In this document: piece by piece, positions 1-64,000 of the stretch | How the letters are laid out: the number at the start of each line of letters is the position of its first letter | Numbering within the stretch: the stretch's first letter is position 1 | Source: Microbulbifer agarilyticus | GTDB lineage: Bacteria > Pseudomonadota > Gammaproteobacteria > Pseudomonadales > Cellvibrionaceae | NCBI RefSeq assembly: GCF_001999945.1 | Contig: NZ_CP019650.1 | Span: 3,839,501-3,903,500 of the forward strand | Length of the DNA: 64,000 bases | Direction of reading: 5' to 3' | Made by a program: the position numbers and the translations under genes | The notes under the pieces: model-generated | Told to the model about the DNA's origin: nothing | Seen by the model: only the letters and a program-made list of their open reading frames with translations | Database searches by the model: none

Positions 1-705
1 GGCTTCAAACTTACCGGCCATGTCCGGGAGTATGCGTTCGATGCCGCGGGCGAGCCCGGTATCCACGGGAATAATGGAGCCGATGGCAGAGCGCGTTTTG
101 CGTAAATCGGTGTGGTGATAGGCATCGTTGACCGGCTGATCATTCATCGCCGAGTGGATGGTGGTGATTACACCGGCATCGATACCAAAGGCGCTGTCCA
201 GGGCGGCGATTACGGGAATGCTGCAGTTGGTGGTGCAGGAGGCGGCGGAGATGATGGTTTCTTCTCCGCTCAGCGTGCTGTGATTCACCCCGTAGACGAT
301 GGTGGCATCGACGTCGTTTTTCGCGGGCTGCGAGAAAATGACTTTTTTCGCCCCTGCCTTGAGGTGTAATTCGGCGCGTTCGCGCTCGGTGAAACTGCCA
401 GTGCACTCGAGGACGATGTCGACTTGAGTCGAGCGCCAGTCGAGGTCTTCCAGCTCGCTGTAATGGGTTACGGAAATTTTGTCGCCGTTCACCAAAAGGG
501 TGTCGTCCTGCACGGCAACGTCGCCAATAAAGCGACCGTGGACGGTATCGTATTTGGTGAGATGGGCAATGGTGGCGCAGTCGGCCAACTCATTGATGGC
601 GACGATCTGCAATTGATCACGCAGGTTGGATTCGTACAGGGCTCGCAGAACGCTGCGTCCTATACGGCCGTAGCCATTGATCGCGAGTCTTATCGGGTTG
701 GGCAT
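1..705 (-). CDS. epd: Erythrose-4-phosphate / glyceraldehyde-3-phosphate dehydrogenase, C-terminus beyond window
   Basis: NAD-dependent cytosolic dehydrogenase of the GAPDH superfamily; Epd oxidises erythrose 4-phosphate for pyridoxal phosphate synthesis. The 235 residues present show the N-terminal NAD fold (GYGRIG at 11-16), the catalytic-cysteine motif SCTTNC with Cys157, and [10 protein letters not shown] at about 181-190, where the text resembles Epd more than glycolytic GapA. The start ATG at 705 follows a TGAGG ribosome site. The neighbour tkt on the same strand matches the tkt-epd-pgk order of Pseudomonas. The missing C-terminus means Epd versus Gap is not fully settled. A palindromic repeat separates it from tkt. 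Confidence 0.85.
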
Positions 706-762
706 GTATACCTCAGGCTATGTCCACCGCCCTAGGTCAATGCTCGGTTGTCGTGCGGTGGC

Positions 763-873
763 GGCTGGCTACCGGATGCGGATTTTCAGGACCACTGTAA
801 ACCCATCCCTGGGCGTTGCGGCGCAAACCTCCTGTTTGCGACGCTCCTGAAAATCCGCATCCGATACCCAGCC
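763..873 (+). repeat. 29-nt-arm palindromic repeat, copy 1
   Basis: Arms 763-791 and 845-873 pair with 2 mismatches in 29. The 53-nt core holds a hairpin with loop region ACCCATCCCTGGGC and a second hairpin CGCAAAC/GTTTGCG at 822-840. It lies between tkt and epd, which are transcribed in the same direction. The arm contains GCGGATTTTCAGGA. Confidence 0.92.
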
Positions 874-914
874 TGCAATTCAGACCCCACACATTTTCAG
901 CGGGGTCGAACGTT

Positions 915-2915
915 TTACTTCAGCAGACCTTCTACAGCTTCAACCACTTTATCGGTGGTGATGCCGAAGTGCTTCATCAGGTCGCCTGCCGGTGCGGATT
1001 CACCAAAGGTTTCCATACCGATGATGGCACCGTCGAAGCCAACAAACTTGTACCAGTAGTCCTTGTGCGCAGCTTCCACGGCAACGCGGGCACGCACGGC
1101 AGACGGCAGTACAGATTCGCGATAGTCGGCGCTCTGCGCAGAGAAGGCTTCGGCACACGGCATGGAGACAACGCGTACCTTGCGGCCGGACAACTGTTCC
1201 GCGGCAGCAGTGGCTAGTTCGACTTCGGAGCCGGTGGCGATGATGATCGCTTCCGGTTCGCCGTCGCAATCGCGCAGGATGTAACCACCCTTTTCGACGT
1301 TGGTCAGCTGCTCATCGGTACGCGGCTGTGGGGCCAGGCCCTGACGGCTGAAGATGAGCGCGCTGGGGCCGTCGCTGCGGGCGATCGCCATTTTCCAGCT
1401 TACCGCGGACTCGGTGGCGTCACAGGGGCGCCAGGTCTGCAGGTTCGGGGTGGCGCGCAGTGCGGTCAGCTGTTCTACCGGCTGGTGGGTCGGCCCGTCT
1501 TCACCGAGACCGATGGAGTCGTGGGTGTATACGAAGATGACCTTCTGCTTCATCAGCGCGGCCATACGTACGGCGTTGCGGGCGTATTCCATAAACATCA
1601 GGAAGGTCGCGCCGTACGGTACGAAGCCGCCGTGCAGGGCGATACCGTTCATGATGGCGCTCATGCCGAATTCGCGCACACCGTAGTAAACGTAGTTACC
1701 TGAAGCATCCTCTGGGGTGACACCTTTGGTACCGGACCAAATGGTGAGGTTGGAGCCGGCGAGGTCAGCGGAGCCGCCCAGGAATTCCGGCAACAGCGGG
1801 CCGTAGGCATTCAGGCTGTTCTGGCTGGCTTTACGGGAAGCGATCTTCTCGGCATCCGCCTGGCACTGCTTGATGTACTCGTCGGCCTTGGCCATGAAGT
1901 CCACCGGCAGCTCGCCGCTCATGCGGCGTTCAAATTCGGCAGCCAGCTCCGGATGGGCTTCTTTATAGTCTTCGAAGATGTCTTTCCACTCGTCTTCCTG
2001 CGCTTCGCCTTTGGCGCGCGCGTCCCACGCATGGTACAGGTCTTCAGGTACGTGGAAGGGCTCGTGTTTCCAGCCCAGGGTTTCGCGGACCAGGGCGATT
2101 TCGTCGTGGCCCAGCGGTGCACCGTGACACTCTTCGCGGCCCTGTTTGTTCGGGGAACCAAAGCCGATCACGGTTTTGCAGCAGATGATGGTGGGCTTGT
2201 CGGTTACCGCGCGCGCCTCTTCAATCGCCGCTTTGATCGCCGCCGGATCGTGACCGTCTACATTCGGGATCACGTGCCAACCGTAGGATTCGAAACGCTT
2301 GGGCGTGTCGTCGGTGAACCAGCCTTCTACTTCACCGTCGATGGAAATGCCGTTGTCGTCGTAGAAGCCGATCAGCTTGCCCAGGCCCAGGGTACCGGCC
2401 AGGGAGCAGGCTTCGTGAGAGATGCCTTCCATCAGGCAGCCGTCGCCGAAGAAGCAGTAGGTGAAGTGGTCCACCAGCTCATAGCCATCGCGGTTGAACT
2501 GAGCTGCCATCACTTTCTCGGCCAGCGCCATGCCCACCGCGTTGGTGATGCCCTGGCCAAGCGGGCCGGTGGTGGTTTCTACGCCCGGGGCGTAGCCGTA
2601 TTCCGGGTGCCCCGGAGTCTTGGCGTGCAGCTGACGGAAGTTCTGCAACTCATGGATAGACAGGTCATAGCCTGCCAGATGCAGCAAGGAATACAGCAGC
2701 ATGGAACCGTGGCCATTGGACAGCACGAAGCGGTCGCGGTCCGCCCACTCGGGGTTAGCCGGATTGTGTTTCAGATAGTCGTTCCACAGCACTTCAGCGA
2801 TATCTGCCATACCCATGGGGGCGCCAGGGTGGCCACTGTTGGCTTTTTGGACCGCATCCATAGACAGGGCGCGGATGGCGTTAGCCTTTTCTGTGCGAGA
2901 CGGAGTAGAAGACAT
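915..2915 (-). CDS. tkt: Transketolase
   Basis: Thiamine diphosphate enzyme of the pentose phosphate pathway, moving two-carbon units between sugar phosphates. The 666 residues match the usual family length. The N-terminal cofactor-binding domain shows [10 protein letters not shown] at 27-36, SNGHGSML near 66-73 and GDGCLMEG at 157-164; the central pyrimidine-binding domain carries the family text [12 protein letters not shown] at about 470. It starts with ATG at 2915. It is encoded next to epd and divergently from the SahR-like regulator, an arrangement also seen in Pseudomonas near metK. Confidence 0.97.
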
Positions 2916-3190
2916 AGGGATCTCTCGGTTTGGGATCTTCGGTTCATCAGATGCGCTGCGGTTCCGGCTCTGACGGCCAGTATGCCGCGGTCCCTCTCTG
3001 CCGGCGCATATCGCGGCCCGGCAAAACGGGGGGCGTATTTTCCCGTACTACCCGGTGGGGCGTAAAGTCTAAGGGTTCGTTTCTTCCTTCAGCACAGCAA
3101 CATTTTCCTAACAAATAGCAATCCTGCTGTACCCGCGGGATTCTCCATGGAATTCACCTCACCTGCATCAATTTTTTTAAATACAGCTAA
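2916..3190. other. Divergent intergenic region between tkt and the sahR-like gene
   Basis: This carries the tkt promoter region and, at its right end, the operator and promoter of the regulator described separately. Short reading frames here have no recognisable product. Apart from a T-rich run near 3172-3179 I see no other defined element. Confidence 0.5.
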
Positions 3191-3230
3191 ATCAAAAATT
3201 TTTGATATAGATCAAAAGCACTGCTAGACT
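3191..3230 (+). promoter_or_regulatory. sahR promoter with overlapping palindromic operator
   Basis: A perfect 16-bp palindrome ATCAAAAATTTTTGAT spans 3191-3206 and is followed by a third half-site (ATCAAA at 3211-3216). The right half overlaps a -35 box TTGATA (3202-3207), with a 17-nt spacer to a -10 TAGACT (3225-3230) preceded by TGC. Transcription would start at or next to the ATG at 3238. Operators of this AT-rich inverted form are typical of ArsR-family regulators; autoregulation is an inference. Confidence 0.65.
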
Positions 3231-3237
3231 CCCCGCC

Positions 3238-4215
3238 ATGCTTGAGTCCAATAGTGCCTCCAGCCAACCGGCCGGGGATGACAAACAACATGCCAGCGAC
3301 CAGATTCCGCAACTGGCAGCGACCCTCAAGGCCGCCGGCGATCCGTTGCGTCTGGAGATCTTGCGCCTGCTGGCGCAGGACTCCTACAGCGTGCTGGAGC
3401 TGTGCCACATCTTCGACCTGCGCCAACCAGCGCTTTCGCACCACCTTAAGGTGCTCTCTCAGGCTGGCCTGGTGAGCAAACGCCGCGAGGGCAACAACCT
3501 GTTCTACCGGCGCACCGCCAACAGTGACTTGCTCCAGCAACTGTTCAGTGGCCTCGACCAGCTGCCGCTGGGCGCTGACCGCGCCGCCACCGTGGCCCAG
3601 GTTGCCGCCGAGCGTGCCGAGGCCTCGCGGCGCTTCTTCGCCGACTACGGCAATCGCTTCCGCGAGCAGCAGGAGTTGATCGCCAGTTATAGCGTCTACG
3701 GCCCGCAGGTAGCACAGCTGCTAAAACCCGGCCGTCACGCACTCGAGGTGGGCCCTGGTGAGGGTGAGTTTCTGGAGGAGCTGGCCAGCCGATTTGGCAC
3801 GGTAACCGCGCTGGATCTGTCCCAGACCATGCTCGAACGCGCGCAGGCGTTTTCCGATGACAAGGGCCTGCAGAATATCGAGTTCGTGTGTGATGACACG
3901 CGTGCCGCCGCAGCCCGCCCGGAAAGCGCGGACTGCATTGTGGTGAATATGGTGTTGCACCACACGCCAGATCCCGCGCAGATTTTTCACGATCTGCAAA
4001 AGTCTTTAAGGGCCGGCGGGCAGCTGCTGATTACCGACCTGCACGACCACGCGCAGGACTGGGCAAGGGATGCCTGCGGCGATCTGTGGTTAGGTTTTAC
4101 GCCGCAGCAACTGGTCGAGTGGGCAGCGGACGCAGGCCTGGGCAAAGGGCGCAGTGTGCACAGCGCGCTGCGCAACGGCTTCCAAATTCAGATTCAGGAA
4201 TTTGTTAAACCCTGA
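3238..4215 (+). CDS. SahR-like ArsR-family regulator with methyltransferase domain
   Basis: The 325-residue protein joins an ArsR-type winged helix (about 25-100, recognition helix around QPALSHHLKVLSQAGLV at 63-79) to a class I methyltransferase fold, with SAM/SAH motif LEVGPGEG at 169-176. This architecture defines SahR, described as a repressor of SAM-cycle genes that senses S-adenosylhomocysteine. It is followed after 138 nt by metK, ahcY and metF, which fits that role. There is no ribosome-binding site; the promoter places the transcript start at the ATG, suggesting a leaderless mRNA. The cysteine pair of metal-sensing ArsR proteins is absent. Confidence 0.82.
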   Translation: MLESNSASSQPAGDDKQHASDQIPQLAATLKAAGDPLRLEILRLLAQDSYSVLELCHIFDLRQPALSHHLKVLSQAGLVSKRREGNNLFYRRTANSDLLQQLFSGLDQLPLGADRAATVAQVAAERAEASRRFFADYGNRFREQQELIASYSVYGPQVAQLLKPGRHALEVGPGEGEFLEELASRFGTVTALDLSQTMLERAQAFSDDKGLQNIEFVCDDTRAAAARPESADCIVVNMVLHHTPDPAQIFHDLQKSLRAGGQLLITDLHDHAQDWARDACGDLWLGFTPQQLVEWAADAGLGKGRSVHSALRNGFQIQIQEFVKP

Positions 4216-4353
4216 CAATTCCAAAAAACGCCTTCAAGCAGCAAACCATTTACGTATTAGCCAAGTACTAGGCAGTGTCGGCGGGAGAAACCGTAGTTCC
4301 CCGCGCCAGCATAGGAATAACTGAAGCGCGACAAGCGCATAGGAGAACTCAGC

Positions 4354-5574
4354 ATGAGTGAATACAGCATTTTTACTTCGGAATCAGTCTCCGAAGGCCA
4401 CCCAGACAAAATCGCCGACCAGATTTCCGATGCGGTACTGGACGCCCTGCTGGCACGCGACAAAAACGCCCGTGTTGCCTGTGAAACGCTGGTAAAAACC
4501 GGTATCGCGGTTATTGCCGGCGAAATCAGCACCAATGCCTGGGTCGACCTGGAAGATCTCGTGCGCAAGGTCATTACCGACATCGGTTACACCTCTTCTG
4601 CGGTAGGTTACGACGGCGAAACCTGTGGCGTGATCAATGTCATCGGCAAGCAGTCCGTGGATATCGCGCAGGGCGTGGACCGGGTAAAACCGGAAGACCA
4701 GGGCGCCGGTGACCAGGGCCTGATGTTCGGCTATGCCACCGATGAAACCCCGACGTTCATGCCGTCACCGGTGTACTACGCACACCGTCTGGTGGAGCGT
4801 CAGGCAGAAGCACGCAAGTCCGGCCTGCTGCCGTGGCTCCGCCCGGATGCGAAGAGCCAGGTTACCTTCCGCTACAACGAGCAGGGCGAGCCCTGTGCGA
4901 TCGATGCGGTCGTACTTTCTACCCAACACAATGAAGAAGTGTCTCAGGAAGACCTGCGCGAAGCAGTGATGGAGCTGATCGTGCACCACGTGCTGCCAGC
5001 CGACCTGCTGCATGAAAACACCAAGTACCACATCAACCCGACCGGCAAATTTGTGATCGGTGGGCCTGTGGGCGACTGCGGTCTGACCGGCCGTAAAATT
5101 ATCGTGGACACCTATGGCGGTTCCGCCCGTCACGGCGGCGGCGCTTTCTCCGGTAAGGATCCATCCAAGGTTGACCGTTCCGCAGCTTATGCGGGCCGCT
5201 ACGTAGCGAAAAATATCGTCGCCGCTGGTCTCGCCAAGCGCTGTGAGATTCAGGTGTCCTATGCGATTGGCGTCGCCGAGCCGACCTCTGTTTCTATTAA
5301 CACCTTCGGCACCGGCAACATCAGCGACGAAAAGCTGATCGAACTGGTACGGGAAAACTTCGACCTGCGCCCCTACGCAATCTCCAATGCGCTGGACCTG
5401 CTGCACCCCATGTATCAGCTGACTGCTGCCTATGGCCACTTCGGCCGCGAGCCGTTCGAGCACAGCTACAAGTGGATCGACAGCAACGGTAAGGAACAGG
5501 TAGAGACCTTCACCGCTTTCCCGTGGGAAAAAACCGACAAGGCGGAAACCCTGCGCGCTCAAGCGGGCTTCTAA
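4354..5574 (+). CDS. metK: S-adenosylmethionine synthase
   Basis: Makes S-adenosylmethionine from methionine and ATP in the cytosol. The 406-residue product has the ATP-site text [17 protein letters not shown] near residue 15-31, the signature [12 protein letters not shown] at about 118-129, and the glycine-rich [17 protein letters not shown] near 264-280. The start ATG at 4354 has GGAGA 8 nt upstream. It lies between the SahR-like regulator and ahcY on the same strand. The 138-nt leader contains a small GC hairpin (GGCGGG/CCCGCGCC, about 4278-4304) but I cannot match it to a known SAM riboswitch. Confidence 0.97.
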
Positions 5575-5593
5575 TCAAAAAACACCGAATACA

Positions 5594-5611
5594 GAGGCCC
5601 GCACGGGCCTC
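5594..5611 (+). repeat. Strong hairpin between metK and ahcY
   Basis: GAGGCCCG, a CA loop and CGGGCCTC form an 8-bp stem 26 nt before the ahcY start. No U-run follows, so it is not a canonical terminator; it may act as an mRNA stability or processing element. Confidence 0.6.
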
Positions 5612-5637
5612 CAAGAAAATTCTCAAGGATCTAACTA

Positions 5638-7023
5638 GTGAACCAAATGAGCACCGAATTCAAAGACTTCAAGGTTGCAGATATCAACCTGGCCGACTGG
5701 GGCCGCAAGGAAATTGAAATTGCCGAAGGCGAAATGCCGGCGCTGATCACCCTGCGTGAAAAGTACCGTGCGGAGCAGCCGCTGGCAGGCGCCCGCATCA
5801 TGGGCTGCATCCACATGACCATCCAGACCGCGGTGCTGATTGAAACCCTGGTGGCGCTTGGCGCAGAGGTACGCTGGTCTTCGTGCAACATTTTCTCCAC
5901 CCAGGACCACGCCGCTGCGGCCATCGCCGCGCGCGGAATCCCGGTATTTGCCTGGAAAGGTGAGACCGAAGAGGAATACGAGTGGTGCCTGGAACGCACC
6001 ATCGGCGCAGACGCCGCTGGCTGGCAGCCAAACATGATTCTCGATGACGGCGGTGACCTCACCGAACTGCTGCACCGCAAGTACCCAGAGCTGCTGGACA
6101 ACTGTCACGGTATCAGTGAAGAAACCACCACCGGCGTACACCGCCTGCAGGACATGCTAAAGGCAGGTACCCTCAAGGTGCCGGCGATCAACGTGAACGA
6201 CGCCGTAACCAAGAGTAAAAACGACAACAAGTACGGTTGTCGCCACAGCCTGAACGATGCCATTAAGCGCGGCACCGACCACCTGCTGTCCGGCAAAAAA
6301 GCGCTGGTTATCGGTTACGGTGATGTGGGCAAAGGCTCTGCGGCGTCCCTGCGCCAGGAAGGCATGATCGTAAAAGTGACCGAGGTTGACCCCATCTGTG
6401 CCATGCAGGCCTGTATGGACGGTTTCGAACTGGTTTCCCCGTATATCAACGGCGAAAACAACGGCACCGCAGATTGCATCGACCGCAGCCTGCTCGCCAA
6501 TACTGACCTGATCGTGACGACTACCGGCAACGTGAATGTGTGCGACGCGCACATGCTGGCGGCACTGAAGTCCGGTGCAGTGGTGTGCAACATCGGCCAC
6601 TTCGACAACGAAATCGACACCGCGTTTATGCGCGAAAACTGGGAGTGGCAGGAAGTGAAACCGCAGGTGCACAAGATTGTGCGCGATGCGGCGACCAACG
6701 ATCACCTGCTGCTGTTGTCCGAAGGTCGCCTGGTAAACCTGGGCAACGCCACCGGCCACCCCAGCCGCATCATGGACGGCTCCTTCGCCAACCAGGTACT
6801 GGCTCAGATCCACCTGTACAAGGAAAAGTTTGCCGACCTGCCCGCAGACCAGAAAGTATCCGCGCTGTACGTAAAAGTACTGCCGAAGCACCTGGACGAA
6901 GAAGTGGCCAAGTACATGGTCGAGGGCTTTGGCGGCGTAATTACACGCATGACCGAAGACCAGGCCAAATATATCGGCGTATCTGTTGACGGCCCGTACA
7001 AGCCAGAAAGCTACAAGTATTAA
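5638..7023 (+). CDS. ahcY: Adenosylhomocysteinase
   Basis: NAD-dependent enzyme that hydrolyses S-adenosylhomocysteine to homocysteine and adenosine, relieving product inhibition of methyltransferases. The 461 residues contain the substrate-domain text [11 protein letters not shown] near 56-66, the NAD motif [10 protein letters not shown] near 225-234, and the conserved C-terminal tail ending in SYKY. The start could be GTG 5638, preceded by AAGGA, or ATG 5647; I give the longer form. With metK upstream and metF downstream it completes the cycle that the SahR-like protein is expected to control. Confidence 0.96.
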
Positions 7024-7027
7024 GATG

Positions 7028-7071
7028 CCTCAGGACCGGTCGTGAGTCACCATCGCGACCGGTATCCGAGG
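7028..7071 (+). promoter_or_regulatory. Hairpin in the metF leader
   Basis: ACCGGTCG (7035-7042) pairs perfectly with CGACCGGT (7056-7063), and CCTC (7028-7031) pairs with GAGG (7068-7071) to extend the stem. The GAGG side is the purine-rich stretch just before the metF ribosome-binding region, so folding could limit translation. It does not match the SAH riboswitch core I know. Confidence 0.45.
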
Positions 7072-7086
7072 GAACGGAAAAGAACA

Positions 7087-7926
7087 ATGAGTGATTTACG
7101 TATTAGTTTTGAGTTTTTCCCACCCAAGACCGAAGAGGGTCGGGAAAAACTGAAGAGCACCCGCGAGCAGCTGCAAGCATTTAACCCGGAGTTTTTCTCC
7201 GTTACCTACGGTGCCGGCGGCACCACCCGCGATACCACCGCCAATATTGTGTGCGGCCTGCGGGAAAAGGGGGTTTCCATTGCACCGCACCTGTCATTTG
7301 GCGGCGACAACGAAGAGATCGTGCTGGGCCTGCTGAACCGCTACAAGGAAGCCGGCGTCGACCGCATCGTGGCCCTGCGCGGTGACATGCCTTCCGGTAT
7401 GGGTGCCGTTGCGCAGCTGGTGTACGCCAACGAATTGGTAGCCTTTATCCGCCGCCATACCGGTGACCACTTTCACCTGGAAGTCGCGGCCTACCCGGAA
7501 ATTCATCCGGAAGCCGGCAGTTACGATGACGATATCCGCTATCTGAAAGGCAAGTTTGATGCAGGTGCCAACAGCGCCCTGACGCAATACTTCTATAACC
7601 CGGATGCGTATTTCTATTTCCTGGATCAGTGCGCCAAGGCCGGTATCGATGCGCCGATTTACCCCGGCATCATGCCGATCACCAACTTCACCAACCTGGC
7701 GCGCTTCTCCCGCAACTGCGGCGCAGAAATCCCGCGCTGGCTTAAGTACCGCATGGAAAGCTTCAGCAATCCGGATGATGTAAAAAAGCTGGGTTTGGAA
7801 ATCGTCACCGACCTGTGCGAAACCCTGCTCGAGGGCGGCGCGCCCGGACTGCATTTCTACACCATGAATCAGGTGGGGCCGACGGCCAGTATTCTGGATG
7901 CACTGCAGCTGACGCGGGAAGCCTGA
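7087..7926 (+). CDS. metF: Methylenetetrahydrofolate reductase
   Basis: FAD enzyme that makes 5-methyltetrahydrofolate, the methyl donor for homocysteine remethylation. The 279-residue barrel protein opens with ISFEFFPPKTEEG (6-18) and carries FSVTYGAGGTTRDTT near 38-52 and LRGD near 97-100, typical of the family. An in-frame ATG at 7042 would add 15 basic residues encoded by the upstream hairpin; 7087 is preferred because it matches the usual N-terminus and has GGAA 6-9 nt upstream. It is the last gene of the SAM-cycle cluster and ends at a bidirectional terminator. Confidence 0.95.
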   Translation: MSDLRISFEFFPPKTEEGREKLKSTREQLQAFNPEFFSVTYGAGGTTRDTTANIVCGLREKGVSIAPHLSFGGDNEEIVLGLLNRYKEAGVDRIVALRGDMPSGMGAVAQLVYANELVAFIRRHTGDHFHLEVAAYPEIHPEAGSYDDDIRYLKGKFDAGANSALTQYFYNPDAYFYFLDQCAKAGIDAPIYPGIMPITNFTNLARFSRNCGAEIPRWLKYRMESFSNPDDVKKLGLEIVTDLCETLLEGGAPGLHFYTMNQVGPTASILDALQLTREA

Positions 7927-7935
7927 CCCCTTACT

Positions 7936-7967
7936 TTGACGGCGCCGTGATCGGCGCCGTCAATTTT
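7936..7967. terminator. Bidirectional terminator between metF and the OmpA-like gene
   Basis: TTGACGGCGCC, a 6-nt loop and GGCGCCGTCAA form an 11-bp stem followed by TTTT on the plus strand, with an A-rich complement serving the convergent gene. Confidence 0.8.
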
Positions 7968-8620
7968 CAATTCGCTGGCGGCCCGCTGGCACCATCTCGC
8001 CCTGCTTTCTTCGGCGACCCCAAACGCACGTTCAGCGGCTTGCCATCGAAGTCGATCACCCGCACCACCAAACGTCGATTTTTCTCACGCCCGCGTTGAG
8101 TGGCATTGTCTGCGATTGGGTCGGAATCTCCGAGCCCTGCAGCTTCCACACGGCCGGAATCAATTCCTCGCTCCAGTAAAAACTGACGCACCCAGTCAGC
8201 CCGCCACTGCGATAGCTTGCGATTTTTATCGGGATCACCGGCGTTGTCCGTATGTCCTTCCACCACAATCTTGAGTGCTGGAAAATCGCGCATGATAACC
8301 AGCAGAGCCTCGACATCCCCCAACGTATCCATCTTGGGAGCAAAGCCGCCGGGAAGAAAATCCACCGCCAACACAAAGCTATCTCCCAGCTCCCGTGTCT
8401 GCCCCATCAAGTAGCGCACCATATCGTCGCCAAACGGGGCCGCTTCGCGGGCAGTTTTTTCGCTTAAGCCATTGCTCACAAGTTCCCGTGGATCGAGAGC
8501 GTATTTCTTGGTGGGATCGGTACAGCCCGTCGCAAGCAGGATAGCAAGCGTTAAAGGAGGCATTGCGAAGATGTAGCTACGACGGGTACGCAGTGAAGAC
8601 TTTGAACATGCGTTGGGCAT
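7967..8620 (-). CDS. OmpA-family lipoprotein
   Basis: Predicted outer-membrane lipoprotein of 217 residues. A basic N-terminus and hydrophobic stretch lead to a lipobox LATGC at about 29-33. The C-terminal half is an OmpA/MotB peptidoglycan-binding domain with VVEGHTDNAGDP near 118-129 and an NRRLVVRV motif near 180-187. The ATG at 8620 has GAGGAG 9 nt upstream; an internal ATG at 8563 would still leave a lipoprotein signal. The residues between lipobox and OmpA domain suit a short tether. Transcribed alone, convergent with metF. Confidence 0.85.
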   Translation of the reverse strand: MPNACSKSSLRTRRSYIFAMPPLTLAILLATGCTDPTKKYALDPRELVSNGLSEKTAREAAPFGDDMVRYLMGQTRELGDSFVLAVDFLPGGFAPKMDTLGDVEALLVIMRDFPALKIVVEGHTDNAGDPDKNRKLSQWRADWVRQFLLERGIDSGRVEAAGLGDSDPIADNATQRGREKNRRLVVRVIDFDGKPLNVRLGSPKKAGRDGASGPPAN

Positions 8621-8854
8621 GGGGTCAGCTCCTCAACGAGAATCTATGGGCGCCCGCGACGTACACGAGCACCTGCGTTTTAACGATTCTAGAGTCAGGG
8701 AAAAGTATTCCCTAGGTGAACCCAAGCATCATCCTTCACCGCCACCAGCCTAACCGGCACAGCCTTCAACAAAACCTCTGAGTACGCGTATTTCTGAAAA
8801 GACCAACGGGACTCTAACCTTCACAAATTGCCCAAAGCCCTCTGGGAGATGGCT

Positions 8855-9607
8855 ATGAACAAACAGCTCCTGCTTACCATTCTCGGCATCGCCGCCATTG
8901 CCTGGGCGCTGGTGTTTAACGCCAAGGTCACTGCACAGCAAATCGTCACCGTGGATCCGGGGGATGCCTGGCTGAATGCCAGTGAAGGCTATCAGGAGAA
9001 AGTAACCTGGCGCATTGCCAGTAGGGGCGGTGCCGCCTCACCGCGCGGGGTGTTTGTAAATCTGGATAACAACGAAGAGCTCGCGGTAGTTGACCAAATT
9101 CTCGAATTCAGTGGCGACAGCGGTCAGCTGACAGAGATCGTACAAATTTCTCCGGTGCAGGCACGAAGCTGGCACCAGAAAGGGGTCAGAAGAGTTGGCT
9201 ACCGACGCGTGTTTGCCGGCCCCTCAGGCAGCCTTTCCAACCATATCCTGTTTGATCTGGACTCCAGCGGTCGCCTGGCACAAGTAAAGGCCTCACCACC
9301 CTCACAGACCGTAAGCGGCAAATCCCGTCAAATGATGATGGCATGGAACCTGGATAGCGACCTGGGCAACATCAGCGCGACATCCACCAGCGGACAATTT
9401 CTGGTGGGAGACACGGTAATTTACGAGGTCGCTGAAGCGGTAACCGCGCAGGCCGGCAAGCCATTGCGAGAAACTGTTGAATTACCGCCCGGCCTGGTGC
9501 GGTCATTACTGGCGCAGGGTATTAATGAGGTGCGCTACACCCGGACTTTTGTGGATGAAAAGGACACGCGGCGCAGCGCTTCAGTAGAGGTTCAATTGAC
9601 GGAGTAG
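8855..9607 (+). CDS. Secreted protein with two related halves, function unknown
   Basis: The 250-residue product starts with a signal peptide (MNKQLLLTILGIAAIAWAL, then an Ala-rich cleavage region). The rest looks beta-rich and internally duplicated: a hydrophobic strand, then a segment ending GVRRVGYRRVF near 115-125 in the first half and GINEVRYTRTF near 222-232 in the second, each preceded by a matching P-V-Q/L-P-P-G-L-V stretch. I do not recognise a family. The start at 8855 is chosen because GGGAG lies just upstream, although an in-frame ATG exists at 8828. It stands alone with no operon partner. Confidence 0.6.
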   Translation: MNKQLLLTILGIAAIAWALVFNAKVTAQQIVTVDPGDAWLNASEGYQEKVTWRIASRGGAASPRGVFVNLDNNEELAVVDQILEFSGDSGQLTEIVQISPVQARSWHQKGVRRVGYRRVFAGPSGSLSNHILFDLDSSGRLAQVKASPPSQTVSGKSRQMMMAWNLDSDLGNISATSTSGQFLVGDTVIYEVAEAVTAQAGKPLRETVELPPGLVRSLLAQGINEVRYTRTFVDEKDTRRSASVEVQLTE

Positions 9608-9628
9608 CAGCACAATACGTTAAATACG

Positions 9629-9790
9629 TTAGACCCGCTTGCGACGGGTAAGCTGGAACCAGAAAAGTCCTTCTAGCAGTATGCCAAACACAAGGAAGAT
9701 GGCACCGCCGGCCGGGATGCCGAATACGTAACAGGCGATCGCTGCAAACAGACACGCGAAGGCGATTAATATCCTTTTTAAGGTACTCAT
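9629..9790 (-). CDS. Small two-helix membrane protein, 53 residues
   Basis: Frame from ATG 9790 to TAA 9629 encoding 53 residues: MSTLKRILIAFACLFAAIA begins a first hydrophobic helix, a GIPAGG turn follows, then a second helix (AIFLVFGILLEGLFWF) and a basic tail LTRRKRV. A GGAAG site lies 9 nt before the start. The hydrophobic pattern and basic ends support a real inner-membrane protein. The function is unknown. It is 86 nt downstream of the HAD phosphatase on the same strand. Confidence 0.6.
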   Translation of the reverse strand: MSTLKRILIAFACLFAAIACYVFGIPAGGAIFLVFGILLEGLFWFQLTRRKRV

Positions 9791-9876
9791 GGCTTTGCTT
9801 CCTTTCTGCTTAGTTACTTTTTTATTTAGCTACTTTCTGTTTAGTTGCTTGCTGTATGTTAGTTTGCCAGTGCTTC

Positions 9877-10536
9877 TCAAAAATAATCCAGCAGTAACTG
9901 CATATCATTAATCACCCGTGCACCCTCCGCCTCCAGCTGGCGCGTGCGGGGTGCATGCTGACTATATCCAATAACGGGCATGCCTGCCGATACCGCAGCC
10001 TGCACCCCGGCAATGGAATCCTCAACCACGAGACAGTGCTCAGGGGCCACATTAAACTGCGCCGCACTGTGCAGAAACAGATCCGGCCAGGGCTTACCGC
10101 GACCAACATCGTCAGCGCTGTAAATACGCCCGGCAAAGTAATCCCACAGACCGGTCTTGTTTAGCGTGATCTGCATTTTCGCATGCGGACCGGATGAGGC
10201 CACGCAGGTTTTCAGGTCGGTGGCCTGTAACTTATCCAGCACCTCATGAATACCAGTTACCGCCTCCAGCTCTGAATGAAACGCGGCGCGAATACGGCTC
10301 TCCGTTGCATTGAAGTAAGACTGCGGCAGCGGACCACCGTAACGGGTTTCGATATCCAAAAGGCAGTCCTGGGTAGAACGGCCGCTGAACTCCTCATCCA
10401 ACTGCTCTGCGGTGGCCGGCATACCGAGTTTCGTCATTTCTTCGGCAACCACGCGACACACGATGGACTCACTGTCTACCAGCACGCCATCGCAATCGAA
10501 GATAACCAAACGGGTTTGGGTGGCAAAGCTATCCAT
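9877..10536 (-). CDS. HAD-family phosphatase
   Basis: Haloacid dehalogenase superfamily hydrolase of 219 residues. The nucleophile motif FDCDGVLVDSES is at 13-24, motif II VASSG near 112-116, the motif III lysine in GRGKPWPD near 144-151, and motif IV VVEDS near 169-173 followed by AGVQAA. The cap resembles the beta-phosphoglucomutase/YieH group, which dephosphorylates sugar phosphates; the substrate cannot be read from sequence. It lies just downstream of a small membrane protein gene on the same strand. Confidence 0.85.
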   Translation of the reverse strand: MDSFATQTRLVIFDCDGVLVDSESIVCRVVAEEMTKLGMPATAEQLDEEFSGRSTQDCLLDIETRYGGPLPQSYFNATESRIRAAFHSELEAVTGIHEVLDKLQATDLKTCVASSGPHAKMQITLNKTGLWDYFAGRIYSADDVGRGKPWPDLFLHSAAQFNVAPEHCLVVEDSIAGVQAAVSAGMPVIGYSQHAPRTRQLEAEGARVINDMQLLLDYF

Positions 10537-10558
10537 GTTACTTCCAGTGTTGCTGATA

Positions 10559-10921
10559 TCAGGTCGCGGAGATTAACAGGATACCGATCAATACACCTGC
10601 AGCACCCGCGACACGGACAATATTTTCATTGCCATGGGCGATACCCAGGACAAATTCTCGGGTGCGCTCGTAACCGCACTGCAGCGCATAAGCACCGATC
10701 ACCACCAGTAATATACCGAGCACAGTGAACAATGTGTCCCAACTGCGGGTATCGGAAATCGACAGGAAAATAATACCGATAACAATCCGCGCCCAGGCAC
10801 CAAAGTAAAACATCTGCGGGTTCATGCGATCGCCAATGTCGCGCGCAATCTGCGGCTTGAGGATAATCAGAATCGACATGGCGGTAATGGCAACGCCAAT
10901 CAACCAAACGAGAGCTTTCAT
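10559..10921 (-). CDS. Integral membrane protein, 120 residues
   Basis: Predicted inner-membrane protein with about four hydrophobic helices: MKALVWLIGVAITAMSILII at the N-terminus, then segments around FGAWARIVIGIIFLSI, TLFTVLGILLVVIGAYAL and VRVAGAAGVLIGILLI. No catalytic motif is visible and I do not recognise the family. The start ATG at 10921 is preceded by AGGGAA. It lies between rsmE (13 nt upstream) and the HAD phosphatase, so all three may share a transcript. Confidence 0.6.
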   Translation of the reverse strand: MKALVWLIGVAITAMSILIILKPQIARDIGDRMNPQMFYFGAWARIVIGIIFLSISDTRSWDTLFTVLGILLVVIGAYALQCGYERTREFVLGIAHGNENIVRVAGAAGVLIGILLISAT

Positions 10922-10934
10922 AGTGTATTCCCTG

Positions 10935-11675
10935 TTAGATATCGCCCCATTGATATTGCAGCACCGATAGAGCTGCAACCGGCGCCGTCTCGGTGCGTAA
11001 AACCCGCGGCCCCAACCGCAGCGGATGGAAGTCCTTTCGCAGAGCCAGCTCAATTTCCTCCGCCGACAAGCCACCCTCCGGCCCCACCAATAATAGCGCG
11101 GCATGCGGGCGCCCGGATTGCTGCTCCAACTCAGCCAGAGTCGCATCGGTGCGATGGTGCAACACCAGCTTCAGAGCCTCGCTGTCCTTGGCCTGATCGA
11201 GCAATTGCGGCAATTTGAGTGGCGGCAAAATCTCCGGGACTAGATTGCGCGCGCACTGTTCACAGGCACTGATGGCAATCTGTTGCCACTGGCCCAGCTT
11301 TTTCTGCAGGCGATCGCCGGAGAGTTTTACTTCGCAGCGTTCGGTAAACAGCGGCTGAATCTGCGCCACCCCCAACTCGGTGGCCTTCTGGATCACCCAG
11401 TCAAAACGATCACCGCGGGAAACACCGATCGCCAAAGTGATGGCCAGCGGCGACTGCCTGTCACCCTCGCTAAAAGCACCAATTTTCACCCGCGCCTTTT
11501 TTCCCGCCTCAATCAGCTCCGCCGCGTACTCACCGCCGCTCCCATCAAACAAAACAAGCGGACGCCCCGGCCCCAGGCGCAACACCTTAACCAGATGACG
11601 CGAAGCCGCCTCATCCAGCTGAAACTCTGTTTGGTTAGCCAATGGCTGCGAAGAAAAAATACGAGGAATACGCAA
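10935..11675 (-). CDS. rsmE: 16S rRNA (uracil1498-N3)-methyltransferase
   Basis: SPOUT-class methyltransferase modifying U1498 of 16S rRNA. The 246 residues begin MRIPRIF with a PUA-like N-terminal part (HLVKVLRLGPG near 27-37), followed by the SPOUT knot with LLVGPEGGLSAEEIE near 195-209 and LGPRVLRTETAPVAAL near 221-236. The start codon appears to be TTG at 11675, because MRIPR is the usual N-terminus and GGAAG lies 5 nt upstream. Followed by two genes of unrelated type on the same strand. Confidence 0.93.
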   Translation of the reverse strand: MRIPRIFSSQPLANQTEFQLDEAASRHLVKVLRLGPGRPLVLFDGSGGEYAAELIEAGKKARVKIGAFSEGDRQSPLAITLAIGVSRGDRFDWVIQKATELGVAQIQPLFTERCEVKLSGDRLQKKLGQWQQIAISACEQCARNLVPEILPPLKLPQLLDQAKDSEALKLVLHHRTDATLAELEQQSGRPHAALLLVGPEGGLSAEEIELALRKDFHPLRLGPRVLRTETAPVAALSVLQYQWGDI

Positions 11676-11763
11676 AGGGACTTCCAGATCCAGGAAAACA
11701 TTGCGTGAAGGGTAATACAGGCAGAAAGGAAGTTGTAGTTAGAACCCCGCGGCCACGGGATAA

Positions 11764-11831
11764 GGCCGCTTGGTGGCCTTGCAAGGAACAGTTGCCGCTC
11801 AGGTTGTGGAGTGCAGGGCCACCAAGCGGCC
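11764..11831. repeat. Inverted repeat with perfect 15-bp arms
   Basis: GGCCGCTTGGTGGCC (11764-11778) is matched by its exact complement GGCCACCAAGCGGCC (11817-11831) across a 38-nt spacer, in the gap between the end of the RND permease gene and the start of rsmE. No U-run follows. It lacks the 29-nt arms and core of the dispersed family, so it is a different element. Confidence 0.75.
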
Positions 11832-11857
11832 GCCACTGCACCCACAAAGTGCTCGAG

Positions 11858-14800
11858 TTATGCCCGCTCAATATCCAGCGGCAGTTCTTCAGCAGGCTTG
11901 TCGCCCTTCACCTTAACCCGCATCGTCTCAATAACTTTGTACAGGTTAGGTACCAGCACCAGCGTCACAAAGGTCGCACACAGTACGCCAAACGCCAGAC
12001 TGACCACCATCGGAATCAGGAACTGCGCCTGGATCGAACGCTCGAACATAATCGGCACCAGACCGATAAACGTGGTGATAGAAGTCAGGATGATCGGACG
12101 GAAGCGATCGCGCCCCGCCTGTACCACCGCATCCATCACCGCCATGCCCTGAGCACGCAGCTGATTAATGCGATCCATCAATACCAGGTTATCGTTCACC
12201 ACCACGCCCGCAGCCGCCAGGAAGCCCAGCATGGACATGATACTGATATCGTACCCCATGATCAGGTGGCCCAATACCGCGCCGAAGAAGCCAAACGGTA
12301 CCGCCGTCAGGATCAACAAGGGCTGCGAATAAGAACGGAACGCAATCGCCAGCAGCGCGTAGATGGTGAACAGGGACAGCACGAAGAAGGCACCAATGGC
12401 ACTGCCGAACTCTTCCTCTTCCTGCATCTCGCCCGCCGTCTTCAAACTGAAGCCCGGGAAGTCGTTTTCCCATTTCTTCAGATGTTTTTCACGCACCTGT
12501 TTCAGGATCTCGTGCGCCGGCGAGGTACCCGGGATCAACTCCGCAGTAATCTGCACCGTGCGCTCGCGATCGCTGCGACGAATGGTGGTGTAGCCGGGGA
12601 CGTATACCGCATCGGCCACCGCACTGAACGGGATTTCACCGTCGGTGGTGCGGACACGGATACGATCGATCTGCTCCTCACTGGCACGCTCTTCCTGTGG
12701 ATAACGCACCATCACCCGCACGTCTTCACGACCACGGGGGATACGCTGCACTTCTTCACCATAGAAACCCTGGCGCACCTGCCTGGCCACATCGGCGAGG
12801 CCAATGCCCATATTGGTGGCATGGGGCTTCAGCTGGATCTCAATGTCCTGTCGCGCCGCGATCAGGTTATCGCGCACATCGTAAACGCCGGCAAAGTTAT
12901 TCAGTGCCTCTTTCACCGCATCGGCCGCACGGCGCATTTCCGCCATGTCGCCGGAAGCGGTGCTTAGGTTGAGGGACATACCCTTACCACCATCGTTGAT
13001 GGTGTGCTGGATATTCATCTCTTCAACACTGGCCGGCAACTTGCCCACATAGTCGCGCCATTTCAGCGCCAGTTGCTCGGAAGTAACGTCGCGCTCTTCA
13101 CCATCGGTAAGCTGCAGCAGCACAGTGACGTTGCCGCGCCACAGGAATACCATGGTGTTATCGACAAATTCCTTGCCGCCATTCAGCGCCAGCATGTCCG
13201 GGTCTTTCGCCAACTGCATACCGGCGCGCTCGAACTGTTCCAGTACCCGCTTGGCCTCTTCAAAGGACTCGCCTTGGGCCATGGTGGTTCTGAGCTCCAG
13301 CAGGTCCGAAGGTACCGACGGCGAGAACGCCTTGCCCACGTAACCTTTGCCGAACAACACGAAGGACAGGATCAGGGCCAGGAAGAAAATCATCACCGTG
13401 GTGCGGCTGTTGCTGAGGGACTTCTCCAGCAGCGGCAAGTAGTACTTGTCGCCAGCGATTTTCATGGCGCCGGCGAACTTGCCGCGCACGTCCTGAAGTT
13501 TGCGGCCAACACTCGACGTAGCCTTCTTTTCAGGCTTTAGACCAACCAAGTGCGCGGGCAGAATCAGTAAAGATTCAACCAGCGAGAACACCAGACACAG
13601 CAATACCACGACCGGCAGTGCCATCATCATCTGTGAGGTGTAACCCGGCAGGAACAGCATGGGCACGAAGAACACCATGGTGGACACGACCGCAAAGATC
13701 ACCGGTGCAGATACGGTTTTCACCCCAGCCTCGGCGGCTTTTAGTCCGGTCTCGCCGCGGTCGTGGGCGGCGTGCACCGCCTCGCCGACAATAATTGCAT
13801 CGTCCACCACGATACCGAGGATCATCAGGAAGGCGAACAGTGACAGCATGTTCAGGGTGATGCCGGTAACCGGCAGCAACCAGAAGGCGCCCATAAATGC
13901 GGTAAAGATGCCCACGGTTACCCACACCGCCAGCGCCGGGCGCAGGAACAGCATCAGCAACACAAACACCAGAGCCAGACCAGTCACCGCGTTCCAGAAC
14001 AGCATGCTCATGCGGCTTTCATAGGCCTCGGAGAAGTCGAACCAGGTCTCGAATTCCATACCCGGCGGCAGCGTCTCCCGCGCCTCTTTCATAAACTCGC
14101 GAATGCCTTCGGCGGTCGCCACCACGTCCAGCGGCTCACCCTGCATGACCCGCAGGTTCATCGCCGGCTTGCCGTTGAAGCGGATGATCGAACCCTCTTC
14201 CTCAAAGCCGTCGTTGATCGAGGCCACGTCACGCAGCAACAGTTGGGTACCGTCGGCGCGGCTGATCACCGGAATACGCGCGAAATCTTCCGCGGTGTAG
14301 GCCTGTCCGCGGGTCTGTACCTGGATATCACCGCGGTCGGAACGCACGCGACCGGCCGGTAAGTCCAGAGAGGAGCGACGCACCGCATTGGCGACATCGT
14401 CGAAGGACAGGTTGAAGCGACGCAGGTTCACTTCCGAGACTTCGATGGAAACCTCATCCGCACGATCACCCCACACATCCACACGGCGCACGCCGGGGAT
14501 CAGCATCAGCTTGTCGCGCAGGTCCAGCGCAGTTTCCTTGAGCTGGCGCGGGGAGACGGGACCGCCGATGGCGATCATCATCATCTGCTGTTCCCACTCC
14601 TCCAGCGCGATCACCGGGCGCTCGATATCTGCGGGGAAGGTGTTGATGGAATCCACCTGCACCTTGATGTCGTTCAGCAGGCGCAGCTCGTCGTAGCCGT
14701 CGATGGCCTGGATACGCACGGTGCTGTTACTGCGCGAGGACCAGGAGTTCACCTCCTTGATGCCCTTCACTTCGGAAATAGCCTGCTCGACCCGCTGGGT

Positions 14801-14992
14801 TACCTGCTGTTCCACCTCCGCGGGGCCGGCACCGGGGAAGCTGATGTTGATCCGCACTACGCCGGGGTTAATCGCCGGGAACACCTCGCGCCCGACGTGG
14901 GAAATACCAAAAATACCGCCGATGATGATCATCACCATCAGCAGGTTGGCCGCCTTACTGTTGCGGACGAACCATCCAATAATGCCCTGCAT
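11858..14992 (-). CDS. RND-superfamily efflux permease (AcrB/MexB-type)
   Basis: Inner-membrane proton-driven transporter of 1044 residues. It has the RND plan of one N-terminal helix (LLMVMIIIGGIFGISHVG near 17-34), a large periplasmic loop, six helices, a second loop and six more helices. TM4 carries LGIVVDDAIIVGEA near 400-413 with the paired acidic residues used in proton relay. The C-terminal half has the matching AAAGVVVNDNLVLMDRI. It belongs to the group that often lacks a linked outer-membrane channel; none is encoded here. It follows the adaptor gene by 2 nt, so the two are co-transcribed. The substrate is unknown. Confidence 0.92.
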   Translation of the reverse strand: MQGIIGWFVRNSKAANLLMVMIIIGGIFGISHVGREVFPAINPGVVRINISFPGAGPAEVEQQVTQRVEQAISEVKGIKEVNSWSSRSNSTVRIQAIDGYDELRLLNDIKVQVDSINTFPADIERPVIALEEWEQQMMMIAIGGPVSPRQLKETALDLRDKLMLIPGVRRVDVWGDRADEVSIEVSEVNLRRFNLSFDDVANAVRRSSLDLPAGRVRSDRGDIQVQTRGQAYTAEDFARIPVISRADGTQLLLRDVASINDGFEEEGSIIRFNGKPAMNLRVMQGEPLDVVATAEGIREFMKEARETLPPGMEFETWFDFSEAYESRMSMLFWNAVTGLALVFVLLMLFLRPALAVWVTVGIFTAFMGAFWLLPVTGITLNMLSLFAFLMILGIVVDDAIIVGEAVHAAHDRGETGLKAAEAGVKTVSAPVIFAVVSTMVFFVPMLFLPGYTSQMMMALPVVVLLCLVFSLVESLLILPAHLVGLKPEKKATSSVGRKLQDVRGKFAGAMKIAGDKYYLPLLEKSLSNSRTTVMIFFLALILSFVLFGKGYVGKAFSPSVPSDLLELRTTMAQGESFEEAKRVLEQFERAGMQLAKDPDMLALNGGKEFVDNTMVFLWRGNVTVLLQLTDGEERDVTSEQLALKWRDYVGKLPASVEEMNIQHTINDGGKGMSLNLSTASGDMAEMRRAADAVKEALNNFAGVYDVRDNLIAARQDIEIQLKPHATNMGIGLADVARQVRQGFYGEEVQRIPRGREDVRVMVRYPQEERASEEQIDRIRVRTTDGEIPFSAVADAVYVPGYTTIRRSDRERTVQITAELIPGTSPAHEILKQVREKHLKKWENDFPGFSLKTAGEMQEEEEFGSAIGAFFVLSLFTIYALLAIAFRSYSQPLLILTAVPFGFFGAVLGHLIMGYDISIMSMLGFLAAAGVVVNDNLVLMDRINQLRAQGMAVMDAVVQAGRDRFRPIILTSITTFIGLVPIMFERSIQAQFLIPMVVSLAFGVLCATFVTLVLVPNLYKVIETMRVKVKGDKPAEELPLDIERA

Positions 14993-14994
14993 AA

Positions 14995-16281
14995 TTAATA
15001 GGCTCCCTGCGCGGATGCAGAGCTGCCACTGGCAGTTTCCGCACTCTCACTCTGCGGTTCATCGGACGGCTTCTCGGACTGCTCACCCAGATAAATGCCG
15101 GACGGCTTTTCATTCAGTGGATTTGGGCTCAGTACCATGCCCTCGCGGGAATAGCCGAGACTGGAAATGACTACCTTGTCCCCGGCATTGATGTCGCCGC
15201 GCAACCAAACCTGGTCGCCGGCGGCCTGCAGCAGCTGCACATCCTTAAAGCCCAGCTGATTCTCTTCGTTCAGCACCAGAACATGGTCACCTTCGTGCAG
15301 GGCCTGACGCGGCAGCAGGGTGATGTCGTCGTAGGTTTTACCGGCAATGTGCGCTTCCACGAACAGACCGTTGATCAGCGGTGCATCGCCCTGATACGGG
15401 TTCGGCACCTGGGCCACGGCGTACACGAAGCGGCTGTTGGGATCGATCGCCGCCTCGGTGCGCACGATCTGACCTCGCCACTCGCGGGGCTGACCGGCGA
15501 GGTTGGCACTCAGGCGCACCGCCGGGCCATTCTCAATAGCGCGACCAAGGGGCAGCTCGAGGAGCGACAATTGGTGGTCGGTCAAAGGCAGGCGCACTTC
15601 GGCGATGCCCACACTGTGGATACGGGCGAGCTTGGTGCCCGCAGTCACGTACTGGCCGATGTCTACCAAAGTTTCCACCACACGGCCGGCAAACGGCGCT
15701 TTGACCGCGGTGCGCTCCAGGTTCAGCTTGGCCTGGTCGCGATCGGCCTTGGCGGCTGCAAGCTCCGCCTTGGCCGCAGCCAGCTGTGGCTTGCGCAGGA
15801 ACAGATTGTTGGCGGCCTCACTGCCCAGGTCGCGCCATTCGCGCTTGGCCTGCTTGGCACGCCCTTCTTCCTGGGCCAGGGCCGCCGCGGCATTGGCGAC
15901 CTGCGACTGGGAGCGGGTCAGCTGATGACGGTAGTCAGCGGGCTCGATTTGCAGCAGGGAATCGCTTTTTTGGAAGAAGCCACCGGCAACAAAGCCGTCA
16001 CTGACACTTTCGATGACACCACCCACACGGGCCACAACTTCAATCTCGTGGCGGGCATGTACCGAGCCCTGACTCGGTACCAGCAGGGTGTGGCGGCCGG
16101 GCTCGGCATACAGGATATCCGCCACCGGCGGCACCGCAGCTTCGGCAACTTTTTCCTCTGGCTTCGGGGCAAGGGCGATGACTGCAGCTACCGCAGCGCC
16201 ACCAATTAGAACCACAAGACCCAAAACTTTATTCTTGCTAGAGCGTTTGTTCGAAGGATTCACAGCTGTCCCATTGATCAA
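14995..16281 (-). CDS. RND efflux periplasmic adaptor (membrane fusion protein)
   Basis: Periplasmic adaptor of 428 residues partnering the permease encoded 2 nt downstream. An N-terminal helix (VLGLVVLIGGAAVAAVIAL near 19-37) anchors it; a lipoyl/barrel-sandwich half (GSVHARHEIEVVARVGGVIE near 72-91), an alpha hairpin rich in Ala-Lys-Glu heptads (about 125-180), and the second lipoyl half (AVKAPFAGRVVETLVDIGQYV near 192-212) follow. The C-terminal 35 residues are Ser/Glu-rich and disordered-looking. The start is uncertain: TTG at 16281 has no ribosome site, while GTG at 16263 has GGGA upstream. Confidence 0.9.
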   Translation of the reverse strand: MINGTAVNPSNKRSSKNKVLGLVVLIGGAAVAAVIALAPKPEEKVAEAAVPPVADILYAEPGRHTLLVPSQGSVHARHEIEVVARVGGVIESVSDGFVAGGFFQKSDSLLQIEPADYRHQLTRSQSQVANAAAALAQEEGRAKQAKREWRDLGSEAANNLFLRKPQLAAAKAELAAAKADRDQAKLNLERTAVKAPFAGRVVETLVDIGQYVTAGTKLARIHSVGIAEVRLPLTDHQLSLLELPLGRAIENGPAVRLSANLAGQPREWRGQIVRTEAAIDPNSRFVYAVAQVPNPYQGDAPLINGLFVEAHIAGKTYDDITLLPRQALHEGDHVLVLNEENQLGFKDVQLLQAAGDQVWLRGDINAGDKVVISSLGYSREGMVLSPNPLNEKPSGIYLGEQSEKPSDEPQSESAETASGSSASAQGAY

Positions 16282-16543
16282 AATTTAACTAGTTGCGCAT
16301 TCTACAGGGCTGACAGCGTATTGGAACCAGTGCCAGCTTCAGAACACCGCAGCAAAATTCCAGTTGATCGCAAACCGTCAGCAGGCGGCTTCCGCACTGA
16401 GAAATCGAACCACTTTCCACCTTGGTGACCGCCGCCGCATGGCCCATAATGGCCGCCGATTTTTTTGGTCGGGCACGAGCTGTCAGCTCTCGATTTCCCC
16501 ACCGCAAAACACCTGATGTGACATTGAGGAAGTAGATAACAAG

Positions 16544-18892
16544 ATGTTGGATATCAACGCCCGTATCGCCGAAGAACTGAACGTGCGCCCACAACAGGTG
16601 GCTGCCGCCGTGGGACTGCTGGATGAAGGCGCGACCGTGCCCTTTATTGCCCGCTACCGGAAAGAGGTGACCGGGGAGCTGGATGACACCCAGTTGCGCA
16701 CCCTGGAAGAGCGCCTGCGCTATCTGCGCGAGATGGAAGAGCGCCGCGCGGCCATCCTGAAAAGCATCGACGAGCAGGGCAAACTTACGCCCGAACTGGC
16801 CCAGCAGATCAACGCGGCCGATACCAAGAACCGCCTTGAAGACCTCTACCTGCCTTACAAGCCCAAGCGCCGCACCAAGGGCCAGATCGCCATCGAAGCG
16901 GGCCTCGAACCACTGGCCGACGACCTGTACGGCAACCCGGCACTGAACCCGGAAGAAGAGGCGCAAAAATACCTCAATACCGATAACGAAGACGCCGCCC
17001 TGCATGTGAAAGACATCAAGGCCGCGCTTGACGGTGCCAAGTTCATCCTCATGGAGCGTTTCGCCGAAGACGCCGAGCTGCTGGGCAAGCTGCGTGACTT
17101 CCTGAGTCGTGATGGTCAGGTAAAGTCCAAGCTGCTGGATGGCAAGGAAGAGGAAGGCGCCAAGTTCCGCGACTACTTCGAATACGGCGAAGACTGGTCC
17201 AGGGTACCGAGCCACCGCGCGCTGGCAATCTTCCGCGGCCGCAACGAAGGCATCCTGGCCATCAATCTGGGACTGGAGGGCGACGAAGAGCGCCCGGCCA
17301 CCGCCGGACATCCCTGCGAAACCGTGATTGCGCGCCATGTGGACATCGAAGACCAGGGCCGCCCCGCCGACAAATGGCTGGGTGAAGTGGTGCGCTGGAC
17401 CTGGCGCATCAAGCTGCTCACCAGCCTGGAAACCGACCTGCTGGGTCAGCTGCGCGAAAAAGCCGAAGAGGAAGCCATCAAGGTCTTCTCCCGCAACCTC
17501 AAGGATCTGCTACTGGCCGCCCCCGCTGGCCAAAAGGCCACTATCGGCCTGGACCCGGGCCTGCGTACTGGGGTGAAAGTGGCCGTGGTAGACGCCACCG
17601 GCAAGGTGCTTGACCACACCGCGATTTACCCCAACCCGCCGCAGAACAAACTGGCCGAGTCCGCCGCGGTCATCGCCGCGCTGTGCAAGAAATACGACGT
17701 GGGCCTGATCGCCATCGGCAACGGCACCGCCAGCCGCGAGACCGACAAGTTTGTCGGCGAGACCATCAAGCAGTTCAAACTGACCGCACAGAAGGTAATG
17801 GTGAACGAGGCCGGTGCATCCGTGTACTCCGCCTCCGAGTTTGCCGCCAAGGAATTCCCGGATCTGGACGTAACCATCCGCGGGGCAATTTCTATCGCCC
17901 GCCGCCTGCAGGACCCGCTGGCGGAGCTGGTGAAGATCGAGCCCAAGTCCATCGGTGTGGGCCAGTACCAGCACGACGTGTCCCAATCCCAGCTGGCCCG
18001 CTCCCTGGACGCGGTAGTAGAGGACTGTGTGAACGGCGTGGGTGCCGAACTGAACTCCGCCTCCGCTCCGTTGCTGACCCGTGTGTCTGGCCTGAGTGCA
18101 TCCATTGCCGCAAACATCGTCACCTATCGCGATATGAACGGTGCCTTCAAAAACCGCGACCAGCTGAAAGAAGTCCCGCGCCTTGGGCCCAAGGCTTTCG
18201 AGCAGGCCGCGGGCTTCCTGCGCATCAATAACGGCGAGAATCCGCTGGACCGTTCCGGGGTACACCCGGAGTCCTACATCGTGGTCAAGCGTATCGCCGA
18301 GAAGAACGGCCGCGAGATCAACGGCCTGGTCGGCGACTCCGCCTTCCTGCGCCGCCTGAACCCGGCGGACTACACCGATGAGAAGTTCGGTGTACCGACG
18401 GTGAAAGACATTATCAGTGAACTGGAAAAACCCGGCCGCGACCCGCGCCCGGAATTCCGCACGGCCAAGTTCGAGGACGGTGTCGAGGAAATCAAAGACC
18501 TGCGCCCGGGCATGGTACTGGAAGGCACCGTCACCAACGTCACCAACTTCGGTGCCTTTGTGGATATCGGTGTGCACCAGGATGGCCTGGTACATATCTC
18601 TGCGCTGTCGGAGAAGTTCGTCAAAGACCCACACGAAGTGGTCAAGGCGAACGACATCGTCAAGGTGAAGGTGATGGAAGTGGACGTGGCGCGCAAGCGT
18701 ATCGGCCTGTCCATGCGCATGTCTGACGAGCCCGGCGAACAGGGCAGCGGCGGCGTGAAGCGTGGTGATCACCGTGAAAGCCGCCAAGCCCAGCGGCACA
18801 ATAACCGCAGCCGCCAGCAACAGGGCGGCGGCAACGGTGGACGCGGCAGTATGGGCGACCTGCTGGCGGCGGCAATGAAGGGTAAGAAGTAG
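16544..18892 (+). CDS. tex: Tex, S1 RNA-binding transcription accessory protein
   Basis: Conserved cytosolic nucleic-acid-binding protein of 782 residues. In order: N-terminal helical Tex region with [11 protein letters not shown] near 34-44; a YqgF/RNase H-like domain with [16 protein letters not shown] near 335-350; helix-hairpin-helix repeats around 480-560; and an S1 domain ([20 protein letters not shown] near 655-674). The C-terminus is a basic, Gln/Arg/Gly-rich tail. The ATG at 16544 follows GAGGAAG. Monocistronic, ended by a strong terminator. Confidence 0.96.
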
Positions 18893-18931
18893 TTACCCAG
18901 GTAATAAGTACGGGTAATAATCCCGAGCAAT

Positions 18932-18963
18932 AAAAAAGGGCGATCCACTGGATCGCCCTTTTT
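18932..18963. terminator. Bidirectional rho-independent terminator after tex
   Basis: AAAAAAGGGCGATCC and GGATCGCCCTTTTT surround a short loop, giving an uninterrupted GC stem with A-run and T-run on the two sides. It serves tex and the convergent pseudouridine synthase gene. Confidence 0.9.
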
Positions 18964-18982
18964 CGTTTGGGTATCTGTAAAC

Positions 18983-19681
18983 CTAGGGACCGAGCTCGAG
19001 AAAATCTTCTCCGGGGTTACACAAAAAGTGCACCTCCTTTTCCAGTACCGGGTGTTCGAAGCCCAGCTCCTGTGCATGCAACAAAAGCCTCGATGCCGCG
19101 GCGCGTGCCTCGGGTTGTGCGTAAAACGGATCGCCGAGTATTGGATACCCAAGGGCCTGCATGTGCACCCGCAATTGATGTGAGCGACCGGTTACCGGGG
19201 TCAGCTTTATTAAACTGGTGCGCCCGTCGCTGTCGAGTTTTTCCCAGCGGGTCAGGGACCGCTTGCCAGATTCAAAACAGACCTTCTGCCGCGGCCGATT
19301 TGGCCAGTCGCAAATAAGCGGCAGATCGACTTCGCCCTCATGCTGCGCGGGCTCGCCCCAGACCCGCGCCAGGTAACTTTTCTCTACCTTTCGATTCTGA
19401 AACAGGGTGCTCAACTGTCGGTGCACCTCAGCCCCCAGCGCCATCACCACCAGACCCGAGGTATCCATATCCAGCCGGTGCACAATCAATGCCTGTGGAT
19501 ATTCTTCCTGCGCGCGCAGCGCCAGACTGTCTTTGTGCGCAGGATCGCGGCCGGGCACGGTGAGCAAGCCGCTGGGCTTATCCAGCACCAACAGGTGGGC
19601 ATCGCTGTATACGACATCCAGAAGGGGATCAGAGGGAGGATTGTAGGGGCGCAAAACTCGGGCTCGGCTATCAGTCAACAA
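18983..19681 (-). CDS. rluA: RluA-family pseudouridine synthase
   Basis: Isomerises specific uridines in RNA; RluA acts on 23S rRNA U746 and some tRNA U32. The 232 residues contain the catalytic motif HRLDMDTSGLVVMA near 68-81 with the essential Asp, and RSHQLRVHMQALGYPILGD near 167-185. The N-terminal S4 domain of RluC/RluD is absent, and the length fits RluA. The assignment to RluA rather than a sister paralogue is by similarity only. Convergent with tex. Confidence 0.85.
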   Translation of the reverse strand: MLTDSRARVLRPYNPPSDPLLDVVYSDAHLLVLDKPSGLLTVPGRDPAHKDSLALRAQEEYPQALIVHRLDMDTSGLVVMALGAEVHRQLSTLFQNRKVEKSYLARVWGEPAQHEGEVDLPLICDWPNRPRQKVCFESGKRSLTRWEKLDSDGRTSLIKLTPVTGRSHQLRVHMQALGYPILGDPFYAQPEARAAASRLLLHAQELGFEHPVLEKEVHFLCNPGEDFLELGP

Positions 19682-19793
19682 TCAGTCGGCTATCAATCGG
19701 GAATGGGCCGCAAGCTTACGCAATTTTGCGCGGCCGCGCATTTGGCGGCCGGACTAGGTATTCAGAAACAGCGGGTCAGACTAGTTAGACGAG

Positions 19794-20483
19794 TTAAACT
19801 AGAAAGCCGCGCAGCATACGCACCAGCACGTCGCGGCTGGACTGCCCCTTGATACCGACGCTGGTGACTTGCGAGAACTCCAGGCTCTGGATCATCCACA
19901 GGAACATCTGTGCATCCAAATCGGGAGAGCGGGTTGCCAGCGGCGCAATAAATTCGCGGGCGTGGCCAGTGAGCTCGTCGTTGTAAGACTGGATCTCTTT
20001 GGCCAATGCAGGGGACGGGTGCTGCTCGTACAGGTATTGGCACTCAATCTGTAACTGGCGCAAACGGGTAGTAGGGCCGGTATCGATGAGCTGGGCAAAA
20101 ATATCCGCGAGTCCCTCAATATAAGCATCGCGATCCGCCAGCTCGTTCTGGTCGTCCACACATCTCGCCAGCAATTCAGAATAGGACACCACGATACCCA
20201 TATTCACGGGTTCCATGGACTTTCTGTACTCCCGGAAAGCCTCGACCAGGATATTGTCGATGGTTCCGAAGTAATAGGTGGTCATCGCCAGCTGCACACC
20301 CGCTTCACTGGCAATCGACCGGTGAGACAGGGCTGCCAGCCCCTTGCGCGCGATGAGATCCAGAGTGGCATTGAGAATTTTCGCCATGGCGACTTCACGC
20401 TTCTCTGCCTTCTTGTTCACAGAGGAGGGCTTAGCGCTGGGGGCTGTGGGCGTGTTCTCGCCAGCTCCGCTGCTGGAAACCAT
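19794..20483 (-). CDS. TetR-family transcriptional regulator
   Basis: DNA-binding regulator of 229 residues. After a Ser/Pro/Lys-rich 25-residue leader, the helix-turn-helix spans about 33-78, with GLAALSHRSIASEAGVQLAMTTYYF as the turn and recognition helix in two parts, matching the TetR_N pattern. The remaining 150 residues are a helical ligand-binding domain with no recognisable ligand signature. The ATG at 20483 follows TTGAGG. The target is unknown; the nearest genes are a phosphopantetheinyl transferase and the pseudouridine synthase. A direct repeat lies upstream. Confidence 0.85.
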   Translation of the reverse strand: MVSSSGAGENTPTAPSAKPSSVNKKAEKREVAMAKILNATLDLIARKGLAALSHRSIASEAGVQLAMTTYYFGTIDNILVEAFREYRKSMEPVNMGIVVSYSELLARCVDDQNELADRDAYIEGLADIFAQLIDTGPTTRLRQLQIECQYLYEQHPSPALAKEIQSYNDELTGHAREFIAPLATRSPDLDAQMFLWMIQSLEFSQVTSVGIKGQSSRDVLVRMLRGFLV

Positions 20484-20540
20484 GTCGAAACCTCAAGAGA
20501 GTAAAATCAGGGCACTAAATGCACGGAATACGAACCCTAT

Positions 20541-20561
20541 ACAATGGTCAATTATTGGTCA
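20541..20561 (-). promoter_or_regulatory. Direct repeat upstream of the TetR gene
   Basis: ATGGTCAAT and TTGGTCAAT occur in tandem about 60-80 nt upstream of the regulator start. The spacing of about ten nucleotides puts both on one DNA face. It is a possible operator, on position alone. Confidence 0.35.
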
Positions 20562-20708
20562 ATCGTACAAGGTTTATGCTAGCTTGGCGCCGTATACAGC
20601 GCAATGCTGTGAATTGCGCCAAACCTCGCAGAAATAACCGCCCTTTAGTAATTTCTACGCATTATCTGCGTCTGCAGATTCATTTTGCTGCGCTTTGCGA
20701 AAAGCGCA

Positions 20709-21485
20709 TTATTGCGGGTTAGCGACACGCCCCAGCGTCAGGGTTTCTATCCCGACTGACAAGACACGGAAGGAAACCAAATAATCTCTCTGCAATTGGT
20801 ACCTTCGTGCAAAATCGTCGCGCAATTGCAGCACCAGATTGCGTTTATCCATATCGACGGATACCAGCCTCGCGCAGTCGAATCCAAAGTAACACTGCAC
20901 AGTCGGGTACAGCGCCTTGAACAGGCTCTCCTTGGCCGAAAAGATCAGGGTCGCCGCCTGCGCGGAGGGCAGGTGCACGTCGGCGAGTCGCGTCAGCTCG
21001 TCCGCATCCAGAATGGAACACGCTACCTCTTCGTACACGTTCTGGGTCATCCAGTTTTCACGGTCGATGCCCAGGTAGTGCAGGCGCGTCTTACTTGCCA
21101 GCACACAGGCGGCCTCGCTACCGCAGTGAGTGATACTGCCCACCACCCCTTTCGGCCACACCGGATCGCGCCGTTCGCCGATGCCTATGTGCGGCGCTTC
21201 CCGATTCGGCGAGTGGAGTTCGCCAAGTATGCTGTGGGCGAGATAACGACCCGCAAGGAATTCTGCCTGACGCTGCGGCACCGCCCGCGCAATCTGAGCG
21301 GGCAACAGGATGCCGGCTTCTGCAAAGAGTGAGGGCTGGTATCGATCGACATCGAAACCACAACCGGCTTGATAGAAGCCCGCGGAGTCGTGATGCTCAC
21401 AGGTTGGATCCAGAATAAACCCACTGCGCACCAGCGCGCTGGCAGACGACTTCGCTGGTGCTTGCTGTTCTGATGTAAGGCTCAT
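20709..21485 (-). CDS. 4'-phosphopantetheinyl transferase, EntD/Sfp type
   Basis: Transfers the phosphopantetheine arm of coenzyme A to carrier proteins of fatty acid, polyketide or peptide synthases. Family motifs are present: GVVGSITHC, LGIDRE with the Mg-binding Asp and Glu, and FSAKESLFKALYP near residues 175-187 of this start. It resembles the EntD subgroup of secondary metabolism more than AcpS. The start is ambiguous between ATG 21485 and GTG 21515, neither with a strong ribosome site. No synthase genes lie in the window, so its partner is elsewhere. Confidence 0.88.
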   Translation of the reverse strand: MSLTSEQQAPAKSSASALVRSGFILDPTCEHHDSAGFYQAGCGFDVDRYQPSLFAEAGILLPAQIARAVPQRQAEFLAGRYLAHSILGELHSPNREAPHIGIGERRDPVWPKGVVGSITHCGSEAACVLASKTRLHYLGIDRENWMTQNVYEEVACSILDADELTRLADVHLPSAQAATLIFSAKESLFKALYPTVQCYFGFDCARLVSVDMDKRNLVLQLRDDFARRYQLQRDYLVSFRVLSVGIETLTLGRVANPQ

Positions 21486-21532
21486 CCGTTCATTCTGCGG
21501 CAGATCCGGCCGCACGTAAAAGGTGCTACCGA

Positions 21533-22747
21533 TTATTCTGTAGCATCAGCGGGTTCTGCCACAACCGCGGGCAGCAGCGACTGCAACAGGGCATACAGCA
21601 TCTCGACGCGTGCCTGATTGGGAAAGTATTTATTCGCCAGCATCACAAAACCAAACCGCTGCTGGGGAATAAACGCAACATAGGTGGAAAAGCCCCCGGT
21701 GGACCCCGTCTTGTTAATCAGCACATTTTGCTGTGGCGCCATGGGCGGCTGGATTGCATCTACCGGCCGGTCGCCGTTGATGTTCTTCCAGTTGTTGCCC
21801 GCGAGCAGCCGGGTTCGTTCCAGCGGCAGGGCATACTGCTCCCAAACCATATCCTGCACGTAATACTTGGTGCTGAAATAACCGCTGCGCGTTTTTTCCA
21901 GTGCCCGTTGCAGGTCTTCATCGACCTTCACCAGTTGCATCTGCGCGGCAATATAGCGGGTCAAATCTGCGGCACTGGCGCGCACGCCATAGGCCTCTTC
22001 ACCGAGCAGGCCCATATTTACCCGCACCGGCTCGTGTCGCCGATTGTGCCCCTCGGCGTAATCCAGCATTTTTTCAGCAGGGACCTGCACGTAGGTCTCA
22101 GACAAACCCAGGCCACGAAAAATATGCTGATCCATTGCCTCGGCAAACGGCTGGTTCAGGCTGCGTGCGGCAACCAGGCCCAGCAGGCCGCTACCCGGAT
22201 TGGAATACGTCCGTTTGCTGCCGGGGCTGTACTGCGGTTGCCAGTCGCGAAAATAACTGAGCAACTGTTCCTCGTCCTGCACCTCCGATGGAACCTGTAG
22301 CGGGAAGTGCCCAGCGGTGTGGGTGGCGAGATTGAGTACCGATACGCGATCCATGGCACTGCCGCGCAGCGGCGGCAGGTAAGTGCTCACAGGCTTGGCA
22401 AAATCCAGTGCCCCTTTGACTTCTGCGTATGCTGCCAGTGTGGCGGTAAAGGTCTTGCTGACCGACCCCACCTCGAACAGTGTGTGCTCGGTTATTGGCG
22501 CGCCATCCTCCAGCGCGGTTTCTCCCAAGTTGAAAAAGTGCGCTTCGCCATCGATGGTGAGGGCCAGCGCCATACCTGGCACCTGATATTTCTCCACCAC
22601 GGGCTGAATCGCTTCGACCACTGCGGCTTCCAGCTGATCCGCGCTAATTTTCACGCCAGACTCTGCGTTCGCCATACCTCCCAGGATAACGCCGGCACCG
22701 GCAACCAGACTCTTCAGCGAGCGTGAAGTAAACAGAGAGAGCGACAT
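21533..22747 (-). CDS. Class C beta-lactamase
   Basis: Serine beta-lactamase of the AmpC class, exported to the periplasm. Numbered from ATG 22747 (AAGGA 7 nt upstream), the 404 residues start with a signal peptide ending near MANAES. The three active-site motifs are present in order: S-V-S-K at 95-98, Y-S-N at 181-183 and K-T-G at 346-348, with GGFSTYVAFIP following as in AmpC enzymes. A longer frame to 22870 would put 41 residues before the signal peptide and is unlikely. No ampR-type regulator adjoins it, so inducibility is not supported. Resistance activity is not shown by sequence alone. Confidence 0.88.
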   Translation of the reverse strand: MSLSLFTSRSLKSLVAGAGVILGGMANAESGVKISADQLEAAVVEAIQPVVEKYQVPGMALALTIDGEAHFFNLGETALEDGAPITEHTLFEVGSVSKTFTATLAAYAEVKGALDFAKPVSTYLPPLRGSAMDRVSVLNLATHTAGHFPLQVPSEVQDEEQLLSYFRDWQPQYSPGSKRTYSNPGSGLLGLVAARSLNQPFAEAMDQHIFRGLGLSETYVQVPAEKMLDYAEGHNRRHEPVRVNMGLLGEEAYGVRASAADLTRYIAAQMQLVKVDEDLQRALEKTRSGYFSTKYYVQDMVWEQYALPLERTRLLAGNNWKNINGDRPVDAIQPPMAPQQNVLINKTGSTGGFSTYVAFIPQQRFGFVMLANKYFPNQARVEMLYALLQSLLPAVVAEPADATE

Positions 22748-23025
22748 CTTGTCTTCCTTATTGTGCAGACTACCTGGCGACGGAAACTCGTGGGCGTGTT
22801 TTTTGTCTGACCATATACCCGGGATAAAGTGCAGTTTAGCCGGAATAACTTCCCGCCTTAGTGCCTGCACCTTAAATGTGCATACAAACTAGCGCTCGAA
22901 ACATGCCACCACTGTCGGATACACTTTACCCACTGTGCACTCAGCCTCAGAACCTCCGCAATGCAACGGGCTCTGGCGCTTGGTTTTGAGTCATTAATGA
23001 CCGCGAGATAAGCCGTACCGGACCC

Positions 23026-23622
23026 ATGCGATCTTTCGTCTTAAAAAGCTTTCTCTTTCTGCTGGTACTCGGTGTACTGGCGGCAGGGGCATTCGTGGCT
23101 TTTCCGGGACTGAAGTACGAGCTGTACCGCAAACTTCCCCCCAAGATCCGCTGGAATATTTCCTACGCCCTGACAGACAAGTTTGTGGTGGGGATGGTGT
23201 ATTTCGTCGAGCGCAATAATCAACTGCTGCTGGTGCGCCACACCTATCAGGACAAGTGGTCCCTGCCCGGTGGCTGGGTGGAGCGCAATGAATCGTTTGA
23301 AGAATCGGCGCGCCGCGAACTGCGCGAAGAGCTGGATATCAAGATCGACGATTTCGAGGTGCTCGAAGTCGACAAGGTACCGCGCTCGGGGATTATCAAT
23401 ATCGCCATTCGCGGGCGCTTGAAAGACAAGCAGGTGGCGATCCGCGACGGTGAAATCTATGGCTACCGCTTCTTTGACCTACACCGCCTGCCGGAAGATG
23501 TGATTTACACCCACAAGCCCTATATCAAGCGCTACCTGGATGCGCGGAGGCCACCGCGGCAATTGCCGGTGGAAGAGCCGGCACCGCCCTCGCCACCGGA
23601 ACGGCAGTTACCGTCACCCTGA
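23026..23622 (+). CDS. Nudix hydrolase with N-terminal membrane helix
   Basis: Hydrolase of nucleoside diphosphates linked to another moiety, 198 residues. The Nudix box GGWVERNESFEESARRE then LREELDI near 84-107 keeps the G-x5-E-x7-R-E-U-x-E-E-x-G-like pattern. Unusually, the first 25 residues (SFLFLLVLGVLAAGAFVAF) form a hydrophobic helix, suggesting membrane attachment, possibly with the domain in the cytosol. The C-terminal 20 residues are Pro-rich. It is convergent with hutG, 23 nt apart. The substrate cannot be inferred. Confidence 0.85.
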   Translation: MRSFVLKSFLFLLVLGVLAAGAFVAFPGLKYELYRKLPPKIRWNISYALTDKFVVGMVYFVERNNQLLLVRHTYQDKWSLPGGWVERNESFEESARRELREELDIKIDDFEVLEVDKVPRSGIINIAIRGRLKDKQVAIRDGEIYGYRFFDLHRLPEDVIYTHKPYIKRYLDARRPPRQLPVEEPAPPSPPERQLPSP

Positions 23623-23645
23623 TGCTACCGCGGGCGGTATCCGCA

Positions 23646-24599
23646 TCAGCCCTTTATGCCATTGGCAATCTGAAACACTACCCGTGCGGCGGTGCGCGCT
23701 GCGTGATCTTCAATGTCGAAGTAAGGGTTAAACTCGGCGATGTCCGCCAGACAGACCTTCTTCGATTCCAGCACCGTATCCAGCAGCGGCTCGAACAACT
23801 CGAAGGCCACACCGCGACCGGCGGGAGCACTCACCGCAGGCATGACCGCCGCGGGCAGGAAGTCCAGGTCGATGGTCAGGTACACGAAATCCACGCGGTC
23901 GATAAAGTCGGCGATCTGCCGCTGTACCAGCTCGATACGCCAGGGCACGATCTCCCGATCAGAAATGACCTGCGCACCCAGCTCTTCTGCACGCTGATAC
24001 AGCGCCGGGGTATTTGCGGTTGCCGCAGCGCCGACGCAGAGGTAATTGAATGGGCGGCCATTCAGGTCGCACTGTTCCGCGATCTGATAAAACGGGGTAC
24101 CGGATGAACCCTGCGGGGCCGGCAGTCGGATATCCAGATGGGCGTCGAAATTGATAATACCCAGGGTTTTGTCCCGGTGCTGCTCACGCATCCAGCGCGC
24201 GATACCCTGGTAACTGCCGTAGGCGATCTCGTGGCCACCACCAAGCACCATGGGAAAGTGCCCGGCACTCATAAGTTCGGTAATCCGCGCGCCAAGCATC
24301 GCCTGCCCGGATTCCAGATCGTCCTTTTCCACGCGCACATTGCCCGCATCGTACAACGGCGGACTGAAGGTCTTGGGCAAGTTGGCCAGCGCCAGACGCA
24401 GGATGCGCGGGCCCTTGGCGGCACCGATACGCCCCTTGTTGCGGCGCACACCTTCGTCACTGGCAAAGCCAAGAATCGAGAATCCCGGCGGACTGTCCAG
24501 ATGCAGCGGCACTATGTCCTGGTGCCAGCGCTTACCCGCCTGGCCGTCTTCACCATCAACGCGGCCACTCCACAGGCGCATATCAGCCAGCTGTAACAT
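23646..24599 (-). CDS. hutG: Formimidoylglutamase
   Basis: Manganese ureohydrolase-fold enzyme of 317 residues that converts N-formimidoylglutamate to glutamate and formamide, the last step of one histidine branch. Metal ligands are visible as GGGHEIAYGSY near 120-130, NFDAHLDIR near 149-157 and LTIDLDFLP near 241-249. Its first codons overlap the 3' end of hutI by 17 nt, indicating translational coupling. Arginase or agmatinase is excluded mainly by this context. Confidence 0.93.
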   Translation of the reverse strand: MLQLADMRLWSGRVDGEDGQAGKRWHQDIVPLHLDSPPGFSILGFASDEGVRRNKGRIGAAKGPRILRLALANLPKTFSPPLYDAGNVRVEKDDLESGQAMLGARITELMSAGHFPMVLGGGHEIAYGSYQGIARWMREQHRDKTLGIINFDAHLDIRLPAPQGSSGTPFYQIAEQCDLNGRPFNYLCVGAAATANTPALYQRAEELGAQVISDREIVPWRIELVQRQIADFIDRVDFVYLTIDLDFLPAAVMPAVSAPAGRGVAFELFEPLLDTVLESKKVCLADIAEFNPYFDIEDHAARTAARVVFQIANGIKG

Positions 24600-25812
24600 G
24601 TTGTCCCCCTAAAAACATTTCCGCGGGTTTCAGCGCACCCACCTCATAGGCAAGCTGGTCCGGCGTTTCCATCGGCCACAGCGCCATATCTGCGCGCAGC
24701 CCCGGGCGTAACACGCCCCGCGAGCAACAAATCCCCAGTGCGCGCGCCGCGGAACGCGTCACGCCGGCGAGCGCTTCTGCCGGGGTCAGCCCGAACAGGT
24801 TACAGCCCATATTCATCATCAAACGCAGCGAGGCGATCGGACAGCTACCCGGATTTAAATCGGTGGAAATCGCCATGGGCACGCCGGCCGCACGCAACTT
24901 GTCCACCGGTGGTACGCGGGTTTCCTTCAGTGTGTAAAAGGCCCCGGGCAGCAATACCGCAGCGGTACCACTCTCCGCCATCGCCGCGACATCCTCGTCG
25001 GTAATGTATTCAATATGCTCCACCGACAACGCGCCGGCACAGGCTGCCATCTTGGTGGCGCCGGTGGAGGCGAGCTGTTCCGCGTGCACTTTGACCGGCA
25101 AATCGAGCTTGCGTGCCGCGCTGATTACGCGCTGGCACTGCTCCACTGAGAAGGCGATGTTTTCACAAAACATGTCCACCGCATCGGCCAACTGTTCCCG
25201 GACGACCGCAGGCAAAATTTCGTTGCACACCAGGTCGATGTATTCGTCGGCGCGACCATCGTACTCCGGTGGCAGGGCATGGGCGGCGAGGCAAGTGGTG
25301 AGGATGTTCACCGGGTAGTGCTGGGCGAGGCGGCGCGCCACGCGCAGCTGCTTCAATTCATTGTCGAGGTCGAGGCCATAGCCGGATTTGATTTCCAGGG
25401 TGGTGACCCCTTCGCTCATCAGGGCTTTCAGACGCGGCTCAGCGGCGTGGTAAAGCTCTTCGGCACTGGCGGCGCGAGTAGCGCGCACGGTAGACAGGAT
25501 GCCGCCGCCGGCGCGGGCGACATCTTCGTAACTTTCACCACCCAAACGCCGGGCGAATTCGCTGGCACGGTGGCCACCGTATACCAGATGGGTGTGGCAG
25601 TCGATCAGTCCCGGGGTCAGCCACTGCCCCTCACCATCAATCACCAGGTCCGCCGCAGTTTCCGGCAGTTCCCGGCGCGGGCCGATCCAGACAATTTTGT
25701 TGCCCGTGACCGCCACCGCGGCGTCTTCCACCGCACCATAGGCGCCGGGCAGAGACGGATCCATCGTGGCCGCGTGGACATTAGTAATCAGAAGATCACA
25801 GCGTTCAGTCAT
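24583..25812 (-). CDS. hutI: Imidazolonepropionase
   Basis: Amidohydrolase-fold zinc enzyme of 409 residues that hydrolyses imidazolonepropionate to N-formimidoylglutamate. The metal motif GLIDCHTHLVYGGHRASEF near 68-86, the conserved HAEQLAS near 243-249 and STDLNPGSCP near 318-327 identify the HutI subfamily. It is first in the leftward hutI-hutG pair and overlaps hutG. It is read away from hutC across a gap holding a HutC-type operator and a palindromic repeat. Confidence 0.96.
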   Translation of the reverse strand: MTERCDLLITNVHAATMDPSLPGAYGAVEDAAVAVTGNKIVWIGPRRELPETAADLVIDGEGQWLTPGLIDCHTHLVYGGHRASEFARRLGGESYEDVARAGGGILSTVRATRAASAEELYHAAEPRLKALMSEGVTTLEIKSGYGLDLDNELKQLRVARRLAQHYPVNILTTCLAAHALPPEYDGRADEYIDLVCNEILPAVVREQLADAVDMFCENIAFSVEQCQRVISAARKLDLPVKVHAEQLASTGATKMAACAGALSVEHIEYITDEDVAAMAESGTAAVLLPGAFYTLKETRVPPVDKLRAAGVPMAISTDLNPGSCPIASLRLMMNMGCNLFGLTPAEALAGVTRSAARALGICCSRGVLRPGLRADMALWPMETPDQLAYEVGALKPAEMFLGGQHVTAG

Positions 25813-25906
25813 AGTCGCTCACTGAATTGGCGTTATTTGTAACCATAGCCCTGTTGGGGGGATTTGGCGCGGATTCTCACTTGGAGCACTGGCCTCGCAT
25901 TGTGGC

Positions 25907-26017
25907 GGGCAGTCACTGGGGTGGGGCTTTCGGGACCGCTGTAAACCCATCCCTGGGCGCTGCGGCACAAACATCCTGTTTGTGACGCTCCCGAAAACCC
26001 CACCCCAGCGCCAGCCC
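25907..26017 (+). repeat. 29-nt-arm palindromic repeat, copy 2
   Basis: Arms 25907-25935 and 25989-26017 pair with 4 mismatches in 29, mostly in the outer third. The 53-nt core contains CCCATCCCTGGG and a hairpin CACAAAC/GTTTGTG at 25966-25984; both sides differ from copy 1 (CGCAAAC/GTTTGCG) in a compensating way. This is the only copy in a divergent gap (hutI/hutC). Confidence 0.9.
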
Positions 26018-26135
26018 TTCAGAATAAGCACCTGCACTCCGCTCAGTTTTTCAGATTCGAGCAGCTGAGAGCCCTGCCCTCTAGGCCAACTATTGACAGC
26101 CAGCCTCACCGAATCCATAGTTGGCCCCAACCGAG

Positions 26136-26160
26136 CTTGTATATACAAGAATGTACAAGA
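26136..26160 (+). promoter_or_regulatory. HutC-type operator
   Basis: CTTGTATATACAAG at 26136-26149 is a perfect 14-bp palindrome, immediately followed by a half-site (ATGTACAAGA). It matches the CTTGTATxTACAAG-type sites known for HutC in pseudomonads and enterobacteria. It lies 50 nt before the hutC start in the divergent hut gap. Confidence 0.85.
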
Positions 26161-26200
26161 TGGTAGCCACTTTAACCGAGCAGGCAAAGACCACACAAGT

Positions 26201-26938
26201 ATGAGCAGTCAGATTTCTATCACGACCACCGGAGCCAGCAGCCAACCGCGCTATGCCGCAATCAAGGCACACATCCGCGCGCAGATCGAATCCGGTGAGT
26301 GGCCGGCTCACTTTCGTGTGCCCTCGGAGAACCAGCTCGCCCAAGACTTCAACGTCAGCCGCATGACCGCCCGTCGCGCCCTGTCAGAGCTCACCGACGA
26401 AGGCGTGCTCATCCGCTCCCAAGGCCTCGGTACCTTCGTGGCAGAACCGGTACCGGCCGGTTCTCTGTTGGAAGTCCGCAATATCGCCGACGAAGTTGCC
26501 GCACGTGGTCACAGCTACGGTAATCGCATTCTGAAATTAGAACAGACCACCGCCAGCACGGAAGTGGCCGTTGCCCTGGGGCTCGCCGAAGGCGCGGCGG
26601 TGTATCACTCGATCATCGTGCACTTGGATAACGGCCTGCCAATTCAGTTCGAAGAACGCTATACCAACCCCACACTGGTGCCGGAATACCTGCAACAGGA
26701 CTTCAGTGCGGCCACACCAAATGAATACCTGACCCGCGTGGCCCCTTTGACCGAAGCCGATACCACGGTAGAAGCCATTGGCGCTGACGTCACTGTGGCA
26801 GAGGCTTTGGAAATCACTAGCGGAAACGCCTGCCTGCAGATCTGGCGGCGCACCATGAGCCGTGCGGGCACTGTGAGTTTTGCACGGCTGGTACACCCGG
26901 GAAATCGATACCGACTCGGGGCACAGCTGAGGTTTTAG
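26201..26938 (+). CDS. hutC: Histidine utilisation repressor, GntR family
   Basis: Repressor of hut genes that is released by urocanate. The 245 residues have an N-terminal winged helix (RVPSENQLAQDFNVSRMTAR near 36-55, then RALSELTDEGVLIR) and a C-terminal UTRA ligand domain with EERYTNPTLVPEYL near 155-168. The start at 26201 is chosen because the upstream in-frame ATG at 26093 would translate through the operator palindrome. It is followed by hutU and hutH on the same strand, with a palindromic repeat in the gap. Confidence 0.93.
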   Translation: MSSQISITTTGASSQPRYAAIKAHIRAQIESGEWPAHFRVPSENQLAQDFNVSRMTARRALSELTDEGVLIRSQGLGTFVAEPVPAGSLLEVRNIADEVAARGHSYGNRILKLEQTTASTEVAVALGLAEGAAVYHSIIVHLDNGLPIQFEERYTNPTLVPEYLQQDFSAATPNEYLTRVAPLTEADTTVEAIGADVTVAEALEITSGNACLQIWRRTMSRAGTVSFARLVHPGNRYRLGAQLRF

Positions 26939-26975
26939 AGGGCCTGCCACTACGCAGTACAGAAGCCGAATTGAA

Positions 26976-27101
26976 GGCAGGCTGCCGGGTAAGAGTTTTC
27001 AGGATCGTCGTCGCCATGGATGGCGGCGCCGAAGCGTACATGGATGTACTCGCTGGGGGGCGCCTAGCCCGGTCCTGAAAACTCTTACCCGGTGGCCTGC
27101 C
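26976..27101 (-). repeat. 29-nt-arm palindromic repeat, copy 3 (long core)
   Basis: Arms 26976-27004 and 27073-27101 pair with 2 mismatches in 29. The core is 68 nt, with hairpins CGCCAT/ATGGCG and GTACAT/ATGTAC plus an extra GGGCGCCTAGCCCGG segment shared in reverse with copy 9. The left flank CTACGCAGTACAGAAGCC is shared with copy 5. It sits between hutC and hutU. Confidence 0.9.
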
Positions 27102-27192
27102 GCCACAAGACACACAAATGAACCCCGGGGCCAAAAGCCCCAAGAAACTCCAATTCAAACTATCCAGAGAATTTGGAACAGACGAGGCAACC

Positions 27193-28884
27193 ATGACCGA
27201 CAAACGTCACGACCCTAGCCGCAAGATTGCCGCACCCACCGGCACCAAACTAAATGCAAAAAGCTGGCTCACCGAAGCCCCGCTGCGCATGCTTATGAAC
27301 AACCTGCACCCCGACGTTGCCGAACGCCCAGAAGACCTCGTGGTATACGGCGGTATCGGCCGCGCCGCGCGCGACTGGGAGTGCTACGACAAAATCGTCG
27401 AAGTGCTGCAACGCCTCGAAGATGACGAAACCCTGTTGGTGCAATCCGGCAAACCCGTCGGCGTATTCAAAACCCACGCCGACGCGCCTCGTGTACTGAT
27501 CGCCAACTCCAACCTTGTACCCCACTGGGCCAACTGGGAACACTTCAACGAGCTGGATAAAAAAGGCCTCGCCATGTACGGCCAGATGACCGCTGGCTCG
27601 TGGATTTACATTGGTTCCCAAGGCATTGTTCAGGGCACCTACGAAACTTTCGCCGCGGTAGCGCGCAAACATTTCGACGGCGGAGCTACAAGCGGAAGCG
27701 GGGCAAGAGGCAAATGGGTTCTCACCGGTGGCCTCGGCGGCATGGGCGGTGCCCAGCCACTCGCCGCCACCATGGCCGGCTTCTGCATGATCGCCGTCGA
27801 GTGCGACGAAACCCGCATCGACTTCCGCCTGCGCACCGGTTATGTGGATAAAAAAGCCACCAGCCTCGACGAAGCCCTGGCGATGATCAACGACGCCATG
27901 GAAAAAGGCGAAGCCATTTCCGTGGGCCTGCTCGGCAACGCCGCCGACGTCTTCCCGGAAATTGTCGAGCGCGGCATCCTCCCCGATTGCGTTACCGACC
28001 AGACCTCTGCCCACGACCCGCTGAACGGCTACCTGCCGAAAGGCTGGAGCATGGAACACGCCGCCGAGATGCGTCAGAAAGACGAAGCGGCCGTGGTAAA
28101 GGCTGCGAAAAAATCCATGGGCATTCAGGTCGAAGCCATGCTCGCTCTACAGGAACGCGGTGCGGCCACACTCGACTACGGCAACAACATCCGCCAGATG
28201 GCCTTCGAAGTAGGTGTGGAAAACGCCTTCGACTTCCCGGGCTTTGTACCCGCCTATATCCGCCCACTGTTCTGTGAAGGCATCGGCCCGTTCCGCTGGG
28301 CAGCCCTGTCCGGCAACCCGGAAGATATTTACAAAACCGACGCCAAGGTAAAGGAACTAATCCCGGACAATCCGCAACTGCACAACTGGCTGGATATGGC
28401 GCGCGAGCGCATTCAGTTCCAGGGACTGCCGGCACGTATCTGCTGGGTAGGCCTGAAAGACCGTGCGCGCTTGGCGCTCGCCTTTAACGAAATGGTGGCC
28501 AACGGCGAACTGGAAGCCCCGGTAGTAATCGGTCGCGATCACCTGGACAGCGGCTCCGTTGCCAGCCCCAACCGCGAAACCGAATCCATGATGGACGGCA
28601 GCGACGCCGTCTCCGACTGGCCCCTGCTGAACGCACTGCTGAATACCGCCAGCGGCGCCACCTGGGTCAGCCTGCACCACGGTGGTGGTGTGGGCATGGG
28701 CTTCTCCCAGCACTCCGGTGTGGTGATTGTGTGTGACGGAACCGAAGCCGCGCGCAAACGCATCGAACGTGTGCTGTGGAATGACCCGGCCACCGGTGTT
28801 ATGCGCCACGCCGACGCGGGCTATGACATCGCCAAGAACTGCGCACGGGAGCAGGGCCTCGACCTGCCGATGCTCAAAGACTAA
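27193..28884 (+). CDS. hutU: Urocanate hydratase
   Basis: Uses tightly bound NAD to convert urocanate to imidazolonepropionate, the second step of histidine breakdown. The 563 residues match the usual length of about 555-560. Conserved stretches include [12 protein letters not shown] near 51-62, [14 protein letters not shown] near 177-190, and [17 protein letters not shown] near 493-509. The ATG at 27193 follows GAGGCAA; an in-frame start at 27118 adds residues not seen in the family. hutH follows after 34 nt, so the two are co-transcribed. Confidence 0.96.
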
Positions 28885-28918
28885 AAAATTTTGCGAAGAG
28901 ATTTGCGGTAGAAAGATT

Positions 28919-30469
28919 ATGTATCAACTGGAAATTATCCCGGGCCAATTGAGCCTGGAACAACTGCGCCGCGTTGCACGGGAACCGGTGCAGCTGTCGC
29001 TACACAAAGACGCCCACGCGGCCATCAAGGCCTCGGCAAAAACCGTGGCGGATGTGATCGAACAGGGCCGCACCGTATACGGCATCAATACCGGATTTGG
29101 CCTGCTGGCCAACACCCGTATCGAAAAGAAAGACCTGGAAACCCTGCAGCGCGCCATCGTACTGTCGCACGCGGCCGGTACCGGCAACTTTATGGATCCC
29201 AACACCGTGCGCCTGCTGATGGTATTGAAGATCAACTCCCTCGCGCGCGGTTTTTCCGGCATCCGCCTGGAAGTGATCGAGGCTCTGATCAAGCTGGTAA
29301 ACGCCGGCGTTTACCCGGCAATTCCGGAAAAAGGTTCCGTGGGTGCCTCCGGCGACCTGGCGCCGCTGTCGCATATGAGCGTGGTACTGCTTGGCGAAGG
29401 TGAGTGCTTTATCAATGGCGAACGCAAGTCTGCCGCCGAGGGCCTGAACTTTGCCGGCATGACGCCGCTGGTACTGGCGCCGAAGGAAGGGCTGGCACTG
29501 CTGAACGGTACCCAGGCCTCCACTGCCTTCACACTGGAAGGCATGTTTGCTGCGGAAGATCTGTTTGCCAGCGCGGTGGTAACCGGCGCACTGACCCTGG
29601 AAGCGGCCAAGGGCTCACGTCGCCCGTTCGACGACCGCATTCACGCAGCGCGCGGACAGGTTGCCCAGCGCGACGTCGCCGCCAGCTACCGCGACCTGCT
29701 CGGCACGGCCAGTGACATCGGCGACTCCCATGAAAACTGTGAAAAGGTGCAAGACCCCTACTCCCTGCGCTGTCAGCCACAGGTAATGGGCGCGTGCCTG
29801 CAGCAGATCCGCTTTGCCGCCGAGGTATTGCTGGCGGAAGCCAACGGTGTTTCCGATAACCCGCTAGTGTTTACCGACGAGGAAAACCCGGAAAACTCCG
29901 ACATCATTTCCGGTGGTAACTTCCACGCGGAGCCGGTAGCCATGGTTGCCGACAATTTGGCCCTGGCCATTGCCGAAATCGGTTCCCTGTCCGAGCGCCG
30001 CATGGCGCTGCTGATTGATTCCAACCTCTCCGGCTTGCCACCCTTCCTGGTGGACAACGGCGGGGTGAACTCCGGCTTTATGATTGCCCAGGTGACCTCT
30101 GCAGCGCTGGCCAGTGAAAACAAAACCTTCGCCCATCCAGCGAGCGTCGATTCACTGCCTACCTCCGCCAACCAGGAAGACCATGTTTCCATGGCCACCT
30201 TCGCCGGTCGTCGCCTGCGCGATATGGCCGACAACACTTGCGGGATTCTCGCGGTGGAATTGCTGGCCGCTTGTCAGGGCCTCGACTTCCGCGCGCCACT
30301 GAAAACCACCGACAAACTAGAAAATGCCAAGGCCGCCCTGCGCGAGCGCGTACCTTTCTATGACAAGGACCGCTACTTCGCGCCGGACATCGAAGAGGCC
30401 AAGCAACTACTGGCGAGCGCCTATTACCGCGATTATCTGGCCACAGAAATGTTGCCCAGCAATCAGTAA
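28919..30469 (+). CDS. hutH: Histidine ammonia-lyase
   Basis: Deaminates histidine to trans-urocanate using the MIO prosthetic group, which forms from an internal Ala-Ser-Gly. That triad is present in [17 protein letters not shown] near residues 139-155. The 516 residues also show [14 protein letters not shown] near 51-64 and the family stretch [15 protein letters not shown] near 419-433. The start at 28919 gives the usual N-terminus. It is last in the hutC-hutU-hutH run and is followed by a hairpin. Confidence 0.97.
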
Positions 30470-30485
30470 TTAGTCTGCCGCCGAG

Positions 30486-30524
30486 CTTCGCTTATACGCA
30501 GTGTTCATTTGCGTATGAGCGAAG
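30486..30524. repeat. 15-bp inverted repeat after hutH
   Basis: CTTCGCTTATACGCA (30486-30500) pairs with TGCGTATGAGCGAAG (30510-30524), one mismatch, 9-nt loop. It lies in the convergent gap between hutH and the small membrane protein gene and could end transcription both ways, although no clear U-run follows. Confidence 0.6.
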
Positions 30525-30555
30525 GCCTTACTACTTATGCCTTAGCCTGCAAAGG

Positions 30556-30843
30556 TTAGCTGGCGGATACCTGCTGGGACTCGTACTTCTTCGCCAGCTT
30601 GCCGCTGAGCTTTCCCGTCACCGCCCACACCAGTAACGCTACCCAGGCAATCCACGACAGTCCTGCGGGCACATTGGCGAGAAAGATTTTCCCCAAATGC
30701 TTGCGATTGAAAAAGATCGCCAGCAGGCTCGGCAAAAACCACACCGCAAAGAAAAACACCACAAAGATCGCGGTCTGCACTGGGTCCAGTCCCGACAGTA
30801 GCTCGAGGAAATCCTGGGTTTTTTGTTCAAGGTTCGACAACAT
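30556..30843 (-). CDS. Small membrane protein of the superinfection-immunity (Imm_superinfect-like) family
   Basis: A 95-residue protein with two hydrophobic helices: VQTAIFVVFFFAVWFLPSLL near 22-41 and ANVPAGLSWIAWVALLVWAV near 56-75, joined by a short basic loop (FFNRKHLGKIF) and ending in a charged tail. The pattern of LPSLLAIF, N-x-P/A-G-L-S-W and WVALLVWA resembles the phage T4 Imm-like domain found in many bacterial genomes, where no immunity role is established. An upstream TTG (30849) is less likely than ATG 30843. The family match is from memory. Confidence 0.55.
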   Translation of the reverse strand: MLSNLEQKTQDFLELLSGLDPVQTAIFVVFFFAVWFLPSLLAIFFNRKHLGKIFLANVPAGLSWIAWVALLVWAVTGKLSGKLAKKYESQQVSAS

Positions 30844-30948
30844 AAGCAAGGTCTCTATATCTGATGGAAAATTGAATCAGGTTGTTCGATCGACGTTTGC
30901 TTTAGTACCGGTGAACAAAACTTTCTTACAACTTATTTTCTGATTTTT

Positions 30949-31581
30949 TTACTTTTCGTTGATCGCCTTATTTTCTCGCTGCCAGCGATCAATCTGCTGT
31001 GCGCTGCGCTGTATACGGCGCCAATACCACAGGCTCCACACAGCCATCGCCAGGGTAAAAACACCGAGCAGGCCAATGCTGGCTGCACTGTCTTGCCCGA
31101 AGATGGGCTCCAGCCAACCAAATTGCGACAGCCACTGCCACAGCGCAAGAATCACCAGCTCTGCTATAAACAGCAGCCATGCGAATTGCAGGGTGCGACG
31201 CTTGCGCACCAACCGCAGCCGCGCGCGCTCCAGATACGCCTGCGTGGTTTCTTCCAGCGGCGCCGACAAGCCTCGACGATTGGAGACCGAGAACGCCATT
31301 GCCCCGATCAACAACACCAGTACCAGCAGCGCACGCCACGGTGCGTCGCGCACCTCACTGGTCAGCATCAGGTAAATTCCGAAAAACCCGACCACTATTG
31401 CCGCGCCCCATTCGAGCAGCGCGTACAAGCGCATCTTCCGCTCCTCGCGACGAATCCTGCTGCGAATAACGTCTGGTACCGGCGGCGCAACTGTCGTCTG
31501 TTGCCACACTTCCGCGAGGGCCTGCAGCTCGTCATTTTCTGCCGTATCGTTTGTCAGCTTGTTGTTTGCGTCGCCACTCAT
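30949..31581 (-). CDS. Membrane protein, probable anti-sigma factor
   Basis: A 210-residue protein with a soluble acidic N-terminus (about 1-50) and four hydrophobic helices near 55-75, 83-98, 130-150 and 165-185, ending in a charged cytosolic tail. Its ATG overlaps the stop of the ECF sigma factor gene (ATGA type), the usual arrangement of sigma and anti-sigma pairs. No zinc-binding anti-sigma motif (HxxxCxxC) is present, so the role is inferred from position alone. Confidence 0.6.
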   Translation of the reverse strand: MSGDANNKLTNDTAENDELQALAEVWQQTTVAPPVPDVIRSRIRREERKMRLYALLEWGAAIVVGFFGIYLMLTSEVRDAPWRALLVLVLLIGAMAFSVSNRRGLSAPLEETTQAYLERARLRLVRKRRTLQFAWLLFIAELVILALWQWLSQFGWLEPIFGQDSAASIGLLGVFTLAMAVWSLWYWRRIQRSAQQIDRWQRENKAINEK

Positions 31582-32075
31582 ACCGTCTTACCCAATTTTG
31601 TATTCAAGCGCTCGCGGGCACGATTCAGGCGCACCGCCACATTGGATTCACTAATACCCAACACTTCGGATATCTCGCTGTAGCTGAGCCCCTCAAAGCG
31701 CAGGCTCAGTACCTGGCGCATGCCCAGTGGCAGCTGCGCCACCGCGCGCATCAGCCTCTCTGCATCCCGCGCCTGAATCAGACTGCCCTCCGGTCCCGGC
31801 CGCTCGTCACACACACTTTCCAGCAGGTCGCTGTCACCAGTGTCACGTCGTCGGACCAACTGGGTCACGCTGCGGTTGTGGGCAATGCGGTAGACAAAGG
31901 TGCGCAAGCTCGAATCGCCGCGGAAATTCGGCAGTGCCCGCCAGATGGCCATCCAGATCTCTTGCACGAGATCTTCCTGCTCCGACCGATTGCGCACGTA
32001 GCTACCCGCGACACGGGCAATACCGCCGCCGCATTCATCCACCAGCTGCTGAAAGATCTGTTCCCGAGTGTCCAA
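31578..32075 (-). CDS. ECF-family RNA polymerase sigma factor
   Basis: A 165-residue sigma-70 relative with region 2 (RNRSEQEDLVQEIWMAIWRA near 28-47 and SSLRTFVYRIAHNR near 55-68) and region 4 (LPLGMRQVLSLRFEGLSYSE then ISEVLGISESNVAVRLNRAR near 114-153). The start appears to be TTG at 32075; no ATG is available in frame. It is translationally coupled to a downstream membrane protein, probably its anti-sigma factor. The regulon is unknown. Confidence 0.88.
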   Translation of the reverse strand: MDTREQIFQQLVDECGGGIARVAGSYVRNRSEQEDLVQEIWMAIWRALPNFRGDSSLRTFVYRIAHNRSVTQLVRRRDTGDSDLLESVCDERPGPEGSLIQARDAERLMRAVAQLPLGMRQVLSLRFEGLSYSEISEVLGISESNVAVRLNRARERLNTKLGKTV

Positions 32076-32302
32076 GTTATCGTTATCTATCCGTTGAAAT
32101 GGGCCGCTGGGCCATCACTGGCAGCGGTTGATACGGGCTACTGTACCCAGCGGGACGAAAACCTTACATAAAATTTCCCGCTTTCAGCGAAAACATTACC
32201 TCCGCTACAGGTCCCGCAGTCTCTGCACCCTGGCGCCCAAATCACCCCCACCTGCGCCCCATGAAGACGACAAAGACTATTTCGGTCACATTCCGGCCCA
32301 TA

Positions 32303-32330
32303 TTGACGTTTACGTTAACGTAAACGTCAA
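32303..32330 (+). promoter_or_regulatory. LiuR operator, perfect 28-bp palindrome
   Basis: TTGACGTTTACGTT followed directly by its complement AACGTAAACGTCAA. It lies 30 nt before the liuR start, with a TAGACT -10-like box at 32332-32337. The TTTACG-CGTAAA form matches sites described for LiuR, the MerR-family regulator of leucine catabolism in gammaproteobacteria. Confidence 0.85.
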
Positions 32331-32360
32331 CTAGACTTCGGGAAGATCAGAGGACCGCAA

Positions 32361-32762
32361 ATGAACGCCACCGCCACCAATAGCGCCGACAGTTTCAGCA
32401 TTTCTGAGCTGGCCCAGGAGTTCGGGATTACCACCCGTACCATCCGCTTTTATGAAGACAAGGGGCTGATCAGCCCGGAGCGGCGTGGGCAGACACGGGT
32501 TTATTCCCCGGAAGACCGGGTGCGCCTGAAGCTAATCCTGCGCGGCAAGCGTCTGGGATTCTCTCTGGATGAGAGCCGGGAAATCATCGATATGTACGAC
32601 CCGGCCCACGGCAATGTAGAGCAGCTCAGCCGCCTGCTGGAGCGTATCGAAAGCAAGCGCGAGCAACTGCGCCAGCAGCAGCGCGATATCGAGAAGATGC
32701 TCGCGCAGCTGGATGACGCCACCGCCCGCACCCAGGCGGCCCTCAAAGAACACAGTAACTAA
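32361..32762 (+). CDS. liuR: LiuR, MerR-family regulator of branched-chain acid degradation
   Basis: A 133-residue regulator with an N-terminal MerR winged helix (ISELAQEFGITTRTIRFYED near 14-33, then GLISPERRGQTRVYS) and a long dimerisation coiled coil near 80-125. It lacks the metal-binding cysteines of metal sensors. Its position at the head of the liu genes and the palindrome upstream support LiuR. liuA begins 44 nt after its stop, so it is probably part of the operon and autoregulated. Confidence 0.9.
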   Translation: MNATATNSADSFSISELAQEFGITTRTIRFYEDKGLISPERRGQTRVYSPEDRVRLKLILRGKRLGFSLDESREIIDMYDPAHGNVEQLSRLLERIESKREQLRQQQRDIEKMLAQLDDATARTQAALKEHSN

Positions 32763-32806
32763 TTTCAACCTAATAACACTCTGACTGAGTCATCGCGGAG
32801 CAACCC

Positions 32807-33976
32807 ATGAATACGCCTTACCCAACTCTCAACTTCGGCCTCGGCGAAGACATCGAAATGCTGCGGGATATGGTCTACAAGTTCTGTCAGGCAGAACTGG
32901 CCCCGCGCGCAGCACAGATCGACGAAGACAACCTGTTTCCCGCGGATATGTGGAAGAAGTTTGGGGAACTCGGCCTGCTGGGCATGACCGTGGAGGAAGA
33001 ATACGGCGGCTCGAATATGGGTTATCTGGCCCACGCGGTGGCGATGGAAGAAATCTCGCGCGCGTCGGCCTCTGTCGGCCTGTCCTACGGCGCGCACTCC
33101 AACCTGTGTGTAAACCAGATTCGCAAGAACGGTACCCCGGAGCAGAAAGCCAAGTACCTGCCGAAGCTGTGTTCCGGTGAGCATATCGGTGCGCTGGCCA
33201 TGAGTGAACCGAACTCGGGCTCCGATGTGGTGAGCCTGCAGTTGAAGGCGGAAAAAAAGGGGGACCGTTTCATCCTGAACGGCAACAAGATGTGGATCAC
33301 CAATGGTCCGGATGCGCACACCTATGTGATCTATGCGCGTACCGAACCGGGCATCAGCTCCGGTGGTATCACGGCATTTATCGTGGAACGCGGGTTTAAA
33401 GGTTTCTCCCAGGCGCAGAAGCTGGACAAGCTCGGCATGCGCGGCTCCAACACTTGTGAGCTGGTGTTCGAGGACTGTGAGGTGCCGGAAGAGAATATTC
33501 TGGGTCAGCTAAACGGTGGCGTGCGCGTGCTGATGAGCGGCTTGGATTACGAGCGCACCATCCTCTCTGGTGGCCCGGTCGGTATTATGCAGGCGTGCAT
33601 GGATGTTGTTGTGCCGTACATTCACGAGCGCAAGCAATTTGGCAAGGCGATCGGTGAGTTCCAGCTGATGCAGGGCAAGATTGCGGATATGTATGCGGAC
33701 CTGAATGCGAGCCGCGCGTATCTGTACGCGGTGGCTCAGGCTTGTGATCGCGGTGAGGATTCGCGCAAGGATTCTGCGGCAGTAATCCTGTTTACTGCGG
33801 AACGTGCCACGCAGATGGCACTGCAGGCGATTCAGACCCTGGGCGGCAATGGCTATATCAACGAATACGCCACCGGCCGTCTGCTGCGCGATGCCAAGCT
33901 GTATGAGATTGGCGCGGGTACTTCTGAGATTCGTCGCATGTTGATCGGGCGCGAGTTGTTTAACGAGACCCGATAA
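32807..33976 (+). CDS. liuA: Isovaleryl-CoA dehydrogenase
   Basis: FAD-dependent acyl-CoA dehydrogenase that oxidises isovaleryl-CoA to 3-methylcrotonyl-CoA in leucine breakdown. The 389 residues carry [15 protein letters not shown] near 129-143, [10 protein letters not shown] near 161-170, and the C-terminal signature [20 protein letters not shown] near 345-364. The product name rests on both similarity and context, being first of the enzymes in liuABCDE. A 29-nt-arm repeat separates it from liuB. Confidence 0.94.
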
Positions 33977-33995
33977 CTTTTTGAAATTCCGTGGC

Positions 33996-34107
33996 GGTGC
34001 TGCCGCCGTAGCCGCTTTTCCAGACACGCCGTGAACCCATCCATGGGGGCTCTTCTAAAACATCCCTGTTTTAGAAGGTCTGGAAAAGCGGCTACGGCGA
34101 CAACACC
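33996..34107 (+). repeat. 29-nt-arm palindromic repeat, copy 4
   Basis: Arms 33996-34024 and 34079-34107 pair with 2 mismatches in 29. The 54-nt core has CCCAT/ATGGG and a perfect 10-bp hairpin CTTCTAAAAC (34052-34061)/GTTTTAGAAG (34068-34077) around loop ATCCCT. That stem sequence is unlike every other copy yet fully paired. It lies inside the liu operon, between liuA and liuB. Confidence 0.92.
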
Positions 34108-34149
34108 TTCGCATCCAGGTTCTGACTACGAATTGGCCTCGTATTTTTT

Positions 34150-35757
34150 ATGAATCAGATTCAGACCAAGATTAATTCCCGCGACCCCGCGTTTGCGGAA
34201 AACCGCGAACAGATGCAAAGCATCGTCGACGACCTGCGGGAGAAACTGGAAACCATCGCCAAGGGCGGTAGTGAGCGCGCGCGCGAGAAGCATGTATCGC
34301 GTGGCAAACTGCTCCCGCGTGATCGTATTGATGCACTGCTGGATCCCGGCAGCCCTTTCCTGGAGTTCTCACAGCTCGCCGCCTTCGATGTGTACGGTGA
34401 AGACGTGCCAGCGGCAGGAATTCTGACCGGTATCGGTACCGTATCCGGCCAGCCCTGTGTGATTGTGGCCAACGATGCAACGGTGAAGGGTGGTACCTAT
34501 TATCCGCTTACCGTGAAGAAGCACCTGCGTGCACAAGCCATTGCCGACGAGAACAATCTTCCGTGTATTTATCTGGTGGATTCTGGTGGCGCCAACCTGC
34601 CGCGGCAGGATGAGGTGTTCCCGGATCGCGAACATTTCGGGCGCATCTTCTTTAATCAGGCGAACTTGTCGGCAAAAAACATCCCGCAAATCGCGGTGGT
34701 GATGGGCAGCTGTACCGCCGGTGGTGCCTATGTGCCGGCCATGGCGGATGAGTCCATTATGGTGAAGGAACAGGCCACCATATTCCTCGCTGGCCCGCCG
34801 CTGGTAAAAGCCGCTACCGGCGAAGAGGTTACTGCCGAAGAGCTGGGTGGTGCCGAGGTACACTGTAAGACTTCCGGGGTTTCCGATCACTTCGCCAACA
34901 ACGATACCCATGCGCTGCAGATCGCGCGCAATTCTGTGGCCAAGTTGAACCGAGTCAAGAGTCCGGGTCTGGACATCAAGAAACCGATCGAGCCGATATA
35001 CCCGCCAGAAGATATCTACGGAATTGTGCCGACGGATTCACGCCAGCCTTTCGACGTGCGCGAGATTATCGCGCGCGTGGTGGACGGTTCTGAGTTTGAC
35101 GAATTCAAAGCGATGTACGGCACCACTCTGGTGACCGGCTTTGCGCGTATTCACGGTTACCCGGTGGGCATCGTCGCCAACAACGGCATCCTGTTTGCCG
35201 AGAGCGCACAAAAAGGGGCGCACTTTATTGAGTTGTGTGCACAGCGCAACATTCCGCTGGTATTCCTGCAGAACATCACCGGCTTTATGGTGGGCAAGCA
35301 ATATGAAGCCGGCGGTATCGCCAAGCACGGCGCCAAGATGGTGACCGCTGTGGCCACCGCCAAGGTACCCAAGATCACGATTTTGATCGGCGGCTCTTTC
35401 GGTGCCGGCAACTATGGCATGTGCGGCCGAGCCTACGACCCCAACTTCCTGTTTATGTGGCCCAACGCGCGTATCTCCGTAATGGGCGGTGAACAGGCAG
35501 CCGGCGTACTCGCGCAGGTCAAGAACGACCAGATGGCGGCAAAAGGCGAGAGCTGGAGCGAGGAAGAAATCGCCAAGTTCAAGCAGCCGATCATCGACGA
35601 TTACGAACACCAGGGGCACCCTTACTACGCGTCGGCACGCCTGTGGGACGACGGTGTGATCGACCCCAAAGATACCCGCACGGTACTGGGTTTGTGCTTG
35701 GCCGCGGCCACCCACAAAGAACCCGAGGAAACCAAGTTCGGCGTTTTCCGCATGTAG
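34150..35757 (+). CDS. liuB: Methylcrotonyl-CoA carboxylase carboxyltransferase (beta) subunit
   Basis: Transfers the carboxyl group from biotin to 3-methylcrotonyl-CoA. The 535 residues form two crotonase-like halves, with SARE/KLxxRxRID-type text near 38-60 ([20 protein letters not shown]), [16 protein letters not shown] near 138-153 and [18 protein letters not shown] near 416-433, typical of methylcrotonyl rather than propionyl carboxylases. It works with the biotin-carrying LiuD encoded downstream. liuC follows after 51 nt. Confidence 0.96.
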
Positions 35758-35808
35758 AATGTTGGCTGCGCTGGCTAACCCTCTACCTATACGAATTAAG
35801 GAAAGAAC

Positions 35809-36606
35809 ATGACCGATAAAATGCTGTGCGAGATCGATAACGAAGGCGTCGCGACGGTAACCCTGAACCGTCCCGAGATTCACAATGCCTTTGACGACGA
35901 TCTGATTCGCCAGCTGGGCGAGACCTTCGACAAGCTCGCCAATAGCGGCGGCGTACGCGCGCTGATTCTCGCCTCCAACGGCAAAAGCTTCTCCGCTGGC
36001 GCCGACCTGAACTGGATGAAGCGCATGGCGGAGTACAGCGAAGAGCAAAACCGCGAAGACGCAGCGGCGCTCGCGGCCATGCTGCACAAACTGGATCAAT
36101 TCCCCGCACCGACCATCGCGCGCGTGCAGGGTGCAGCTTTTGGTGGCGCCGTTGGATTGGTGAGCTGCTGCGATATCGCCATTGCCACCGAACGTGCCAG
36201 CTTCTGCCTGAGCGAAGTGAAAATCGGCCTGCTGCCCGCCACCATCAGCCCCTATGTGATCAACGCTATCGGCGCGCGTCAGGCACGCCGCTACTTCGTC
36301 ACCGCCGAGCGCTTTTCCGCAGCGCGTGCCCAGGAAATCGGGCTGGTTTCGGAAGTGGTTGCAGAAGGCGATCTGGACCTGACCGTACAGAAACTGGTGA
36401 ACAGTATTACCGACAACGGTCCCAACGCCGTCACCATGGCCAAGCAGCTGGCCATGTCCATGTCCAACCGGGTAATCAATTCGGAACTCCAGGGCCAGAC
36501 CAGTGCACTGATTGCCGCCGTGCGGGTTTCCCCGGAAGGCCAGGAAGGATTGAGTGCGTTCTTGGAAAAACGCGCACCCAGTTGGATGAACACCAGCGAA
36601 GACTGA
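35809..36606 (+). CDS. liuC: Methylglutaconyl-CoA hydratase
   Basis: Crotonase-family hydratase of 265 residues converting 3-methylglutaconyl-CoA to HMG-CoA. The crotonase signature is visible at FSAGADLNWMKRMAEY near 62-77 (oxyanion-hole part) and VQGAAFGGAVGLVSCCDIAIA near 105-125. The start ATG follows AAGGAAAG. The order liuB-liuC-liuD matches other gammaproteobacterial liu operons. The general enoyl-CoA hydratase function cannot be excluded by sequence alone; context decides. Confidence 0.92.
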   Translation: MTDKMLCEIDNEGVATVTLNRPEIHNAFDDDLIRQLGETFDKLANSGGVRALILASNGKSFSAGADLNWMKRMAEYSEEQNREDAAALAAMLHKLDQFPAPTIARVQGAAFGGAVGLVSCCDIAIATERASFCLSEVKIGLLPATISPYVINAIGARQARRYFVTAERFSAARAQEIGLVSEVVAEGDLDLTVQKLVNSITDNGPNAVTMAKQLAMSMSNRVINSELQGQTSALIAAVRVSPEGQEGLSAFLEKRAPSWMNTSED

Positions 36607-36648
36607 AAAGCACAGCAAAGCTTACGCAGTACAGAAGCCTAAATTGAA

Positions 36649-36759
36649 GGCCGGGTAGCGGAGGCGAGTTTTCAGGATCGTCGCAAACAGGAAGTTTGCG
36701 ACGAAGCGCCCAGGGATGGGTTCACAGCGCTCCTGAAAACTCGCCTCCGCTACACGGCC
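36649..36759 (-). repeat. 29-nt-arm palindromic repeat, copy 5
   Basis: Arms 36649-36677 and 36731-36759 pair with 1 mismatch in 29. The 53-nt core has the hairpin CGTCGCAAAC/GTTTGCGACG followed by AGCGCCCAGGGATGGG, the reverse orientation of copy 1. The left flank GCTTACGCAGT then AATTGAAGG is shared with copy 9 in reverse. It lies between liuC and liuD. Confidence 0.93.
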
Positions 36760-36817
36760 GCCAGAAAAGCCGGAACAGAGCTCCACCAAGAGCGCGAAAA
36801 ACCAAACAGAGCCAGCC

Positions 36818-38821
36818 ATGATTCGCAAACTGCTGATCGCCAACCGCGGCGAAATTGCCTGTCGCATTATCCGTACCGCACGCCGTCTCGGCATTGCCAC
36901 TGTCGCGGTCTATTCCGATGCAGACGCCAATGCCCTGCACGTACAGCAAGCCGACGAAGCCGTGCACCTAGGCCCCGCGCCCGCAAAAGAATCCTATCTG
37001 GACATCGACAAGGTCCTCGACGCAGCCAAACGCACCGGCGCCGACGCCATTCATCCGGGCTACGGCTTCCTGTCAGAGAATGCGCACTTCTGCCGCGCCT
37101 GTGAAGAAGCCGGCATTATCTTTGTCGGTCCTCCCGCCGGCGCCATCGAAGCCATGGGCTCCAAGTCCGCCGCCAAGCGCATTATGGAAGAGGCCAATGT
37201 GCCACTGGTCCCGGGCTACCACGGCCAGAGCCAGGACCCAGGTATTCTCGAAGGTCACGCCAACCGCATTGGCTATCCCGTTCTGTTGAAGGCAGCCGCC
37301 GGCGGCGGCGGCAAAGGCATGCGCCGTGTAGACAAGCCAGACGAGTTCCACGCCGCACTCGAAGCCGCCAAGCGCGAAGCGCAGAACGCCTTCAGTGATG
37401 ACATCATGCTCATCGAACGCTACGTGGTGAATCCGCGCCATGTGGAAATTCAGGTGTTCTGCGACAAACAGGGCAAAGGGGTTTACCTGTTTGAACGCGA
37501 CTGCTCCGTACAGCGCCGCCATCAGAAAGTGGTGGAAGAAGCCCCAGCGCCAGGCCTGCCAACAGAAACCCGCAAAAAAATGGGCGAGGCCGCGCTGCGC
37601 GCCGCGCACGCAATCGGCTATGTCGGTGCCGGCACCGTGGAATTCCTGTTGGATGCCGGTGGCTCTTTCTACTTTATGGAAATGAATACCCGCCTGCAGG
37701 TAGAGCACCCCGTCACCGAGATGATTACCGGGCAGGACCTGGTGGCATGGCAGCTCGCCGTCGCCGCCGGCGATCCCCTGCCACTTGCACAGGACGACCT
37801 GCATATCGTCGGCCACGCATTTGAAGTGCGCATTTACGCGGAAGATCCGGACAACGATTTCCTGCCGGCCACCGGCAAGCTGTTACGCCACCAGCCGCCG
37901 CCGGAAACCCAATCCGTGCGCGTGGATACCGGCGTGCAGACCGGCGATGAAATCAGCGTGCACTACGACCCGATGATCTCCAAGCTCATCGTGCATGGCA
38001 GTAACCGCCGCGAAGCGCTGGCAAAACTCGATCGCGCGCTGCAGCACTACCAGATTGCCGGCCTGCGCCACAATATTGAATTTTTGCGCAGGGTGATCAA
38101 TCACACCGCGTTTGTGAACGGCCGCGTGAACACCCATTTTATTGAGGATCACGAACAGGAAATCCTGCAACAGGAGCAGCAACTGCGTTCGCAGCAGTGT
38201 GCTGCCATTGCCGTGTTTCTTGCCCATCGCGAAACCCGCGATCAGCACCGCTCCGCCCCCAAGGCAGACACGCACTCACCGTGGCACAGCGGTAACAACT
38301 GGCGCAACGGCCTGACGGTGTGGCGCAACCAGACGGTGGAAGTACACGGGCGCGAAATCGAGATTCATTTTTCCGGCGGTGAGCAAAACCTGCACTGGCG
38401 ATGCAACTCGGCCGTCGACAATCAGAGCGGTACCGTTTCCGCGCTGCACGGCCAGGGAGTCGCCGTACTGGACGGACGCCGGGTGAATTATTCCAGCGTA
38501 TCCCACGATAATGAAGGCACGGTATTCGTCAGCGGCGAGCAGGTCGACTTCAAAATCCTGCCACCGGATATCGGCGAAGGAACCGATGCGGCACACGGAC
38601 TGGAAGCGCCGATGAACGGCACCATTGTCACCCTACTGGTGGAGCCCGGCGCACAAGTCGCACAGGACGAACCGCTGCTGGTAATGGAAGCGATGAAGAT
38701 GGAACACACCTTGCGCGCACCGGCGGACGGCACCGTGACCCAATTCTTTTGCGCACCGGGCGAACTAGTCGACGGTGGCAGCCTGCTGATCGATTTCAGC
38801 AGTGAGACAGTCGAGACCTAA
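36818..38821 (+). CDS. liuD: Methylcrotonyl-CoA carboxylase biotin-carrying (alpha) subunit
   Basis: Biotin carboxylase joined to a biotin carrier domain, 667 residues. The N-terminal ATP-grasp carboxylase starts RKLLIANRGEIACRIIRTAR near 3-22, with the ATP loop AAAGGGGKGMRRV near 160-172 and the catalytic EMNTRLQVEHPVTE near 287-300. The C-terminal lipoyl-type domain holds the biotinylated lysine in VMEAMKMEHTLRAP near 622-635. About 150 residues between them match the subunit-contact (BT-like) region. Partner of LiuB. Confidence 0.96.
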   Translation: MIRKLLIANRGEIACRIIRTARRLGIATVAVYSDADANALHVQQADEAVHLGPAPAKESYLDIDKVLDAAKRTGADAIHPGYGFLSENAHFCRACEEAGIIFVGPPAGAIEAMGSKSAAKRIMEEANVPLVPGYHGQSQDPGILEGHANRIGYPVLLKAAAGGGGKGMRRVDKPDEFHAALEAAKREAQNAFSDDIMLIERYVVNPRHVEIQVFCDKQGKGVYLFERDCSVQRRHQKVVEEAPAPGLPTETRKKMGEAALRAAHAIGYVGAGTVEFLLDAGGSFYFMEMNTRLQVEHPVTEMITGQDLVAWQLAVAAGDPLPLAQDDLHIVGHAFEVRIYAEDPDNDFLPATGKLLRHQPPPETQSVRVDTGVQTGDEISVHYDPMISKLIVHGSNRREALAKLDRALQHYQIAGLRHNIEFLRRVINHTAFVNGRVNTHFIEDHEQEILQQEQQLRSQQCAAIAVFLAHRETRDQHRSAPKADTHSPWHSGNNWRNGLTVWRNQTVEVHGREIEIHFSGGEQNLHWRCNSAVDNQSGTVSALHGQGVAVLDGRRVNYSSVSHDNEGTVFVSGEQVDFKILPPDIGEGTDAAHGLEAPMNGTIVTLLVEPGAQVAQDEPLLVMEAMKMEHTLRAPADGTVTQFFCAPGELVDGGSLLIDFSSETVET

Positions 38822-38827
38822 CAGCCC

Positions 38828-38881
38828 ACGTACAGCGAGCCAGGCACAGCAAGCCATGTACAGCAAGCCATGTACAGCAGG
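38828..38881 (+). repeat. Tandem array of a 14-nt unit, about 3.9 copies
   Basis: Units ACGTACAGCGAGCC, AGGCACAGCAAGCC, ATGTACAGCAAGCC and a partial ATGTACAGCAGG follow each other between liuD and liuE. Since 14 is not a multiple of three the array is not a coding repeat. Confidence 0.75.
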
Positions 38882-38935
38882 TGGGGCGACCCGCCAAGCG
38901 CAACCAGTGAAGAATACCCAACGAGGTTCAAGGCA

Positions 38936-39856
38936 ATGTCACTGCCCGACAAGGTAAAAATGGTCGAAGTCGGTCCACGCGACGGACTGCAAAATGAAAA
39001 GCAGCCGATTTCGGTAGCGACCCGCGTGCAGTTGATCGACCTGCTGAGCGACAGCGGCCTGCAGGTCATCGAGGCAGGCAGCTTTGTCAGCCCAAAGTGG
39101 GTGCCGCAAATGGCCGCCAGCGAAGAAGTCCTTGCTGGTATCCGGCGCGCCCCCGGCATTACCTACAGTGCGCTCACCCCCAACATGGTCGGGTACGAGC
39201 GCGCCCGGGACGCCCAGGCCGATGAAGTCGCGGTATTCGGTGCAGCCTCAGAAAGCTTTACCCGCAAAAACATCAACTGCTCAATCGAAGAAAGCCTCGA
39301 ACGCTTCCGCCCGCTGGCCGAGCAAGCTCGCATAGATGGCATCCCGGTGCGCGGCTATGTGTCCTGTGTGCTTGGCTGCCCTTACGAGGGCGATATTCCC
39401 GCGGCAAAAGTTGCCGAGGTCAGTCGCGCCCTGCTGGATATGGGCTGCTACGAAATCAGCCTCGGCGACACCATCGGCGTCGGCACCCCGGAGAAAGCGC
39501 GCCACATGATCGAGACGGTCGCCCGGCAGGTACCGCTGGAAAAACTCGCGGTGCACTTCCACGACACGTATGGTCAGGCGCTGGCAAATATCTATGCAGC
39601 GTTGCAGGCCGGTGTGAGCGTGGTGGATTCCGCGGTCGCCGGCCTCGGTGGCTGCCCCTATGCGCGCGGCGCCTCGGGCAATGTAGCCAGCGAAGATGTG
39701 CTCTATATGCTCGACGGACTGGGTATCCACACCGGTGTGGACCTGGCGCGACTGGCCAAGGCGGGCAATTTTATTTCCCGCGCATTAGAGCGCGAGAGCA
39801 ACTCGAAAGTAGCGCGCGCCATCTCCGGTGAGAGCGGCTGTATCGAAGGGGATTAA
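38936..39856 (+). CDS. liuE: Hydroxymethylglutaryl-CoA lyase
   Basis: Cleaves HMG-CoA to acetoacetate and acetyl-CoA, ending the leucine pathway. The 306-residue barrel enzyme opens with [16 protein letters not shown] near 6-21 (substrate and metal site) and has the signature [22 protein letters not shown] in parts near 228-249, with the catalytic Cys in GGCPYA. The start at 38936 (GAGG upstream) is preferred over ATG 38870, which would begin inside the 14-nt tandem array. Confidence 0.95.
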
Positions 39857-39968
39857 AAGGGGATTAAGTTGCCCCGCAAATACCCCCTGCGCGGATCACG
39901 GGGTCACTAGATTCATCTTGATCTGCTACTATCGGGCGCTCTTATCCAATCGCCTGAAATTTGTCCGC

Positions 39969-41228
39969 ATGAAAGTCTTACGTTTTGGCCTTGTCGCCGT
40001 CACCGCCCTGCTGTTACTGGCTGCCCTGATCGCCCCCCGCCTGATCGGGCCCCAAGTGGAAACTGTGCTGCAACAGCAACTCAACCAGCAAGACAATATC
40101 GAACTGACCGGCTATCAGCGCGGCTGGTTTGGCGCCGAGGCGGTGACCCTGCTCACCGGCAAGGACGGCAAGACCGAAACCCAGAGCGAGATCCAGCACG
40201 GCCCAGTACTGTTCACCCGCAGCGGCCTCAAGGTCGGCGCCCTGTACGCGGAAACCCGCCTGACCGGCAAGCAGCTGGAGCCCTCCCTGCGCCACCAACT
40301 GGAGGCCTACTACGGCCCGATAAGCCAAGTGCTCGATGACAGTCCAGTGGTGGTCGAAACCCTCGTTGCCACCAACAATCGTGTGATCAACACCCTGCAC
40401 CTGCAACCCATCGATCGCAACGTGGCCGATCAGCAAATCCAGTTTGCCGGGGGCAAGATTCGCCTGGTGACCGATTACATGGGTCAGCAGCAAGATAGCC
40501 GCTTCGAACTGGGTGAGTTTGTGCGCATGGACGGCCACCGCGAGGCGCTGTACCTGCAATCCGCCAGTGGCGACTTTACTCTGGCGCCAACCGGCGCAGG
40601 CACCCTGCAGGTCAAATTGCCACTGGTGCGGACCAACAACGATTCCGGCCCTCTGGAACTGCGCGATGTTGTACTGGACTATACCGGTGAGCTGGTTGCA
40701 CCGCAGACCCTCAAGGTGCAAACCGCCTTAAACCTACCGGACATTCAGTCCGCCACACCGGCCAGCAGCCTGACGCAGCAGCTTCACCTGCCTGCAGTCA
40801 CCTATGACGATCTGCACCACTTTCTGTACAGCCTGCTGCTAAAGCCCTCCGCCGAGCGCAGCTGGCCGCAGGTGTTCGAGCGCCCACTCCAGGCGCAACA
40901 GCAACTGGATATCGCCACCGCGAATGGGCCCATGCAACTGCAATTGGATGTGGACTGGAAAGGGGTTCCGCGCAATCAGCGAGTACAGAACGACAAACTG
41001 TTCTGGCTGGACAGTCTGGAGGGCAGTGCGAACATTTCTGCGTCCGAGCAGGCGCTGATGCAATCGCCGCTGATCATGCAGGCAAGCGCGCTAAAGCAGT
41101 ACGGCTTTTTGCTGGAAGAGAACGGCCAGCTGACCATGCACCTGCAACTGAATAAAGGTGTTCTGGCGGTTAACGGCCAGCAGCTGCCCGCGGACCTGTT
41201 TGTACTTGCGCTGATGGGCGGGCTCTAA
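39969..41228 (+). CDS. DUF945 (YdgA-like) protein
   Basis: A 419-residue protein with an N-terminal signal anchor (VLRFGLVAVTALLLLAALIA near 3-22) and a long periplasmic part with Gln-rich strands, plus the C-terminal stretch GQLTMHLQLNKGVLAVNGQQ near 390-409 typical of the YdgA/DUF945 family. The family function is not established. An upstream in-frame start at 39828 would overlap liuE. It lies 112 nt after liuE but is followed by its own terminator. Confidence 0.8.
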   Translation: MKVLRFGLVAVTALLLLAALIAPRLIGPQVETVLQQQLNQQDNIELTGYQRGWFGAEAVTLLTGKDGKTETQSEIQHGPVLFTRSGLKVGALYAETRLTGKQLEPSLRHQLEAYYGPISQVLDDSPVVVETLVATNNRVINTLHLQPIDRNVADQQIQFAGGKIRLVTDYMGQQQDSRFELGEFVRMDGHREALYLQSASGDFTLAPTGAGTLQVKLPLVRTNNDSGPLELRDVVLDYTGELVAPQTLKVQTALNLPDIQSATPASSLTQQLHLPAVTYDDLHHFLYSLLLKPSAERSWPQVFERPLQAQQQLDIATANGPMQLQLDVDWKGVPRNQRVQNDKLFWLDSLEGSANISASEQALMQSPLIMQASALKQYGFLLEENGQLTMHLQLNKGVLAVNGQQLPADLFVLALMGGL

Positions 41229-41253
41229 ACCACACTCTGCTGTATTTTGCAGA

Positions 41254-41292
41254 CAAAAAAAGAGCGGCCAATTGGCCGCTCAACGGTTTTCT
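41254..41292. terminator. Terminator after the DUF945 gene
   Basis: AGCGGCCAATTGGCCGCT (41263-41280), preceded by a run of seven A and followed by CAACGGTTTT. A 9-bp self-complementary stem that can work for both convergent genes. Confidence 0.75.
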
Positions 41293-41358
41293 CTCACCGT
41301 TTATCATTACAACTTCAATTCATTTACCAATCGACGCTGCGACTTAAGACTCTATGAC

Positions 41359-41712
41359 TTAAGAGTAAGCAGGGCGATTGTCTGCCAGATTTAACCAGCC
41401 CCGCACTACGCGATAGACCACCCAAATCCAACTGATTCCCCAGACCACAAAACCGATCAGAATCCATACTGTCGCCCAGCCGATCACAAACCACAGCAAG
41501 CTGTACCAGAAGGTGCGGATTTGCCAGCGGAAATGGGACTCGGCCAAGGTACCGCGCACATCACCGCGCTTCACATAGTTGATAATTACACCAACAAAGA
41601 AGGGGACCGCGGTGAAAATACTGATCGCCTGAATCAGGTACACCAGAGTGGCGATGTCGCGGGCAGAGCGCTCGCGTTCCGTTTGTTGCTCGACAGGGTA
41701 CTGCTCGGACAT
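41359..41712 (-). CDS. Small membrane protein, DUF4870-like
   Basis: A 117-residue inner-membrane protein with about three hydrophobic helices near 23-43, 68-88 and 90-108. The conserved-looking text GVIINYVKRGDVRGTLAESH and FRWQIRTFWYS between the first helices resembles DUF4870-type proteins; their role is unknown. The start at 41712 has GGAAG 7 nt upstream. It is convergent with the DUF945 gene. Confidence 0.7.
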   Translation of the reverse strand: MSEQYPVEQQTERERSARDIATLVYLIQAISIFTAVPFFVGVIINYVKRGDVRGTLAESHFRWQIRTFWYSLLWFVIGWATVWILIGFVVWGISWIWVVYRVVRGWLNLADNRPAYS

Positions 41713-41820
41713 GGCTCGACTTCCATTTATTCGCATTCATTAAACCAGCGCTAAGTGTAAGCGCTATTGCCACTCAGGATAACCACTGCCCGCGGCTACC
41801 CATCGCGGCAATCACCGGGT

Positions 41821-43263
41821 TTATCTCAGCGCCCACTCGGTATGGACGTTTTTCTCGCGCCAGGATTTCAGCTGTTGAATGGAAGAGCGCATCAACCCGA
41901 GGATCTCGGTGCGCTGGTGGCGGCAGTAATCGCGTTCGCTGTCGATGGAAAGACGAGCAGACAAGGCCTTCAAGCGCCCGGCGACAACCTCGAGCCCTAT
42001 GCTTTCCGCTTCGGCGGCAATCGCCTGTGCCTGATGTTGGGCGTCGAGCCAGTGCCGGCCAGTGAGAGCACTGGTAAAGGCGGTAATCTTCTTGGGCAGG
42101 CTGGCAAGGCGCTCCCCAAGTAACTCGGCAAACGCCAGATGTCCGAGGGTATCCCGCTGCCGCTCGAGCGTGCTTGAATTCAGTACTTTGTTGGCGCGAG
42201 ACGTTTTACTCGTGGCCGGCTTGCCCTGGGCTTTTTGCTCCACCCAGCTCAGCAACTGCGCCAGCTGCGCCTCGGAAGGCTCGCTCGGCAACACGCCGGT
42301 CAAGCCCTTCGCCATATAGTGCTCGCGATCACCCTTATTCAGGCTGTCGAGCATGCCGAAAATAAGCAGGTTGTCATTGGAATAGTCACCACGCATTTTC
42401 CGCGCGGTTTCCACACCATCAATCAGCGGCAGGCGCACATCAATTAGCACCAAGTCGTATTTCGCCTTGAGGGCTGCCTCGGCGCCATCAATGCCATTGC
42501 TCTCGCAGCGTACCTCATGACCGCCGGCCTCTAGCCGCCGGCGTAGGCTGGCGTGCCCATCATTCTCCACCAACAAAATATTCAGTGGCTGATGCGCCTC
42601 CTCAACACTCTGTGCCGCAACGGCGGGTACCTGGGCAGCGGCGCCTACGCCCTCGGGAGTCCCTTGGCCGGCTCGCTGAATCTCTTCGATATTACTTCGC
42701 AGGGTACGGCACTGCCCCAAGGCCGCATCCGCCAGGTGCCGGGTCTCATCATTACCGCCACGGGAGAGCAGGCTCATGGTACTGACCAGAGTTTCCAGGG
42801 GCTTGCGCATACGGTGCCCAGTCATGGACAGGAAATCCCGGTGCTCCTCTTCGGACTGGGCTACCGAGAGTTTGACCTCCTCCAGCAGCTTGTCCCGCTC
42901 CATCAGCTCATGAACCCGTGTCTGCACCTGGCGAAACAGCTTGGCGTTTTCTGCCTGCAAGTCAGAGACACGGACAGCAGCGGATTCCCCGGACGCCTGC
43001 AGCTGGGCACGCAACCGCATATAGAGCGTAACCACGCCGACGAATGCGGCTCCCACAAGCAATAACCAGAATAAGGGGACCCCGGTATCAAGCAATAGTG
43101 CCTGGCCGGGAAAGGCGTATGCAGCCGTCGGCGCGAGAGCGATCAGCGCAGCGGCGATACAGGTACGGGCGACGACAGGGCGAGCATTTATGGTGTTGGC
43201 ACCGACAACGCGGCTACCCGCCGGGCGGCAGTAGGTCATGGTCATATTCATCCTTGAAACCAT
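41821..43263 (-). CDS. Degenerate phosphorelay-like membrane protein (HisKA-like, REC, HPt-like; no ATPase domain)
   Basis: A 480-residue protein with a signal/anchor helix near 35-50, a second helix near 62-82, a coiled coil near 95-140, a HisKA-like helix with His150 in MTGHRMRKPLETL, a receiver-like domain (228-345) with Asp275 in LVLIDVRLPL, and a C-terminal helical region with His410 that looks like an HPt domain. The HATPase domain expected after HisKA is missing. In the receiver, the conserved Thr and Lys of the switch are replaced (IFGML, and GVLPSEP where a KP is expected). The start may be ATG 43245, which has AAGGA. The role is unknown; signalling adaptor is an inference. Confidence 0.65.
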   Translation of the reverse strand: MVSRMNMTMTYCRPAGSRVVGANTINARPVVARTCIAAALIALAPTAAYAFPGQALLLDTGVPLFWLLLVGAAFVGVVTLYMRLRAQLQASGESAAVRVSDLQAENAKLFRQVQTRVHELMERDKLLEEVKLSVAQSEEEHRDFLSMTGHRMRKPLETLVSTMSLLSRGGNDETRHLADAALGQCRTLRSNIEEIQRAGQGTPEGVGAAAQVPAVAAQSVEEAHQPLNILLVENDGHASLRRRLEAGGHEVRCESNGIDGAEAALKAKYDLVLIDVRLPLIDGVETARKMRGDYSNDNLLIFGMLDSLNKGDREHYMAKGLTGVLPSEPSEAQLAQLLSWVEQKAQGKPATSKTSRANKVLNSSTLERQRDTLGHLAFAELLGERLASLPKKITAFTSALTGRHWLDAQHQAQAIAAEAESIGLEVVAGRLKALSARLSIDSERDYCRHQRTEILGLMRSSIQQLKSWREKNVHTEWALR

Positions 43264-43349
43264 TGGTACGTACGGGTTAATCCTGCAACCCGATCAAAAC
43301 CCACGTTGTATACCCGCTAAGGAGGCACTTATTGGAGGGTTTTGTGTGC

Positions 43350-43520
43350 GCCGGTGTTAACAGCCCCGGCGGATACTTCGCATCCTGCTGCGAATTCTTG
43401 GACGCTATTCCTACGTCCATCAACTCAGTGGAACAATTCGCTTAGCGGTGTTTTACACCAAACAAGCGTGCCACTTAAGCCAATTTTACGCCAATATTCC
43501 CGAACGTGCCGGAAATATTG
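43350..43520 (-). other. Hairpin-rich intergenic segment
   Basis: Between alaE and the phosphorelay-like gene, five hairpins follow each other: GCCGG/CCGGC (43350-43370), TTCGCA/TGCGAA (43377-43394), TGGACG/CGTCCA (43399-43419), GGTGT/ACACC (43447-43459) and CAATATTCC/GGAAATATTG (43492-43520). No reading frame here has a recognisable product. It could be a 5' leader or a small RNA; not matched to a known family. Confidence 0.35.
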
Positions 43521-43573
43521 CCAAGCGCATTGGAAGTCACCCGTCCCGGCAAGTCAACTTCACGCTATTACAC

Positions 43574-44170
43574 CTACTTGAGGCCACAGGAGGCTGGATT
43601 CATGCCATCCGTGACATGTGCTGCCGCGCTCCGCCGCGCCCATATACGGCGCAGGAAATCGAGATAAATCCCGTACGGACGCCCAAGGACGCCGGCAATC
43701 ATGGCAAAGGTAATACAGGCGGTCGCGATCTCTGCCATAGACGCACCACCGAGGATCATATTGACGGTATACAGCGGCAGCTGAAAACTCAGGAATACGA
43801 AAGTATCCACCGCGTAATTATGCAGCGCACCGCCGCGGCCAAAGCGTTTCACCACCCAGCCGCGGTAGATACTGAACGGGCGCGCGATCACCGAGTTAAA
43901 CACCACTGCCAGCAGGCGAATCTTCAGGTGTTCACTCCAGCTCATACCCGCCAGTAGCAGCTCGATGGGAATGGCGATGGCCCAGGAAAAGCTGTTCATG
44001 GCGAACACATCCAGCAGCCACTCGTTCCAGCGCGTGCGACGGTTGCGGCGCTCGTTGACCTGCGAGTTTGTAGACTGAGTAGTTTCAACCGGCTGCTCGT
44101 CCTCCAGCACCATAACGGGAGGAGACACAGGAATAGCTTCGGTTGCCTGCGACAGAGACTGGGGCGACAT
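43574..44170 (-). CDS. alaE: L-alanine exporter AlaE
   Basis: Inner-membrane protein of 198 residues similar to E. coli AlaE, which exports L-alanine. After a hydrophilic 45-residue leader absent from the E. coli protein, helices occur with WLLDVFAMNSFSWAIAIPIE, SGMS-like LLAGMSW, NSVIARPFSIYRGW, and GVLGRPYGIYLDFLRR near the end; the spacing of these motifs follows the family. The start at 44170 is weakly supported. It stands alone on the minus strand. Confidence 0.8.
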   Translation of the reverse strand: MSPQSLSQATEAIPVSPPVMVLEDEQPVETTQSTNSQVNERRNRRTRWNEWLLDVFAMNSFSWAIAIPIELLLAGMSWSEHLKIRLLAVVFNSVIARPFSIYRGWVVKRFGRGGALHNYAVDTFVFLSFQLPLYTVNMILGGASMAEIATACITFAMIAGVLGRPYGIYLDFLRRIWARRSAAAHVTDGMNPASCGLK

Positions 44171-44513
44171 AGTGATACTTAACCTGAACCGCGGTGGGCT
44201 TTTGGCCCCCACAGGCGAGAACTGAACATTATTTGGTCACTTTTGGTGACGACGGCGATTATATCCACCAATTTTTCAAAATCCAGCCTTTGCATATTAA
44301 ATTTTGATTATTTGTAGTAATTACATCCTACATTACAACTTTCACACCCAAAGCCATCCTAAACTGCGTAACCTCAGAGCAAAGCAGGGCACTCGCAAGG
44401 CCATGTCGGCCGCGGTATCCGCCATCGATACAGGGAATCTCCCGGGGCTTGGCGCCGGGACACAGGGGCTCAGGACGCCCCGCAGCTCTATGCCCGGTGA
44501 GAGATTGGGAAGA
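44171..44513. other. Intergenic region with a GC-rich candidate structured segment (44387-44495)
   Basis: The right part is AT-rich from 44213 to 44340. The left part is GC-rich and can fold as a closing pair GGGCA (44387-44391)/TGCCC (44491-44495) around four short hairpins: GGCC/GGCC (44399-44411), GTATC/GATAC (44415-44431), CCCGG/CCGGG (44441-44459) and GGGGC/GCCCC (44465-44481). Stems are short and may be chance in GC-rich DNA. Confidence 0.3.
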
Positions 44514-45500
44514 CTATTGCAGGTTGAACTGGTCGCGCAGATAGATGGCCGCCATCAATAGCAGCAGGGTACACACCCAAACGGCGATATAGATCTTCAT
44601 GGCTTTGTTGGCGGACTTCTTCTGCCACCAGGTGCGCGGCTCAATCCCCTTCATCAGGAACACCAGCTTGCAGGCGAGATTGACGCACACGATATTCACC
44701 GCCAGCAATAGGCCGGCACCAAGCGCCAATTGCCACTTGCCCGAGCCCAGCATCATGCCGAAGGTCGCTGCCGGCGGCAGCAGGGCGACGGCTACCATCA
44801 CCCCTACCAAGACGCTGGACAGCCCGGAGGTCATCGACAGCGCGGCGGCCGCGCCAGAAGCCAGCGCCAACACCACCGAGTCCCACCCCACATAGGTGCG
44901 CGACAACAGTTCATTGCTGAGCGTCCCCCACGGCCAGATCAGGCCAATCACTACCGACAGGCCCACGGCTACCGAAAGACCTACCACCAGTGTTTTCAAC
45001 GCGCTGCGCATCAACGCTGTGTCGGCCAGCGCGGTGCCCAAGCCAAACGCCATATTGGGCCCCAGCAGCGGTGCGATCACCATGGCACCGATGACTGCGG
45101 CCACGTTGTTTTCCAGCATGCCGATAGCGGCAACCAGCGTGGAGAGCACCACCAGGATCACGTAATCCCGATCCAGACGGGCACTTTTTTCAGCACTGGC
45201 GTACAGCGCCTCGCGCGCCGCCAGCGCAGTGTCTTCCTTCTTGCGCTGCGCATCACTCGGTTTGGGGAGGGACAACTCTACCGGGATGACCAGTACGCGT
45301 GCGCCCGCCACGCCATCCACCAGCGGCGCGAGATCGTCAAGAAACGCCTGTACCTTGTCGTCACTGGTAAGCAGCCGCATGGCCTGATGGCCACTCTGTA
45401 CCGGCCCCTCGATGCGAAACTCCTCGGCCTTGCGCGCTTCGGCAATCGCGGCGACACGGTCGGTATCGCGGGGGTCGGTGAGTATGGCTAGCAGTTTCAC
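44514..45500 (-). CDS. DUF389 (TIGR00341-like) membrane protein
   Basis: A 328-residue protein with a soluble N-terminal domain of about 100 residues and six or more hydrophobic helices. Family text includes LENNVAAVIGAMVIAPLLGP near 127-146 and SGLSSVLVGVMVAVALLPPA near 222-241, the internally conserved Gly/Ala-rich helices of DUF389. The function of the family is unknown. The start is GTG at 45500 (GGAAA upstream), 18 nt after the TonB receptor stop, so the two form an operon. Confidence 0.85.
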   Translation of the reverse strand: MKLLAILTDPRDTDRVAAIAEARKAEEFRIEGPVQSGHQAMRLLTSDDKVQAFLDDLAPLVDGVAGARVLVIPVELSLPKPSDAQRKKEDTALAAREALYASAEKSARLDRDYVILVVLSTLVAAIGMLENNVAAVIGAMVIAPLLGPNMAFGLGTALADTALMRSALKTLVVGLSVAVGLSVVIGLIWPWGTLSNELLSRTYVGWDSVVLALASGAAAALSMTSGLSSVLVGVMVAVALLPPAATFGMMLGSGKWQLALGAGLLLAVNIVCVNLACKLVFLMKGIEPRTWWQKKSANKAMKIYIAVWVCTLLLLMAAIYLRDQFNLQ

Positions 45501-45518
45501 GCTGTTTTCCGCAGGCGA

Positions 45519-47567
45519 TCAGAATTGGTAGCGCAGCGACGCACGCAGGGTACGCGGTTCGAAGATATGGTAGTGGAGGTCCTCCACCCCCTCGGGGTCC
45601 TCGCCCGGCAGACGCGATGCGTAGAAGTAATCCACATCGTGGTCATTCGAATTCAACGCGTTCAGCAAATCCAACTGCAACCGCCAGCGACGCAGGTCGC
45701 GCCCGAAGCGAAGATTTACCAGCGAGGAGCCCGCCGACTCCACCGCGCCATCCTCCAACAAGGGATAGGCGCCAAAGTGGCGCAGATGCAGCGACGCAAA
45801 CCAGCCGCTGTCACCGCTATAGTTGATGGCCGCACTGGCCACGAGGGGAATGGCACCGGGGATTTCATTCCCCGCTGGATCGGAACCGGCAAATTGCGCA
45901 TCCGTGTAGGAGAACTCCAGCTCGGCACTAATCTGCTCCGAAGCAAACCAGTAGAGTCCGGCCTCCGCCCCCTGTCGATCCGTGGGGCGGCTGGCCTCGG
46001 TATTGCCCGCATCGCCCACAAACAGCAGCTCTGAATCCAGCACCAACTGCCACAGGGCAAGGGTTGCATGCAGCTGGTCGGTGACAAACAGCCGCGAGCC
46101 GAGCTCTAGCCCACGGGACCCAACCAGCGGGTCCACCGCATCTACCGTCTCCGCCGAAACCGGGTCTACCTGAATGACCGTACCGCGGGCGTCATTGGAA
46201 TGCAGCCCCTGACCATAGCTTAAATAGAATTCAGACACGGGCCATGGCTGCCAGGCGAGGCTTGCCTTGAGCGATGCCTCGCCATCACTGCGTTGCCCGC
46301 TGTTTTGCGCAAGGCCGGCATTCACCGAAAAATCGTAGTGGTCGTAACGCAGCCCCAGGTAAGAGCGCAGCGTGTCGGTCCACTGGTACTGGTTAACCGC
46401 GAACAACCCCAGGCTATCCTCCACGACCTGATCTTCGCGCACCGTTCCCGTGACTTTGCGGGCAACGGTGCGATACAGGCCGATCTGGTCGATATCATCA
46501 CGGCGGCCCTGCAAGCCCAGGGTCCAGCTGGCCGCTTTGCGCCGCCAAACTTGCGCAGCCTCAAACCCGTACACACGGCGATCATCACGCTGCTGGAATT
46601 GGTCGCCCTGGCCGGGGAAGTCCAGTGCATAGGTGAAATTCGACCAGAGAGTGAAGTCGTAGTCGATGGCATAGGCACTGACGGCAAGCTCGCCGGCAGC
46701 GACCGCACCCGTCCAGCCACCGGACAGGCTATAGCGCTGCGTATTGCCGCCGAGCGTGCTATCCAGGGAGCCATAGGCATCGATGATTCCCTGGGTCACT
46801 GCACGCGCGGGGATCTGGTCGGGTGAGTTCCAGCGGTTGTCGTATCCCATAAACGCCAGGTGCCCGCGACCGCCGGCGAGATCAGAGGAAACTTTGCCCA
46901 ACAGATTCAGTTTATGTACCGACTCTTGAATATCGGTCCAGGGGCCGTCGTAGCCCTGCCACTCTGCCGCCAACATCACATCACTACTCGACACCGTCAG
47001 CGAATCTACAACCACCGCGCGACGATAGCCGTGCTCGCCGAAACTCAGTTCGGCGAGGCCCCTGGGCAAGGTGTCCGCCAGCATAAACTGCGCAGAACCC
47101 GCAGAAGAGAAATCCCCCACTTCCGCGTAATAGGGCCCCTTGCGATAACGCAGCCGTTGGACCGTTTCCGGGATAACGAAGTTGAGGTCGGTGTAGCCCT
47201 GCCCGTGGCCGTGGGTGCGCATGTTCACCGGCATGCCGTCGACAAAGGTGGCAAAGTCGGTGCCATGATCGAGGTTAAACCCGCGCAAGAAATACTGGTT
47301 GGCCTTGCCGCTGCCGGAGTGCTGTGTGGCCACCATGCCCGGCACAAACTCCATCAAGTCGCCGGTGCGGATCAGCGGCCAAGCGCCAATTTCTGTCGGC
47401 CCGACTTCACCCTGCGAAGCAGAGATCGCCTCACCGTTTAAGTTGATCTGCCGGCCGAGTACCGCCACTTCCTCCATGGCTTCTCGATCATCTTCGGCAC
47501 TGGGACGTGGCTCGTTGGCTTCGGTGAATCCATTAACGGCGACGGTCAAAATGAAAGCTAGGGACAT
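45519..47567 (-). CDS. TonB-dependent outer-membrane receptor
   Basis: Outer-membrane barrel receptor of 682 residues for energy-dependent uptake. A short signal (MSLAFILTVAVNGF) leads to a TonB-box-like acidic stretch, a plug domain with YFLRGFNLDHGTDFATFVDG near 96-115 and GDFSSAGSAQFMLAD near 157-171, then a 22-strand-type barrel ending in the aromatic SLRYQF. The ligand cannot be read; the plug text places it in a receptor group without obvious siderophore marks. The start at 47567 has TGAGG upstream. It shares an operon with the DUF389 gene. Confidence 0.9.
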   Translation of the reverse strand: MSLAFILTVAVNGFTEANEPRPSAEDDREAMEEVAVLGRQINLNGEAISASQGEVGPTEIGAWPLIRTGDLMEFVPGMVATQHSGSGKANQYFLRGFNLDHGTDFATFVDGMPVNMRTHGHGQGYTDLNFVIPETVQRLRYRKGPYYAEVGDFSSAGSAQFMLADTLPRGLAELSFGEHGYRRAVVVDSLTVSSSDVMLAAEWQGYDGPWTDIQESVHKLNLLGKVSSDLAGGRGHLAFMGYDNRWNSPDQIPARAVTQGIIDAYGSLDSTLGGNTQRYSLSGGWTGAVAAGELAVSAYAIDYDFTLWSNFTYALDFPGQGDQFQQRDDRRVYGFEAAQVWRRKAASWTLGLQGRRDDIDQIGLYRTVARKVTGTVREDQVVEDSLGLFAVNQYQWTDTLRSYLGLRYDHYDFSVNAGLAQNSGQRSDGEASLKASLAWQPWPVSEFYLSYGQGLHSNDARGTVIQVDPVSAETVDAVDPLVGSRGLELGSRLFVTDQLHATLALWQLVLDSELLFVGDAGNTEASRPTDRQGAEAGLYWFASEQISAELEFSYTDAQFAGSDPAGNEIPGAIPLVASAAINYSGDSGWFASLHLRHFGAYPLLEDGAVESAGSSLVNLRFGRDLRRWRLQLDLLNALNSNDHDVDYFYASRLPGEDPEGVEDLHYHIFEPRTLRASLRYQF

Positions 47568-47601
47568 CGATGCCTCACTATTATTTTTAAGTAGCGGCGT
47601 T

Positions 47602-47639
47602 CTTGGATGAGGTGCACTGCCTTGGATGAAGTGCACTGC
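47602..47639 (-). promoter_or_regulatory. Direct repeat of 19 nt upstream of the TonB receptor gene
   Basis: CTTGGATGAGGTGCACTGC (47602-47620) is followed directly by CTTGGATGAAGTGCACTGC (47621-47639), one mismatch. Each unit contains the palindrome GTGCAC. It lies 35-72 nt before the receptor start and may be an operator. Confidence 0.5.
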
Positions 47640-47740
47640 GCCATCGCACACACAATGCGACGGCACATCAAACTTATTGAATGCATTTCAAGATAGTTGA
47701 GGGCGCTTGCACTGCCAGAATCGCTGAAGGAATTACGGCG

Positions 47741-48130
47741 TCAAAAGGCATCTGCAGGGATATGACACACCACCTCCACCCGGTGCCCGTCGGGATCGCG
47801 CACATAGGCGCTGAAGTAATCTGCGTGGTATTCCGGACGCAAACTTGGCGCGCTCCCTTCTTCGCTAGCGCTATCTGCAGCACCTGCCTTCAGCGCGGCC
47901 TGGTAAAAGGCCTGCACGGTTTCCCGGTCCTCTGCGCTAAAGGCAATATTCACCGCAGGGACTGTGGTGGAGCCACCTTTGATCAATAGCTGTGGCTTAC
48001 CACCCCAGCCAAATCCGGCCCAGTCACCCATCTCCATGGCCAGCTCGTAGCCAAGGGGCGCCAGTGCCGCCAAGTAAAATGCTTTGCTGCGCTCGTAGTC
48101 GTGCACAGTCAAACCAATATGGTCGAGCAT
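47741..48130 (-). CDS. VOC-family (glyoxalase/dioxygenase-fold) protein
   Basis: A 129-residue single vicinal-oxygen-chelate module pair. MLDHIGLTVHDYERSKAFYLAA is the typical first beta-alpha unit with a metal-ligand His at position 4; VNIAFSAEDRETVQAFYQAA near 61-80 is the second unit, and YFSAYVRDPDGHRVEVV near 105-121 supplies the final Glu. Members are glyoxalases, bleomycin-binding proteins or dioxygenases; the substrate is unknown. It is the first gene of a leftward group. Confidence 0.85.
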   Translation of the reverse strand: MLDHIGLTVHDYERSKAFYLAALAPLGYELAMEMGDWAGFGWGGKPQLLIKGGSTTVPAVNIAFSAEDRETVQAFYQAALKAGAADSASEEGSAPSLRPEYHADYFSAYVRDPDGHRVEVVCHIPADAF

Positions 48131-48285
48131 GGAGGCCTCCCGCTAGAGAATTTTTCCGTTTGGGGAGATGAGTATAGATAGCGCAGGGTGAAATGATCCC
48201 CCACCCGCGACAATGGTAATGCCCGCTATGAAACGGGCAGGAAAAGGTCAGGCTGGAGCTGAAATACGATTGGGAGAGAGACGTA

Positions 48286-48702
48286 TCAAATTACGTCGAA
48301 ACAGGCGAGCAGTCCAAAGACCACCACAGCGGTACCGCAAATAAACTGCCCCAGGATCAGCGCACGGATAGCGAAGGTATAGCGAATACAGCGGCCCTGG
48401 TTATTCAGGTCACGGGTGAAAATTCGTGCCGGCTCTGGCAACTGCGCTTCAATAGCGCGCAAGCCAGGTACCGTCAGGTTCAACAGCTGGCGGCTGCGCA
48501 TATCCATCACCCAGAATACCGCTGATACAATCACCACAAATCCGCCCAGCAGCACCAGGATGAGCGGGTGGAACCCTTTTTCCACAGCGGTAAAAATACC
48601 GCCATCGGCAAACATGGAAAGCACCACAAAAAAGTTAAAGGCTTTTAAGCGCTGTTCGGCGTTAAAACGATAATGGTCACACAGATACTGCTGTTCGTTC
48701 AC
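48286..48702 (-). CDS. Small membrane protein, 138 residues
   Basis: Two or three hydrophobic helices: FNFFVVLSMFADGGIFTAV near 22-40, LILVLLGGFVVIVSAVFWVM near 47-66, and a C-terminal ALILGQFICGTAVVVFGLLA near 113-132, with the soluble stretch RSRQLLNLTVPGLRAIEAQL between. This layout, with RLKAFNFF and D-x-R-S-R-Q-L, is common in small proteins of unknown function. The start is GTG 48702 without a good ribosome site. Confidence 0.5.
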   Translation of the reverse strand: MNEQQYLCDHYRFNAEQRLKAFNFFVVLSMFADGGIFTAVEKGFHPLILVLLGGFVVIVSAVFWVMDMRSRQLLNLTVPGLRAIEAQLPEPARIFTRDLNNQGRCIRYTFAIRALILGQFICGTAVVVFGLLACFDVI

Positions 48703-48733
48703 GGAAGGACTCTGACTGCTTTAGATGAGACGA

Positions 48734-49210
48734 TTACGGCGCTTGCTGAGACAGCTTGCCATGCAAATCATTAACGGCTTTTAATGCCGCGGAACCATAC
48801 CAGGGGTGCAGCTCCATCACCAGACGTCCGGCCTGTATTGCCGGATCTGTTTCTGTCAATTTCCGCGCTTCTTCTACCGTATCCACATCAAATACATAAA
48901 TTCCACGCAATGCACCGCCATCAAGAAATGGGCCGGCCAGCACCAGCACGCCCTCGTTCGCCAGGCGCTGGATATTTGCCATATGCGCACGTTGCAGCTC
49001 CGCCGCAGTCGCTTTGTCCTGATCGCGATTCGGCCCCGCCTTTAACAGCGCCAGCACATATTTGTGCATCCCATATTTATCGGCACCGAGTTCCGACGCT
49101 AACTGGGGATCGTAGGTGGACTTTTTGTTGACGGACTCCTCCGCCATGGCACCGGTCGATAGCAGAGCAGCCGTGAGAGTCGGAATAATCCAGTTGCGTA
49201 GTTTCATCAT
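48734..49210 (-). CDS. Secreted YciI-like protein
   Basis: A 158-residue protein with a signal peptide (MMKLRNWIIPTLTAALLSTG, cleavage near AMAEE) before a YciI-like ferredoxin-fold domain: YVLALLKAGPNRDQD near 51-65, HMANIQRLANEGVLVLAGPF near 75-94, and a conserved Asp/His pair typical of the family (GIYVFDVD, ELHPWY). YciI proteins are usually cytosolic; the signal peptide is unusual but also known in other marine bacteria. The function is unknown. Confidence 0.75.
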   Translation of the reverse strand: MMKLRNWIIPTLTAALLSTGAMAEESVNKKSTYDPQLASELGADKYGMHKYVLALLKAGPNRDQDKATAAELQRAHMANIQRLANEGVLVLAGPFLDGGALRGIYVFDVDTVEEARKLTETDPAIQAGRLVMELHPWYGSAALKAVNDLHGKLSQQAP

Positions 49211-49252
49211 GTTATTACTTATTATTTTTTATCGGGTCTTGGGTCAAAAAAA

Positions 49253-50104
49253 TCAGGGCACAATCAGCACATCGGTATTGGCACGGCCGAGGATACGCTC
49301 GGCGGTGTTGCCCAGCAAGAAACCTTTCGGCCCCTTACGCACACCACGCCCCACAAGAATTGCGCGCGCTTTATTGCGATCAACTACGCGGTTTACTTCG
49401 ACCGCGGGCTTGCCGGTAACAAAGTGTGTTTTTTTGCATTCTACCCCGCTGTCGGCAATAACCGTATCGATCGCCTGCAGCAGAGCGCCAGCCTGCTCGC
49501 GGAATTCATCCAGGTCCGCCACTTCATTGTGTGTAGGCACACAGGCAACGGCCTCTAGCTCGGCCCCGACTAGCGCGCTCAATGTACCACCTACCGCGAG
49601 TACACGTTGGTTTAATTCCACGTGTAGGGGGTTGTCGATGGCGGGGTCCAGGGCGCCAACGATTCGATCGCGTTTCACCCAGTGAGTACTCACTGCGAGC
49701 CACAGTGGCGCGGGAACCGACTCAATCATGCGCCAGTCAATGGAGCCGAAGCCGCCACGGCCGAATTGTTTTTGTGCGGTTTTTACCACCAGGTCGCAGT
49801 CATTGGCGGCGAGATAGTCGAGGGTCCAGTAGGGGATATCGTGGTGCCAGATGACTTCGGCGGTGGAGCCTGCAGGAAGTGAGTGCTCGCTCTGCAGTTC
49901 TTGCAGCCATTTCTTGCGCTCGTTTTGAATCTGATCGCTGACGTTCAGCACTGAGCCGGACAGCAGCGGAATGGAGACCACGGGTTCGTAAACAAAGCTC
50001 ACCAGATGCAGCTTCGCGCCCGACTTTTCCGCCAGCTCCAGTGCCCGCTCCAGGGCTATCTGTTCATGCTTGGGTTTGTCGAGGATGACGAGAATATTCT
50101 GCAT
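49253..50104 (-). CDS. Universal stress protein, tandem-domain
   Basis: A 283-residue UspE-like protein with two Usp domains. The first begins MQNILVILDKPKHEQIALERA; the second runs from about residue 150 and ends with ILVGRGVRKGPKGFLLGNTA then ERILGRANTDVLIVP, keeping the G-x2-G-x9-G-S/T nucleotide pattern. It lies downstream of acs on the same strand, separated by a palindromic repeat. A role in stress survival is a family-level statement only. Confidence 0.85.
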   Translation of the reverse strand: MQNILVILDKPKHEQIALERALELAEKSGAKLHLVSFVYEPVVSIPLLSGSVLNVSDQIQNERKKWLQELQSEHSLPAGSTAEVIWHHDIPYWTLDYLAANDCDLVVKTAQKQFGRGGFGSIDWRMIESVPAPLWLAVSTHWVKRDRIVGALDPAIDNPLHVELNQRVLAVGGTLSALVGAELEAVACVPTHNEVADLDEFREQAGALLQAIDTVIADSGVECKKTHFVTGKPAVEVNRVVDRNKARAILVGRGVRKGPKGFLLGNTAERILGRANTDVLIVP

Positions 50105-50229
50105 GTGGCCTCCGTTGCTACAGGGAAATATTCAAATCCTTTAATTCATTAAATCACCGGATATCGATTTTGTCTTGGCTCAGAGCAAGACGACACAGCA
50201 TGAGGCTCGTATTGATCGCGCCTTCTGGC

Positions 50230-50341
50230 GGTGAAGTACCGGGTATCGTTTTTCGAAACCGCTGTGAATACGTCCCTGTACGCTGCGTCGGCGACATCCC
50301 TGTCGCCGACGCTTTCGAAAAACGATACCCGGCACTCCACC
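50230..50341 (+). repeat. 29-nt-arm palindromic repeat, copy 6
   Basis: Arms 50230-50258 and 50313-50341 pair with 2 mismatches in 29. The 54-nt core uses the alternative modules GAATACGTCCCTGTACGC and GTCGGCGAC/GTCGCCGAC around CATCCCT. The right flank ACCTTCGCAT is shared with copies 4 and 10. It lies between acs and the stress protein gene. Confidence 0.92.
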
Positions 50342-50475
50342 TTCGCATTTAGCGAATATATTTCACATGTGACCTGGTAAAACTTGAACGTGGCAACGGG
50401 AATGGAAAGGAAAGTGCTGGGGCGGGTTCCCCCCACTGGGCGCCCAATAGAACGCCCAGGGACGGAGGGAAGTAA

Positions 50476-52413
50476 TTACTTGTTCGCGCGATGATCCACC
50501 AGCTCATCAACCACAGAAGGATCGGCAAGCGTGGAGGTGTCACCCAGAGAATCCAACTCGTTACAGGCGATCTTGCGCAGAATACGGCGCATGATTTTGC
50601 CAGAGCGGGTTTTCGGCAGGCCCGGGGCCCACTGGATGATGTCAGGCTTGGCGATAGGACCGATCTCCTGCACACACAGGTTGATCAATTCCTTGCGCAG
50701 CTCTTCAGAGGGCTCGCGGCCATTTTTCAGGGTCACATAGCAGTAGATACCCTGGCCCTTGATGTCGTGTGGATAACCCACCACTGCGGCCTCGGCAGTA
50801 TCTTCGTGCAGTACGATCGCACTTTCGATCTCTGCGGTGCCCAGACGGTGGCCGGAGACATTCAATACATCGTCGATACGGCCGGTAATCCAGTAGTAAC
50901 CGTCGGCGTCGCGACGCGCGCCGTCACCGGTGAAGTAGTAGCCGGGGAAGGTGGAAAAGTAGGTGTCGATCATACGCTGGTGATCACCATAGACACTGCG
51001 GATCATGCTTGGCCAGCTGGCCTTCATCACCAGAGCGCCTTCACCTTCACCGTCAATTTCCTGGCCTTTCTCATCCAGCAGCGCCGGCTGCACGCCGAAG
51101 AACGGGCGTGTCGCGGAACCGGGTTTCATCGCGGTCGCGCCGGGCAGCGGGGTAATCATGTGCGCACCGGTTTCGGTCTGCCACCAAGTGTCCACAATCG
51201 GGCAGCGATTTTCGCCGACCACATTGTGGTACCACTCCCAGGCTTCGGGGTTGATCGGCTCACCCACAGTACCCAGCAGTTTCAGCGAACTGCGATCGCA
51301 CTTGGTAACGAAATCGTCGCCGGCGCCCATTAATGCGCGAATCGCGGTGGGTGCAGTGTAGAAGGTGTTTACCTTGTGCTTTTCCACAACCTGCCAGCAA
51401 CGGGAGGCATCCGGGTAGGTCGGTACACCTTCGAACATCAGTGAGACGGCACCGGCACATAGCGGGCCATAAACAATGTAGCTGTGGCCGGTGATCCAGC
51501 CCACGTCTGCGGTACACCAGAAGACGTCGCCTTCTTTGTAATCGAAGGTGTACTTGAACGTCATGGTCGAGGCCAGTAGGTAGCCAGCGGTGGTGTGCAG
51601 TACGCCCTTGGGTTTACCGGTAGAGCCGGAGGTGTACAGGATAAACAGCGGGTCTTCCGCGTTCATCGGTTCGGGGGCGCAGTCGGTGCTTTGCTCGGCG
51701 ACGGATTCTGCGTACCAGATATCGCGCTTGCTGTCCCAGTCCACATTGGCGCCGGTACGCTTGACCACAACCGCGGTATGCACGTCGGGGCAGTTGGCCA
51801 GCGCCTTATCCACATTTGCTTTCAGTGGCACCTTGCGGCCACCGCGTACGCCTTCGTCGGCGGTGATCACCAGGCGGCAGTCGGAATCGAGAATACGGTC
51901 TTTAAGGGAGTCGGGGGAGAAGCCGCCGAACACCACGGAGTGCACTGCACCGATGCGGGTACAGGCGAGCATGGCGTAGGCCGCTTCCGGGATCATCGGC
52001 ATGTAGATGCACACGCGATCACCCTTGTTGACGCCACGCGCCTTGAGCAGGTTGGCCAGGCGTCCTACGTTGTCGTGCAGCTCCTGATAGGTGATGTTCT
52101 TACTGTCGGCCGGATCATCACCTTCCCAGATCAATGCGGTCTGCGCTGCGCGGGTTGGCAGGTGGCGGTCGATACAGTTAACGGAAACATTCAGTTCGCC
52201 GTCGGCAAACCAGGCCGCGTGGCCCTTAGTCAGGTCTTCCTCGACCACATTGGTGAACGGCTTGCTCCACTGCAGGAAGTCATTGGCCTGCTGGGACCAG
52301 AACGCCTGCGGGTCCTCAACGGACTGGCGGTACATCCGCTGGTAGTCGTCATTGGTGACGAGGGTATTGGCGGCAAAGGTTTCGGGCACCGGGTAGGTGT
52401 GCACTTCAGACAT
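50476..52413 (-). CDS. acs: Acetyl-CoA synthetase
   Basis: AMP-forming ligase that activates acetate to acetyl-CoA, 645 residues from ATG 52413. Adenylation motifs are [13 protein letters not shown] near 258-270 and [15 protein letters not shown] near 404-418. The C-terminal [11 protein letters not shown] near 598-608 contains the lysine that is acetylated to inactivate Acs in other bacteria. It is encoded close to an AcuC-like deacetylase and a GNAT-containing protein, discussed in findings. The start is chosen because residues upstream of MSEVHTYP do not match the family. Confidence 0.97.
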
Positions 52414-52781
52414 CGTTTTCTCCCTTATTAGTATTATCGGGATGCTGCACGGCCTCATTCATTGAGACCTGTTGGCTGCAGACATCACAGCGATACGCCC
52501 GGCAATCGCTATACCCGGCGCGTTGTGTGGCACAGCCATCTATCACTAGAAATGTGCCATTGGCACTGTGTCACTGATATTCGAGTCGCTGCTATCCCGA
52601 CAAGTTATACCACTGGCGGCGGCTGCATGACAACGCTGTCACCGATCCTGTCCTTCCATCATAGCCTGACGTCTTTGCGCTTTCCCACCGTCTGGCTGGA
52701 ATCCCGTGCCTTTTTTGTCGCAAGCAGGCAAAATATGGCGACAATAAAAGTGATCACATTTTGATATTGCTGGAGGTAGGT
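52414..52781. other. Divergent promoter region between acs and the cupin gene
   Basis: No gene is visible. Near the right end, GTGATCAC (52750-52757) is a short palindrome before the cupin ribosome site (GGAGG at 52772-52776). The rest shows no clear operator or fold that I can support. Confidence 0.4.
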
Positions 52782-53135
52782 ATGACTGCGAAGTTAATGC
52801 GCGTTGCAGAGGGTAAGGTGGAGAGAGAGTCCGGGGTGGTGGCACCGGAGAAGGTTCTGGCGGGGAACCCGCAGCAGTGGACTGAGCACTTTTTCACCAA
52901 CAAGAAGGAAAACTTCTTCTGTGGTATCTGGTCTTCCGACGCCGGCAAGTGGTCACTTACTTACAGCGAGGACGAGTTCTGTTACATCATTGATGGTGAG
53001 GCGATCATTACCGATGCCGACGGCGACAGTGAGCGGGTTACCACCGGGGATGCATTCTGTATTCCGGCCGGATTTGAGGGAACCTGGGAAACCATTGGTT
53101 CGGTTAAGAAGTTTTATGCGATTTATGAAGAATAA
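52782..53135 (+). CDS. Cupin-domain protein (Cupin_3/DUF861 type)
   Basis: A 117-residue single-domain cupin. The beta-barrel motif reads around CYIIDGEAIITDADGDSERV near 66-85 and GDAFCIPAGFEGTWET near 89-104, without the usual full set of three His ligands, like EutQ/DUF861 proteins. The GGAGG ribosome site lies 5 nt before the ATG at 52782. It is divergent from acs; a role with ureidoglycolate or with small-molecule binding cannot be decided. Confidence 0.75.
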   Translation: MTAKLMRVAEGKVERESGVVAPEKVLAGNPQQWTEHFFTNKKENFFCGIWSSDAGKWSLTYSEDEFCYIIDGEAIITDADGDSERVTTGDAFCIPAGFEGTWETIGSVKKFYAIYEE

Positions 53136-53178
53136 GTTGGGTTATCGGGTAGCCACCGACACCACTCAGTGACGGTGC

Positions 53179-53216
53179 AGCGGTGGGTTTGGGGTTCGAA
53201 ACCTAATCCCGCCGCT
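53179..53216. repeat. Possible core-less remnant of the palindromic repeat
   Basis: A 38-nt imperfect palindrome centred on TTCGAA, with halves of 19 nt pairing with 4 mismatches (AGCGG at the left end, CCGCT at the right), followed by TTACCTTCGC, which resembles the outer flank of copies 4 and 6. It could be an arm pair from which the core was lost. Confidence 0.4.
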
Positions 53217-53250
53217 TTACCTTCGCGCCTAGATTTGGGGGATCGCTCGC

Positions 53251-54177
53251 TTAGCCACCTATAAGCCCCTTGAGATGCGCCACCACACTGCGCCCCAGTG
53301 CAGATAACGCATAACCACCTTCCAGCGCGGAAACAATCCGCCCTTTACAGTTCTCGTCTGCATACTCCCGCAGCCTCTCGGTTACCCACAGGTAGTCGCC
53401 TTCCTTAAAACGCAGTTGCGCCATGGCATCTTCGACATGTCCGTCAAATCCGGCCGAGATAAACAACATCTGTGGCTGGAACTTTTCCAGGGCCGGCAGC
53501 CACTGCTCGGCAACGATCTCGCGCAGCGCGTCACCACCAGCGCCCGCTTCCAACGGAGAGTTGATGATATTAGCCGGCAATTCTCCGGTACCAGAAAACG
53601 GGTAGTACGGCGACTGGAAACTGGAGCAGAACAGGTAGCCATCGCGGCCGGCGGCAAAGTCTTCAGTACCATTGCCGTGATGCACATCAAAATCGAGGAT
53701 GGCAACTCTTTCGAGACCATGCTGTGTTCGCGCGTGCTCGGCAGCAATCGCAATATTGTTAAACAGGCAGAAGCCCATGGCCTTGTCACGCTCGGCGTGA
53801 TGGCCTGGTGGGCGTACGGCACAGAATCCGGAATTGATCTCGCCGCGCATAACGCGGTCCACTGCGTCCACGCCGCTGCCGGCTGCGTGTAATGCAGCAA
53901 TCAGAGTGTGGGGGTTCATGCGGGTGTCTTCGTCGAGGACTTCAAAGCCTTCGCTGGGTGCGCGTGCAAAAATCGATTCCACATATTCCGCAGAGTGTAC
54001 CCGCTCAATTTGTTCGCGCGTTGCCTGCGGGGCGTCGAAGAAACGCAGTACGTATTCAATACCGCTACTCAGTAACTGATCCTGAATCGCATCCAGACGC
54101 GCGGGACACTCGGGGTGATCGTCGCCCATATCGTGTTTATGGCAGGCGGGGTCAGAGAAGAATCCAACGGCGGACAT
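53251..54177 (-). CDS. Histone deacetylase-like (AcuC-like) protein
   Basis: Zinc hydrolase of the class II histone deacetylase superfamily, 308 residues. The catalytic motifs are RPPGHHAERDKAMGFCLFNN near 118-137, with the paired His, and AILDFDVHHGNGTEDF near 153-168, with metal ligands Asp and His; ISAGFDGHVEDAM near 239-251 supplies the last Asp. Bacterial members deacetylate acetylpolyamines or, as AcuC, protein lysines. It ends near the cupin gene and starts 2 nt after the GNAT-fusion gene, so the two are co-transcribed. Confidence 0.9.
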   Translation of the reverse strand: MSAVGFFSDPACHKHDMGDDHPECPARLDAIQDQLLSSGIEYVLRFFDAPQATREQIERVHSAEYVESIFARAPSEGFEVLDEDTRMNPHTLIAALHAAGSGVDAVDRVMRGEINSGFCAVRPPGHHAERDKAMGFCLFNNIAIAAEHARTQHGLERVAILDFDVHHGNGTEDFAAGRDGYLFCSSFQSPYYPFSGTGELPANIINSPLEAGAGGDALREIVAEQWLPALEKFQPQMLFISAGFDGHVEDAMAQLRFKEGDYLWVTERLREYADENCKGRIVSALEGGYALSALGRSVVAHLKGLIGG

Positions 54178-54179
54178 AG

Positions 54180-56045
54180 TCAGTCCTTGCTCCCAGACAG
54201 AGTCAGTTCCAGATAGAGTTCATCCATGGAGTCACCGGGACGGGTAGTGAAGTCGTTCGCTTCAAATATTTTGAGCATCGGCTTGTTGTCGCGGCGCACA
54301 CAGGCAAACATTTTCGCAATACCGCGCGCTCGTGCAACCTTTTCCATCTCTTTCAGCAGCGTGGTGGCAATACCCTTGCCGCGGCGGCTCTCCTTGATCA
54401 CGAATGCCACTTCGCAGCTGTTGTCCGCCGGATAGTAGTAATAACGCCCCACTCCCTGAATCACTTCGCTTTCACCATCAAAGTCGGTAAAGCACAGTGC
54501 CAGGTCTCGTCCCTGATCCACACTCACCAGGCTACAGGACTTTTCCCGAGACATCTGCGTAACATGATGGTTGTAGCGCATCATCAGGGTTTCTTTATTG
54601 TGGGTGTAGAAGAACTCCTGTAGCCGTCGCTCATCCGATGGGCGCAGTGGACGCAAGGTATAGCGCATTCCGTCAAAGGTGTACTGTTTCTGGTCCACTG
54701 GGCCCAGCTCAGGCACGGTGGTGGGTGCCTGCTCCTGGTATTCCGGCACCCAGTAAAATTCGCGCACTCTTTCCAGAAGTTCCCGGCGAAACTCCGGGTG
54801 CGCGATGCGGATCATTTCCAGGGTGCGCTCGCGCACGCTTTTGCCGCGCAGGGAGGCAATACCGTATTCGGTTACCACATAGTGCACATGGGCACGTGAG
54901 GTGACCACACCACTACCCGGGGTAAGGGAAGCAACAATACGGGAGACCAGTTTGCCATCTTTATCTCGCGCCGTGGATGGCAGGGCGATAATGGGTTTGC
55001 CCCCCTTACTCAGTGCGGCGCCACGAATAAAATCCACCTGCCCGCCGATACCGCTATACAGCAGACGGCCAATCGAGTCCGATACTACCTGCCCGGTGAG
55101 GTCCACCTCGATGGCGCTGTTGATCGCCACCATTTTGTCATTACGCGCGATTTTTACCGGCGAGCTGACATGTTCGGCGGGATACAGCTCGACGTGAGGA
55201 TTCCCATCGACAAAGTCGTAGAGTTCGCGCGATCCCATGCAGTAGGCGGTTATGGTTTTGCCTTTATGGAAGGTCTTTTTGCGATTATTGATCACCCCGC
55301 CTTTCATTAGCCGAGCGATGCCATCGGAAATCATTTCCGAATGCACACCCAGATCTTTGTGATTGCCCAAATAACGCAACACCGCATCGTGGATCTTGCC
55401 CATGCCAATCTGCAACGTGGCCCCATTCTCTACCAACAGGGATACATACTGTCCGATCTGCTCCACCGCCTGATCCATGTCCGGCGGCGGGGATTCCGGG
55501 ATGGGAGCATCTTCGGTCATCCAGGCGTGTATCTGATCGCGATGAATAAATGTGTGGCCACAGGTACGCGGCATGCTCGGATTAATCTGGGCGATCACCG
55601 TAGTGGCATGCTTCACTGCGGATGACACTACATCCACACTCACACCGAGCGAACAGTAACCGAGTTCATCCGGCGGGCTTACCATAATCAGTGCGGCATC
55701 GAGCGGTAGTACATGATCGCTAAACAGCTTTGGTACTTCCGAGAGAAAGGTGGGCGTATAGTCCGCGCGCCCTTCGGCGACTGCATTGCGCACCGCGGTA
55801 CCACCGATATACAAGGCATTGATGGTAAACAGCTCAGCGTGTTTACGTTCTGCCCAGACATTATCTGAAAGCGTAAATACCTGCGTGACCTCGATGTCAT
55901 TCAACCCCCGACTATTGGCAATCAGATCAGCCATTAATGCATCGGGAACAGCGGCATGGGAACCAACGAAGATACGACAGCCGCTCTTTAGCAGCTGATC
56001 CCAGGCGAGGGGCTCGCTGGTTTTGGGGTTTGTCAGGGATGACAT
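54180..56045 (-). CDS. Acetyl-CoA hydrolase/transferase fused to a GNAT acetyltransferase
   Basis: A 621-residue two-domain protein. Residues 1-430 form the CoA transferase-like domain, with SRIVASLTPGSGVVTSRAHV near 364-383 and EYGIASLRGKSVRERT near 388-403. Residues about 450-620 form a GNAT domain (YTLRPLRPSDERRLQEFF) with the acetyl-CoA loop ESRRGKGIATTLL near 553-565. The fusion is recurrent in bacteria. The first domain would move or remove CoA on acetyl-CoA; the second could acetylate a protein such as Acs, given the neighbours. It is the first gene of the pair with the deacetylase. Confidence 0.9.
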   Translation of the reverse strand: MSSLTNPKTSEPLAWDQLLKSGCRIFVGSHAAVPDALMADLIANSRGLNDIEVTQVFTLSDNVWAERKHAELFTINALYIGGTAVRNAVAEGRADYTPTFLSEVPKLFSDHVLPLDAALIMVSPPDELGYCSLGVSVDVVSSAVKHATTVIAQINPSMPRTCGHTFIHRDQIHAWMTEDAPIPESPPPDMDQAVEQIGQYVSLLVENGATLQIGMGKIHDAVLRYLGNHKDLGVHSEMISDGIARLMKGGVINNRKKTFHKGKTITAYCMGSRELYDFVDGNPHVELYPAEHVSSPVKIARNDKMVAINSAIEVDLTGQVVSDSIGRLLYSGIGGQVDFIRGAALSKGGKPIIALPSTARDKDGKLVSRIVASLTPGSGVVTSRAHVHYVVTEYGIASLRGKSVRERTLEMIRIAHPEFRRELLERVREFYWVPEYQEQAPTTVPELGPVDQKQYTFDGMRYTLRPLRPSDERRLQEFFYTHNKETLMMRYNHHVTQMSREKSCSLVSVDQGRDLALCFTDFDGESEVIQGVGRYYYYPADNSCEVAFVIKESRRGKGIATTLLKEMEKVARARGIAKMFACVRRDNKPMLKIFEANDFTTRPGDSMDELYLELTLSGSKD

Positions 56046-56143
56046 TGAGATGGGTGGAATCCTACCTTGAGTTTGGGAGTATGGTAGGCAGGTGGTTTAG
56101 TGGTCACAAGCGGCCAACAGCGCCCTTATGAAAGTTAGGTGGC

Positions 56144-56255
56144 GACAAAGCACTGGGGATACGTTTTCGAAACCGCTGTGAACCCATCCTTGGGCGCTGC
56201 GGCGGCGACGTCCCTGTCGCCGACGCTTTCGAAAACGTATCCCCAGCACTTTGTC
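56144..56255 (+). repeat. 29-nt-arm palindromic repeat, copy 7
   Basis: Arms 56144-56172 and 56227-56255 pair with 2 mismatches in 29. The 54-nt core combines ACCCATCCTTGGGC with the hairpin CGGCGAC/GTCGCCG around GTCCCT. It forms an inverted doublet with copy 8, 61 nt away, upstream of the deacetylase-GNAT operon and downstream of panD. Confidence 0.92.
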
Positions 56256-56316
56256 TGCTCGTCGGACATGTGCCCTGATCAAACTCTAGAATCGAAGCAG
56301 AGATGCAAAAAGTGAA

Positions 56317-56427
56317 GGTAGAGTGACGGGTACTGGCTTTCAGGAGCGTCGCAAACAGGATGTTTGCGCCGCAGCGCCCAGGGATGGGTTCACAGCGGTC
56401 CTGAAAGCCAGTACCCGGCGCTCTGCC
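56317..56427 (-). repeat. 29-nt-arm palindromic repeat, copy 8
   Basis: Arms 56317-56345 and 56399-56427 pair with 3 mismatches in 29. The 53-nt core runs in reverse orientation, hairpin GCAAAC/GTTTGC first, then AGCGCCCAGGGATGGG. Second member of the doublet with copy 7. Confidence 0.9.
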
Positions 56428-56460
56428 GCCACCGGGCTAGCTAAAGTGGACCACTGATTA

Positions 56461-56850
56461 TCAGACAGGCTCAGACATCTGCACAGGAATAGTATTGGTA
56501 CTACGCTCAACCCGATTCTGCTCATCCAAATAAACAAGCTTGGGTTTGAAAGAGACGGCCTCAGCCTCAGACATCTGTGCATAGGCGGCAATAATAATAC
56601 GATCGCCAACCTGCACGCGGCGCGCTGCAGCACCATTCATCGAAATAATGCCAGAACCCCGCTCCGCCAGAATCACATAGGTGTGAAAGCGCTCACCATT
56701 GGAAACATTGTAGATATCGATTTTTTCAAATTCGCGCAGCCCGGCAAGTTCAACCAAATCTTCATCGATCGCACAGGAGCCGTCGTACCAGAGTTCCGCC
56801 TGGGTAACCGCCGCCATATGCAGCTTGCCTTTCAACATCTCAATTTGCAT
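56461..56850 (-). CDS. panD: Aspartate 1-decarboxylase proenzyme
   Basis: Makes beta-alanine from aspartate for pantothenate. The 129-residue proenzyme cleaves itself at Gly24-Ser25 in WYDGSCAID to create the pyruvoyl group; the motif is intact, and [20 protein letters not shown] near 76-95 is typical. The start at 56850 follows CAGGAG. It begins 16 nt after panC ends, so panC-panD are co-transcribed. panB is not in the window. Confidence 0.95.
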
Positions 56851-56866
56851 TAACGAACTCCTGACT

Positions 56867-57715
56867 TCACACACTCAAGGAAACATTGTCGATCAAGCGC
56901 GCACCGCTGGTGTACATGGCGCCGAGAATTGTGATCTCACTATCGTCGTGGGCTGCAGGCTGCAGGTCCTTGCTATTGCAGATGGAAAAGTAGTCCACCT
57001 TAAAACCCGCCTGCTCGATTTTCGCCCGCGCTTCATCTTCCAACGCTACGAAATCCTTGCGACCAGATTTGATCTCATCGCTCACCCAGTTCAGCGACCG
57101 ATTGAGAATCGCCACACGCGGGCGTTCCTCTTCACTCAGGTAACCATTGCGCGAGCTCATCGCCAGACCGTCGTCTTCGCGGTGCACCGGTGCCGCAACA
57201 ATCTCCACCGGCATACACAGGTCTTCCACCATACGGCGGATTACCGCCAGCTGCTGGAAGTCCTTGATACCGAACACCGCCTTGTTTGGCTGCACGATGT
57301 TAAACAGCTTTGCCACCACCGTAGTCACGCCTTCAAAGTGCCCCGGGCGGCTCGCGCCACACAGCACATCGGTCATCGCCGGGCAGATGACTTTGGTCTG
57401 CTCGTCCATCCCATTGGGGTAGATTTCGGCTTCATCCGGGTGGAACAGGTAATCACAGTTGGCCGCGCGTAGCTTGGCCATGTCCGCCTGCATGGTACGG
57501 GGGTAGGTGTCCCAATCTTCATTGAGCCCGAATTGCAGGCGATTAACGAAGATCGACACCACCACTACGTCACACTGCTTGCGGGCCAGATTGACCAGTT
57601 CGATGTGCGCGTCGTGCAGGTTGCCCATGGTAGGCACGAATCCGATGGTTTTGCCATCGCGACGGGCCTCTGCCAGCGCCTCGCGCAGGCTGGCCACGTG
57701 GTGAAAAACTTGCAT
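56867..57715 (-). CDS. panC: Pantothenate synthetase, divergent
   Basis: Joins pantoate and beta-alanine using ATP, 282 residues. The HIGH-like region reads [14 protein letters not shown] near 28-41, keeping His34 and His37 but with Asp-Ala in place of the usual Glu/Asp-Gly. FVNRLQFG near 56-63 has Arg where Pro is normal, and FGIKDFQQ near 146-153 has Ile where Glu is normal; the catalytic Gln and Lys remain. MSSRNGYLS near 182-190 is conserved. A start upstream at 57790 is possible but adds non-family residues. It is followed by panD. Confidence 0.9.
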
Positions 57716-57941
57716 TGCCGGGGTTCCGCCAAGTGGTTGGTTGCGCGGCATCTTACCTTCCGCGGGGACACCGAACAAATCGAGAAGCATTGGTCACATT
57801 CGGTTTTTGCCGCCAGGAGAAGTTTCTGCAACCGGTTCAGGAAGGATTCAGTGTACAGGGGGCACACTGACCCCCACGTTATCGAGAAGCCTTTGCATAA
57901 GGCCACAGAGTCAGCCACACGGATGGCTGAGGAGAACGACC

Positions 57942-58679
57942 ATGAAAACACTGATCACTGCCGTTGCCACCGCCAGCTTGCTGCTGACCACAGCGCCCGC
58001 CCTGGCCGACCGGGACGACCGCCATCACCGCAACGACCACGGCCGCAAGCACATGCAGCAGCGCGACCACCAGGTGCGGCACGGCAACCGGGTCCGTGAC
58101 ATCGCCGACAAACGGCGTGACGAACAGAACCGTCGCCACGATCGCCACCAAGACAAAAAGCACTATCACAAGCAAGAAGCGCGCAAACACGAGCGCAAGG
58201 CGGATAGGCATGAACATCAAGCGCGCAAACATGAACGCAAGGCACGCAAGCACGACCGCAAATACTACAAGGACTATCAGTATGTGGACTACCGCGGACA
58301 CAATAAGCCCCGTCACAAGCCACACTACAAGCCGCATCACCGCCCGCACCATCGGCCTTACCACCGCCCGCACAAGCATCGCTGGCGCCCGGCGCACTTT
58401 GGTTACGGCTACCGCTGGAAGCGTTTGCCCACGTCCTATGTCAGCCTGAGTTTTGGCGGCCTGGGCTACTACTTCAGCGACGGTATTTTTTACCGCCCTT
58501 ACGGTGCCGGCTACGTGGTGGCCGAGGCCCCAGTAGGTGCCTTTGTTCGCACTCTGCCGGGTACCGCATTCAGCGTCAGCTTTAATGGCCTGAACTACTT
58601 TGTTGCCTACGACACCTATTACCAGTGGAACCACCATAGACACGGTTATGTGGTGGTGGCCAACCCGGGCTTCCTCTGA
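57942..58679 (+). CDS. His-rich secreted protein with a C-terminal DUF6515-like domain
   Basis: A 245-residue protein with a signal peptide (MKTLITAVATASLLLTTAPA, cleavage near LA-DR). Residues 20-140 are extraordinarily rich in His, Lys and Arg, with repeats of the type KHERKADRHEHQ and HKPHYKPHHRPHHRP. The C-terminal 95 residues (YVSLSFGGLGYYFSDGIFYR near 165-184, then AYDTYYQW) resemble DUF6515. The His-rich part could bind metals or acidic polymers; neither is shown. The ATG follows AGGAGA. A terminator follows. Confidence 0.75.
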   Translation: MKTLITAVATASLLLTTAPALADRDDRHHRNDHGRKHMQQRDHQVRHGNRVRDIADKRRDEQNRRHDRHQDKKHYHKQEARKHERKADRHEHQARKHERKARKHDRKYYKDYQYVDYRGHNKPRHKPHYKPHHRPHHRPYHRPHKHRWRPAHFGYGYRWKRLPTSYVSLSFGGLGYYFSDGIFYRPYGAGYVVAEAPVGAFVRTLPGTAFSVSFNGLNYFVAYDTYYQWNHHRHGYVVVANPGFL

Positions 58680-58721
58680 TTTCCAACCCCAACAACCGAA
58701 TATTTATTCGGTTACTTCCCC

Positions 58722-58750
58722 AGGCGACTCTCACGAGTCGCCTTTTTTAT
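58722..58750 (+). terminator. Terminator after the His-rich protein gene
   Basis: AGGCGACTC, a 3-nt loop and CGAGTCGCC, followed by TTTTTTAT. A canonical rho-independent signal. Confidence 0.9.
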
Positions 58751-58977
58751 TTATAAATAACTCAAGGCTTTCGCCTAACCCGTTGCGACAAAAACAAGTC
58801 TTTGGCGATATACAAAAAACGAATAAAAAACCGAATAAAAATTTAGTTTTAACCTTGTTGATTTATCCGCAATTTCTTTTCATTCCTTATTGATTTCCAC
58901 ACAACCAAACCCCAAGATTCGCGCCCCGAATACGGCACCGGGTGCCATCCAATACTTGCCCAAATTTAACAGGCGCT

Positions 58978-60900
58978 ATGAAGCAACAACAGATCGAAAA
59001 CTGGACCTGCGAAGACTCCGCAGCGCTCTACGGTATCCGCAACTGGGGCGCCGATTACTTCAACCTGAACCAGAGCGGTGAAATCACGGTTGAGGTGAAA
59101 AATAACGCCGGCGAATTGCATGCAGTGTCGCTGCTGGATATTGCCCACGGTGCCACCGAGCGCGGACTGGGCATGCCGCTGCTGGTGCGCTTTGAAAACC
59201 TGCTCGACGCACAAATCGCACGTATCAACAATTCTTTCCACAGCGCGATCGACAGTTGCGGTTACAACAATGTGTTCCGCGGCGTTTTTCCAATCAAGGT
59301 CAACCAGCAGTGCCAGGTGATCGAGGAAATTGCCAAGGCCGGACGCAGCTTCGGACATGGGCTTGAAGCGGGCAGTAAGGCGGAGCTCATTGCCGCACTT
59401 TCGATCCTCGACAATACCGATGCGCTCATCGTCTGCAATGGTTACAAGGACGAGGAATTCATCAACTTGGGTTTGCAGGCACAGCGCCTCGGCGTACAGG
59501 TGTTTTTCGTGGTGGAAACACCGTCGGAAGTGGACACCATCATTCGCTGCGCCGAGCGCGAGCAGATCGAGCCCAATATTGGCGTGCGGGTAAAACTGGC
59601 CAGCAAGGTGGGCGGCTACTGGAACGCCACCAGCGGCGACCGCAGCATTTTCGGCCTCGGCAGTAACGACCTCATTGCGATGGTCGACAAACTGCGGGAT
59701 CACAATATGCTGCATTGCCTGCGCTTATTGCACTACCACCTGGGTTCGCAGGTGCCGAATATCCGCGATATCCGCACCGGAGTGCTGGAAGCCTGTCGCT
59801 ACTATGCGGACCTGGTGGAAGAGGGCGCGGCCATGGGTTACCTGGACCTCGGCGGCGGCCTGGCGGTGGACTACGATGGCTCCAAGACCAACTACACCCA
59901 CTCCAAGAACTACTCTCTGGATGAGTACTGTGTGGATGTGGTGGAAGCCATTATGGAGACCCTCGACAGCGAGGGCGTTACCCACCCGGTCATCATTACC
60001 GAATCCGGGCGCGCAACCGTCGCCTACTCATCCGTCTTGTTGTTCAACATTCTGGATACCACCAGCTTCGAGCCCATCGAACTGGAAGACGACCGTATCG
60101 GCAGCGATGCGCATCCAATGCTGAAGAACCTGCAGGAAGCACTGGAGAGCGTAGCGCCGGAAAACCTGCAGGAAAGCTACAACGACGGGCTCTACTACCG
60201 CGACGAGATCCGCGCACTTTACTTACACGGTCAGGTGAGCCTGCGCGACCGCGCGCTGGCGGAAAACCTGTTCCTGCAGTGCGCACAAAAAATCCGCAAG
60301 CTACTCGATGAAGTCGACCAGATTCCGGCTGACTTGGAAGCACTACCGGAAGTACTGTCCGACATCTATTACGCGAACATGAGTGTGTTCCAGTCGCTGC
60401 CCGACATCTGGGCGATTGATCAACTGTTTCCACTATTACCCGTGCACCGTCTGGACGAGGCACCGACACGTTCGGCGATCATCGCGGATATCACCTGCGA
60501 CTGTGACGGCAAGATCGATCGCTTTATCGATCGCCAGGGCGAGCGCAAAACGCTACCGCTGCACCCACTGAAAGAAGGCGAGGAATATATCCTCGGCACT
60601 TTTCTGGTCGGTGCCTACCAGGAGACTCTCGGCGATCTACACAACCTGTTCGGTGACACGAATGTGGTCAGTGTACGGATCGACGAGGATGGACATGTGG
60701 ATTACAGCCGCGAAATCCACGGTGACAGCATTGCCGATGTGCTTAGTTACGTGGAGTACTCACCGCAGGATTTGTTCGAGCGTTTCCGCAAATTGGCGGA
60801 GCGCGCAGTGAAGGAAAAGCGCATTAGCCCGCAACAGCGCAAAGATATTTTGCACACCTATACCGCAAGCATGAGCGGATATACCTACTTCGAGAAGTAA
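58978..60900 (+). CDS. speA: Biosynthetic arginine decarboxylase
   Basis: PLP enzyme that converts arginine to agmatine, the first step towards putrescine. The 640 residues open with YGIRNWGADYFNLNQSGEI near 16-34; FRGVFPIKVNQQCQV near 99-113 holds the PLP lysine, and LGGGLAVDYDGSKTNYTHS in part near 294-312 is the glycine-rich PLP loop. The start is at 58978. It heads a polyamine run with carboxynorspermidine dehydrogenase, nspC and speB downstream. Confidence 0.96.
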   Translation: MKQQQIENWTCEDSAALYGIRNWGADYFNLNQSGEITVEVKNNAGELHAVSLLDIAHGATERGLGMPLLVRFENLLDAQIARINNSFHSAIDSCGYNNVFRGVFPIKVNQQCQVIEEIAKAGRSFGHGLEAGSKAELIAALSILDNTDALIVCNGYKDEEFINLGLQAQRLGVQVFFVVETPSEVDTIIRCAEREQIEPNIGVRVKLASKVGGYWNATSGDRSIFGLGSNDLIAMVDKLRDHNMLHCLRLLHYHLGSQVPNIRDIRTGVLEACRYYADLVEEGAAMGYLDLGGGLAVDYDGSKTNYTHSKNYSLDEYCVDVVEAIMETLDSEGVTHPVIITESGRATVAYSSVLLFNILDTTSFEPIELEDDRIGSDAHPMLKNLQEALESVAPENLQESYNDGLYYRDEIRALYLHGQVSLRDRALAENLFLQCAQKIRKLLDEVDQIPADLEALPEVLSDIYYANMSVFQSLPDIWAIDQLFPLLPVHRLDEAPTRSAIIADITCDCDGKIDRFIDRQGERKTLPLHPLKEGEEYILGTFLVGAYQETLGDLHNLFGDTNVVSVRIDEDGHVDYSREIHGDSIADVLSYVEYSPQDLFERFRKLAERAVKEKRISPQQRKDILHTYTASMSGYTYFEK

Positions 60901-60938
60901 CTTTTGGTTTCCCCACTATCAGGAACAGGGAGAAAGAA

Positions 60939-62138
<1,200 letters not shown>

Positions 62139-62213
62139 TTCGAACACCGCTTACATCCCGGGCGCACTTTCACGTAGCCCGGGACTCTCGCACTCCAGCG
62201 GATGAATTGAAAT

Positions 62214-63407
62214 ATGGATCTGACACCCCGCAGAGACTACTTTGGCGAATTCGACCCCAGTAGGGTACCCACACCCTGCTTTGTGGTCGACGAAATTGCC
62301 CTGCGCGATAACCTCGAAGTGCTGGCCGATGTGCAACAGCGCAGCGGTGCCAAGGTGCTCGCCGCACTGAAAGCCTTCTCCATGTTCAGCGTCGGGCACA
62401 TCGTCGTCGAATACCTGTCCGGCACCTGTGCCAGTGGTATCAACGAGGCAAAACTCGGCTTCGAGGAATACGGCGGCAAGGATCTCGGCAAGGAAGTACA
62501 TGTCTTCAGTGCAGGCTACAAAGAGCAAGAACTGGAGGAAATTCTTCAGTTTGCGCACCACGTGATATTCAACTCATTTTCGCAGTGGCATCGCTACAAG
62601 CCCATGTGTCTTGCCGCACAAAAGAAGCGTTCGGAGTTGCGCTTTGGCCTGCGTATCAATCCCGAGCACTCGGAAGGCCACACGCCAATTTACGATCCAT
62701 GTGCACCCTGCTCACATCTTGGCATAGTCCGTTCGCTGTTTGAAGATGAAGACCTGACCGGCATCAGCGGCCTGCACTTCCACACCTTGTGTGAACAGGA
62801 TTTCGAGCCCCTGCAACGCACGATTGCGGCGGTGGAAAAGAAGTTTGGCGATCTGCTGCCACAGATTGAGTGGATCAACTTTGGCGGCGGCCACCATATT
62901 ACCCGCCGGGATTATCAGGTTGAGGCGTTAATCGACGCGGTTAAGGGCTTCTCGAAAAAGCACAATGTGCAGGTTTATCTCGAACCCGGCGAAGCGGTGG
63001 CCCTGTTCTGTGGTGTGCTGGTAGGCGAAGTGATCGATCTAACCTGGAATGGCAAGCAACAGGCGATTCTGGATGTGTCCGCGACCTGCCATATGCCCGA
63101 CGTGATCGAAATGCCCTACCGCCCGGAAATTACCGGTGCCAGCCTGCCGCAGGAATTGCCCCACGCCTATTTGCTGGGCGGACAGAGCTGCCTCGCGGGG
63201 GATCGAATTGGTGAATACAGCTTTGCCGAGCCATTGAATATCGGCGACCGTTTGGTGTTTGAAGAGATGGCGTATTACACCATGGTCAAAACCAACACGT
63301 TTAATGGGATTCCGCTGCCTTCGATTGCACTGTGGAATTCGGATACGGATGAACTCCGGATGATCAAAGAGTTTGGTTATGAAGATTTTAGGAACCGTCT
63401 GTCATGA
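62214..63407 (+). CDS. nspC: Carboxynorspermidine/carboxyspermidine decarboxylase
   Basis: PLP-dependent fold III decarboxylase of 397 residues that finishes spermidine or norspermidine synthesis. The PLP lysine is in GAKVLAALKAFSMFSV near 44-59, HFHTLCEQ near 190-197 and FGGGHHITRRDY near 223-234 are conserved, and the catalytic cysteine lies in GQSCLAGD near 323-330. It begins 75 nt after the dehydrogenase gene. The two repeats that follow separate it from speB. Confidence 0.94.
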   Translation: MDLTPRRDYFGEFDPSRVPTPCFVVDEIALRDNLEVLADVQQRSGAKVLAALKAFSMFSVGHIVVEYLSGTCASGINEAKLGFEEYGGKDLGKEVHVFSAGYKEQELEEILQFAHHVIFNSFSQWHRYKPMCLAAQKKRSELRFGLRINPEHSEGHTPIYDPCAPCSHLGIVRSLFEDEDLTGISGLHFHTLCEQDFEPLQRTIAAVEKKFGDLLPQIEWINFGGGHHITRRDYQVEALIDAVKGFSKKHNVQVYLEPGEAVALFCGVLVGEVIDLTWNGKQQAILDVSATCHMPDVIEMPYRPEITGASLPQELPHAYLLGGQSCLAGDRIGEYSFAEPLNIGDRLVFEEMAYYTMVKTNTFNGIPLPSIALWNSDTDELRMIKEFGYEDFRNRLS

Positions 63408-63446
63408 TCTAACTTTGCTTGGGTCCGTTTTTATGTACACCGTGGC

Positions 63447-63571
63447 GGGAAGGCACCGGGTACAGATATTCGGGACCGGGCTAGGCGCCCCCCTGTGAAC
63501 CCATCCCTGGGCGCTGCGGCGCAAACATTCTGTTTGCGACGCTCCCAAATATCTGTACCCGGTACCTTCCC
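63447..63571 (+). repeat. 29-nt-arm palindromic repeat, copy 9 (long core)
   Basis: Arms 63447-63475 and 63543-63571 pair with 2 mismatches in 29. The 67-nt core contains the extra CCGGGCTAGGCGCCCC segment seen in reverse in copy 3, then ACCCATCCCTGGGC and CGCAAAC/GTTTGCG. The right flank ends CACTGCGTAAGC, the reverse of the left flank of copy 5. Confidence 0.92.
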
Positions 63572-63642
63572 TTCAATTCCAACACTCGCACTGCGTAAGC
63601 TGATTTATTAATGAGTTACGGAGCACATGACCAAAATGCGAA

Positions 63643-63754
63643 GGCCGAGCGCCGGGTGTTTGTTTTCAAAAGCGTCGGCGCCATGGACGGCGCCGACGCA
63701 GCTTACAGGGACGTATTCACAGCGGTTTTGAAAACAAACACCCGGCGCTTGGCC
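63643..63754 (-). repeat. 29-nt-arm palindromic repeat, copy 10
   Basis: Arms 63643-63671 and 63726-63754 pair with 1 mismatch in 29. The 54-nt core has a perfect 11-bp hairpin GCGTCGGCGCC (63672-63682)/GGCGCCGACGC (63689-63699) and then CAGGGACGTATTCACAGCG. It forms an inverted doublet with copy 9, 71 nt away, and ends 38 nt before speB. Confidence 0.93.
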
Positions 63755-63792
63755 GCCACATAAGGTACTAAAGAGCCTCAAGGTAAGCCCAA

Positions 63793-64000
63793 ATGCACAC
63801 AGAAGACCCAAACATTTTCCTCGGTTCCGAAATCGAACAGCCCAAACCCGAAGAGGCACTGTTCCATATCCTACCGATCCCCTATGAGGAGACCGTCTCC
63901 TACGGAGGCGGGACCGGTAAAGGACCAGCGGCGATCATTGAAGCGTCCCACCAGCTCGAGACCTTCGACAATTTTTCGTCTCCCTGCGACCTCGGGATCT
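63793..64000 (+). CDS. speB: Agmatinase (ureohydrolase), N-terminal fragment at window edge
   Basis: The first 69 residues of an agmatinase: after a short acidic N-terminus, ILPIPYEETVSYGGGTGKGP near 24-43 and AAIIEASHQLETFD near 44-57 are typical of agmatinases, which convert agmatine to putrescine and urea. The metal ligands lie beyond the window. With speA, the carboxyspermidine dehydrogenase and nspC it completes a polyamine pathway. The start follows a weak AAGGTA site. Confidence 0.85.
   Translation, partial: MHTEDPNIFLGSEIEQPKPEEALFHILPIPYEETVSYGGGTGKGPAAIIEASHQLETFDNFSSPCDLGI

Follow-up and report, generated by a model that had tools for sequence, protein, structure and literature searches.

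A dispersed palindromic repeat in Microbulbifer agarilyticus with strand-specific imperfect pairs and likeness to TwoAYGGAY, Ysr224 and YPAL/RU-2

TwoAYGGAY RNA (Rfam RF01731), described by Weinberg et al. 2010 (PMC2864571), consists of an outer stem enclosing two hairpins with GGA loops, and its Rfam model lies on the GGA strand. The accessible part of that paper does not present it as a dispersed repeat of high copy number. For TwoAYGGAY, a CsrA site has already been proposed (accessible part of PMC4333381), and the CsrA binding rule, as given in the accessible part of PMC4347634, is a GGA in a hairpin loop. Ysr224 (Rfam RF02770, Yersinia sRNA 224) has a model that lacks a second arm and runs along the complement of the GGA strand. 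A third element, YPAL or RU-2, is said to have been described by De Gregorio in 2006. According to the accessible parts of later papers, RU-2 has a published 168-nt sequence and YPAL lies in 60 Y. pestis intergenic regions (Delihas 2007, PMC2759123); YPAL is a mobile insertion with 3-26 bp target duplications and both empty and filled sites (PMC2229807), and has been described from Yersinia and Erwinia carotovora only (PMC2759123, PMC2229807). REP/RAYT systems carry a GTAG/CGTC tag adjoining a 20-40 nt palindrome (accessible part of PMC3733652). REP and BIME elements resemble the repeat reported here in having many dispersed, palindromic, intergenic copies and inverted pairs, but the present repeat is a much longer three-way junction. 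Integron attC sites carry the R boxes GTTRRRY/RYYYAAC. In the literature, mostly openly readable, we found no paper that joins TwoAYGGAY, Ysr224 and YPAL or that describes this repeat in the genus.

The window, a stretch of 64,000 nucleotides of M. agarilyticus contig NZ_CP019650.1, had been given an initial annotation that reported ten copies of a palindromic repeat. All ten were found where they had been placed. An independent search for palindromes, requiring 20 or more matches over 26-nt arms, returned the same ten and one unrelated hairpin (11759-11836). The copies are listed below; each line gives the folding strand, on which the loops read GGA, and the model strand is its complement.

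760..881, minus strand: copy 1, 119 bits
25904..26025, minus strand: copy 2, between divergent ORFs (a longest-ORF guess)
26968..27104, plus strand: copy 3, with a 14-nt insert between P1 and P2
33993..34115, minus strand: copy 4, second subtype, inner end GAC-ACGCC
36641..36762, plus strand: copy 5
50227..50349, minus strand: copy 6
56141..56263, minus strand: copy 7, first of a facing pair with copy 8
56309..56430, plus strand: copy 8, second of the facing pair with copy 7
63444..63579, minus strand: copy 9, first of a facing pair with copy 10, with a 14-nt insert
63635..63757, plus strand: copy 10, second of the facing pair with copy 9

The fold is a three-way junction of a variable stem, P1, and two hairpins, P2 and P3. 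The arms had been described as 29 nt long and closely paired; the length stands, at about 29-30 nt, but the outer third is imperfectly paired in some copies. More is shared than the inner end TTTC-purines-A and the outer GG that had been thought the only common letters: the copies also have in common GTGGCGG...CCTTC at the outer end, a CACCGGGT consensus in the middle of the arm and a core, likewise conserved, that folds into the two further hairpins. GGA is kept in the P3 loop of 89 of 91 hairpins within the genus and 63 of 68 across the class while the stems change, although the strict form A-N-GGA is present in only 47 of the 91 from the genus. RNA folding of five of the ten window copies, on the model strand, gave z values of -10.1 to -11.8, with none of 200 shuffles as good.

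Between copies the arms co-vary, as first noted from the sequence. In the ten-copy alignment, 31 of 48 pairs carry changes in both partners. Pairing occurs in 89.2% of cells, compared with 71.6% after shuffling; with the partner shifted by 1-3 columns, it falls to 37-45%. An alignment of 60 copies from many genera (60 of 66 prepared references), with mostly unrelated arms, has a covariation score of 0.801 against 0.184 when shuffled, and all 25 of its P1 pairs have changed on both sides. Selection on folding, one of the two causes originally suggested, is thus supported, now with a defined strand.

The initial annotation recognised no named family, which holds for the window copies at Rfam thresholds but not for distant members. 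The arrangement, an outer stem that encloses two GGA-loop hairpins, and its position on the GGA strand are those of TwoAYGGAY. No window copy matched RF01731 up to E=1. Among 19 class relatives scanned, only L098 passes the gathering score (54 bits against 43), L092, L102 and L096 reach 36.8, 35.3 and 32.0 bits, and the others gave no match among the matches listed. Window loops are often AGGGAY rather than AYGGAY, and in-genus P3 loops are mostly AGGAT, AGGGAC, GGGA or AGGAA (ATGGAC in 7 of 91). The Ysr224 model spans P2, P3 and a single arm of this architecture. The window's matches to it score 31.7 (copy 10, the best Rfam match to the repeat in the window), 25.3 and 25.0 bits, all below the gathering score of 70, which is reached by two Yersinia similis copies and one Pectobacterium copy, all pattern-found; two Klebsiella-labelled contigs scanned alongside fell below it. 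YPAL/RU-2 is likewise dispersed, intergenic and hairpin-forming. By eye, the RU-2 table in the accessible part of the published source and L182 show the same P3-P2 core in GGA orientation, and the window shares the architecture and loops, not the full letters of the core; arms and flanks differ. Rfam microRNA families hit the long stem below their own cut-offs, as chance matches to a plain hairpin.

Most arm mismatches had been described as transitions. This holds, and the stronger fact, which is the main new result, is their strand specificity. Read on the GGA strand, the P1 mismatches of 44 distinct copies from this genome comprise 54 G·U, 13 A·G and 6 G·G, and the complementary classes A·C, C·U and C·C all stand at 0; counted per copy, 33 against 0 lean toward the GGA-strand classes. 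The in-genus detector keeps arms scoring at least 13 and so under-counts decayed copies. Across the class, 69 of 113 copies (those with ungapped arms scoring at least 15) gave 51 G·U, 21 A·G and 15 G·G mismatches, with 10 A·C, 7 C·U and 0 C·C in the complementary classes, or 33 against 7 per copy. When five frequent-wobble positions are removed in five genomes, the count is 45 against 1. A fixed-register pan-class alignment that includes gaps leans more weakly (53 G·U, 30 A·C and 127 others; p 0.015). The GGA strand also gives the better RNA fold in 38 of 44 own-genome and 60 of 69 pan-class copies. Because the mismatch classes are almost all stable on one strand, a strand-symmetric cause alone is excluded; folding of one single strand can produce the observed asymmetry. 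Single-stranded DNA would likewise tolerate G·T.

Orthologous sites show how the arms change in place. In 34 pairs of like alleles (at least 80% arm identity; six overlapping comparisons, register corrected) there are 28 Watson-Crick double changes, and the single changes on the GGA strand are G-U 22, A-C 2 and others 11. Both A-C singles are one G019 mutation counted in two comparisons. The ratio of doubles to singles is 5:20 among the three closest genomes and 23:15 in more distant comparisons, a rise with divergence that stepwise compensation predicts. One P1 pair of copy 6 is doubly changed in G019 and, in G020, stands at the single-step intermediate, a G-U on the GGA strand. Copy 4 in G001 has P1 changed on both sides and a core almost unchanged. 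Such data make it very improbable that pairing is kept by neutral palindrome correction, in which template switching during replication copies mutations from one arm to the other in the absence of selection. That process would explain arms that are nearly perfect Watson-Crick and double changes that include transversions. It is strand-symmetric, yet mismatches run 54 to 0 toward one strand; double changes are scarce between the closest genomes and become more numerous as divergence increases, and the GGA loops, P2 and P3 are conserved. As sole cause it is contradicted by the asymmetry, but it could still raise the rate of double changes. Hairpin-dependent copying, the other cause originally suggested, is for the same two reasons (one-strand mismatches, rare doubles between close genomes) unsupported as a symmetric process acting alone.

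Between genomes about 91-93% identical, 6 of 16, 8 of 16 and 7 of 14 same-strand orthologous copies differ strongly, and the replaced alleles nearly always keep their orientation; the locus at 96141/96309 (joined coordinates) was left out of one comparison of sites with relatives. Spacers less than 75% identical number 14 of 39 where both genomes have the element, 4 of 4 where one has it and 7 of 150 where neither does (Fisher p 1.2e-6 for the first against the last, in comparisons that are not independent). This concentration of divergence, together with the kept orientation, would fit recombination that swaps whole hairpins between copies or species under weak folding selection. As the main source of covariation, swapping is improbable: it moves complementarity and does not create it, it predicts no strand bias, and double changes also occur within like alleles. 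Nor was a donor seen among 44 own-genome copies, the closest arm pair of which differs at 4 of 26 places.

A selfish element mobilised as a folded single strand, either as single-stranded DNA in the manner of REP/RAYT or attC or as RNA copied back, is unlikely but weightier than swapping. The GGA strand would then fold only for mobility, and resident copies would be by-products overwritten by better folders. High copy number, both orientations, patchy class-wide spread and the strong differences between orthologues suit this explanation, as does the published account of YPAL/RU-2, whose core looks the same by eye, as a mobile insertion (PMC2229807). The Microbulbifer contig L114 has a pattern-found copy at a place that lacks one in this genome. 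Sites without a copy, which the initial annotation had proposed to look for in relatives, do occur, in that copy 2 is absent from G002 (G019 and G020 have another allele there), but the few differing sites examined include no clean insertion with target duplication. An apparent gain in G019 at 50227 is more likely a loss elsewhere, the outgroups G001 and G002 carrying the copy. Non-functional leftovers should collect A-C pairs, yet resident copies compensate in place and have almost none on the GGA strand; replaced alleles keep orientation, unlike fresh insertions. The suggested link to a REP-associated transposase did not materialise: the genome has a single Y1-transposase match, and the 3.3 kb around it is free of copies. 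No linked enzyme was found.

The ten copies are the window's part of at least 73 places in this genome. A search of the genus and class, also proposed initially, found the family in 46 of 48 genomes of the genus and, patchily, in 43 of 274 genomes sampled from the class (own genome counted in both); the many-genome searches scored a capped set of candidates in each genome, so their copy numbers are lower bounds. A plasmid search with one copy as query gave no match. Copies lie in both orientations, inverted pairs are present, and singletons show no replication-strand bias (28 against 25, with the origin assumed at coordinate 0). In an initial rough gene call, 25 of the 86 classed copies fell within ORFs; a second orientation test took out ORFs that overlap elements, and neither test gave a bias relative to genes. 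Single tandem copies in three genomes are sense 16 and antisense 13, all orthologues in five genomes 25 and 16 (p 0.21), and pan-class copies 17 and 25. Since this bias is lacking, host mRNAs are not an obvious carrier. Some copies lie in divergent spacers, and no promoter was found in the one stretch scanned or recognised in conserved flanks. It is quite improbable that the copies terminate transcription in both directions or stabilise mRNAs from 3' regions: they are intergenic and their hairpins stable, and a role in the RNA stability of upstream transcripts was proposed for YPAL (accessible part of PMC2229807), but no U-run terminator is linked to the long stem at the one locus inspected, and the lack of sense bias and the occupied divergent spacers speak against it.

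The explanation we prefer, at a probability of roughly 0.4 (0.38), is that the copies are modules acting as a folded single strand of the GGA strand, with CsrA/RsmA as the likeliest ligand. Each would be a structured module working most probably as RNA, with P1 a clamp whose letters are free as long as the GGA strand pairs; arm covariation would arise by steps that pass through G-U on this strand. The conserved working part may be the pair of GGA-loop hairpins, and their likeliest role for the cell would be to hold CsrA, in the manner of a dispersed sponge or by acting locally on transcripts. CsrA is favoured because the hairpins obey the known CsrA/RsmA binding rule. The CsrA/RsmA-binding hairpins of CsrB and RsmX/Y/Z have GGA in apical loops, as here; unlike those RNAs, the copies are dispersed and have two putative sites each. 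Against the SELEX consensus RUACARGGAUGU, P2 of 20 distant copies (model R1) agrees at 11-12 of 12 places in 12, and at all 12 in four. Among 44 own-genome copies it agrees at 12 of 12 places in 2, at 11 in 6 and at 9 or fewer in 33; no window copy has the full match (best 11, 11 and 10 places). The odds of the CsrA and sponge readings are lowered because P2 mostly departs from SELEX and Ysr224 is modelled on the other strand. A csrA start is present in this genome, but presence of CsrA does not discriminate carriers (39 of 43) from other genomes (196 of 231), and the carrier G249, 98% complete, has no CsrA match.

Wobble asymmetry is a simple test for the functional strand of a dispersed palindrome. 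A wider proposal, which we consider doubtful, is that TwoAYGGAY, Ysr224 and YPAL are one class-wide dispersed family, with up to 70 or more copies per genome, each kept individually in place as a GGA-strand fold regardless of gene orientation, and forming a distributed, fast-rewired CsrA/RsmA sponge. It would unite, by one core and fold, a predicted RNA, a Yersinia sRNA and a mobile repeat that now bear separate names. Were the sponge reading true, the repeat would bear a layer of post-transcriptional control. If the ligand is CsrA/RsmA, many gammaproteobacteria would have a large reservoir of binding sites that has gone uncounted and varies between close species, and modelling of the Csr network would change.

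The repeat folds as a three-way junction, in which a P1 stem of ~29 pairs is accompanied by two small hairpins, P2 and P3. All ten copies reported in the initial annotation were confirmed at their positions in the window. The usual layout on the model strand is GTGGCGG - arm - CCG - P2 hairpin - P3 hairpin - arm' - CCTTC, and a second subtype (e.g. copy 4) has GAC-ACGCC as its inner end. The covariation claimed for the arms was borne out: both sides had changed at 31 of 48 pairs in the ten-copy alignment, and sliding the partner by 1-3 columns, as a control, abolished pairing. Among 44 copies of this genome, the median difference between 5' arms is 13 of 26 nt, and pairing is kept nonetheless. 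Other palindromic features were seen in or near the copies and elsewhere in the window:

26968-27104 and 63444-63579: copies with a 14-nt insert (GGGCTAGGCGCCCC type), itself a near-palindrome, at the P1/P2 boundary; species differ in whether they have it at a given locus (orthologous copies L047, L045 and L050)
36641 (start): copy whose orthologues in the related genomes G001 and G002 (L046, L051) are adjoined by a second palindrome (GGATCCCGGATCAAGTCCGGGATGAC type)
63580-63634: example of the gap between facing copies, which lie ~50 nt apart, in many cases with a second small palindrome there (CTTCGTAAGC...GCTTACGAAG type)
11759-11836: 20-nt inverted repeat (95%), unrelated to the repeat and without a covariance-model match

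The genome-wide covariance-model search suggested earlier was run with a model of the ten copies; 150 candidates were scored, giving at least 109 matches on both strands of the 4.26-Mb genome, which merged into at least 73 places, 10 of them in the 64-kb window. Of the 73, 31 fall within the final half megabase of the 4.26-Mb chromosome C1 (3.75-4.25 Mb), and copies are dense in the window too. There are ten close inverted pairs, of which seven have the plus-minus and three the minus-plus order. Single copies showed no replication-strand bias (28 vs 25), with the origin taken as coordinate 0. Counting its own genome each time, the repeat was present in 14 of 19 genomes of a first sample of relatives, 46 of 48 of the genus and 43 of 274 (38 of 222 genera) of a class sample; a phylum sample gave 26 carriers among 398 genomes, every one of them the genome itself or a member of its genus, order or class. 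Over ~3 kb, this genome is collinear, at 79-84% identity, with a named contig from an uncultured Microbulbifer sp., which makes Microbulbifer the probable source of the window; Marinobacter contigs show lower similarity (72-79%). At one junction (L010, ~2320-2460) this genome has no more than a small, different hairpin, and the matching stretch of an uncultured Microbulbifer contig (L114, 4900-5170) carries a copy; comparison of the two gave no clear target duplication.

In distant genera the core is kept. Their arms mostly show no relation from one genus to the next, and are often perfect across at least 28 pairs. To avoid selection on the arms, a pan-class set (at least 120 stretches from named genomes) was picked by the P2 pattern alone, so P2 is invariant in it. 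Ungapped arms scored 15 or more in 69 of the 113 copies examined, with a median of 28 pairs. A 60-copy alignment showed both-side changes at 25/25 P1 and 7/7 P3 pairs, and its covariation score was 0.801, compared with 0.184 when shuffled and 0.12-0.21 in slid controls.

In the joined region, identity to this genome is ~92.7% for the related genome G019 and ~91.5% for G020, and orthologous copies mostly share junction and orientation among the three. Across 34 like-allele pairs from six overlapping, non-independent comparisons (register-corrected), we counted 28 Watson-Crick double changes, where ~3 would be expected with independent sides (computed before register correction). Single changes, read on the GGA strand, comprised 22 G-U, 2 A-C (one G019 mutation counted twice) and 11 others. 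Doubles to singles were 5:20 in the three closest genomes and 23:15 in the remaining comparisons, indicating that compensation accumulates over time; one P1 pair of the copy at 50227 is T-A here, a single intermediate in G020 and C-G in G019. Allele replacement is a second process, stronger than in-place compensation. Arms differed by more than 20% in 6/16, 8/16 and 7/14 orthologous copies of the three closest genomes, and in strongly differing alleles the entire spacer was often exchanged. Spacers below 75% identity numbered 14 of 39 with the element in both genomes, 4 of 4 with it in one and 7 of 150 without it, these comparisons not being independent. Orientation was nearly always retained in swapped alleles, favouring recombination over fresh insertion.

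An imperfect pair that is G·U on one strand is A·C on its complement, and causes that treat both strands alike (cruciform, template switching, plain decay) would yield the two classes equally. On the GGA strand, which is the complement of the model strand, 44 distinct copies of this genome showed 54 G·U, 13 A·G, 6 G·G and 1 U·U; A·C, C·U and C·C were all absent. Of these copies, 33 leaned toward this strand and none the opposite way. G·U to A·C was 110 vs 1 over five genomes (45 vs 1 excluding five frequent-wobble positions) and 51 vs 10 in the pan-class set, whose arms are mostly unrelated (33 vs 7 per copy). The weakest form of the test, 25 fixed pairs in 60 copies with off-register cells included, gave 53 vs 30, and 127 others. 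Since mismatches were counted in ungapped arms that passed a score cut-off, decayed copies are missed. RNA folding was more stable on the GGA strand in 38/44 copies of this genome and 60/69 pan-class copies. Together, asymmetry and stability show that a single strand folds and is under selection to do so, namely the one whose two loops both read GGA. We infer that the active form may be RNA; single-stranded DNA tolerates the same mismatches.

The main rival explanation is a mobile element in which one-strand folding serves movement, and the literature on the Yersinia repeat YPAL presents it as a mobile insertion, with target duplications that vary and lie close to dyads (PMC2229807). Against the mobile reading stands the scarcity of the A-C class among resident copies. 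The transposase link suggested earlier failed, as the repeat is absent from the 3.3-kb locus (L001, C1:353909) of a Y1-transposase-like gene of 275 aa.

The initial annotation recognised no named REP, BIME or MITE family. Absence of a named family is only partly borne out: the only Rfam matches that overlap the window copies, to Ysr224 (RF02770), score 31.7, 25.3 and 25.0 against a threshold of 70 bits, but some distant members pass Rfam thresholds. One of these, L098, passes the TwoAYGGAY (RF01731) threshold (54 vs 43 bits), and two Yersinia similis copies and one of Pectobacterium pass that of Ysr224 (129.9, 126.5 and 73.3). The published RU-2/YPAL sequence, compared by eye, has the core of the repeat in the GGA orientation (PMC2759123). 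TwoAYGGAY, Ysr224 and YPAL/RU-2 share fold and loop signature with the window copies, which we assign to none of them because the score tests failed.

The candidate ligand, CsrA/RsmA, is the least certain step of the role proposed here. The CsrA-site proposal is weakened by four observations. No gene-direction preference was seen (sense 16 vs antisense 13; 25 vs 16 counting orthologues; pan-class 17 vs 25; gene calls being longest-ORF guesses); no promoter was found at the one locus scanned; the Ysr224 model reads the strand opposite to the GGA strand; and CsrA presence does not discriminate carriers (39/43) from non-carriers (196/231) in the class sample. One class-sample genome (G249) has at least seven repeat matches and no PF02599 match despite 98% completeness, possibly through an assembly gap. 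On changing stems, the P3 loop holds GGA in 89/91 in-genus and 63/68 pan-class hairpins. P2 agrees with the SELEX consensus at 11 or more of 12 places in 12/20 distant model-found copies, 8/44 copies of this genome and 2/10 window copies. A published proposal, by Gardner and Eldai, casts TwoAYGGAY as a CsrA binder (PMC4333381). The known CsrA rule is a GGA in a hairpin loop, with the SELEX consensus RUACARGGAUGU (PMC4347634). From the GGA loops, the P2 matches and the published proposal, P1 would be a clamp stem that presents two putative CsrA/RsmA-type sites.
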